Assembly (NCBI GenBank): GCA_021770005.1
Contig: JAETRV010000028.1
Span: 1 to 33,770 of the forward strand
Direction of reading: 5' to 3'
Source: Anaerotruncus sp.
Lineage (GTDB): Bacteria; Bacillota; Clostridia; Oscillospirales; Ruminococcaceae
Length of the DNA: 33,770 nucleotides
Below are positions 1-33,770 of this stretch, piece by piece. The notes beneath the pieces were generated by a model, which saw only the letters and a program-made list of their open reading frames with translations, did no database searches and had not been told where the DNA came from. Within the stretch, counting starts at the first letter, position 1, and each line of letters opens with the position of its first letter. The translations under genes were made by a program, and so were the position numbers.

Positions 1-215
1 GTGGGGCGCATCCTGCCCGAGCGTCGCGCGTAAGCGCGCTTCGGCGCCAGCCGAGAAGCGACGGGCGTTGTTTTGGTCTGGAACCCAAAACAACATGCGC
101 CCGGCGGCCCGCAGGGGCGTCGCGGCGTATGCCGCGCTTCGGGCCAAAGGCCCGAGAAGCCCCGAGGAGGGCGCTTTGCGCCCAGACGTTTGGTCCGGGG
201 CCAAACGTCCAGCTG
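1..215. repeat. Mosaic palindromic repeat, copy A (partial at window edge)
   Basis: This GC-rich non-coding stretch abuts the stop codon of cheW. It has a stem whose arms are GTTGTTTTGG (69-78) and CCAAAACAAC (86-95). A second stem near the right edge has arms GACGTTTGG and CCAAACGTC (184-208). The GGGCC...GGCCC block around 140-165 recurs in copies F, H, I and K. The conserved core is not present here, so the element is cut by the window edge or is a shorter variant. The open frames across it are unsupported, because the same frames occur wherever the repeat occurs. Confidence 0.8.
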
Positions 216-704
216 TCAATATGGCTTCAGATCGCTTTCAAAGAATTTCTCGCAGTCGATGTTCATAATGACGCCGCGGCCTTCCACCTTGGCGATCGAC
301 TTCAGATATTTGTCCGAGCTGTTCAGCCCGAGATCGGGCGGGGGAGAGCTCTCCGAATCGTCGATCGTGAGCACCTCGACCACGCTATCGACGATCAGGC
401 CGACCTGCATATCGCGGATCGAAACCACGATGATACAGGTTTTGTCATCGTAGGCGCGCTCGGGCTGGTTGAACTTGAGGCGGACGTCGATCACCGGCGC
501 GACCTTGCCGCGCAGGTTGATGATCCCCTTGATATAGTTGGGCAGGCCGGGCACACGGGTAATCATCGGCACGCTCACGATATCCAGGACATGGGTCAGC
601 TCCAGCCCATAGACGATTTTTCCCATATGAAAGGTCAGATAGCGGCCATGCAGATCATCCAGCCGCTCAGCGGTGCTTACCGCCGTTGTTGCTTGGGCAG
701 CCAT
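216..704 (-). CDS. cheW: Chemotaxis coupling protein CheW
   Basis: A 162-residue CheW-like domain protein, close to the usual family length. It includes the typical core stretch with YGLELTHVLDIV, then PGLPNYIKGIINLRGKVAP, then GLIVDSVVEVL. CheW bridges chemoreceptor tips to the CheA kinase in membrane-associated arrays. The ATG at 704 is chosen because the AGAGGAGA ribosome site (about 713-720) is well spaced for it. An in-frame GTG at 710 is only two bases away from that site. The gene is translationally coupled to cheA upstream, whose stop codon falls at 707-709. The family is certain; which receptors it serves is inferred from the two receptor genes in this window. Confidence 0.95.
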   Translation of the reverse strand: MAAQATTAVSTAERLDDLHGRYLTFHMGKIVYGLELTHVLDIVSVPMITRVPGLPNYIKGIINLRGKVAPVIDVRLKFNQPERAYDDKTCIIVVSIRDMQVGLIVDSVVEVLTIDDSESSPPPDLGLNSSDKYLKSIAKVEGRGVIMNIDCEKFFESDLKPY

Positions 705-706
705 CG

Positions 707-2821
707 TCACATTCTCCTCTCTTTGCTCAGGTTGAGCAGGTTATTGGCATCCAGAATCAGGCTGATGCTGCCGTCTCCCAGGATGGTGCATCCCGAAAGC
801 CCGATCTTTTTCACCGAATATTTATTCAGGAAGTTCGGGAACGGTTTGACCACCACCTGCTGTTCGCCGAGCAGCGCATCCGCGAAGATGCACGCCTTGT
901 TTTCGCCCGATTCGATCAAGAGCAGGATGCCGTCCTCCAGCTTGGTGACCTCGGTGGGCGCATCGAACAGCTGGTGCAGGCGGATCAGCGGGAAGCATTC
1001 GCCGCGGATCATGACCATCTCGGTGTCGTCGGTATTATAAAGGATGCGCACGTCCTCCGAGACCTTGAAGCTCTGCTGGATCGAGGTGATCGACATGGTG
1101 TAGGTCGTGTCGCCCACCTGAAGCTCCATGCCGTCCACGATGGCGAGCGTCAGCGGAATCTTGATCGTGAAGGTCGAGCCTTCGCCGCGCTTGCTGTCGA
1201 TCGTCAGGCTGCCGCCGATCTTCTCGATGTTCTGGCGCACAACGTCCATCCCGACGCCGCGCCCCGAAAACTCGGTGACCTCCTGGTTGGTCGAGAACCC
1301 GGGCAGCATAATCATCCCGAAAATCTCGCGTTCGGTGTATTCGCTCTCCGGCTTGGTGAGCAGGCCGTTCTCACGCGCTTTGCGCAGAATCCGCTCGGTA
1401 TCCAGCCCGCCGCCGTCGTCCGAGATGATAATCACGATCTCGCCGCCCACGTTCTTGGCCTCCATCGAGACGCGCCCCACCGCCGGCTTGCCCGCCGCGA
1501 TGCGCTCCTCGGTCGGCTCGATCCCGTGGTCCATCGAGTTCCGGATCATGTGCATGAACGGGTCCCCGATGGCTTCGTTGATCGTCTTATCCACCTCGGT
1601 CTCGCCGCCGGAGGTCACAAACTCGACCTCCTTGCCCAGCTTCTTGCTCATATCCCGCACGAGGCGCGCCATCTTCTGGAACACCCCGGAGAGCGGCACC
1701 ATCCGGATCGACATGACGATGTCTTGCAGTTCGTCGGTGAGCTTGCGCAGCTCGCGGGTGGATTTGTTGAAGTTATCAAGCTGCAAGCCGCGCAGATCGG
1801 GGTTGCTCGCGACCATCGATTCGGTGGTCACCAGCTCGCCCACGAGGTCCATCAGCTGGTCCAGCTTGGTCTGGTTGACGCTCACAAGGCTCTGCTTAGC
1901 CTTGGGCAGCCCTGCCGCTGTGCCTGCGGGCTGCTGCTTGGCGGGCGCCGGAGGGGCCTGGCGCGGCTTCTCCGCCGCCGGGGCAGGGGCGGGCGCTGCC
2001 GCCGCTGTGGGCGCGGGCTCCGGCTCGGCCTGGGCGGGCTCGGGCGCTGCTTCCGGCTCGGAGGCAGGCGCGGGCTGGACCGCCTCAAGCGGCTCGTAGG
2101 ACGAGACGTTCACCGCGTTTTCAATCACCTGGTAAAGCTCCTCGAGCGGCACCGAAGGCTTGCAGATCACGAGGAACCCGTTTTTGATAATCTCCGAACA
2201 GAGGGAGGAATCGCTCTCGGGGTTGGGCGGGTCGGAGGTGATCTCCTCGCACATATCCTTGAGCTGGCTCATCAGCATAAACGCGCGGATGTTTTCCATC
2301 TGGCAGCCGTCCTCAAAGTGGACCCGGATGCGGCAGTAGCCATCCGCAGGCGGGGTTTCCTGCGTGGATGACGCGGCGGCCGCGGGCGCTGCTTCTGCCG
2401 GGGCGTCCTTGCCCTGCATCACCGCCGCGAGCCGTTCGAGCTGGTTGATCAGCGAGGTGGGGTCGCCGGTGGCGTCGTGGTCGTTCTGCACCTCTTCGAT
2501 CTGCTCCTTGAAAAAGTCGGACGACTGGAACACCAGCTCGAAGATCGTCTCCGAGACACGGTCCATCCGGTTGGTATCCTCGCGGATAATATAAAACACA
2601 TCTTCCACCGCGTGTGCAAGGGTGGAGATCCCCTTAAAATCCATCATCGCGGCAGAGCCTTTGATCGTATGCATGATCCGGAAGATTGCGTCAATATTAT
2701 CGGAGTTGAAGCATTTTGACTTTTCGGAGTCCAGCAGAATCTCATCGAGCTGGTCGAGAAGGGTGGTTGTTTCGTAGATAAAGACTTCCAGCATCGGTTC
2801 CATACTAGGGTCAATCGGCAT
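707..2821 (-). CDS. cheA: Chemotaxis histidine kinase CheA
   Basis: A 704-residue chemotaxis sensor kinase. The N-terminal Hpt domain carries the phospho-accepting His51 in HTIKGSAAMM. A P2-like response-regulator docking domain lies around residues 160-250. A long Ala/Pro/Glu-rich linker (about 250-300) is followed by the dimerisation helices starting near VNQTKLDQLMDLVGELV. The ATPase domain shows an N box (MIRNSMDHGIE, about 425), a G1 box (DDGGGLD, about 470) and a G2 box (GRGVGMD, about 522). A C-terminal CheW-like domain follows. All catalytic motifs look intact. The start has an AGGTGAG ribosome site about eight bases upstream. cheW follows with overlap. No cheY, cheB or cheR is present in the window, so the output partners must be encoded elsewhere. 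Confidence 0.97.
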   Translation of the reverse strand: MPIDPSMEPMLEVFIYETTTLLDQLDEILLDSEKSKCFNSDNIDAIFRIMHTIKGSAAMMDFKGISTLAHAVEDVFYIIREDTNRMDRVSETIFELVFQSSDFFKEQIEEVQNDHDATGDPTSLINQLERLAAVMQGKDAPAEAAPAAAASSTQETPPADGYCRIRVHFEDGCQMENIRAFMLMSQLKDMCEEITSDPPNPESDSSLCSEIIKNGFLVICKPSVPLEELYQVIENAVNVSSYEPLEAVQPAPASEPEAAPEPAQAEPEPAPTAAAAPAPAPAAEKPRQAPPAPAKQQPAGTAAGLPKAKQSLVSVNQTKLDQLMDLVGELVTTESMVASNPDLRGLQLDNFNKSTRELRKLTDELQDIVMSIRMVPLSGVFQKMARLVRDMSKKLGKEVEFVTSGGETEVDKTINEAIGDPFMHMIRNSMDHGIEPTEERIAAGKPAVGRVSMEAKNVGGEIVIIISDDGGGLDTERILRKARENGLLTKPESEYTEREIFGMIMLPGFSTNQEVTEFSGRGVGMDVVRQNIEKIGGSLTIDSKRGEGSTFTIKIPLTLAIVDGMELQVGDTTYTMSITSIQQSFKVSEDVRILYNTDDTEMVMIRGECFPLIRLHQLFDAPTEVTKLEDGILLLIESGENKACIFADALLGEQQVVVKPFPNFLNKYSVKKIGLSGCTILGDGSISLILDANNLLNLSKERRM

Positions 2822-3387
2822 ATTCGCTCACCTGCTATCCTAAAAAATTCGGCCATGCTTTTGCCCGGGGCAGGGGGACCCCTTCCCCCCGGCAGCCGCG
2901 GGCATGGCCGGCCCGCATCTACCCCTTGTGTTTGGTTTCGTTCCGGATGCACCGGGTCAGGCCGCCCCCGTCTCCTACCAGAGGCGGCCTGTCCGCCGAA
3001 CGCCGACGTTTCCCTGCGCGGCGTTCCCGGCCCGGTACAGGACGTGACAGAGTGTGAAGACCTCCACCCGTGCGATAAAGATAATCACAACTCTGTATAC
3101 ACTATTCGACCATTTGAAAAAAAACTAAAGTGAAAAGCTTGTGTTTTTCATATTTTGTTCGATAATCAGTTATATGAGGGGGAGCTGGGCGCCCGCCGGT
3201 TGGAGTCGGAGGGCGGCAGAAGCGCTTTTGCTGGGGCTTTTTCCCTTTGCAGAGGCCCCCTCTTTTGCCCTTGGCCAAAAGGCCGGGGCGGCCGCCCCGG
3301 GGATCGATTCCGGAGGGCCCGGCTTCACCGGCCGCGCCCGGGGGCGTTTTTTTCCGATTTTTAAAAAGGCTGGGAGGCTTTGGACCA
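2822..3387. other. Divergent intergenic region between cheA and the FliK-like gene
   Basis: No gene is supported in these 566 bases. The centre (about 3060-3175) is AT-rich and is the natural place for divergent promoters. A weak rightward candidate is TTGTGT at 3139-3144 with GATAAT at 3161-3166 (16-base spacing). The flanks are GC-rich. Near 3335-3350 a short GC hairpin precedes a run of seven T residues and could act as an attenuator in the leader of the rightward gene. The leader would be over 200 bases long. No leftward promoter could be fixed with confidence. Confidence 0.4.
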
Positions 3388-4815
3388 ATGGCAGATATTT
3401 TGAAGATCACGACCCCGTTGATCAACAAGTCGCAGCCGATGGACCCCAAAAAGCCGGTTGATGTCAACACCCAGTTCGACATTCACAATGTCACCAAGGT
3501 GGTCAAGCCGGCGAGCCAAGAGGAGATTCTCGCCCAGAACAACGGGCTCAACCAGCAGGAGGGCACCTCCGAGATGCTCCTGAGCCTGCTCAAGGACCCG
3601 TCGGTTGCCGCCAGCTCGCTGAAAAACCTCTACCTGATGCAGGAGCTGATCAAGCTTCTGCCGGTCAACAACGAGACGTTCACCAAAGAGATCCAGCAGC
3701 TGTTTGACCAGATGTTTGTATCCCAGGAGGAGATTGCCCCCGAGATGCTGCGCCAGGAGCAGATCACCACCGTTTTCAAGGGGGAGATGTTCGATTTCCT
3801 GCGCGAGCTGCTGGGCAAATACCCCGACCAGCGGGACCTGCGCGCCTCGGTGGTGAGCTTCCTCAAGGCGCTCAACCAGCAGGGTTCCCGCGGCGCGATG
3901 CTCGATTCGGTGGCCAACAGCCTCGAGTTCCTCTCGGAAAGCATGGCGAGCAGCCATTCGATCTCCGAGCGGCTTTCCCGGCTTGCGGCGCGGTTCCGGC
4001 AGCCGGGGGCGATGCAGAATTTTGACAACCTCAAGCGCGGCGCGCTCGCCCTTTTTAAAGAGGTGGAGGACAGCATCCTCTTTTCGCCCAAGCTGGCCAA
4101 GGTGGTCTCGATTGCAACCTACAACCTCTCGCGCTACAACGACAACCCCCTCTTTTTGCAGGAGGCCACCGGGATGGTGCTCTCCCAGCTGCGGGGGGAG
4201 CAGGCCCGGGACCAGTTTGTGGAATACCTCAACGCCTATTTTTCGGGCGGGGAGGGGGACTCCGCCGGCGCGCTGCAAAAGCAAGCGGGGGAGAAATCGG
4301 TCATGGACGTGATCGCGCGGCTGCTCGGGCGCAGGCCGGATTCTGACGAGCTGATGCTCCTGAACCCCGAAAAGGTCGAGAAGATTCTGCGCAGCCTGCT
4401 CTCTTCCCCCTGCAACTTCACCCCGCTGCTGCATTTTGTGGTGCCGGTGCAGTATGAGGACATCCGCTCGTTCGCCGAAATCTGGATCAACCAGAACGGC
4501 GAGGAGGACGACCGCCGCAACCGCGGCAGGGGCGGGAAATGCCTGCACATGCTGCTTGTGTTCGACATCAGCGATATTGGGCGGTTTGAGATGGAGCTTT
4601 ATGTCCGCGAAAAGGTGATCGACCTTTCGCTCTTCTGCCCGCCGGGCTATCTTCAGGAATACGCGGCGGCGCAGGCCGACCTCTCCCAGTGCCTGCGGGG
4701 GCTGGATTACCGGTTCGGCGAGATTCAGTTCAACCGGCTCGAGCGCCCGCGTTCGCTCATGGACGTGTTCCGCTCGCTGCCTTACAGGAGGACGGGCGTA
4801 GATGTCAAGGTCTAA
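3388..4815 (+). CDS. FliK-like protein with C-terminal hook-length-control-like domain
   Basis: A 475-residue cytoplasmic protein with no signal peptide. The start is taken at the ATG in 3388-3390, with GGGAGG (3372-3377) upstream; longer frames run into GC-rich leader sequence. The N-terminal two thirds are helix-rich and not recognised. The last ~130 residues match the pattern of the flagellar hook-length control C-terminal domain (Flg_hook): a strand such as LLVFDISDIGRFEMELYV, then a conserved hydrophobic turn, then LRGLDYRFGEIQFNRL. Its stop overlaps the start of the next gene, which encodes an FlhB-type cytoplasmic domain. That pairing is like ylqG-ylqH of Bacillus. The family call rests on fold pattern and context and is moderate. 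A cytoplasmic role in secretion-substrate control is inference. Confidence 0.6.
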   Translation: MADILKITTPLINKSQPMDPKKPVDVNTQFDIHNVTKVVKPASQEEILAQNNGLNQQEGTSEMLLSLLKDPSVAASSLKNLYLMQELIKLLPVNNETFTKEIQQLFDQMFVSQEEIAPEMLRQEQITTVFKGEMFDFLRELLGKYPDQRDLRASVVSFLKALNQQGSRGAMLDSVANSLEFLSESMASSHSISERLSRLAARFRQPGAMQNFDNLKRGALALFKEVEDSILFSPKLAKVVSIATYNLSRYNDNPLFLQEATGMVLSQLRGEQARDQFVEYLNAYFSGGEGDSAGALQKQAGEKSVMDVIARLLGRRPDSDELMLLNPEKVEKILRSLLSSPCNFTPLLHFVVPVQYEDIRSFAEIWINQNGEEDDRRNRGRGGKCLHMLLVFDISDIGRFEMELYVREKVIDLSLFCPPGYLQEYAAAQADLSQCLRGLDYRFGEIQFNRLERPRSLMDVFRSLPYRRTGVDVKV

Positions 4816-5152
4816 GGCCAACCGCGACAAGCGCAATAAGGCGGTCGCGCTGAAATATAATATGGAGGAGGACCCTTCCCCGATCGTCATCGCTTCGGGC
4901 TATGGGGAGATTGCCGAGAAGATCGTCACCGTTGCCGAAAAGCAGGGGATCCCGGTTTTCCGGGACGACAGCGCCGTCTCTCTGCTTTGTATGCTCGAGA
5001 TCGGCTCGAATATCCCCGAGGAGCTTTATCAGGTGGTCGCGGCGATCTATGTTCAGCTGCTCGCCACCTCCAAGAAGATCAAAAATACCAGCCCGGGCAG
5101 CAGCGCCATGCGGGTGCTCGGCGCGAACCTGTTCGGCGGCGAGGAGGAATAG
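4802..5152 (+). CDS. Free-standing FlhB C-terminal (cytoplasmic) domain protein, YlqH-like
   Basis: A 116-residue protein matching the cytoplasmic domain of FlhB/YscU export-switch proteins. KAVALKYNMEEDPSPIVIASG corresponds to the AVALKY...AP.VVAKG block; IAEKIVTVAEKQGIPVFRDDSAVSLLCMLEIGSNIPEELYQVVAAIYVQL matches the rest of the domain. It lacks the four transmembrane helices of FlhB, and the autocleavage NPTH is replaced by an NKAV-like sequence just before the domain, so self-cleavage is not expected. The gene overlaps the FliK-like gene by 14 bases in another frame, which suggests coupled translation. In FlhB this domain is contacted by FliK; the neighbour pair may therefore be an interacting couple. 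Confidence 0.85.
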   Translation: MSRSKANRDKRNKAVALKYNMEEDPSPIVIASGYGEIAEKIVTVAEKQGIPVFRDDSAVSLLCMLEIGSNIPEELYQVVAAIYVQLLATSKKIKNTSPGSSAMRVLGANLFGGEEE

Positions 5153-5270
5153 CCGCTTTTGCGGGGCGGTCCGGCGCCTTCCCTTTTCGATAGGCGGCGC
5201 ACCTGCTGAAAAGCATGGCTTCGGCCAGGGCGCCAAAGACAGCGATTTTGCGTTTTTTACCCGGGGATGG

Positions 5271-5299
5271 TTGAAAAATCCCCTGAAATATATTATGAT
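5271..5299 (+). promoter_or_regulatory. Sigma-A promoter for the PilZ gene pair
   Basis: TTGAAA at 5271-5276 and TATGAT at 5294-5299 are separated by 17 bases, close to the sigma-A consensus. The start of the first PilZ gene lies 27 bases downstream, with an AAAGGAG ribosome site (5313-5319). This gives the downstream c-di-GMP genes a transcription unit separate from the FliK/FlhB pair. Confidence 0.75.
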
Positions 5300-5326
5300 A
5301 AAACAGTTTGAGAAAGGAGTCGTGCA

Positions 5327-5953
5327 ATGGCGATGCAGCTGGACCGGTTCAAGGGCCTTGCCTGCGAACTGAAAAAAATGAACAATGACCCGGTTTCCAT
5401 GGGACAGGTAATCGATGTGAACGAGGACATTCTTCAGATTCAGGCACCGTTCGATTTCCCGGCCGGCCTTGCAGCCGGAACAAAACTCAAGATGATCGCC
5501 ACCGAGCCGAACGGCAGTTTTTCAATGCTGGCCGGCCATGTGGTCGGGGTGGGGGGCAGCATCCTCACCCTGCATGGCATCAACAATGTCAAGGAATATG
5601 CCAAGCGGCGGTTTTACCGGGTGGATACCACCATCCACGGCAAGATCTACACAGGCCCCGCGCATGGGGGCCTGAAACGGGATTCCATCCCGGTCGTGAT
5701 CCGCAACCTCAGCCTGAGCGGGATGCTTTTCCGCTGTGAGAAGCTGTTTTCCGCCGAAACCCCCATCTGGATCGACACCTCGTTTTTCTCCCGCGAATGC
5801 GAGGATGTATACGCGGTGATCCTGCGCGGGCAGAAGTTTGAGGATGGCATGGCCTATGGCGCGGATTTCGTGGATCTGCCCGATTGGCAGGAGGACCAGC
5901 TTTGCAACTTCATCTTTACTATGCAGCGCCGCCGGGTGCGTGTCGGCCCCTGA
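5327..5953 (+). CDS. PilZ domain protein, YcgR-like (first of tandem pair)
   Basis: A 208-residue protein with an N-terminal YcgR-type domain (about 1-90) and a C-terminal PilZ domain. The PilZ part has the c-di-GMP-binding RxxxR motif in RRFYR and the NxSxxG motif in NLSLSGM. PilZ/YcgR proteins bind cyclic di-GMP and change the activity of motors, secretion or surface structures. It is preceded by a good promoter (5271-5299). The next gene is a close paralogue with many identical blocks, such as RGQKFEDGMAYGADFVDLPD. No membrane segment is seen. Binding of c-di-GMP is likely from the intact motifs; the target is unknown. Confidence 0.88.
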   Translation: MAMQLDRFKGLACELKKMNNDPVSMGQVIDVNEDILQIQAPFDFPAGLAAGTKLKMIATEPNGSFSMLAGHVVGVGGSILTLHGINNVKEYAKRRFYRVDTTIHGKIYTGPAHGGLKRDSIPVVIRNLSLSGMLFRCEKLFSAETPIWIDTSFFSRECEDVYAVILRGQKFEDGMAYGADFVDLPDWQEDQLCNFIFTMQRRRVRVGP

Positions 5954-6177
5954 CCCATTGCACCGGCCGGGCATGCCGTCCGGCGGCCCGCAGCGGCGGG
6001 GGCTTTCCCCCGCAGAGCGCCCCGGATTCGGAGCGCCTTTTGTGCGTTGCGGAAAACCCGGGGGCTGCTTGAAACAACCGTCTTTTCCCTATCTTCAATA
6101 AGCCCTGGGCCGGGGCAAAAACGGCCAAACGATTTGAAATTTGAAATTTTTTGACTACGACAGGGAGGAGCCGTTCT

Positions 6178-6789
6178 ATGGCAATACAGCTGGATCAGTT
6201 TAAGGGCCTTGCCTGCGAGCTGAAACAGATGGACAACGACCCGGTCTCGATCGGGCAGGTCATCGACATCAATGAAGATATCCTACATATCCAGGCGCCG
6301 TTCGATTTCCCCGCCGGCCTGGCGGAGGGCGTCCGGCTTAAGCTCATCGCCACCGCGCCCGACGGCAGCTTTTCAGTGTTGGCCGGCAGCGTGGTCAGCG
6401 TAGGGGGCAGCACGCTTTCCCTGCGCGGCATCAATAACGTCAAGGATTACAGCCAGCGGCGGTTTTACCGGGTGGATGTCACCATCCCGGGGAAGATCTA
6501 CCAGGAGGGGCCGTTTGGCAGGCCCGACCCGATCCCGGTCGTGATCCGCAACCTCAGCGTGGGCGGGATGCTCTTCCGCTGCGATAAGCTGTTTATCCCC
6601 GAAACCCCGATCCGGCTTGATACCGCTTTTTTCTCCGAGGAAAAAGAGGACCTGCATGCGGTGATCCTGCGCGGGCAGAAGTTTGAGGATGGCATGGCCT
6701 ATGGCGCGGATTTCGTGGATCTGCCCGATTGGCAGGAGGACCAGCTTGCCAACTTTGTTTTTGATATGCAGCGCAGGCACGCACGCTAG
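6178..6789 (+). CDS. PilZ domain protein, YcgR-like (second of tandem pair)
   Basis: A 203-residue paralogue of the upstream PilZ protein. It again has RRFYR and NLSVGGM as the ligand-binding motifs. The ATG at 6178 is chosen over an upstream TTG because GGGAGGAG (6163-6170) is well spaced and the product then aligns with the first copy from residue 2. The two genes are 224 bases apart. The gap is GC-rich and includes an AT-rich stretch with TTTGAAA repeated near 6132-6146. Divergence is concentrated in the loop after the RxxxR strand and in the acidic stretch around FFSEEKEDLH, so the pair may have different partners. Confidence 0.88.
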   Translation: MAIQLDQFKGLACELKQMDNDPVSIGQVIDINEDILHIQAPFDFPAGLAEGVRLKLIATAPDGSFSVLAGSVVSVGGSTLSLRGINNVKDYSQRRFYRVDVTIPGKIYQEGPFGRPDPIPVVIRNLSVGGMLFRCDKLFIPETPIRLDTAFFSEEKEDLHAVILRGQKFEDGMAYGADFVDLPDWQEDQLANFVFDMQRRHAR

Positions 6790-6915
6790 CTCCTGCGGCC
6801 CGGGCTGCGGGACTTTTTGCGCGGCCGGAAAGGAACGCGCCGCGGGGGCGGCCCCCGCAAAGGATGCTGCGCAGGCCCAAAACCAGCGCCTGTGCAGGGA
6901 AGGAAGGTTTAAACT

Positions 6916-9000
6916 ATGGCAGACGCTTTCCCCGTCCGCGGTGACGGACGGCTCATCTTTGCCCTCGATATCGGTACCCGCAGCGTCATCGGCGTGGCGG
7001 GCCGGGTGGAGGGCCCGCTGCTGAAAATTTTAAAGGTCGACGCACAGGAGCACAGCGAACGCGCGGTGGTCGATGGGCAGATCGAGAACATCGAGCAGAC
7101 CGCCCGGATCGCCGGGCAGGTCAAGGAGCGGATGGAGCAGGGGCTCGGGTTCCCGCTCAAGGATGTTTACGTCGCGGCGGCAGGCCGGGTGCTCAAAACC
7201 CGGCGCGCGGTCGTGGAGATCGACCTCGACGACAAACAGCCGGTTGACCAGCGGCAGCTTTCCCGGCTCGAAAGCCGCGCCATCCAGCAAGCTTACGAGG
7301 AGCTCCTGAGCGATTCCGAAGGGGAGCTGCTCTCCTATTACTGCGTGGGCCATTCGGTGATCCGCTACACCCTCGATGGCTACACCTTTTCCACCCTGCT
7401 CGGCCATCGCGGCCGTAAGGCCACCGTGGAGCTGATCGGCACCTTTCTGCCCGGCGAGGTGGTCGAGAGCCTGTATGCGACCATGTCCAAGACCGGGCTG
7501 AGCATCGCAAGCGTCACCCTCGAGCCGATCGCCGCGATCAACGCGGTCATCCCGCAGGAATTGCGGCTGCTCAATGTCGCGCTGGTCGATGTCGGGGCGG
7601 GCACCTCGGATATCGCGATTGCCAACGGCGGCAGCGTCTGCGCCTACACGATGGCCACTGTCGCGGGGGACGAGATCACAGAGAGCGTCATGCGAAACCT
7701 GCTTGTCGATTTCCAGGTTGCCGAAGAGATCAAGCGGCAGGCGAGCGAGGGCAGGCAGACGATCTCTTACTGCGACATCCTCGGGTTTGAAAACAGCATC
7801 CCCTGCGACGAGCTGCTCAAGAAGATCCATCCGGCGGTGGAAGCGCTGGCAGGGGAGATCAGCCGCAGCATCCTCGATGCCAACGGCGGCCCGCCCATGG
7901 CGGTCTTTATGGTGGGCGGCGGCAGCCGTACCCCCGGGCTCTGCAAGCTGGTTGCCGAGGAGCTGGGTGTAGACGAGAAAAAGGTCGCCATCGGCGGCAA
8001 TAACTATATGAAACGGATGGTGGAGACCGAACCACAGTATGTCAGCGCCGAGTACGCCACCCCTATCGGCATCGCCATCACCGCGATGACCGCCTCCGGC
8101 AAGGAGGAGCTTTCGGTTGTGCTCAACGGCGAACGGGTCCGGATGCTCGGCGCGGGCTCCTCCAATGTGCTCGAGGCCCTGCTCCGCGGCGGTTACCAAT
8201 ACAGCCAGATCATGGGCCGCTCGGGCAAGAGCGTTACCTTCGCGCTCGACGGCGAACGGCAGATCGTCCGCGGCGGGACCCCCACCCTCGCGGTGTTCGA
8301 GGTCAACGGCCGGCCCGCCAATATTACCACCCCGCTCCAGCCGGGGGACGAGATCAAATTTACCCCCGCGGTCAACGGGACGGACGCTGCCCCGCTCCTG
8401 CGCGACCTGCTCGGCGGCTGGGAGTCGTTCGAGGTGCTGCTCGATGGGGAACCCTGCGCGGCGGGCATCAGCGCCTTATGCGGCGGGGAATCGCTCACCG
8501 GCGACAGCCTGATCCGCGATTCGGATGTGATCGAGACCTGCCGGATCTTCACCCTTGCAGACCTGTTTGAAACCCAAGGGGTGATCCCGGACCTCGCGCT
8601 GCTGACTGTCAACGGGGCGCCATGCGAGCACCCCGAAACCTACCGGCTCCAGCCGGATGACGATATCCGCCTGCTTGGCGGCATCCCGCCGGTTCCACAA
8701 GCCGCTCCGGCGGTTCAGGCGGTTGCGCCGGCCGCGCCTGTTTCGCAGTATGTCCCCGGAATGCCCGGCGTCCCGGGGGTGCGGCACGGGCCGGTGCGGA
8801 TCACCCTCAACGGCGAGCCCTGCGAGCTGCCTCCAAAACCGGATGGTTCTCCGGTGCAGTTCTTCGATGTGCTCAACTTCGTGGAGATCGATCCCTCCAA
8901 GCCGCAGGGAGACCTTGTGGTCAGCCGCAACGGCCGGCCCGCCTCCTATATCGAGCCGGTGCTCACAGGCGATCAGATCGAGGTCTATTGGAAAAGATAA
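6916..9000 (+). CDS. FtsA/PilM-type actin-fold ATPase with repeated beta-grasp-like tail
   Basis: A 694-residue protein. Residues ~10-385 are an FtsA/PilM-like actin-fold domain: phosphate-1 motif LDIGTRS (17-23), phosphate-2 motif VDVGAGTSD (about 223-231) and adenosine motif VGGGSRTPG (about 332). The remaining ~300 residues are unusual. They hold three degenerate units, each with a strand-turn such as VLNGERV, VLLDGEPC or TLNGEPC followed by a second NG turn and a GDxI end (PGDEIKF, PDDDIRL, TGDQIEVYW). This pattern resembles ThiS/MoaD-type beta-grasp domains. Canonical FtsA is about 420 residues and has no such tail, and no ftsZ lies nearby. RBS AGGAAGG is about eight bases from the ATG. 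The setting suggests a scaffold for a surface apparatus rather than the main division FtsA. The tail fold is inference. Confidence 0.75.
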   Translation: MADAFPVRGDGRLIFALDIGTRSVIGVAGRVEGPLLKILKVDAQEHSERAVVDGQIENIEQTARIAGQVKERMEQGLGFPLKDVYVAAAGRVLKTRRAVVEIDLDDKQPVDQRQLSRLESRAIQQAYEELLSDSEGELLSYYCVGHSVIRYTLDGYTFSTLLGHRGRKATVELIGTFLPGEVVESLYATMSKTGLSIASVTLEPIAAINAVIPQELRLLNVALVDVGAGTSDIAIANGGSVCAYTMATVAGDEITESVMRNLLVDFQVAEEIKRQASEGRQTISYCDILGFENSIPCDELLKKIHPAVEALAGEISRSILDANGGPPMAVFMVGGGSRTPGLCKLVAEELGVDEKKVAIGGNNYMKRMVETEPQYVSAEYATPIGIAITAMTASGKEELSVVLNGERVRMLGAGSSNVLEALLRGGYQYSQIMGRSGKSVTFALDGERQIVRGGTPTLAVFEVNGRPANITTPLQPGDEIKFTPAVNGTDAAPLLRDLLGGWESFEVLLDGEPCAAGISALCGGESLTGDSLIRDSDVIETCRIFTLADLFETQGVIPDLALLTVNGAPCEHPETYRLQPDDDIRLLGGIPPVPQAAPAVQAVAPAAPVSQYVPGMPGVPGVRHGPVRITLNGEPCELPPKPDGSPVQFFDVLNFVEIDPSKPQGDLVVSRNGRPASYIEPVLTGDQIEVYWKR

Positions 9001-9001
9001 C

Positions 9002-9390
9002 TTTTTTGGGGCGCCCGGTCCCGTCCGGGCGGACGGCTTGCGGACAGCGGACGTTTGCCCTGGGGCCTATGGCCCGAAGCGCGGCATCTGCCGCGGCGCC
9101 CCTTGCGGGCTGTCTCGCGGGGAGGGGTTGGCGGCCCCTCCCCGTGTACCCCACCCCGGCGGGCTTTGCGCGGCTTCGGATGTCTGGAGGCATCCGAGGG
9201 CGCAATTCAGCCTTGCGCATGAGCGCTTCACCCGGGGGCAGGGGGTTTTTAAGGGGCTTGCCTTTTCAATGCGGTTTTGGCCCCTTTTCGTGTATCTTTC
9301 GCATCCCGTGCCGCATATCGGCACACCCCCTGAAAGGCGTTGCTTTGGTCTGGCGCCCAAAACGCCGCGCGCCCCGGGCGCCTGTAGATA
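9002..9390 (+). repeat. Mosaic palindromic repeat, copy B (degenerate)
   Basis: This copy fills most of the gap between the FtsA-like gene (stop at 9000) and the EAL-HDOD gene. The core is in + orientation around 9202-9229 with a few changes (GCAATTCAGCCTTGCGCATG). The stem equivalent to the GGTTCC hairpin of other copies has decayed (around 9270-9295), while GTGCCG...CGGCAC near 9308-9322 is retained. Its higher divergence suggests an older insertion. Confidence 0.75.
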
Positions 9391-9427
9391 GATTGTTCAC
9401 AAGAATTGATGAAGAGAGGCACAGATT

Positions 9428-10723
9428 ATGGAAACCTATATTGTCCGGCAGCCGATACTCGACCGGTCCAAGCAGGTGGTTGCTTATGAAATCCTCTACA
9501 AAGAGGATGAAAGCTCCCTCTACCAGCAGCGGGATTCCCGGGTCGCCAACGCGATTGAAGAGTTCCTCACCGAGCTGAGCAGCGAGAGCTTCCTCGGCGG
9601 GAAAGCCGCGTTTTTGACCTTCACCCCTAATCTGCTGATGAAGAACATCCCAAAGATGTTTTCCCCCGACCGGCTGGTCATCCAGATCGAGGATAACTCG
9701 ATCATCCATCCGGTGGCGCAGAAGATGATCTACCGCTACAAGAAACAGGGGTACAAGCTTGCAATCCGCGACTTCGAATTCTCCCCGCGCTATTTCAGCA
9801 TCATGGATGCGGTGGATTATGTCAAGGTTAATTTCGGCAGGGTCGGCAACGGCCTGCTCTCCGAATCCTCGCTGAAAAACGTTGTGGATATCGCGCACAG
9901 TTTCGGCAAAAAGGTAATTGCCTACCAGGTGAATTCCCCCGTGGCCCGCGACCTCGCGCAGGAGCTGGGGTGCGATTTTACACAGGGCACCTGCGTTGCC
10001 GAGCAGACCACCTCCAAGGTCCACCGGGTCGACCATATGCAGAGCAACTTCTTCCAGCTGATGGTTGCCGTCGCGCGCGATGAGCCGGACGTGGAGGAGA
10101 TCACCCAGATCATCTCCCGCGATGTCGCGCTTGCTTTCTCGCTCATGAAGCTGGTCAATTCGGCTTATTTCGCCCTGCGCAACCGCGCGAAGTCGATCCA
10201 GCAGGCGCTGGTCATCCTCGGCATCGGCCAGCTCAAGCAGTGGATTTATCTGCTCTCGTTCAAGCAGGAGAATGGCGGCACCTCCGAGGAGCTGATCAAG
10301 ACCTCGTTCCTGCGGGCGACCTTCTGCCAGGAGCTTGCCAAGCATCTCGAAAACTTCCCGATCTCTTCCTCCGAGGCGTATATGCTCGGCATGTTCTCCA
10401 CCCTTGACCAGCTCATGGAGCTGCCGCTTGATATGGTGCTCGCCGAGCTGCCTGTGGCGCAGGAGATCAAGGATGCACTGCTGACCAAGGAGGGGAAATG
10501 CGGCTACCTCTACCAGCTCGTGCTCTGCTACGAAAGCGCCGATTGGAGCCAGATGACCCGTTTTGCCGAGCTGCTCGGCCTGCCGATGAATATCATCACC
10601 CAGATCTATTTCGATTCGGTCGAGAGCGTCAACGCAATCTGGGCCAGCCTGCTCAAACCCGGCCAGGCCGAAACCGAGCAGGCCGCCGAGGCGCTTGAGG
10701 AAGAGATGGCCTCCAAGCAATAA
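9428..10723 (+). CDS. EAL-HDOD signalling protein (catalytically degenerate EAL)
   Basis: A 431-residue protein of the YuxH type. The N-terminal half is an EAL-fold domain beginning VRQPILDRSKQVVAYEILYK, where the EAL signature is replaced by EIL. The usual metal-binding acidic residues are not evident, so phosphodiesterase activity is unlikely. The C-terminal half is an HDOD domain: DVEEITQIISRDVALAFSLMKLVNSAYF, then the conserved SIQQALVILGIGQLKQW. Proteins of this design usually act as adaptors in motility and c-di-GMP control. It sits between the PilZ/FtsA-like genes and the receptors. RBS AGAGAGG lies about nine bases before the ATG. The family call is firm; the partner is unknown. Confidence 0.9.
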   Translation: METYIVRQPILDRSKQVVAYEILYKEDESSLYQQRDSRVANAIEEFLTELSSESFLGGKAAFLTFTPNLLMKNIPKMFSPDRLVIQIEDNSIIHPVAQKMIYRYKKQGYKLAIRDFEFSPRYFSIMDAVDYVKVNFGRVGNGLLSESSLKNVVDIAHSFGKKVIAYQVNSPVARDLAQELGCDFTQGTCVAEQTTSKVHRVDHMQSNFFQLMVAVARDEPDVEEITQIISRDVALAFSLMKLVNSAYFALRNRAKSIQQALVILGIGQLKQWIYLLSFKQENGGTSEELIKTSFLRATFCQELAKHLENFPISSSEAYMLGMFSTLDQLMELPLDMVLAELPVAQEIKDALLTKEGKCGYLYQLVLCYESADWSQMTRFAELLGLPMNIITQIYFDSVESVNAIWASLLKPGQAETEQAAEALEEEMASKQ

Positions 10724-10815
10724 CAAAAAGTAGGATTTTCCTCTTGGTTTCTGTACGTAATGCCTGTCTTTCAACCCATTTATGTTTAAAAATTTCATTT
10801 TTTTGCACAAACCCC

Positions 10816-10843
10816 TTGCATTTTACAGGAAAATGGCGATAAT
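10816..10843 (+). promoter_or_regulatory. Candidate sigma-A promoter for the first chemoreceptor
   Basis: TTGCAT at 10816-10821 and GATAAT at 10838-10843 are spaced by 16 bases in an AT-rich region, 85 bases before the receptor start. GGCGATAA at 10835-10842 also resembles the -10 of a flagellar sigma-28/sigma-D promoter (GCCGATAA), but no TAAA lies at the right distance upstream. Sigma-A is therefore preferred. Confidence 0.55.
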
Positions 10844-10927
10844 TAAATAATAGCCGAGATATGCGGGGGATGTGACGGTCATCCTTTTGCAAGTGGGAAT
10901 CTTTTTCAGCCAGAGGAGGAGTTTGTT

Positions 10928-12673
10928 TTGTTCAAGAATATGAAAATCAGGACCAAAATCCTGACCGGTTTCGGAACGGCGATTATCATGTACATCATTT
11001 CGATTATCATCGGCGTGGGCAGCTTGATCAGCGTGGCCGACGCGCTTGATCGGTTCTATCATAATCCGTACCCGATGGTCAAGGCCGCTTCGGATTGCCA
11101 GACGGTCACCAAAGAGGTTCAGCTCAACGTTTACCGCGCGTTCGTTGCGGAAACCCCCGAGCGGCTCCAAAGCGCGCTGAGCGCGATCGAGGCGCAGAAG
11201 AGCACGCGCGATGAGTCGCTCGCCGAGCTGCGCGCTACGCATGTGGGAGAGCAGCAGCTTCTGCTCGCGGTGGAAAATTCCATCGCCGCAACCGCTGCCC
11301 CGCGCGATCGCGCCATCGAGCTGATCAAGGCGGGCAAGAAGGAGGAAGCGCTCTCCGCGATCCAGAACGACTACCGCACCTCCTGCGATACCTTCCAGGA
11401 GGATCTCGACGCCCTGATCGCTTACGGCGACCAGATGGCGGTCACTTTCTACGAGGACGGGGTCAAAATCCGCAATTTCTGTGTCCTGCTCTTCTCGATC
11501 CTCTCGGTCGTGAGCGTGGCAATCATGATGTTCCTGACCGTGAATATCTCCAAGAGCCTGACCCGCCCGATCATCGAGCTGGAAGGCGCGATAAATAAGC
11601 TGTCCAAGGGCGACCTGAAAGCGGTGGTGACCTATCAGTCGCGCGACGAGCTGGGGCAGCTCGCAGACAGCCTGCGCACGGTCCTGAACACCCTGTCTTC
11701 GTATGTCTCCGACATCAGCAGCAAGCTGGGGATGGTCGCGGGCGGCAACCTCAACACCACGATGGATATGGAATATGCGGGCGATTTCGCACCGATCCGC
11801 ACCTCCTGCAACCAGATCATCGATTCGCTGAATAATACCCTCGGGCAGATCAACCAGTCGGCCGAGCAGGTCGCAAGCGGCTCCGAGCAGGTTTCGAGCG
11901 GCGCGCAGGCGCTCTCCCAGGGCGCAACTCAGCAGGCAAGCTCGGTGGAAGAGCTCGCCGCTACCATCAACGAGCTTTCCGGGCAGGTTACCAATACCGC
12001 CGGCAATGCCCGGGAGGTCAACAGCCTTGTGGCTTCTACCCGTGATGCAATCGACGGCTGCAACCATCAGATGGGCGACATGATGCAGGCGATGCAGAAG
12101 ATCAATACCAGTTCTTCCGAGATCGGCAAGATCATCAAGACGATCGAAGATATCGCGTTCCAGACAAACATCCTCGCGCTGAATGCGGCTGTTGAGGCGG
12201 CGCGTGCAGGCGCGGCGGGCAAGGGATTTGCGGTTGTAGCGGATGAGGTGCGTAACCTCGCGAGCAAGTCCGCGGAGGCGGCCAAGAACACCACCACCCT
12301 GATCGAAGGCTCGCTCAAGGCGGTCGAGGAAGGCAACGAGTTCTCGAGCGCGACCCAGCAGTCGCTGCTGGAGGTGGTCGAGCATACCGAGCAGGTCGCT
12401 GAGGCGATGGGCAAGATCACCAAGGCTTCGGATGACCAGGCCGAGGCGATCAAACAGGTCACGGTCGGCATCGATCAGATTTCCGCGGTTGTCCAGACCA
12501 ACTCCGCTACCGCCGAGCAATCTGCCGCGGCAAGCGAGGAGCTTTCCAGCCAGGCGAATGTCCTCAAAGGGCTGGTTGGGCAGTTCACGATTAAGGGCGG
12601 ATCCGCCGCAGGCGGCAATCTCTCTTATCAGTATGTTCCCGACAGCTTAGAATTCGACGATTCCAAATATTAA
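10928..12673 (+). CDS. Methyl-accepting chemotaxis protein (first of pair)
   Basis: A 581-residue transmembrane chemoreceptor. TM1 is about 11-33, followed by an extracellular four-helix-bundle ligand domain (about 35-180), TM2 about 181-205, a HAMP domain starting near [15 protein letters not shown], and a long signalling coiled coil. The kinase-contact tip is the conserved [20 protein letters not shown] (about 407). The start is TTG at 10928, preceded by GAGGAGGA; the second receptor has the same MFKN start from GTG, which supports this choice over an ATG at 10940. The C-terminus ends in an acidic tail, [13 protein letters not shown], nearly identical in the paralogue. The ligand is unknown. 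It most likely signals to the CheA/CheW in this window. Confidence 0.95.
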
Positions 12674-12711
12674 ACCGTCTTTCACCCGGGTGGGGCGATC
12701 CCATCCGGGCC

Positions 12712-12745
12712 GGGAACCGCTCTGAAACCGTCCGGACCGGTTCCC
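12712..12745 (+). terminator. Possible terminator after first chemoreceptor
   Basis: GGGAACCG (12712-12719) can pair with CGGTTCCC (12738-12745). The downstream T run is only three bases, so termination may be weak or factor-dependent. It lies 38 bases after the receptor stop codon. Confidence 0.4.
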
Positions 12746-12837
12746 TTTGCTAAAGGTGGCGGGGCCGGTGGCTGAGTTCCCGGCAGAGATAGAACAGATT
12801 TATGGAATAGCATGTGTCATACGTTTATTTAACCATG

Positions 12838-12883
12838 CCCGACATAGACTATGTCGGGGGACGCATCTTTCCGCCGCGTCCCC
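12838..12883. promoter_or_regulatory. Two adjoining inverted repeats upstream of second chemoreceptor
   Basis: CCCGACATAG (12838-12847) and CTATGTCGGG (12849-12858) form a perfect inverted repeat around one base. It is followed at once by GGGGACGC (12857-12864) pairing with GCGTCCCC (12876-12883). They lie about 205 bases before the second receptor gene in an otherwise AT-rich 413-base gap. No T run follows, so this is not a typical terminator. It could be a protein-binding operator or structured leader. It does not match the c-di-GMP riboswitch layout I know. Confidence 0.5.
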
Positions 12884-13086
12884 TAATCCTCCTTAGTGGG
12901 ATCTTTTGTGTTTATTTTTTATCATTTTGTTGCCTGTAACCTGGCTGAAAAATTTTCCTTAAAAATTTTGTGCATATCGCTTGTTTTTTTTTTTTTCCTG
13001 CCGAAAAGGGAAATGTAGATATTAATTGCGGTAGAGTTCCTTTTGGGATCCCTGCTAATTTTAAAACTCTAAGGAGGCGTTTTCCG

Positions 13087-14835
13087 GTGTTCAAAAATCT
13101 AAAGGTCAGGACAAAGATTCTGACCGGGTTCGGGATTGTGATGATCCTCTATATCATTGCAGTCATCTCAAGTATGGTAGGTCTGTCGAGCGTTTCGGAT
13201 GGCTTGGAGAATTTCTACTATCAACCTTATCCATTAGTTCAGCGCGCGCTGAAAGCACAGGCAATTACCAAGGAAATCCAGCTTGACATGTACCGCGCAT
13301 ACGCAAGCAAGGACAACGTCACCATGCAGCATTACTTAGACGCGGCTGCAAAAGAGGCCGAAAACATGGTTGCCAACCTCAACGAGCTCCGGAACTCTTA
13401 TGTAGGCGACCCCAGCCTTTTGGCCAAGGTGGAGGAGACCTCTTTGGTCACCACCAATACCCGCAACAAGCTCCGGGAGATGATGGGCACCGAAAGCAAG
13501 GATGTTATCCTTGCGATGATCCAGGGGGATTACCGGACCGCCTGTTCCAACTACCAGACTGCGCTTGACGAGCTGATTGCGGGGACCAGTACGGTTGCGG
13601 ATTCGTTCTATAACAGCGGGCGTGTCACCAAGACCTATTGTATGGCAATTCTCTCTGTGTTGGCGGGCGTGAGCCTTGTGCTGACTCTCCTGCTCACGGC
13701 CACCATCTCCCGCAACCTCACCCGCCCGATCATCGAGCTGGAAACGGCTGTCAAACAGATGGCCAAGGGCGATCTTCACGGGGTAATCACCTATCAGTCG
13801 AAGGACGAGCTTGGCGAATTGGCAGAAAACCTGCGGTTTGTTTTGGCGACCCTTTCGGATTATATCAAGCATATCAGCAGCAAGCTCAAGATGATGGCGG
13901 ACGGCAACCTCAACACCGATATGGATATGGAGTATCTTGGTGATTTTGCCTCGATCCGCACCTCGGGCAACCAGATCATCGATTCGCTGAATAATACCCT
14001 CGGGCAGATCAACCAGTCGGCGGAACAGGTTTCGAGTGGCTCCGAGCAGGTCTCGAGCGGCGCACAGGCGCTCTCCCAGGGCGCAACCGAGCAGGCAAGC
14101 TCGGTGGAAGAGCTTGCCGCTACCATCAACGAGCTTTCCGGGCAGGTTACCAACACCGCCAGCAATGCCGACGAGGTCAACGAGCTGGTCGATTCGACCC
14201 GCGACGCGATCGACGGCTGCAACCGCCAGATGGGCGACATGATGCAGGCGATGCAGAAGATCAATACCAGTTCTTCCGAGATCGGCAAGATCATCAAGAC
14301 GATCGAAGATATCGCGTTCCAGACAAATATCCTCGCGCTGAATGCGGCTGTTGAGGCGGCGCGTGCAGGCGCGGCGGGCAAGGGATTTGCGGTTGTAGCG
14401 GATGAGGTGCGTAACCTCGCGAGCAAGTCCGCAGAGGCGGCCAAGAACACCACCACCCTGATCGAAGGCTCGCTCAAGGCGGTTGAGGAAGGCAACCATC
14501 TCTCCAATGCGACCCAGCAGTCGCTGCTGCAGGTGGTGGGACATGCCGAGCAGATCGCTGAGTCGATGGGCAAGATCACCAAGGCAACCAGCGACCAGGC
14601 CGAAGCGATCCAGCAGATCACCCTTGGGATCGACCAGATTTCCGCGGTTGTCCAGACCAACTCCGCTACCGCCGAGCAATCTGCCGCGGCAAGCGAGGAG
14701 CTTTCCAGCCAGGCAAACATGCTCAAAGGGTTGGTTGGACAGTTCAACCTCAAGGGCAGCAGTGCAGGCGGTTCCTCCAGTCTCTCTTATTCCTACGTCC
14801 CTGACAGTCTTGATTTCGACGATTCCAAGTATTGA
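13087..14835 (+). CDS. Methyl-accepting chemotaxis protein (second of pair)
   Basis: A 582-residue chemoreceptor with the same layout as its neighbour: TM1 near the N-terminus, a divergent extracellular four-helix bundle, TM2, HAMP ([13 protein letters not shown]) and the signalling coiled coil. The start is GTG at 13087 with AAGGAGG at 13071-13077, matching the MFKN start of the first copy. From roughly 14000 to 14720 the DNA is almost identical to 11830-12560 of the first gene, including synonymous positions, while the sensing domains differ widely. That pattern fits recent gene conversion or strong homogenisation of the kinase-binding part. The tail [13 protein letters not shown] is shared. 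The ligand is unknown. Confidence 0.95.
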
Positions 14836-14944
14836 GAATCGTTTGCAATTCAACACTGTAGGTTTTCTACTCTCTTCCCACAGGGCCGTTTCCCACATGG
14901 TTCCTGTGGGGAGAGATCCCATTTTTCCTCAAACCTCTCCTCAA

Positions 14945-15008
14945 AAAACAATCCCCCGGTCGGCTGCGCGGCGTTTGCCATGCGGCGTTCCGGGGGATTG
15001 TTTTGTTT
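14945..15008 (+). terminator. Terminator after second chemoreceptor
   Basis: AAAACAATCCCCCGG (14945-14959) pairs perfectly with CCGGGGGATTGTTTT (14990-15004), enclosing a GC-rich loop and followed by GTTTG. A smaller stem, CCCACAGG with CCTGTGGG, lies just upstream (about 14878-14911). The first stem has A and T at its outer ends and could terminate in both directions. Confidence 0.7.
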
Positions 15009-15042
15009 GTGCAGCGGTACAGCAGGTTCCCTCTTTAAATAA

Positions 15043-15359
15043 GAATGCCGCCTATCGGCGGCAGGGGATGCGGGGAATCCGCCCCCGCGCGGCGGGTGCC
15101 TTTTCGGATGCACGAAAAGGCACCAAAAGTGCATTTAAGGGGCAAGCCCCTTAAAAATCCCCGCGCCCCCAGGCAAAGCGCCCATGCTCAAGGCTGATTT
15201 GCACCATTAGGTGCCCCCAGACAACCGAATCTACATAGATTACGGAAAACCGATCGAGCACCGACGTAGAGGCGTTTTGCTTCTAGCCTGGGTCGGGTGG
15301 GTGAGGTTTGTCTGTTCAAAAAAATAGGTCGAGGCGAGTGCTGCGCAGCTGCACAAAAT
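15043..15359 (-). repeat. Mosaic palindromic repeat, copy C
   Basis: This copy lies between the receptor terminator and the stop codon of the leftward lipid kinase gene. From left to right it has TGCCGCC/GGCGGCA, the stem GGTGCC...GGCACC (15095-15124), the stem AAGGGGC/GCCCCTT and the core in minus orientation (15174-15205). Beyond 15250 it becomes divergent and ends in a TGCGCAGCTGCA palindrome next to the stop. Relative to copies F and J, the GGTGCC stem carries compensating changes on both arms. Confidence 0.8.
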
Positions 15360-16262
15360 CTATTCCGCGGATGTTGGCTTCGGACGCAGCACCTGCACCG
15401 CCCGATGACAGTTGCGCACCTCGACTTCTCGCAGGCTCCCGCCGTATTCGCCGTCGAGCGTCCAGGGGACCTCCTCCTCCGCTTCAAAGGTCAGGTGTGA
15501 AGTGCGCAGGCTTACCAGGTATTCCGAATCCAATTCCTGTTGCAGGATCGCCCGGAGCAGTGCCCGGGTCTGGGTGAGGTCCTCCGGGCTTCGCACCAAA
15601 AGCACCTCGAGAAGCCCGTCGTTCATCGAGATTGCAAACTCCTCGTTCAACCGGAACCCGCCGACCGAGATCGCGTTGCTCGCCATCCCGAAGAGGAACT
15701 CCCCCTCGATCTGCCCGCCATCGTGGGTGATTTTCATCCGGTAGGTCTTGATCGTCGGCAGCCGCCGGATCCCTTCGAGGATATAGGCCGCGCGGCCCAG
15801 ACGGTGCTTGGATTCCTGGGGGGTCTGGTAAGAGACGTCGGTAAACGCGCCGAATGCCGCAATATAGGTGAAATAGCGTCCGCCAAAACTGCCCACGTCA
15901 CAGGGGAAGGGGACCCCCTCGACGATTGCCCGCGCTGCCTCGGGGATGTTTTTGGAAAGCCCCAGGCTATAGGCGAAGTCGTTTACCGTCCCCGCCGGGA
16001 TGTACCCCAGCAGCGGGCGCGGGTCACACTGCATCAACCCCGAGACGGTCTCGTTCAATGTCCCGTCCCCGCCGCAGCAGACCACAAGGTCGAATTCCCC
16101 CGCCCGCGTTTCCAGCAGCCCGGGAATTTCCATCGGCCGTTGGGTTGTCCGGACGGTCGGCTCCCAGCCCGCTTTCACAAACAGGTCGATCGCTTCGAGC
16201 GCATGGGTTTTGATCTCCGCGCGGCCCGCGTATGGGTTGATTAAAAAAAGCAGTTTTTTCAT
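15360..16262 (-). CDS. Diacylglycerol/lipid kinase family protein (YegS/BmrU-like)
   Basis: A 300-residue enzyme of the DAGK catalytic family. It has the nucleotide-binding GGDGTLNE motif (64-71), PAGTVNDFA further on, and a C-terminal beta-sandwich region with an LDGEYG-like end (TLDGEYGGSL). Members phosphorylate diacylglycerol or related lipids at the membrane face using ATP; they carry no membrane helices. The length is normal and the motifs are intact. The start is ATG with AAGGAG about eight bases upstream. It appears to be a single-gene unit. The exact lipid substrate cannot be read from the sequence. Confidence 0.92.
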   Translation of the reverse strand: MKKLLFLINPYAGRAEIKTHALEAIDLFVKAGWEPTVRTTQRPMEIPGLLETRAGEFDLVVCCGGDGTLNETVSGLMQCDPRPLLGYIPAGTVNDFAYSLGLSKNIPEAARAIVEGVPFPCDVGSFGGRYFTYIAAFGAFTDVSYQTPQESKHRLGRAAYILEGIRRLPTIKTYRMKITHDGGQIEGEFLFGMASNAISVGGFRLNEEFAISMNDGLLEVLLVRSPEDLTQTRALLRAILQQELDSEYLVSLRTSHLTFEAEEEVPWTLDGEYGGSLREVEVRNCHRAVQVLRPKPTSAE

Positions 16263-16343
16263 GTTCCCTTCTCCTTTCGGGCGGATGTCGTTTTTGAGGA
16301 TGGGTTTTTCTCATTTTGGTGGCTACCACCGGTCTCCTGCTCG

Positions 16344-16360
16344 TGATCAAGTCTTGATCA
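16344..16360. promoter_or_regulatory. Perfect 8-bp inverted repeat upstream of lipid kinase
   Basis: TGATCAAG (16344-16351) and CTTGATCA (16353-16360) flank a single T. It lies 82 bases upstream of the lipid kinase start and at the 3' end of a predicted leftward small RNA. It may be an operator for the kinase gene, but nothing else supports this. Confidence 0.3.
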
Positions 16361-16455
16361 AACAGAAATAACCGCTCGTCCTTGCAAGTGAGCGGTTATT
16401 TCTTTATCGCAATAACTGAACGGGGACATTGACCGCTTGGCGGCAGTATCCCTTT
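16355..16455 (-). ncRNA. Predicted small RNA, orphan member of the toxin-associated RNA family
   Basis: A leftward promoter (16461-16490) is followed by about 100 bases ending in a strong stem: AGAAATAACCGCT (16364-16376) pairs with AGCGGTTATTTCT (16391-16403). The 5' part contains GCCGCCAAGCGGT, like the other RNAs of this family (CAAGCGGTTGG near 17010; CAGACGGT near 17345, 24998 and 33533). No toxin gene of either family is adjacent. It may regulate the toxin mRNAs in trans or be a relic. Confidence 0.6.
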
Positions 16456-16460
16456 TCTAT

Positions 16461-16490
16461 ATTATAGAATAGTTTCACAGGCTTTGTCAA
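16461..16490 (-). promoter_or_regulatory. Sigma-A promoter for the orphan small RNA
   Basis: Read leftward, TTGACA (16485-16490) and TATAAT (16461-16466) are separated by 18 bases. Both hexamers are perfect. Confidence 0.75.
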
Positions 16491-16492
16491 GA

Positions 16493-16926
16493 GATGTATG
16501 GGCGCATGTTGTTTTTGTGCAGCTGCGCGGCACCTTGCTTTTTTATTAAATGTGCCGCGATGCGGCGCGGGATGCCCGGTCCCGTCCGGGCGGACGGCTT
16601 GTTTTTTGCTTGTGCAAAAAGCAAGATAAAAAGCACACATAAGAGGGGTGGAACCCCTCTTATGGATCTCCCCTCGCCCCCAGACAAAGCGCCCATGCTC
16701 AAGGCTGATTTGCACCCTATTTCGCCCCCAAGTACCGAAGCCGCACAGAGTGCAGGAAATAGACGAGACACCCAGCCCCGGAAGGGAGGGGCACACGGGG
16801 AGGGGTCGCTGACCCCTAACCCGTGAGGCGCATCCTGCCCGCGCGTCGCGCGCAAGCGCGCTTCGGCGCAGCCGAGGAGCGACGGGCGTTGTTTTGGTCG
16901 GGAACCCAAAACAACATGCGCCGTAT
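16493..16926 (-). repeat. Mosaic palindromic repeat, copy D
   Basis: A full-length copy with the core in minus orientation (16685-16717). In place of the GGTTCC stem it has CTTGTTTTTTGC pairing with GCAAAAAGCAAG (around 16599-16626), the same substitution as copy G. Other stems are AAGAGGGGT/ACCCCTCTT, AGGGGTC/GACCCCT and GTTGTTTTGG/CCAAAACAAC at the right end (about 16888-16915). No open frame in it is credible. Confidence 0.85.
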
Positions 16927-16941
16927 ACCGTAACGATCCGG

Positions 16942-17037
16942 ATAAAAGGCAGAAACCGCCACCCTGGCCGGTGACGGTTTCTTCTTTTTTTAAGAAACAC
17001 TCATTGCTGGGCCAACCGCTTGTCGCAGCGCCCTTCT
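16942..17037 (-). ncRNA. Predicted small RNA upstream of toxin locus 1
   Basis: This RNA is predicted from a perfect leftward promoter (17044-17072) and a terminator stem, GAAACCGCCACC (16952-16963) with GGTGACGGTTTC (16970-16981). The stem is flanked by T tracts on both sides and may terminate both ways. The RNA carries CGACAAGCGGTTGGC near its 5' end, similar to the antitoxin RNAs. It is transcribed away from the toxin gene, so any action on the toxin would be in trans. Locus 3 has the same arrangement. Confidence 0.6.
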
Positions 17038-17043
17038 GTTTTT

Positions 17044-17072
17044 ATTATATCGTTAAATCCCGATGCTGTCAA
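17044..17072 (-). promoter_or_regulatory. Sigma-A promoter of upstream small RNA, toxin locus 1
   Basis: Read leftward, TTGACA (17067-17072) and TATAAT (17044-17049) are exactly 17 bases apart. The surrounding ~40 bases recur almost unchanged as a direct repeat at 17374-17413, around the antitoxin promoter. Confidence 0.8.
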
Positions 17073-17084
17073 GCGTCCTTTTTC

Positions 17085-17113
17085 TTGACCGGACAGCACT
17101 CCTATGGTAAAAT
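17085..17113 (+). promoter_or_regulatory. Sigma-A promoter of toxin gene, locus 1
   Basis: TTGACC (17085-17090) and TAAAAT (17108-17113) are 17 bases apart. The leader of about 85 bases contains CCCCCG and GGGGG blocks that can pair with the purine-rich ribosome site AAAGGGGGG, which would hide it. Confidence 0.75.
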
Positions 17114-17203
17114 AAACATAAGGTGTTGCCACATACGGTTGCAGGCGGTTGGCCCCCGAATGAAACGGGGGAACCCCCGTTTCGGAAGAAAGGGGGGATT
17201 GCT

Positions 17204-17290
17204 ATGGTTACATATTCGGAACTGTTCCAGTTCTGCTTAGTAATCTTGAGCGTTGTTGCTCTTGTTTTAGATGCAGCAAAAAAGAAATAA
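17204..17290 (+). CDS. Holin-like type I toxin peptide, locus 1
   Basis: A 28-residue peptide beginning MVTYSELFQFCLVIL, with a hydrophobic stretch followed by DAAKKK. This is the layout of the Hol_Tox/TxpA-like peptides of Firmicutes, which insert in the membrane. The same peptide with few changes is encoded at 25062-25148 and 33391-33477. AAAGGGGGGATT is the ribosome site. Its 3' end overlaps a predicted antisense RNA (17275-17367), as expected of a type I toxin-antitoxin pair. Too short for routine gene calling, but three conserved copies with conserved promoters support it strongly. Confidence 0.85.
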   Translation: MVTYSELFQFCLVILSVVALVLDAAKKK

Positions 17291-17367
17291 CCGCCACCCC
17301 GACAAAGTGATGCGGTTATTCCAACAATCACAAAGGGGCTAACCGTCTGCCGGCAGCACCTTTCTTT
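17275..17367 (-). ncRNA. Predicted antitoxin RNA, locus 1
   Basis: It is transcribed leftward from the promoter at 17374-17402 and ends in the stem AATAACCGC (17286-17294) with GCGGTTATT (17312-17320), then a U-rich tract. It overlaps the last codons and terminator of the toxin mRNA, so the two transcripts can pair at their 3' ends. The stem serves as a shared two-way terminator. Confidence 0.75.
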
Positions 17368-17373
17368 ATTTCT

Positions 17374-17402
17374 ATTATATCGTTAAATCCGGGCGCTGTC
17401 AA
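17374..17402 (-). promoter_or_regulatory. Sigma-A promoter of antitoxin RNA, locus 1
   Basis: Read leftward, TTGACA (17397-17402) and TATAAT (17374-17379) are exactly 17 bases apart. The stop codon of the adjoining Arc-like gene (17399-17401) lies inside the -35 box. Confidence 0.8.
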
Positions 17403-17578
17403 GCGTCCTTTTTTATTGTAATAGGGCCATGTGTTTCTTCCCATGTTTCAATATGCTGAATAATGAGTTGTTCGATTTCTTTGTTGGCCGACCGACCAGA
17501 GCGGTTTGCAATGTATTTCAGCTTATCCATGATTTCTGCCGAGATGCGTAAGGCATAATGCGGAAACTTTGACGGCAT
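17399..17578 (-). CDS. Arc-like ribbon-helix-helix DNA-binding protein (leftward)
   Basis: A 59-residue protein of the Arc/MetJ ribbon-helix-helix class: a short N-terminal strand (HYALRIS), then helices with RSGRSANKEIEQLIIQHIE. The RSANKEIEQ sequence is the helix-B signature of Arc-like repressors. The start is ATG at 17578 with AGGAGG about eight bases upstream; a longer frame upstream is not supported. It is divergent from a second Arc-like gene that shares the SGRSANKEIEQ-type block. The 130-base gap between them carries duplicated 19-bp sites. The last codons and stop lie within the promoter of the toxin-locus RNA, so the C-terminus may come from that element. Autoregulation is inferred. 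Confidence 0.85.
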   Translation of the reverse strand: MPSKFPHYALRISAEIMDKLKYIANRSGRSANKEIEQLIIQHIETWEETHGPITIKKDA

Positions 17579-17612
17579 ATGAAAGCCTCCTAAAAATATT
17601 TTTAAAAAACCA

Positions 17613-17666
17613 TTGACAACAAAGTGACAACACCTTATAATTATAGGCAACAAAGTGACAACACCT
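17613..17666. promoter_or_regulatory. Promoter with two direct-repeat operators between Arc-like genes
   Basis: A perfect rightward sigma-A promoter, TTGACA (17613-17618) and TATAAT (17636-17641) with 17-base spacing, is overlaid by two identical 19-bp direct repeats, CAACAAAGTGACAACACCT, at 17617-17635 and 17648-17666. They are 31 bp apart, close to three helical turns. The first lies between -35 and -10, the second just after the -10 box. This is the classic arrangement for repression by a cooperative ribbon-helix-helix protein. Confidence 0.8.
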
Positions 17667-17709
17667 AGGGAATAAACTCATTTCAAATGATATAAAAAGG
17701 ATGACCAGA

Positions 17710-17889
17710 ATGCATGAAGTTTTGAGATACACTTTACGGGTAGATCGGCTGTTATTTCAAAAATTTCGCTATATTGCAGAAAGCAGAGGTCGCTCCGCCA
17801 ATAAAGAGATCGAACAATATCTGAAAAAGCGGGTCGCCGAATACGAAAGAGAATTTGGGAAAATTTCCATACAATCAAATCTACCTTAA
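17710..17889 (+). CDS. Arc-like ribbon-helix-helix DNA-binding protein (rightward)
   Basis: A 59-residue Arc-like ribbon-helix-helix protein: strand LRYTLRV, then FRYIAESRGRSANKEIEQYLKKRVAEYERE. The ATG at 17710 is favoured because the AAAAGG at 17694-17699 is too close to an ATG at 17701, and the product then aligns with its divergent partner. It is driven by the promoter at 17613-17641. The two proteins share helix B but differ in the DNA-contacting strand. They may recognise different sites, or act as a heteromer on the duplicated operator. No toxin of the usual type II kind follows, so a type II antitoxin role is not supported. Confidence 0.8.
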   Translation: MHEVLRYTLRVDRLLFQKFRYIAESRGRSANKEIEQYLKKRVAEYEREFGKISIQSNLP

Positions 17890-17959
17890 TGCAGTTGCAG
17901 ATGAATAGCCTCCACTTTTTTATTCTACTATGGTCACGCGCCTCAGTCAATCAAAAAGG

Positions 17960-18286
17960 AGGCGATTTTCCCCTCCGGGTTTCACAATCCGGAGAGATCG
18001 GGCAGTGTGTGGTGGGGTTTTTGCGGCACAGCCCGGGTCGAGTGGGCAAGGCTTGTCTGGCCAAAAAAACAGGTGGGGGCAGGCTCTGACATGAGCGTCG
18101 TTTCCGCCCTGCCTGAGGTGGGCCGGATTCCGGGGGATCCATAAGGGGGTCTCCCCCTTATGTGCACTTTTGGTTCCTTTTCGTGCATCCGAAAAGGAAC
18201 CCGCCGCGCGGGGGCGGATACCCCGCATCCCCGTGCCGCCAGCGGCACACTTCTTAAAAAAGCAACGTGCTGCGCAGCTGCACAAA
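17960..18286 (+). repeat. Mosaic palindromic repeat, copy E (rearranged)
   Basis: This copy ends directly at the stop codon of the leftward DUF6320 gene. It keeps the TAAGGGGG/CCCCCTTA stem (about 18142-18160), the stem GGTTCC/GGAACC (about 18172-18201) and GTGCCG/CGGCAC (about 18234-18249). The left part is divergent and only traces of the core remain. It ends in a TGCGCAGCTGCA palindrome, like copy C. Confidence 0.75.
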
Positions 18287-18952
18287 TCACATATGCAGGC
18301 GTTTTTGCAGCTCGTCCTGGGTTTTGCGCCCAGCAAACGAGAAGAGCGCGGCGAAGAGGAGGACGCTGACCACGATGCAGATGACCGAGGGATAGTAGAC
18401 GCTGACCCAACCACAGAGGATGAAGACCAGCGGGACAATCCCGAACAGGCCATCCAGGAGCATATAGACGAGGAACTCCTCGCTTTTCATATGCATGATC
18501 CGGGCGAGCAGGAGCAGGCCGAGCATAGCGATCACGCAAAAGCCGGGGATGGCGTAGGTGACCGACCAGCCGCGCCAGCGGGTGAGGAAATCCCAAAGCA
18601 AAGAGATCATCGAGAGCCAGAACACCTGCCAGAGGATATTTTTAGGCAGGTTGTGGCGGCGGCGGACCGCGCTCGAGATGCTCACCCAGGTGCAGCCGAT
18701 GCCCGCGAGGACGAGCACCGACCACCACCGGTGGGGGGTGAACAGGAAATTGCAGGCCACGCAGATGACCCCCGCGGCGATCGAGAGGAAGATAAAGATG
18801 CGGATGACCAGATGGTGCTGCCGGTAGACGGTGGGCACCACCGGGAATACCTCAGCCTCCGGATCGCCGCCCGGCGAAAGCTGCCCCTGGCAGAGCGGGC
18901 ACCGCCTCCGGTCTCCCGGGATTTCCACCCGGCATTTATCACAATATGGCAT
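18287..18952 (-). CDS. DUF6320-type zinc-ribbon membrane protein
   Basis: A 221-residue membrane protein. It opens with a zinc ribbon (CDKCRVEIPGDRRRCPLC, four Cys) and continues with about six hydrophobic helices, ending with a short basic tail. This layout is that of DUF6320 proteins, whose function is unknown. It is the last gene of a leftward three-gene operon and starts two bases after the acyltransferase stop. DUF6320 genes are commonly found beside alcohol acetyltransferase-type genes, as here. The zinc ribbon may bind a partner protein or nucleic acid at the inner face of the membrane, which is inference. Confidence 0.85.
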   Translation of the reverse strand: MPYCDKCRVEIPGDRRRCPLCQGQLSPGGDPEAEVFPVVPTVYRQHHLVIRIFIFLSIAAGVICVACNFLFTPHRWWSVLVLAGIGCTWVSISSAVRRRHNLPKNILWQVFWLSMISLLWDFLTRWRGWSVTYAIPGFCVIAMLGLLLLARIMHMKSEEFLVYMLLDGLFGIVPLVFILCGWVSVYYPSVICIVVSVLLFAALFSFAGRKTQDELQKRLHM

Positions 18953-18954
18953 GG

Positions 18955-20235
18955 TTATTCCTCCTCCGGCTGGTTGGAATGGATGGTCAGCCCGACCCCG
19001 AGTTCCCCCAGCGACCGGAAAAACCGTTTATATAGGTCGGCGCTCACCAGTGGCGAGGTGCAGCTCACCATCATCCGGTCCCCGAACGAGCAGGCGCAGA
19101 CCTGCAACCGGTTGGTGCTGTTGAACACGTCGAACAGCCGGATATACCGGCAAAGCTCGTCGGGCATCTCGATCCGCCCCAGGTTGGAGAGCGCGCCGGT
19201 CACCCCGCGTTTGGAGACCCGGTCCGCAATCCGCAGGCTGAAATCCTTGAACGCCAGCGGCACCAGCCGGGTCAACATGTTATGCTCGAGCGCCGAGAGC
19301 TGCTGCATCCGCCCGGCCAGGCGTTCGGGCGTCAGCTCGGCGGCCATCCCGGCGGTCAGGCTTTGGAGCACCTCGTCAAAATCCGCGTCCGGCCCCTGGA
19401 ACCGGTAGCTGATGTTCACGATCCCGAAAAAGTTTCGCGCCGATTCGGATGAGAAATATTTGCGCAGATTGACCGGAATGGTCAGCACCACCGGCCGCCG
19501 CCGTTCCCGGACGGTCATTTCCTCATTGACCGCGCAGAACAGCAGCCCCGCCAACAGTCCGGTCACCGTGACCCCACGCGCCCGCGCGCACCCGACCACC
19601 TCTTTGGCCGAACATTCCGCCTCGAGCACCCGCAGACGGTATTCGGGCAGGCGCGCGCCGGTGAGATGGTGGGCGCGCACCGGCTTCTGCGGTGCCGGCG
19701 GGCTGGACGCCGCGTGGTCGCTGTAGTACCGCCGGAAGCTGTCGTCCGAGGCCTGCCCGGTCGAGGCGTCGTAGTCGAACGGGGGCAGCCCGTCCGGGAA
19801 CTCGTCCCGGTGCCGGATGGTCAGGTAGTGGTAGACCAGCATCCGCAGAAATTGCAGGGCGCCCGTCCCGTCGGTGAGCGCGTGGTAGACCTCAAACCCG
19901 ATCCGACGCCGGTAGTAGAACACCCGGAAGAGCAGGCCCCGGCGGGTGGGGTCGTAGAGCGGCGCACAGGGCGGCAGGTGCTCCTCCTCCACCCGCGCTT
20001 GCAGGCTGGAATGGTCCAGATAATACCAGAACAGCCCCCGCCGCAGCACCGACCGCAGATGGGGGAAGGATTCGAGGGTGAGGTCAAGCGCCGATTGGAG
20101 CGCCTCGGGGTCCACCTGCTCATACAGCTCACAGGAAAACCGGAACACCTTGGGGTCAGAACGGTCGCTGGTGGGCGGGAAGATCTTCGCCGCGTTATCC
20201 AGCCGGCTCCATCCGGTCGCTTTGCGCCCGCTCAT
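18955..20235 (-). CDS. Condensation-fold acyltransferase (alcohol acetyltransferase-like)
   Basis: A 426-residue protein of the BAHD/condensation-type acyltransferase fold, like alcohol acetyltransferase family proteins. The catalytic HxxxD is HALTDG (His118, Asp122). A later segment, LTIPVNLRKYFSSESARNFFGI, corresponds to the second conserved half. It has no signal peptide and lacks the carrier-protein and adenylation domains found in peptide synthetases. The start ATG at 20235 overlaps the hydrolase stop (ATGA), so it is translationally coupled. It would transfer an acyl group from a thioester to an alcohol or amine; with an esterase upstream and a membrane protein downstream, an ester or lipid-like product is plausible. 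The substrate is unknown. Confidence 0.85.
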   Translation of the reverse strand: MSGRKATGWSRLDNAAKIFPPTSDRSDPKVFRFSCELYEQVDPEALQSALDLTLESFPHLRSVLRRGLFWYYLDHSSLQARVEEEHLPPCAPLYDPTRRGLLFRVFYYRRRIGFEVYHALTDGTGALQFLRMLVYHYLTIRHRDEFPDGLPPFDYDASTGQASDDSFRRYYSDHAASSPPAPQKPVRAHHLTGARLPEYRLRVLEAECSAKEVVGCARARGVTVTGLLAGLLFCAVNEEMTVRERRRPVVLTIPVNLRKYFSSESARNFFGIVNISYRFQGPDADFDEVLQSLTAGMAAELTPERLAGRMQQLSALEHNMLTRLVPLAFKDFSLRIADRVSKRGVTGALSNLGRIEMPDELCRYIRLFDVFNSTNRLQVCACSFGDRMMVSCTSPLVSADLYKRFFRSLGELGVGLTIHSNQPEEE

Positions 20236-21149
20236 TCCGCTCCCTCCCGGTCCCGTAAAAACAGGTTGATCCATTCGTACAGCCGCCCCACCTGCGCAAA
20301 CTGCGGGGGCAGCGCCAAAAACCCATGCAGGGCGTCGGGCATCCGATGGCAGACCACGTCCACCCCCGCTTCGGCCAGGCGCGCCGCATATTCCTCCCCC
20401 TCGTCCCGCAAGGGGTCGTACTGGGCGGTGACCACCAGCGTTTCGGGCAGCCCGGCAAACTCCTTGGCCAGCAGCGGCGCAAAATAGGGGTTTTGCAGGT
20501 CGGCCGGGGAGCTGCGGTAGAGCGCCATATAGTCGCAAATCCGCTTGGAGGTCAGCAGGTAGTCGGTCCCGTTTTCGGTGACCGACCGGAACGGCGAGCG
20601 TTCGGTATGGTCGTTCCAGGTGGCGGGGTAGACCAAAATCTGCCGCGCGGGCAAAAATTCCCCGCGGTCCCGCGCCATCAGCGAGACCGCCGCCGCGAGG
20701 TTGCCGCCCGCGCTGTCGCCGATCAGGGTGATCCGCCGGGGGTCCACCCCAAACAGCCGCGGCGCATCCAGGAACATCTCCCGCGTGACCGCGTAACAGT
20801 CCTCCAGCCCTTGCGGGAACCGGTGCTCGGGCGCGAGCCGGTAGTCCACCGAGACCACCAAATGCCCGGTCGCCTGGGCCATGTGGCAGCAGACCTTGTT
20901 GTAGCTATCGATGTTGCCGGTCACCCAGCCGCCCCCGTGGAAAAAGAGCAGAATCCGGTCATCCGTCCCGCCCCCCGAGGCGAACAGCCGCACCGGGATC
21001 TCATGGTCCCCGCACGCGACAGTATGGTCCCAGGTCTCGTAGAGCGGGCTGATCTTTTTCCCAACCGCCGCGTCGATCTGCCGCTTGAGCGGGTAGCTTT
21101 TTTTGATGTCTATATCCGGGTAGGACAGCGCCTTGAGCGCCGCCCGCAT
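20232..21149 (-). CDS. Alpha/beta hydrolase, hormone-sensitive-lipase family (acetyl esterase-like)
   Basis: From the ATG at 21149, a 305-residue alpha/beta hydrolase of the HSL/Aes family. It has the oxyanion motif HGGGW (71-75), nucleophile GDSAGGN (Ser146), acid Asp245 (AQYDPLRDEGE) and His275 (DALHGF). The length is normal. It begins a three-gene leftward operon and overlaps the acyltransferase gene by four bases. The start is uncertain: a good ribosome site, GGAGAGG, lies near 21174-21180, about 26 bases before the ATG, and the codons nearest it in frame are ATT and ATC. Either an unusual start is used or the ATG is reached differently. No signal peptide is seen, so it probably acts in the cytoplasm. 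Confidence 0.88.
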   Translation of the reverse strand: MRAALKALSYPDIDIKKSYPLKRQIDAAVGKKISPLYETWDHTVACGDHEIPVRLFASGGGTDDRILLFFHGGGWVTGNIDSYNKVCCHMAQATGHLVVSVDYRLAPEHRFPQGLEDCYAVTREMFLDAPRLFGVDPRRITLIGDSAGGNLAAAVSLMARDRGEFLPARQILVYPATWNDHTERSPFRSVTENGTDYLLTSKRICDYMALYRSSPADLQNPYFAPLLAKEFAGLPETLVVTAQYDPLRDEGEEYAARLAEAGVDVVCHRMPDALHGFLALPPQFAQVGRLYEWINLFLRDREGAE

Positions 21150-21237
21150 GGCTTTACTGATTGCGATGGAAATCCTCTCCTGTCTCTGGTAAAAACGGTC
21201 GATATGTTGTATAATAAAGATAATCTGCACCGAATGT

Positions 21238-21662
21238 GAGTGCTTCCGCCCACACACAACGGCTTCTTTTTGATAGGTGTGCCGCGATGCGGCACGATGA
21301 TGCGGGGTCCCGCCCCCGCACGGCGGGTTCCTTTTCGGATGCACGAAAAGGAACCAAAAGTGCATTTAAGGGGCATTGCCCCTTAAAGAACCCCACGCCC
21401 CCAGGCAAAGCGCTCATGCTCAAGGCTGACTTGCACCCTCTTCCGCCCCCAGGCAACCGAATCTACATAGATTGCAGAAAACGGATAAAGCACCCAGCCC
21501 CGGAAGGGAGGGGCACACGGGGAGGGGGCGCTGCCCCCTAGCCCGTGAGGCAGCCCGCAGGGTCGTCGCGGCGCATGCCGCGCTTCGGGCCAGAGGCCCG
21601 AGAAGACCCGAGGAAGGCGCTTTGCGCCTGGACGGCTGGCCAGGCGCCAGCCGTCCGCTGTC
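21238..21662 (-). repeat. Mosaic palindromic repeat, copy F
   Basis: A full-length copy with the core in minus orientation (21416-21448). Stems in order: GTGCCGC/GCGGCAC (21278-21294), GGTTCC/GGAACC (21326-21355), AAGGGGC/GCCCCTT (about 21367-21386), AGGGGGC/GCCCCCT (about 21523-21540) and GACGGCTGG/CCAGCCGTC (about 21631-21656). The last stem is wholly different in sequence from GACGTTTGG/CCAAACGTC in other copies but keeps pairing. The 200 bases after it up to the next gene are AT-rich and hold no clear promoter. Confidence 0.85.
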
Positions 21663-21864
21663 CATTATACCATAGTGTAATGGGAAATAAATGAACTTGA
21701 AGTTAAACCGCAAAAAATCCGCAAAAATTCCGCACTGATTACATATAAATCTGATAAGATCATCTTTCCCTGCCCGGATGGGGGTTGCCCGTCCGAAAGC
21801 CCGCGATCAAACCGGACAGGTTTCGGCAGGCGAAAAAACGGTGCGCATACAGGAGGTATCTGCC

Positions 21865-22725
21865 ATGCAACAAAAACCAAAGCCCACATTCCCGGGCAGG
21901 GGATGCAAGCGGCTGATCCCGCTTTTTCTGGCGGGGGCGCTGGCGCTGCTGCCGCTGGCCGTCTCTGCGGAGGAGGCCGGTTATTGGGAGCGGATCGCCC
22001 ATGTGATTGCCGCGATGGATAACGGCGGCGAAAACGAGGTGCTCGCCCAGATCGAGCCGGGGGAAGGGGTCCCGTCGGTGATCCTACAGGTGCTGCAAAA
22101 CCGGGATGTCACCCTTGTCATCCTCTGCGACGGCAAACGGCTGCGGATCAACGGGAAGCAGATGTATCCGGTTTCGGGCGGCCAAGGCTCCTACTCCTGG
22201 GAAGACCTCTCCACCACCTATGCCACACCGCCCAGCCCGGGGGAAGTTTCGTCCGAGCCCCCGCTCGAGCCGTCCGCGCTCGAGTCCTCGGACCCGGAAT
22301 CCGAGCCGGAACCTTCGGACGCCGCATCCACCGGCGCAATCCTCTCCCATGAGCTGCCCCCGCGCGAGGAATCGTCCATACCGGTTGCGAGCGTGCCGCC
22401 CGAACAGGAACTCCCCTCCGAACCCTCGTCCGAACAGGAGGAATACCTCCCCGTCTCGGCCCGCACCGAACTCCACCGCCCGGTCTATCCGCTGGTGATT
22501 GCGGGCGGGGTCATCCTCGTTGCGGCGGCGGGCGGCGGCGCGGCGATCTATTTCGGCATCCTGCGCGACCGTCTCCGCAAAAAACAGGACGACCCCTCGG
22601 AGGCGTCTGAAGCGGAGGGGGAAGGGGAGGACGCGGACTCCGGGGAGCCCAAGCAGCCCGAGCAAACCGCCCCTTCCGCCTCTGCGGAAAAAGCGGAGAA
22701 ACCGGCGCCGGCTGCCGCAGAATAA
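21865..22725 (+). CDS. Exported, membrane-anchored Pro/Glu/Ser-rich protein of unknown function
   Basis: A 286-residue protein not recognised as a named family. A signal peptide (about 1-35, ending AVSA) is followed by a small extracellular domain (about 38-105) with NRDVTLVILCDGKRLRING, a strand-turn pattern seen in many clostridial surface proteins. A low-complexity region rich in Pro, Glu and Ser (about 120-200) leads to a single membrane helix (about 207-233) with VIAGGVILVAAAGGG. The cytoplasmic tail is acidic and Ala/Glu/Pro-rich. The ATG at 21865 has AGGAGGT at 21851-21857. The likely topology is outside domain, flexible stalk, membrane, inside tail. It could be a wall-associated sensor or spacer; no function is assigned. 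Confidence 0.8.
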   Translation: MQQKPKPTFPGRGCKRLIPLFLAGALALLPLAVSAEEAGYWERIAHVIAAMDNGGENEVLAQIEPGEGVPSVILQVLQNRDVTLVILCDGKRLRINGKQMYPVSGGQGSYSWEDLSTTYATPPSPGEVSSEPPLEPSALESSDPESEPEPSDAASTGAILSHELPPREESSIPVASVPPEQELPSEPSSEQEEYLPVSARTELHRPVYPLVIAGGVILVAAAGGGAAIYFGILRDRLRKKQDDPSEASEAEGEGEDADSGEPKQPEQTAPSASAEKAEKPAPAAAE

Positions 22726-23115
22726 AGGTGCGCGGCGTTTTGGGGTCCAGACCAAAACGCCATTCTGCTCGCGGCCTTCTCGCGCAAGCGCGAAGCGCGG
22801 CCTATGCCGCGACAGCCGCTCGGCGCACCTCACAAGAGGGGCGGCAGTGCCCCCCTCTTGTGAGAACTCCCCCTCCGGGCTGGGTGGTTCGTCTGTTTCC
22901 TGCACTCTACGCGGCTTCGGCGCCTGGGGGCGAAATAGGGTGCAAGTCAGCCTTGAGCATGAGCGCTTCGCCTGGGGGCGCGGGGGGATACATAAGGGGG
23001 TTCCCCCTTATGTGTGCTTTTTATCTTGCTTTTTGCACAAGCAAAAAACAAGCCGCCCGTCCGTGCGGGAACGGACACCCTGTGCCGCTTGCGGCACACT
23101 TCAACAACATGCGCC
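22726..23115 (+). repeat. Mosaic palindromic repeat, copy G
   Basis: It starts at the stop codon of the membrane-anchored protein gene. The core is in plus orientation (22938-22970). Stems are GGCGTTTTGG/CCAAAACGCC (22736-22761), GAGGGGC/GCCCCTC near 22832-22859, TAAGGGGGTTCCCCCTTA (about 22994-23011), CTTGCTTTTTGC/GCAAAAAACAAG (about 23031-23058) and GTGCCGC/GCGGCAC (23081-23096). An open frame runs through the element into the patatin gene, but the repeat origin argues against it being coding. Confidence 0.85.
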
Positions 23116-23155
23116 CTGGGGCGAAACATCTGCTGTTAGAAAGCGAGTTGTGGAG

Positions 23156-24451
23156 ATGGAAAAAACAGCACTGGTACTGGCGGGCGGCGGGAGCCGCGGC
23201 GCTTATGAAATCGGGGTCTGGCGGGCGCTCACCGAGCTGGATGAGCGGTTCCAGATGGTCACCGGCAGTTCGGTCGGCGCGATCAATGGGGCAGTGGTGG
23301 CCCAGGGCGATTTTGAGCTTGCCGAACGGATGTGGAAAGAGCTGGAGACCTCCCAGATCTTCGACCTGCCGCTCGACGAAACCCTCCCGCAAAAGCAGAA
23401 ACAGCGCGCAGCGATGCGGCTGTTCGGGCTTGCCGCAGTGCGCGAGGGCGGCGCGGGCACCAATGCGCTGGCTGGCCTGCTGGCACAATATCTGGACGAG
23501 GAAAAAGTCCGCCGCTCCCCGATTGATTTCGGGGTAATCGCGGTCGAGCTGGGCAGCATGAGGCCGGTCTACCGCTGGAAAGAAGAAATCCCGCCCGGCA
23601 GGCTCGCGGATTATCTGATCGCGTCCTCGTCCCTCTTCCCGGCGGTGCGCCCACACGAGATCGACGGAAAAAAATATATCGACGGCGGCTTCGGGGACAA
23701 TATGCCGGTGCAGATGGCCGCCGAACGGGGCGCGCGGCGGATCATCGCGGTCAAGATGGACGCGCCGGGCATCCTGCGCGAGGCGCTCCCCGAGGATTGC
23801 GAACTGCGCCTCATCCGCCCCTATTGGGACTTGGGCGCGCTGCTGGTGTTCGATCCGCGTTCGGCGCGGCAAAATCTGCGGCTGGGCTATCTGGATACCA
23901 TGCGCTCGTATGAGGTGTTCGATGGGCACGCCTATGCCTTTGTCAAGGGCGTCCTCTCGGAGGAGGTGCAGCGGTATTATGGGCAGTTTTACGCCCAGAT
24001 GGACCTCTTAGGGTTCCGCAATGTGCGCCGCCGGTTTTTGCAGTCGGCGGCCTACGCCGCGGTGACCCGGCAGGTCTACCGGCGCAGTTCCCGCAAAACC
24101 CCGGTGCGGGCGTTCGCCCTCGATGGGATCGAATCCGCCGCCGAGCTGCTCGGCCTGGACCCCTGTGTCCTCTATTCCGCCGGCCGGCTGCATGAACGGC
24201 TGTCCGAGGCGATGCAGGAGGTCGAGCTGCCGGCGTCCCTCTCTGGGGCAGGGGAGACCGGCCCGCTCGGGCTTCCGGCCCTCACTGGCGCCCTCAAGCT
24301 CGCTGACCGCCCCTGCCGGCTGCGGTTCCTCGCCCGCACCATCCGCTCTGCCCTCGACCGCGCCGAACCGGTCAACCTGCTGCCGGTCGCCGCGCTCCTC
24401 CCCGGCGAATTTTCGGCCGCGCTCTATCTGGCCTTCGCCCGCATCCTTTAA
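23156..24451 (+). CDS. Patatin-like phospholipase
   Basis: A 431-residue patatin-family lipid acyl hydrolase. It has the oxyanion glycine motif GGGSRGA (10-16), nucleophile GSSVG (Ser39) and the catalytic aspartate in DGGFGDN (Asp176), so the Ser-Asp dyad is complete. Residues beyond about 250 form an extra C-terminal region not recognised; it is helix-rich and includes a basic block (VRRRFLQSAAYAAVTRQVYRRSSRK). No signal peptide is seen, so it probably acts on the inner side of the membrane. The ATG at 23156 is the best fit to the family start; a GTG six bases upstream, with AAAGCGAG before it, is possible. The gene lies between two repeat copies, so it is likely transcribed alone. Confidence 0.9.
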   Translation: MEKTALVLAGGGSRGAYEIGVWRALTELDERFQMVTGSSVGAINGAVVAQGDFELAERMWKELETSQIFDLPLDETLPQKQKQRAAMRLFGLAAVREGGAGTNALAGLLAQYLDEEKVRRSPIDFGVIAVELGSMRPVYRWKEEIPPGRLADYLIASSSLFPAVRPHEIDGKKYIDGGFGDNMPVQMAAERGARRIIAVKMDAPGILREALPEDCELRLIRPYWDLGALLVFDPRSARQNLRLGYLDTMRSYEVFDGHAYAFVKGVLSEEVQRYYGQFYAQMDLLGFRNVRRRFLQSAAYAAVTRQVYRRSSRKTPVRAFALDGIESAAELLGLDPCVLYSAGRLHERLSEAMQEVELPASLSGAGETGPLGLPALTGALKLADRPCRLRFLARTIRSALDRAEPVNLLPVAALLPGEFSAALYLAFARIL

Positions 24452-24940
24452 AGGACGTGCGGCAGCGTCCCCCTCTTGTGGGAACTCCCCCCTGGCAGCG
24501 TCCGTTTGGCCCCAGACCAAACGGACAGGCGCACGCGCCTTCCTCGGGTCTTCTCGGGCCTATGGCCCGAAGCGCGGCATCCGCCGCGACGACCCTGCGG
24601 GCTGCATCTCGGCCTAAGAGCCGCCTGCGGCGGTTGGCCTCGAAACGCTCGCTGCGGCTCGCAGTCGCGGGCTAGGGGGCAGCGCCCCCTCCCCGTGTGC
24701 CCCTCCCTTCCGGGGCTGGGTGCTTTGTCTGTCCCCCTATTCTGCATGGCTTCGGCCTTTGGGGGCGAAATAGGGTGCAAGTCAGCCTTGAGCATGAGCG
24801 CTTTGTCTGGGGGCGAGGGGTTCTTTAAGGGGCATCGCCCCTTAAATGCACTTTTGGTTCCTTTTCGTGCATTCGAAAAGGGACCCGCCGCGCGGGGGCG
24901 GATTCCCCGCATCCCCTGCCGCCAGACGGCGGCATTCCTA
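24452..24940 (+). repeat. Mosaic palindromic repeat, copy H
   Basis: It begins right after the patatin stop codon. The core is in plus orientation (24773-24805). Stems are GTCCGTTTGG/CCAAACGGAC (24499-24526), AGGGGGCAGCGCCCCCT (about 24674-24690), AAGGGGC/GCCCCTT (about 24828-24844), GGTTCC/GGGACC (24856-24885, one G-U pair) and TGCCGCC/GGCGGCA (24918-24935). About 60 bases in 24605-24665 (CTAAGAGCCGCCTGCGGCGG...) occur only here and in copy I. Confidence 0.85.
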
Positions 24941-24949
24941 TTTCATTGC

Positions 24950-24978
24950 TTGACAGCGCCCGGATTGTGGGATATAAT
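24950..24978 (+). promoter_or_regulatory. Sigma-A promoter of antitoxin RNA, locus 2
   Basis: TTGACA (24950-24955) and TATAAT (24973-24978) with 17-base spacing. The flanking GCGCCCGGATT is shared with the antitoxin promoter of locus 1. Confidence 0.8.
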
Positions 24979-24984
24979 AGAAAC

Positions 24985-25075
24985 AAGGAAAGGTGCTACC
25001 GGCAGACGGTCAGCCCCCTTGTGAATATGGAAATAACCGCATCACTTTAGGGCAGTGGCGGTTATTTCTTTTTTG
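24985..25075 (+). ncRNA. Predicted antitoxin RNA, locus 2
   Basis: A rightward RNA of about 90 bases with GGTGCTACCGGCAGACGGTC at its 5' end. It ends in AAATAACCGC (25031-25040) paired with GCGGTTATTT (25058-25067), then CTTTTTTG. Its 3' end overlaps the toxin reading frame by about 14 bases on the opposite strand. Confidence 0.75.
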
Positions 25076-25148
25076 TTGCGTCTAAAACAAGAGCAACAAC
25101 GCCCAGAATTACCAGACAGAACTGGAACAGTTCCGAATATGTAACCAT
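25062..25148 (-). CDS. Holin-like type I toxin peptide, locus 2
   Basis: A 28-residue hydrophobic peptide starting MVTYSELFQFCLVIL and ending DATKKK. It differs from the locus 1 peptide at two positions (Ser to Gly in the middle, Ala to Thr near the end). The ribosome site is AAAGGGGGAGAT. It is convergent with its antitoxin RNA. Unlike loci 1 and 3, no second upstream RNA promoter was seen on the distal side (right of 25270). A longer frame across the leader (up to 25269) is not credible, because the promoter lies inside it. Confidence 0.85.
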   Translation of the reverse strand: MVTYSELFQFCLVILGVVALVLDATKKK

Positions 25149-25240
25149 AAGCATCTCCCCCTTTCTTCCGAAACGGGGGATTCCCCCGTTCAGATCGGGG
25201 GCCAACCGCCTGCAACCGTATGTGGTAGCACCTTGTCCTT

Positions 25241-25269
25241 ATTCTACCATGAAATGGCTTTCCAGTCAA
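25241..25269 (-). promoter_or_regulatory. Sigma-A promoter of toxin gene, locus 2
   Basis: Read leftward, TTGACT (25264-25269) and TAGAAT (25241-25246) are 17 bases apart, as in locus 3. The leader carries the same CCCCGATC...CGGGGG hairpin upstream of the ribosome site. Confidence 0.75.
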
Positions 25270-25505
25270 TTCGATTTCTCCTGCTTGCCAAAATGGGCGG
25301 CGGTGTATCGTCCGTAAAAAACACGAAAGGGGAGCGGGGGCGCTTCCTTTTTTTCGTCTGTGAAAAAAAGTTGTCCCCGTTTGCGGGGAAAAAAGGTTAT
25401 TTTATTAGAAAATCACAGCACCCCATGCAGTAATTTCCTCTTTGGCGCACACTATATGAACACAGAGAGGACAAAAACAGATCACAGAAGAAGGAGCGTT
25501 GAACG
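25270..25505. other. Leader region of the secreted protein gene
   Basis: AT-rich 236 bases with no gene. CCCCGTTTGCGGGG near 25376-25389 is a small hairpin. No confident promoter could be set. AAGGAG at 25491-25496 is the ribosome site of the following gene. Confidence 0.4.
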
Positions 25506-26570
25506 ATGAAAAAGAGATTTGCAGCCGCATTCCTGGCATTGATGATGACCGTTTCGAGCAATCTGACCGCTTTCGCCGCAAACCAGTCCGAGAAGGATAT
25601 TCAGACTTTGGGCGGCCCGCCGATTTCGGAGGAGGGGATCCTGTACCGCTCGGATGATGCGGTCGTGCCCAACCAGACCGTCTATTTCCTACTGCCCGAC
25701 AATGTGGGCGACTACCTCAAGGACGAGGATAATTTCCGGATGACCGTCCGCAAGGAGAAAAACGGCAAGCTGGTCAAATCGGTCAAGCTAGTCGAGAAGG
25801 TCCTCACCAAGGATAAGAGCGTCAAATACCAGGTCCGGACCCGCAAAGAGAATGGCGTTTGGAAATTTGAGGATGTCTATGGATATGCCCGCAACACCTA
25901 TATCGCGGTCGACCTCAACGAGCTGCTCGACGACGAGGAGTACAAGGTATCGATCCGGCTGAACTTCTCCGCCCGCCGCAGCATCCCCGAGATGTACTAC
26001 GGCCACTCTGCGGTGACCGCTAAAGCCGAAAGCAAAAAGGCCACCTTCACCACCGCGATGTCGCAGGGGGACCGTCTGCCGATCGACGTGGAATTCTTCG
26101 TCAAGAACCGGGAGGACAGGGGGGACGCGAGTGTTTCCCTCGGTCTGAACCAGGGCAAAACGGTCAAGCCGATTGCCAACGAGACCAATGAGATCCTATT
26201 CGAGGGCGAGGACGTGATTGCCAGCGTGGTCTTTAACGTGAGCAGCAACCCCGACAGTTTCTATGCCAAGATGAGCACCAAATGGAGCGGGGAACTGCTC
26301 CGGAAGTTCCGGAATACCGACGCGGTCATCCGGGTGTTCACCCCCGCGACCATCGACTCGACCAGCCGCGCCACCCTGCGTCTCTACAACCCCTTCTACG
26401 AGGATGACGATATCCAGCCTGGGGACTGCTATATCTATAACGTGAGTTCCAGCGGCAAGATCACCGATGTGTCCAACCAGTTCTCCTACGACAGCAGCGA
26501 GGATGCTTTCGTCACCCGTACCCGCACCCTCAGCACCTGGATCATCTCGCCGGTCGAGGTGAAGCTCTAA
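25506..26570 (+). CDS. Secreted protein of unknown function
   Basis: A 354-residue exported protein. A classical signal peptide (MKKRFAAAFLALMM...TAFAA) is predicted to be cut near residue 25. The mature part is rich in beta-strand-like segments and charged residues, with no lipobox, sortase motif or repeat that I recognise. It contains only one cysteine, in PGDCYIY near the C-terminus. AAGGAG lies nine bases before the ATG. The gene stands alone between toxin locus 2 and a repeat copy. The C-terminal half (ATIDSTSRATLRLYNPFYED onward) suggests an Ig-like sandwich, but this is only an impression from the strand pattern. Confidence 0.8.
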   Translation: MKKRFAAAFLALMMTVSSNLTAFAANQSEKDIQTLGGPPISEEGILYRSDDAVVPNQTVYFLLPDNVGDYLKDEDNFRMTVRKEKNGKLVKSVKLVEKVLTKDKSVKYQVRTRKENGVWKFEDVYGYARNTYIAVDLNELLDDEEYKVSIRLNFSARRSIPEMYYGHSAVTAKAESKKATFTTAMSQGDRLPIDVEFFVKNREDRGDASVSLGLNQGKTVKPIANETNEILFEGEDVIASVVFNVSSNPDSFYAKMSTKWSGELLRKFRNTDAVIRVFTPATIDSTSRATLRLYNPFYEDDDIQPGDCYIYNVSSSGKITDVSNQFSYDSSEDAFVTRTRTLSTWIISPVEVKL

Positions 26571-26575
26571 AGTCA

Positions 26576-27032
26576 GCAGACGTTTGGCGCCTGACCAAAC
26601 GTCTGGGCGCTCGCGCCCTCCTCGGGTCTTCTCGGGCCTATGGCCCGAAGCGCGGCGTCTGCCGCGACGACCCTGCGGGCTGCATCTCGGCCTAAGAGCC
26701 GCCTGCGGCGGTTGGCCTCGAAACGCTCGCTGCGGCTCGCAGTCACGGGCTAGGGGTCGGCGACCCCTCCCCGTGTGCCCCTCCCTTCCGGGCTGCGTGC
26801 TCCGTCTGTTTCCCGCAATCTATGTAGATTCGGCGCTTGGGGGCGAAAGAAGGTGCAAGTCAGCCTTGAGCATGAGCGCTTTGCCTGGGGGCGAGGGGGT
26901 TCTTTAAGGGGCTTGCCCCTTAAATGCACTTTTGGTTCCTTTTCGTGCATCCGAAAAGGAACTCGGCGCGCGGGGCCGAATTCCCCGCATCCTCGTGCCG
27001 CCGCAAGGCGGCACTCTTATTAAAAAGGCAAG
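26576..27032 (+). repeat. Mosaic palindromic repeat, copy I
   Basis: It starts five bases after the stop codon of the secreted protein gene and ends about ten bases before the radical SAM start. The core is in plus orientation (26851-26883). Stems are GACGTTTGG/CCAAACGTC (26579-26603), AGGGGTCGGCGACCCCT (26752-26768), AAGGGGC/GCCCCTT, GGTTCC/GGAACT (26934-26963) and TGCCGCC/GGCGGCA (26997-27014). It closely resembles copy H, including the private 60-base insert. Confidence 0.85.
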
Positions 27033-27043
27033 GTACTTCGCAG

Positions 27044-27997
27044 ATGGACAAACCAAAAAACCCATTCCGCTGGTCAAGCGACAACAAACGTTATCACACC
27101 TACCATTATTATCTGACCCAGCGGTTTGGCGGGAAGGTCTCGCGGGTCAGCCTAAACGCGGGAATGTCCTGCCCAAACCTCGACGGCACCAAGGGGGTCG
27201 GGGGCTGCATCTACTGCTCGCCCACCGGAAGCGGGGAGTTTGCCGGGGACCCGCGGGAACAGATTTCCACGCAGTTTGCGCAGATTGCCGCGCGGATGGG
27301 GAACAAGTGGGACACCCAAAAGCACATTGCTTATCTACAGGCCCGCACCAATACCTATGCACCGGTCGAGCGTCTGCGGGAGATTTATGAGCAGGCGCTC
27401 GGGTGTCCGGGGGTGGTAGGGCTTGCGATTGCAACCCGTCCCGACTGCCTGCCTGAATCGGTCTGCGATCTGCTCGCAGAGTTTGCCGGACGCACCTATC
27501 TGACCGTCGAGCTGGGGCTTCAGACCGCCAATGACCGGACCGGCGCGGCCCTCAACCGGTGCTATGGGTTTTCCGATTTCCTGGACGGGTATGCCCGGTT
27601 ACATGCGCGCGGCATTTTGGTCGGGGTGCATATCATCAACGGCCTGCCGGGGGAGTCCCACGAGGTCATGCTCGAGACCGCACAGCTGCTCGCGGGGCTG
27701 GACCTGCATCTCGTCAAAATCCATCTCTTGCACGTCCTCGCGGGCACACCGCTTGCCCAGCGCTTCGCGGAAGAAGGGTTCCCATTGCTCACCCGTGAGG
27801 CATATGTGCAGATTGTCTGCGACCAGCTCGAACGGTTTCCGCCACAGTTCGTCATCGGCAGGCTCACCGGCGACGGCGCACCCGATGCGCTGATCGGCCC
27901 CGACTGGAGCCGCAAAAAGCTTTGCGTCCTCAACGAAATCGACAAGGAGCTAGCGCGTCGGGATTCCTGGCAGGGTAAAAAGTACAGTAGTCGGTAA
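27044..27997 (+). CDS. Radical SAM protein, YhcC family (TIGR01212)
   Basis: A 317-residue radical SAM enzyme. The iron-sulfur cluster motif is unusual, as in the YhcC family: Cys43, Cys55 and Cys58 in CPNLDGTKGVGGCIYC, so an 11-residue insert separates the first two cysteines. Other family blocks include HTYHYYLTQRFGGKV at the N-terminus, TVELGLQTANDRTG and HIINGLPGESHEVM. The family has been linked to tRNA or nucleotide modification, but its reaction is not settled to my knowledge. The ATG at 27044 lies just after repeat copy I, and AAGG (27030-27033) is a plausible ribosome site. Cytoplasmic; single gene. Confidence 0.93.
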   Translation: MDKPKNPFRWSSDNKRYHTYHYYLTQRFGGKVSRVSLNAGMSCPNLDGTKGVGGCIYCSPTGSGEFAGDPREQISTQFAQIAARMGNKWDTQKHIAYLQARTNTYAPVERLREIYEQALGCPGVVGLAIATRPDCLPESVCDLLAEFAGRTYLTVELGLQTANDRTGAALNRCYGFSDFLDGYARLHARGILVGVHIINGLPGESHEVMLETAQLLAGLDLHLVKIHLLHVLAGTPLAQRFAEEGFPLLTREAYVQIVCDQLERFPPQFVIGRLTGDGAPDALIGPDWSRKKLCVLNEIDKELARRDSWQGKKYSSR

Positions 27998-28010
27998 CGC
28001 GCTTTTTTTG
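27952..28010 (+). terminator. Possible terminator after the radical SAM gene
   Basis: AGCGCGT (27952-27958) can pair with ACGCGCT (27997-28003), directly followed by a run of T to 28009. The loop is long (38 bases) and the stem begins inside the coding region. Confidence 0.45.
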
Positions 28011-28064
28011 CTTCGGCGGCATCCGCTTCGCGAAACGGCATTGCGGGCCGCTTCCTTCCCCTTA

Positions 28065-28092
28065 ATTTCGCTAAACTTTCATTTAGCGAAAT
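28065..28092. repeat. Perfect 11-bp inverted repeat
   Basis: ATTTCGCTAAA (28065-28075) and TTTAGCGAAAT (28082-28092) flank a six-base loop. No T run follows on either side, so a protein-binding site or an element end is as likely as a terminator. The surrounding 230 bases (28011-28240) hold no gene. Confidence 0.5.
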
Positions 28093-28243
28093 AGGCCCTT
28101 TATCCTTTCTCTCCCTGCCCCGCTGCCGCCAGCCATCCGAGGATTTCCCAATACCTCGCATACCCCTCCGCCCGCACATCCAGTGTGAACGGTATGCGCA
28201 CAGAAAGAACACAAAAACAGCAGGGGCAAAAGCAAACACGCTC

Positions 28244-28272
28244 TTGATTTCCTGCTGTTGATCCGTTATAAT
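28244..28272 (+). promoter_or_regulatory. Small-RNA promoter, module unit 1
   Basis: TTGATT (28244-28249) and TATAAT (28267-28272), 17-base spacing. The same sequence recurs at 28575-28603 and 28907-28935. Confidence 0.75.
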
Positions 28273-28278
28273 AAAAGT

Positions 28279-28357
28279 ACAGGGACACCACAAGACGGTG
28301 GCCTTGGGTTTAAGCTAAAAATAGCCGTTGCCTTTGGCCGGGGGCGGCTATTTTTTT
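28279..28357 (+). ncRNA. Predicted antitoxin RNA, module unit 1
   Basis: A rightward RNA of about 80 bases. It contains CACCACAAGACGGTGGCC near the 5' end and ends in a stem, AAATAGCCG with CGGCTATTT, plus a T run. It overlaps the 3' end of the convergent peptide gene. Confidence 0.7.
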
Positions 28358-28416
28358 ATGGTTCTGAGTATTTCCAACAATATGAATAACATAATGATGT
28401 AGTATACCATCTCCAT
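28348..28416 (-). CDS. Small hydrophobic toxin-like peptide, unit 1
   Basis: A 22-residue peptide, MEMVYYIIMLFILLEI followed by LRTIKK: one hydrophobic helix with a basic end, as in type I toxins. The ribosome site AAAGGGGGTGA lies 4-14 bases upstream and can be covered by CACTCCC in the leader. The promoter is TTGACA (28500-28505) and TATAAT (28478-28483) with 16-base spacing. Longer in-frame extensions cross the promoter and are not supported. The peptide is unrelated in sequence to the 28-residue peptide family. Confidence 0.75.
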   Translation of the reverse strand: MEMVYYIIMLFILLEILRTIKK

Positions 28417-28574
28417 AGCGTCACCCCCTTTCACGGGAGTGGCCACCGCCCTGCTTGTAGATATCCCTGTGAAGAAAATTATACCATCTCCACGAATTTT
28501 GTCAACAAACAAAAAAAGCAGTCCTTTGCAAAAACTGCTTTTGATTCCATAGAGGTTGGAAAGCAACTGCGCTC

Positions 28575-28603
28575 TTGATTTTCTGCTGTTGATCCGTTAT
28601 AAT
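28575..28603 (+). promoter_or_regulatory. Small-RNA promoter, module unit 2
   Basis: TTGATT (28575-28580) and TATAAT (28598-28603), 17-base spacing. Confidence 0.75.
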
Positions 28604-28609
28604 AAAAGC

Positions 28610-28688
28610 ACAGGGACACCACAAGACGGTGGCCTTGGTGTTGGCTAAAAAATAGCCGCTACCTTTGGTCGAGGGCGGCTATTTTTTT
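28610..28688 (+). ncRNA. Predicted antitoxin RNA, module unit 2
   Basis: Same layout as unit 1: shared CACCACAAGACGGTGGCC and the AATAGCCG/CGGCTATT terminator. It overlaps the peptide gene of the same unit at its 3' end. Confidence 0.7.
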
Positions 28689-28747
28689 ATGGTTCTGAGT
28701 ATTTCCAACAGTATGAATAACATAATGATGTAATACGCCATCTCCAT
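28679..28747 (-). CDS. Small hydrophobic toxin-like peptide, unit 2
   Basis: A 22-residue peptide identical to unit 1 except Val4 to Ala. The promoter keeps TTGACA, but its -10 is TATTCT rather than TATAAT, so expression may be weaker. The leader retains the CACTCCC/GGGGGTG pairing over the ribosome site. Confidence 0.72.
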   Translation of the reverse strand: MEMAYYIIMLFILLEILRTIKK

Positions 28748-28906
28748 AGCGTCACCCCCTTTCACGGGAGTGGCCACCGCCCTGCTTGTCGGTATCCCTG
28801 CATAGAAAAGAATACCATATCTGCGAAATTTGTCAACAAACAAAAAAAGCAGTCCTTTACAGGAAACTGCTTTTGATTCCATAGAGGCTGGAAAGCAACT
28901 GCGCTC

Positions 28907-28935
28907 TTGATTTCCTTCTGTTGATCCGTTATAAT
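28907..28935 (+). promoter_or_regulatory. Small-RNA promoter, module unit 3
   Basis: TTGATT (28907-28912) and TATAAT (28930-28935), 17-base spacing. Confidence 0.75.
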
Positions 28936-28941
28936 ATAGAT

Positions 28942-29022
28942 ACAGGGATACCACAAGACGGTGGCCCTAGATGTAAACTAAAAAAATAGCCGTCACCTTT
29001 GGCCGAGGGCGGCTATTTTTTT
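28942..29022 (+). ncRNA. Predicted antitoxin RNA, module unit 3
   Basis: Same architecture as units 1 and 2, ending in AATAGCCG/CGGCTATT and a T run. The stretch between leader and terminator has diverged most. Confidence 0.7.
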
Positions 29023-29081
29023 ATGGTTCTGAGTATTTCCAACAATATGAATAACATAATGATGTAATACACCATCTCCAT
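29013..29081 (-). CDS. Small hydrophobic toxin-like peptide, unit 3
   Basis: A 22-residue peptide identical to unit 1. Its promoter has TTGACA with a TATCCT-like -10 box. The peptide is unchanged although surrounding bases differ, which argues that it is translated and selected. Confidence 0.75.
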   Translation of the reverse strand: MEMVYYIIMLFILLEILRTIKK

Positions 29082-29267
29082 AGCGTCACCCCCTTTCACG
29101 GGAGTGGCCACCGCCCTGCTTGTCGGTATCCCTGCATAGAAAAGGATATCATATCCGCAAAATTTGTCAACAAACAAAGAAGGACCGGAAGCCGCTTTCC
29201 AGTCCTTTTTCATTTGCCCTCCGAAAAACATCCCGCCGGACAGCGCAACCCATCCGGCGAACCCACA

Positions 29268-29582
29268 TCAGGGAATTTCGTCCTTCTGTTTGAATTTTTT
29301 TACCAGCCTGTAGAACGCGTACTTATTGATATTGAGCAGCGTTTGCGCCTCCTTGCTGGTTAAGGAACCCTCCTTGTATCTCTGGTAGATAGAAGGAAAG
29401 TCCTCCGGTACGGGGGCTGGGGGACGTCCGAACCGTACTCCGTTCGCTTGTGCGCGGGAAATTCCCTGTCTTTGCTTTTCCTTTCGCTCCTGTTCGGCGG
29501 ACTCCAGGACCTCCGTAACAGCATCGAATTTTTCCTGATCGTCTATGATCTCTCTGATTTTCTCAAGCAGCGCGGCATCCAT
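29268..29582 (-). CDS. Stand-alone resolvase-type C-terminal HTH protein
   Basis: A 104-residue protein. Residues ~38-104 match the linker and helix-turn-helix end of Tn3-type serine resolvases: RQGISRAQANGVRFGRPP, then FPSIYQRYKEGSLTSKEAQTLLNINKYAFYRLVKKF. The N-terminal catalytic domain with its serine is absent; in its place is a short helical region (MDAALLEKIREIIDDQEKFDAV). It therefore cannot recombine DNA itself. A good ribosome site (AAGGAGGA) directly before the ATG suggests it is a real gene and not a decayed resolvase. A DNA-binding regulator is the likely role. It neighbours the toxin array, but a link is only inferred from position. Confidence 0.8.
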   Translation of the reverse strand: MDAALLEKIREIIDDQEKFDAVTEVLESAEQERKEKQRQGISRAQANGVRFGRPPAPVPEDFPSIYQRYKEGSLTSKEAQTLLNINKYAFYRLVKKFKQKDEIP

Positions 29583-30214
29583 AATTATCCTCCTTAATCA
29601 GTTGAGAGAGCCTGTTTGGAAAGAGCCGCAGAACTACCGCCTGCAACCAGCACTTTCTCAACAAAAACGGGTTGGTTTTCCCAGATCAAAGATTAGGGAG
29701 CGTCAGAGGAGAGCGTAAGTCCCCGATTCCCAACCATCCCCAACCTTCCCGCAGGTGCCACTATGGGAAGATCGTCCGATATTTACTGATTGCCATATCC
29801 AAGCATGTCTGCCCACTCCTTCCCCGGATTGCCAGATCTGATATGCAGGATTCCCCCCTTTTTTCTATTATAACATTTTTTGTAGATTTTCGCAAAAAAA
29901 AGAGTGGAAAACTTTTTGATCTTTATTTATTTTTTTTGCACAAAGATTGCGCGTGCAGTGCACAGAATTCTGTGCACTGGTGTGCCAGGTCCCCTTTTCC
30001 ATAAGGGCGCCGCTTCAAAGCACGAAAATAGGGGGCATCTGTCTACGAAATCTCTCCCCCAGCGCGCGGCGGGGAGGAGAAACTGCATGTAAGGGGAATT
30101 TCCTTTACATATCATCCGGGAGCAGCGCAAGACCCGGCTGGGTCACCGGAAAATCGTGTTTTTCTTTCTTATAAGATGGGGTGCTGTACAGCCGCACATT
30201 TTACACCCGGCGGA
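29583..30214. other. Long intergenic region
   Basis: About 630 bases without a credible gene. It has an AT-rich centre (29860-29950), a 24-bp perfect palindrome (29956-29979, listed separately) and a GC-rich stretch near 30050-30140 with an imperfect hairpin TGTAAGG/CCTTTACA around 30090-30110. Short open frames here show no ribosome sites or family resemblance. Confidence 0.5.
29956..29979. promoter_or_regulatory. 24-bp perfect palindrome
   Basis: CAGTGCACAGAA (29956-29967) followed at once by its exact reverse complement (29968-29979). It includes an EcoRI-like GAATTC centre and two GTGCAC half-sites. It lies 297 bases before the DUF218 gene, next to a T-rich tract. It could be a dimeric-regulator site. 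Confidence 0.5.
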
Positions 30215-30243
30215 TTGACAAACGATTCAAATCGTGGGAAAAT
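30215..30243 (+). promoter_or_regulatory. Candidate promoter of DUF218 gene with internal inverted repeat
   Basis: TTGACA (30215-30220) and GAAAAT (30238-30243), 17-base spacing. ACGATT and AATCGT (30222-30235) form a perfect inverted repeat inside the spacer, a possible operator. The -10 is poor, which would suit an activated or weak promoter. Confidence 0.45.
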
Positions 30244-30275
30244 GGGATAGACAAACCATCAGGGGGAAACCGCGC

Positions 30276-31304
30276 ATGTCCAAGGCAAACTTCCTGCGGC
30301 CGGCCGGTGTGGCTGCCGCACTGCTGCTTCTCTTTTTCGGTCTGGCGCCGCTGCCGTTCGGGGTGGTCCATACCGGTATTTTTGTTTTGTCCGGCGCGGG
30401 GGCCGCACTTTTGGCGGTCTGCCTGCTTTGGGACCGGTTTGATGGTGGCCCCTACAAAATCCACCGGCGTCTATACCCCCTGTCCGACCCCCGCCGGCCC
30501 TCTCATACGCCGCGTTGGTGGCGCAGACTGCGCGCCTTGCTCTGCCTGATGCTGGCCGCGCTCGCCTGTTTCGGCGGCGTTGCCTCGGCGTTTATGGTCC
30601 GCGCCGCGTGGTTCTCCCCACCTGCCCCCGGCGCCACTGTCGTGGTGCTCGGCTGCCAGGTGCTGGGCGACCGCCCCTCCACCATGCTGGCCTACCGGTT
30701 ACAAGCCGCGCAAAGCTGGCTGACCGCGCATCCGCAGTCGGCGGTGGTCTGCTCGGGCGGCCTGAACGACGGCGGCCCTTACAGCGAAGCCGCTGTCATG
30801 CAGCAATGGCTGGTTGCGCATGGGATCGACGAGGACCGCATCTATCTGGAGGACCGTTCCGCCAATACCCGCCAGAACATCGCCTTTACCGCACAGGTCA
30901 TCGCGGAAAACGGGCTGTCCCCTTCCCTTGCGGTCGCCTCCGACGGGTTCCATCAGCTGCGCGCGGAGGTCTATGCCGCACATGAGCAGCTTCCCGCAGG
31001 CGCGCTCCCCGCCAAAACCCCGTGGGGACTTGCGCCCTCCTATTGGGTGCGGGAGTGGTTCGGCCTGGTCAAAGCCTTCCTGGAAACGTCTGCTGGGCGC
31101 ATGCTGGGTGCATGTTGTTTTGGGTTCCCGACCAAAACAACGGGGGAGAGGGTGCCGCCTTACGGCGGCAGGGGATGCGGGGAATCCGCCCCCGCGCGGC
31201 GGGTACCTTTTCGGATGCACGAAAAGGTACCAAAAGTGCATTTAAGGGGCAAGCCCCTTAAAAATCCCCGCGCCCCCAGACGAAGCGCTCATGCTCAAGG
31301 CTGA
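30276..31304 (+). CDS. DUF218 (YdcF/SanA-like) membrane protein with repeat-derived C-terminus
   Basis: A 342-residue protein. Three membrane helices are predicted (about 11-30, 32-52, 87-108), followed by a DUF218 domain: VVVLGCQVLGDRPSTMLAYRL, VVCSGGLNDGGPYSEAAVM and DRSANTRQNIAFT, then SDGFHQLRA. DUF218 proteins are linked to envelope integrity and vancomycin tolerance in some bacteria. The ATG at 30276 has AGGGGG about nine bases upstream. From about residue 275 onward the protein is encoded by repeat copy J: the reading frame runs through the GTTTTGG, GGTACC and AAGGGGC stems until a stop at 31302-31304. The native stop codon appears lost. The last ~65 residues are thus recent and probably unstructured. 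Confidence 0.85.
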   Translation: MSKANFLRPAGVAAALLLLFFGLAPLPFGVVHTGIFVLSGAGAALLAVCLLWDRFDGGPYKIHRRLYPLSDPRRPSHTPRWWRRLRALLCLMLAALACFGGVASAFMVRAAWFSPPAPGATVVVLGCQVLGDRPSTMLAYRLQAAQSWLTAHPQSAVVCSGGLNDGGPYSEAAVMQQWLVAHGIDEDRIYLEDRSANTRQNIAFTAQVIAENGLSPSLAVASDGFHQLRAEVYAAHEQLPAGALPAKTPWGLAPSYWVREWFGLVKAFLETSAGRMLGACCFGFPTKTTGERVPPYGGRGCGESAPARRVPFRMHEKVPKVHLRGKPLKNPRAPRRSAHAQG

Positions 31305-31600
31305 CTTGCACCCTCTTCCACCCCCAAGCGCCGAATCTACGTAGATTGCGGGAAACAGACGGAGCACCCAGCTTGCCGGGGAGGGGCCGCCGACCCCTAA
31401 CCCGTGAGGTGCGCCGAGCGGCTGTCGCGGCGTAGCCGCGCTTCGCGCTTGCGCGAGAAAGCCGCAAGTGGGGGCGTTTTGGTCTGGAACCCAAAACGCC
31501 GCGCGCCCAACGCCCCCAAGCACCGAAGCCGCGCGGAATAGAGGGACAGACAAAGCAACCAGCCCGGCATTTTGTGCAGAAAAAATGCACATTTTCCCTT
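31100..31600 (-). repeat. Mosaic palindromic repeat, copy J (overlaps DUF218 gene end)
   Basis: A full-length copy with the core in minus orientation (31281-31313). Stems are GTTGTTTTGG/CCAAAACAAC (31114-31141), TGCCGCC/GGCGGCA (about 31152-31169), GGTACC/GGTACC (31202-31231), AAGGGGC/GCCCCTT, AATCTACGTAGATT (about 31334-31347), AGGGGCC/GACCCCT and GGCGTTTTGG/CCAAAACGCC (about 31474-31500). The left end lies inside the DUF218 reading frame. Confidence 0.85.
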
Positions 31601-31721
31601 TTTCACCCCTTAGGTGAAAGGGGTTGTCTCTATGACATTCGCACTACCCGGTATTGCCCTCTATGGCTGCCGCTGCAACCGCCGCCCGGCGGTTCTGTTT
31701 CTATCGAAAGATGAGGTTAAG

Positions 31722-32975
31722 ATGATGAGCACCAACAATGTCAAGCCCCCTGCCCCCATAGATTACACCGGCGTCCTCTCCGAGCTGCTGCCCCAGCTGG
31801 TCGAGAAGTATGGACGCGACCGGATCGCCGGCCTGATGAACGAATGCAGCGAGCTGCTCTCCCGCACCCAGATGTGCAATGAGCGGATGACCAGCCCGGG
31901 CATCTCGGAGCAGGACCTCAACCAGGCGATGCAGGAGGTCATTGCGGTGACCGGCGAATACTACAAATTCCTCGGACAGATTCCCGAGGATGTTCGCCGG
32001 TTCCTGATCCTGATGGGCGGGATCACCAGCGAGGAGACCGAGGCCCTGCTCCAGATCGAGCCGGATGTCGCGCCGGAGATCAGCCTGCTGGCCTCGGTTG
32101 CACCCGCGATCCAGGCGATCCGGCCGAAAAATTACGTCATGCCGATCGACCCGATCACCAACAAGCTGACCCAGCTCAAGGAGTTCAACGAGGTGACCGT
32201 CTCCCGCCGCAAAAACCTCACGATTCAGACCGCGGTCACCCTCGACAGCCCCGAGCATATGAAGATTGACGGCAACTTCCAGCTCACCAACTACGACAAA
32301 AGCATCATCAACGGGGTCATCTCGATCCTCGAAAGCGGCAACTCGAGCTTCACCATCCCGATGCTTTACCACGCGATGACCGGTAAGGAGAACCCCACCG
32401 TGGACGATGGGTTGGTCGAGGACATCAAGGCCAAGCTGGACGTGATGCGGCGGCTTTCGATCAACATCGACCTGACCGAGGAGATCAAAGCGCATATGAT
32501 CGAGCGGCGGATCGGCGGGGAGGACGAAGTGGATTCGTTCACGATCGACGGCTACCTACTCCCGCTCAATAAATATACCGGCGTGGTCAACGGCAAACGC
32601 AGCGAGATGTACCAGATTATTGATACCCCTCCCCTGCACAGCTACGCCAAGATGAAAAACCAGATCACCACCGTCTCGATCGACCTGCTCAAGGCCCCCC
32701 TCAACAACAACGCTACCACAATCCCCCTCAAGACCTATCTGCTCATGCGCATCGAGGCCATGAAGAACCAGAACAACAAGGTCATGCGGGACAAGATTCT
32801 CTTTGAGTCGATCTACCGCGAGCTGGGCGACATCGACTCGGACAAAAAACGCAAAAAACGCATCCGCGATTATACCGAAATCGTGCTCAAACATTTCGTC
32901 GATATGAAGTACATCGCCAAATACGAGATCGTCAAAGAAGGGCGCTCGATCAGCGGCGTGCGCATCTATTGGTAA
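31722..32975 (+). CDS. Unrecognised protein, possibly tandem winged-helix DNA-binding
   Basis: A 417-residue soluble protein I do not recognise. The middle (about 205-265) has a helix-strand pattern, KSIINGVISILESGNSSFTI...YHAMTG, that resembles a winged helix. The last 100 residues (PLKTYLLMRIEAMKN..., then DSDKKRKKRIRDYTEIVLKHFVDMKY and a final hairpin ending SGVRIYW) resemble a second one with a basic patch. Two such domains in tandem occur in plasmid and phage replication initiators, so a replication-initiator-like or other DNA-binding role is possible. No iterons, partner genes or mobile-element genes flank it. ATG codons at 31722 and 31725 both follow GAGG at 31713-31716; the region before 31700 is not conserved-looking coding sequence. 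Function is left open. Confidence 0.75.
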   Translation: MMSTNNVKPPAPIDYTGVLSELLPQLVEKYGRDRIAGLMNECSELLSRTQMCNERMTSPGISEQDLNQAMQEVIAVTGEYYKFLGQIPEDVRRFLILMGGITSEETEALLQIEPDVAPEISLLASVAPAIQAIRPKNYVMPIDPITNKLTQLKEFNEVTVSRRKNLTIQTAVTLDSPEHMKIDGNFQLTNYDKSIINGVISILESGNSSFTIPMLYHAMTGKENPTVDDGLVEDIKAKLDVMRRLSINIDLTEEIKAHMIERRIGGEDEVDSFTIDGYLLPLNKYTGVVNGKRSEMYQIIDTPPLHSYAKMKNQITTVSIDLLKAPLNNNATTIPLKTYLLMRIEAMKNQNNKVMRDKILFESIYRELGDIDSDKKRKKRIRDYTEIVLKHFVDMKYIAKYEIVKEGRSISGVRIYW

Positions 32976-33079
32976 ACTTCCTTCAAAAGTTTCGCCCGCC
33001 TTTTCAAAGGCGGCAGTCGGGTGAATTGCCGCGAAGCGGCAAGAGGGGGCTTTTTGCAAGAGAAAAAGCCCCTTTTAAA

Positions 33080-33109
33080 AAGAAGGAGGGGAAATCCCCT
33101 CCTTCTTTT
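33080..33109 (+). terminator. Terminator after the unrecognised DNA-binding-like gene
   Basis: AAGAAGGAGGGG (33080-33091) and CCCCTCCTTCTT (33096-33107) flank an AAAT loop, with T on the right and A on the left; it can stop transcription both ways. Another stem, GGGGCTTTTT/AAAAAGCCCC (about 33046-33073), precedes it. Confidence 0.75.
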
Positions 33110-33124
33110 CGGATATACTGTAAC

Positions 33125-33222
33125 GATACGGATAAAAGACAGAAACGACCACCCGGCAAAGTGACGGTTTTGTTTTAAAAAACTTCCATTGATCGAGCCA
33201 ACCGCTTGTCGCCATGCCTTTC
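33125..33222 (-). ncRNA. Predicted small RNA upstream of toxin locus 3
   Basis: A leftward RNA from the promoter at 33229-33257. It contains GCGACAAGCGGTTGGC, as in the upstream RNA of locus 1. Its terminator stem (AAACGACCAC near 33141-33152 with GTGACGGTTT) has three mismatches, so the end is less certain than in locus 1. Confidence 0.55.
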
Positions 33223-33228
33223 GATTTT

Positions 33229-33257
33229 ATTATACCCTGTCGTTCGGACGCTGTCAA
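33229..33257 (-). promoter_or_regulatory. Sigma-A promoter of upstream small RNA, toxin locus 3
   Basis: Read leftward, TTGACA (33252-33257) and TATAAT (33229-33234) are 17 bases apart. Confidence 0.78.
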
Positions 33258-33269
33258 GCGCCTTTTTCC

Positions 33270-33298
33270 TTGACTGGAAAAAGATTCCATGCTAGAAT
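33270..33298 (+). promoter_or_regulatory. Sigma-A promoter of toxin gene, locus 3
   Basis: TTGACT (33270-33275) and TAGAAT (33293-33298) are 17 bases apart. The ~85-base leader contains AACGGGGGG, CCCCCGTTT and the purine-rich ribosome site AAAGGGGGG in that order, which permits two alternative pairings and so a possible on/off leader. Confidence 0.75.
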
Positions 33299-33390
33299 AA
33301 AAATAAGGTGCTACCACATACGGTTGCAGGCGGTTAGCCCCCGATCTGAACGGGGGGTTCCCCCGTTTCGGAAGAAAGGGGGGATTGCTT

Positions 33391-33477
33391 ATGGTTACAT
33401 ATTCGGAACTGTTCCAGTTCTGCTTGGTAATTCTGAGCATTGTTACTGTCGTTTTAGAAGTAACAAAAAAGAAATAA
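33391..33477 (+). CDS. Holin-like type I toxin peptide, locus 3
   Basis: A 28-residue peptide starting MVTYSELFQFCLVIL and ending EVTKKK. It is the most divergent of the three copies (central VAL replaced by VTV). A hydrophobic helix and a Lys3 end are kept. Its 3' end lies under a predicted leftward antitoxin RNA. The locus repeats the full locus 1 layout: RNA, toxin, antitoxin RNA. Confidence 0.85.
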   Translation: MVTYSELFQFCLVILSIVTVVLEVTKKK

Positions 33478-33554
33478 CCGCCACTAGCCCAAAGTGATGC
33501 GGTTATTTCGACATTACCAAAGGGGCTGACCGTCTGCCGGTAGCACCTTTCCTT
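33464..33554 (-). ncRNA. Predicted antitoxin RNA, locus 3
   Basis: A leftward RNA with GGTGCTACCGGCAGACGGTC at the 5' end and terminator stem AAATAACCGC (33472-33481) with GCGGTTATTT (about 33499-33508). It overlaps the last codons of the toxin gene. Confidence 0.75.
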
Positions 33555-33560
33555 GTTTCT

Positions 33561-33589
33561 ATTATATCCCGCAATCCGGGCATTGTCAA
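33561..33589 (-). promoter_or_regulatory. Sigma-A promoter of antitoxin RNA, locus 3
   Basis: Read leftward, TTGACA (33584-33589) and TATAAT (33561-33566) are 17 bases apart. Confidence 0.8.
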
Positions 33590-33595
33590 GCGATG

Positions 33596-33770
33596 AAAGA
33601 GAAGTGTGCCGCAAGCGGCAGGGGGTGTCCGTTCCCGCACGGACGGGCGGATTGAGGACAGCGGACGTTTGGCTCCTGACCAAACGTCCAGGCGCAAGGC
33701 GCCTTCCTCGGGTCTTCTCGGGCCTCTGGCCCGAAGCGCGGCATCCGCCGCGACGACCCTGCGGGCTGTC
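33596..33770 (+). repeat. Mosaic palindromic repeat, copy K (cut by window end)
   Basis: It begins right next to the antitoxin promoter of locus 3. It has GTGCCGC/GCGGCA (33604-33620), GACGTTTGG/CCAAACGTC (33664-33689) and then the GGCCTCTGGCCC block, in the order seen in copies B and H. The core has not been reached at the window end or is absent. Confidence 0.75.

What the first reader, a model, noticed from the sequence alone, without database searches (positions are those of the whole stretch)
1..33770. Mosaic intergenic repeat family with compensatory changes in several stems
About eleven copies (A-K) total roughly 4 kb. They share hairpins in a recurring order, but the stem sequences differ between copies while pairing is kept. 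Slot 1: GGTTCC/GGAACC (F, E), GGTGCC/GGCACC (C), GGTACC/GGTACC (J), replaced entirely by CTTGTTTTTTGC/GCAAAAAGCAAG in D and a near-identical stem in G. Slot 2: GTTGTTTTGG, GGCGTTTTGG, GACGTTTGG, GTCCGTTTGG or GACGGCTGG, each with its exact complement. Slot 3: AGGGGTC/GACCCCT versus AGGGGGC/GCCCCCT. Such covariation is the mark of selection on structure, in RNA or in single-stranded or cruciform DNA, or of gene conversion between arms. I know of no described element with this layout.
Basis: seen in the sequence. Interest (0 to 1): 0.8.

Follow-up and report, generated by a model that had tools for sequence, protein, structure and literature searches.

The report
Mosaic folded repeats between bacterial genes
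A gut bacterium carries many copies of a patchwork repeat between its genes; the repeat keeps the same branched folded shape while its letters change, which suggests that the shape, as DNA or RNA, is what matters, although what it does is not known.

Summary
The window (genus Anaerotruncus) holds 11 clusters of a modular intergenic repeat that is common in this genome and in Anaerotruncus sp. G3(2012); divergent relatives lie in a third Anaerotruncus genome and in one genome of another genus. Module E folds as P1[P2[P3 P4](P5)P6]. In 29 E1 copies 97.0% of 1108 stem cells pair and 14 of 39 pairs change on both sides; slid controls pair 31-42%. A tree-based null leaves four E1 pairs and one each in B1 and D1 significant, all in stems; T, E2 and G have significant pairs outside predicted stems. 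In my reading the joints GT/CT/GNA stay while stems turn over. Modules differ at most orthologous sites of the two species.

RNA selection is not shown: G.T and A.C mismatches are equally rare (50 and 55 of 4942 cells; tRNA control 49 and 2 of 952). Drift in dead copies could also give that, and RNA folding energies lean slightly to one strand. Best reading: a fold-dependent, probably mobile, non-autonomous element, DNA somewhat likelier than RNA. Searches of Rfam, plasmids and phages found no match; no enzyme was tied to it. New variant of a known kind.

The parts
5..217 (+). copy 1: modules E2+ E1+ (contig starts inside the copy)
9013..9373 (-). copy 2: A2+ E1- D1- L- E3+ (partial); 13 bp after the stop of the FtsA-like gene
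15007..15328 (+). copy 3: T A1 B1 L D3
16515..16922 (+). copy 4: T A2 B2 L D1 E2, the fullest copy; CTTGTTTTTTGC-type slot 1
18032..18285 (-). copy 5: D4 B1 A1 T; T end 2 bp after a stop codon
21299..21662 (+). copy 6: A1 B1 L D1 E1
22727..23085 (-). copy 7: E3 D2 L B2 A3; begins 2 bp after a stop codon
24459..24917 (-). copy 8: D2 (partial) E1 G D1 L B1 A1; 8 bp after a stop codon
26581..26992 (-). copy 9: E1 G D1 L B1 A1; 11 bp after a stop codon
31107..31567 (+). copy 10: E2- (partial) A1 B1 L D1 E3 L (partial); in my reading has replaced the end of a DUF218 gene; absent at the orthologous site of Anaerotruncus sp. G3
33618..33770 (-). copy 11: A3+ E1- (contig ends inside the copy)
24491..24609 (-). 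example of the branched module E1, fold P1[P2[P3 P4]P5 P6], 131 bits to model R1 (it is one of the model's own sequences)

Best explanation
A family of non-coding, modular, mobile-like repeats whose propagating copies must fold. Shown: modules in a fixed order (T-A-B-C, then linker L or X, then D-G-E); a branched fold in E whose stems change in pairs; different modules at the same chromosomal sites of two species; sites occupied in one species and lacking the element in the other; an excess of copies just after stop codons. Shown for the copies read: the joint letters GT, CT and GNA stay while stems change. Inferred: copies spread (by an enzyme not found) using the fold as recognition signal, then decay, and homologous recombination between copies shuffles modules. 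I think the fold works as DNA (a hairpin or cruciform on one strand) somewhat more likely than as RNA, about 60 to 40; this step is inference.
For: Covariation. Model R1, built from E1 alone, finds E2 and E3 copies, three members in G009 (60.0, 55.7, 49.7 bits) and one in G187 (44.7 bits) that keep the order of helices with other stems. With free joint letters, 60 of 67 three-way junctions found in own, G002 and G009 DNA are GT/CT/GAA or GCA (many are homologous copies, so not independent), and 0 in 125 kb of six related loci. E1 copies with 1-5 differences differ by 33 single and 3 compensated stem changes, those with over 20 by 728 and 1546: recent decay, older compensation. Of 16 sites mapped in both species 13 are occupied in both, 12 with different modules. 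Two sites are occupied here and lack the element in G3, and one is occupied in G3 where the window has 58 bases (window 5188-5245). Of 56 elements in tandem gene pairs 18 lie within 20 bp of the upstream stop and 6 within 20 bp of the start; random placement reached 18 in 2 of 2000 trials. DNA rather than RNA: G.T 50, A.C 55 of 4942 cells, against 49 and 2 of 952 in 56 tRNAs. Orientation to tandem genes is mixed (26/24 and 24/16).
Against: No transposase was tied to it: Y1 (IS200/REP type) was not found in G009, which carries relatives, and beside four Y1 genes only one 21-base module hit was seen; other transposase families were not searched. No target-site duplication was seen. Equal G.T and A.C would also arise if most copies are dead and drifting, whatever the live ones do. 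RNA-parameter folds are better on the E strand in 10 of 12 sequences, with 15 G.U pairs against 5 on the other strand (the cloverleaf's strand is arbitrary): a weak sign for RNA. P1 and P2 double changes do not reach significance under the tree null (best P2 pair E 0.14). Nine of the 13 doubly occupied sites have N gaps in the G3 assembly, so part of the module differences may be missing sequence.
Confidence: 0.45

Rival explanations
1. A structured RNA element: transcribed in 3' untranslated or intercistronic RNA (terminator, stabiliser or small RNA), with selection on the RNA fold.
For: Branched fold with constant joint letters; a possible pseudoknot in T (columns 14 and 25, E 0.0085; the pseudoknot is inference); excess close behind stop codons; RNA folding energies favour the E strand in 10 of 12 sequences; a distant copy in G009 begins at a stop codon and is followed by a terminator-like hairpin (by eye).
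Against: No wobble excess (50 G.T, 55 A.C; tRNA control 49 and 2); 7 of 15 double-change types in A1 are transversion-type, which have no G.U intermediate; both orientations to flanking genes; tandem arrays; no Rfam match.
Confidence: 0.25
2. A mutational by-product: template switching between the arms of hairpins corrects stems, and gene conversion between copies spreads the variants; no function and no selection on the fold.
For: Equal G.T and A.C mismatches; adjacent multi-base double changes (GTCC and GGAC, TT/AA and GC/GC); mechanism proposed for RNA genes (PMC8794818, abstract and discussion read); different modules at the same sites.
Against: Double changes also in the long-range stems P1 and P2 (not significant under the tree null); joint letters constant across species while stems change, which arm correction does not explain; the closest copies show mostly single, not double, changes (33 to 3), although mutation followed by later correction would give the same; I noticed no inverted loops on reading the E alignments.
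Confidence: 0.2
3. An ordinary member of the known mosaic palindromic repeats (BIME/REP or BOX), only in a new genus.
For: Same habit: intergenic, modular, hairpin-rich, often downstream of genes (PMC3733652 abstract).
Against: Y1/RAYT partner not met; module length and branching exceed REP units (20-40 bp). No BOX or REP sequence was compared directly.
Confidence: 0.1

Closest known systems
BOX elements of Streptococcus pneumoniae (boxA-boxB-boxC)
   Same: Short intergenic modular repeat, modules in fixed order, non-autonomous, fold-prone (recalled; of PMC3049150 only the search listing with the start of its abstract was seen).
   Different: Here 16 module strings were needed to annotate the copies, with stems that turn over while pairing is kept, a constant three-way junction, and regional concentration.
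REP/BIME/REPIN with RAYT (TnpA_REP)
   Same: Palindromic, high copy, mosaic, downstream of genes, proposed non-autonomous DNA elements (PMC3733652 abstract and its section on CGTC families; PMC8266576 and PMC3116915 listings only).
   Different: REPs are 20-40 bp; here E modules of about 100-120 bp inside clusters of up to about 1.6 kb, and no link to Y1 transposase.
bcr1-bcr18 repeats of the Bacillus cereus group
   Same: Many intergenic repeat families, some MITE-like, some with conserved fold and transcribed (passages of PMC3446304).
   Different: No sequence comparison made; mosaic order and stem turnover of the present kind are not mentioned in the passages seen.
Integron attC sites
   Same: Recalled: recombination sites that keep a folded single-strand shape while sequence varies.
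   Different: Not tested: no integron integrase was searched for.

Membership tests
REP/BIME (RAYT-associated) | RAYT/Y1 transposase (PF01797) in carrier genomes | tested here: not met
   G009 carries relatives but has no Y1 match; one match each in G000 and G002, and matches also in G001, G005, G007, G010, where searches found no repeat
REP/BIME (RAYT-associated) | repeats flanking the transposase gene | tested here: not met
   modules against four Y1 loci (L198-L201) gave one 21-base hit, in L200 (G005)
REP/BIME (RAYT-associated) | unit of 20-40 bp with GTAG or CGTC tag | tested here: inconclusive
   E units are about 100-120 bp; CGTC occurs inside E before P3, not at an end; no systematic tag search was run
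BOX-like modular repeat | fixed-order modules, variable number, no gene | tested here: met
   (four ORFs across repeats scanned)
BOX-like modular repeat | sequence relation to boxA/B/C | not tested
   no BOX sequence was compared
MITE | terminal inverted repeats with target-site duplication | tested here: inconclusive
   copy 4 is bounded by GGGCGCATGTTGTTTT (from 16500) and CCCAAAACAACATGCGCC (to 16922), but other copies end in other modules and no duplication was seen at the sites
Rfam RNA family | match at gathering score | tested here: not met
   whole window, no match among 4227 families; 1 kb, permissive: six hits far below gathering
Selected RNA structure | excess of G.U over A.C among imperfect pairs | tested here: not met
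Selected RNA structure | transcription of the element | not testable with these tools
   no RNA data held

The most novel reading that the evidence does not exclude
A new class of mobile or recombination element recognised by a branched DNA fold: a three-way junction with fixed joints GT/CT/GNA (and in a related species a 75-base cloverleaf, a four-way junction with no unpaired joint base), whose stems are free to change. An unknown enzyme reads shape plus joint letters, and modules with different stems are interchangeable parts.
Probability: 0.22. Interest if true: 0.8.

Novelty: new variant of a known kind. Interest (0 to 1): 0.58.

Why it matters
If the fold is selected as DNA, this is a natural data set of DNA structures under constraint: over a hundred copies related to one branched shape, many with different stems, at orthologous sites that show module exchange between two species. 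It would let one test what reads the shape, and whether paired changes in stems come from selection or from copying errors, a question usually argued only from RNA genes.

Tried and rejected
Known RNA family: none found. Y1/RAYT transposase as partner: not tied. Plasmids and phages with one 374-base query, and viral contigs with the L motif: no match; six viral hits of a loose pattern do not match model R2. A hit in G549 of another family (41.2 bits) does not show the topology by eye and is dropped. Coding origin: four of four ORFs across repeats that I scanned have no Pfam match. R1 over 396 family genomes found matches in 4 including the own, R2 over 394 order genomes in 2, the own and G549; only nine candidates per genome were scored, so absence is soft. 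Not tested: chromosomal position of the dense region relative to the replication origin; other transposase families; integron integrase.

Rows dropped: from A1 one of 30 chosen E1 copies (window 100-220); from A2 three of 20 chosen E2/E3 copies; three odd copies before that choice. One search used a structure one column out of register and is void; one search replaces it. L085, L087 and L088 read all N and were left out. In one search only pairs predicted on both strands and at least 60% Watson-Crick were counted. Five of 61 distinct tRNAs failed the filter of the control. D4 was left out of the count: folded on one strand only, it had 38 G.U and 5 A.C cells.
Full report
What was checked. The window is contig C14 of a 2.93 Mb, 155-contig genome whose nearest named relative among eight loci found is Anaerotruncus sp. 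G3(2012) (FtsA-like protein 91% identical). G002 of the genome set has a contig of the same length (121,174 bases) as the G3 record NZ_KE159660.1, so I take G002 to be G3. The window holds 11 clusters. DNA matches were found in 4 of 41 genomes counting the own, all of one genus, one of them (G006) a single weak hit; another query hit 3 of 11 genus genomes.

Layout. Reading 24 copies and annotating 16 module strings over 708 kb gives a grammar: one or more T-A units, then B and a C hairpin, then linker L or a different linker X (modules D3/D4) in reverse, then D, sometimes G, then E. Some copies are inverted-repeat-like at the large scale (T-A-B-L-X-B'-A'-T'). T, A, B and L are concentrated in one region that is syntenic in both species (G002 contig C4; own contigs C14, C141, C111, C142, C87, C6): 114 of 134 such hits in own DNA lie in those six contigs (115 kb) and 20 in 220 kb of other own stretches, most of which were chosen for having hits; in G002 there are 135 on C4 and none in eight other stretches (152 kb). 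D, G and E units also lie elsewhere in both genomes. Of 34,043 module bases 413 fall in called genes (gene calling was my own).

Fold and covariation. E folds as P1[P2[P3 P4](P5)P6]. On 29 E1 copies, 97.0% of 1108 cells pair, 14 of 39 pairs change on both sides, 74 cells are double changes (23.1 in shuffles), and slid structures pair 31-42%; the number of further pair types is not above shuffles (98 of 500). On 17 E2/E3 copies P1 and P6 pair 99.3% with 27 double-change cells; the number of pairs with double changes (5) is not above shuffles (175 of 500). An R-scape-like null (own script: tree, then random placement of the same number of changes) gives in E1 four significant pairs, all in P5 and P6, three at the floor of E 0.001 and one at 0.043; the best P2 pair reaches 0.14; B1 one pair (slot 1) at its floor of 0.00033; D1 one at 0.024; T two at 0.0085 and 0.028 that are not in its predicted hairpin and could be a pseudoknot (inference). 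E3, A1, A2, A3, B2, D2, D4 and L give none; E2 gives two and G one outside the predicted pairs. A structure-fitted alignment of 109 matches pairs 96.5% with 646 double-change cells (182.7 shuffled), but it leans to the model by construction.

Distant members. Model R1, built from E1 alone, scored E2 and E3 copies at about 30-67 bits and found in 396 family genomes three carriers besides the own: G002, G009 (60.0, 55.7, 49.7 bits) and G187 of another genus (44.7 bits). The G009 and G187 members have other stems but the same order of helices and, in my reading, the same joints: GT between P2 and P3, CT between P3 and P4, GAA or GCA before P2'. A scan for any three-way junction with 2-2-3 joints found 67 in own, G002 and G009 DNA, of which 60 have GT, CT and GAA or GCA; copies are homologous, so these are not 60 independent cases. 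Six related loci (125 kb, two of them A. colihominis) had none, and the G187 copy did not pass the scan's strict stem rule. G009 also has a cloverleaf repeat: 12 distinct copies in the stretches held, 11 of them 75 bases long with 30 to 33 of 33 stem pairs Watson-Crick (three with all 33) and no free joint base in the scheme.

RNA or DNA. In pairs predicted on both strands, G.T and A.C mismatches number 50 and 55 of 4942 cells; by kind of event 40 and 29. In 56 of 61 distinct tRNAs from the fetched loci the count is 49 and 2 of 952, with a filter that somewhat favours G.T. So no clear wobble tolerance is visible. Cautions: pairs of E1 copies with 1-5 differences (30 pairs) show 33 single and 3 double stem changes, those with over 20 (304 pairs) 728 and 1546, so present mismatches may be drift in dead copies; and RNA-parameter folds prefer the E strand in 10 of 12 sequences.

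Sites and movement. Of 42 clusters in six own contigs, 19 could be mapped by both flanks to G3 contig C4; 3 of these are hits of 19-33 bases that I treat as chance. Of the other 16, 13 are occupied in both species, 12 with different modules (for example L-D2-E2 against X-D1-E1 at own C141 33,741, without gaps); nine of the 13 have N gaps in G3. Three lack modules in G3: two full elements (own C141 near 44,221; window 31,107) and one 56-base remnant. In the other direction, G3 has an element where the window has 58 bases (5188-5245). At window 31,107 the element has, in my reading, replaced the last codons of a DUF218 gene, whose frame now runs into the repeat. No target duplication was seen. 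In tandem gene pairs 18 of 56 elements lie within 20 bp of the upstream stop, against 6 within 20 bp of the start (2 of 2000 random placements reached 18). Divergent gene pairs hold 11 of 117 clusters, against 25 of 140 intergenic gaps without one; orientation to tandem genes is mixed.

Comparison. No Rfam family, no plasmid or phage record with one query, no viral contig with the L motif. Literature: seven searches of the open library listed no description of this repeat that I recognised; the one paper that holds both 'Anaerotruncus' and 'intergenic repeat' is, by its title, a mouse microbiota study. Nearest kinds are BOX and REP/BIME repeats and the bcr families; REP membership fails on the Y1 transposase. 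Template switching as maker of compensatory changes is published (PMC8794818, abstract and discussion read).

Verdict. The finding stands and deserves follow-up. What is shown is a modular repeat with a branched fold whose stems change in pairs; in the copies read, the joints do not. What is inferred is that spreading copies need the fold, and that it acts as DNA rather than RNA (about 60 to 40).

Noticed in passing
window 17032-17413, 24933-25270 (-), 33217-33606: A second repeat type; the first copy has a 28-residue ORF (17204-17287) that weakly matches Hol_Tox (PF16935, 17.6 bits, below its cut-off of 23.3). It may be a small toxin-antitoxin unit.
   Followed up: partly
window 28229-29193: Three direct copies of a 300-base stretch spaced 331 and 334 bases, identity 89% and 69% to the first.
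   Followed up: no
G002 contig C4 and own C14, C141, C111, C142, C87, C6: The left-hand modules are concentrated in one syntenic region of about 120 kb in both species; why is unexplained.
   Followed up: partly
L172:5900, L118:1748, L140:1657, L175:13650 (G009) and eight more: Cloverleaf repeat of 75 bases, nearly fully paired four-way junction, three-base loops, with compensated stem changes between copies.
   Followed up: partly
L178:1501-1613 (G009): A divergent E copy whose outer stem begins with the TGA stop codon of the preceding reading frame and which is followed by a D-like hairpin and a terminator-like hairpin (by eye).
   Followed up: partly
window 5327-5953 and 6178-6789: Two neighbouring paralogous genes, about 80-86% identical over three long stretches.
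   Followed up: no
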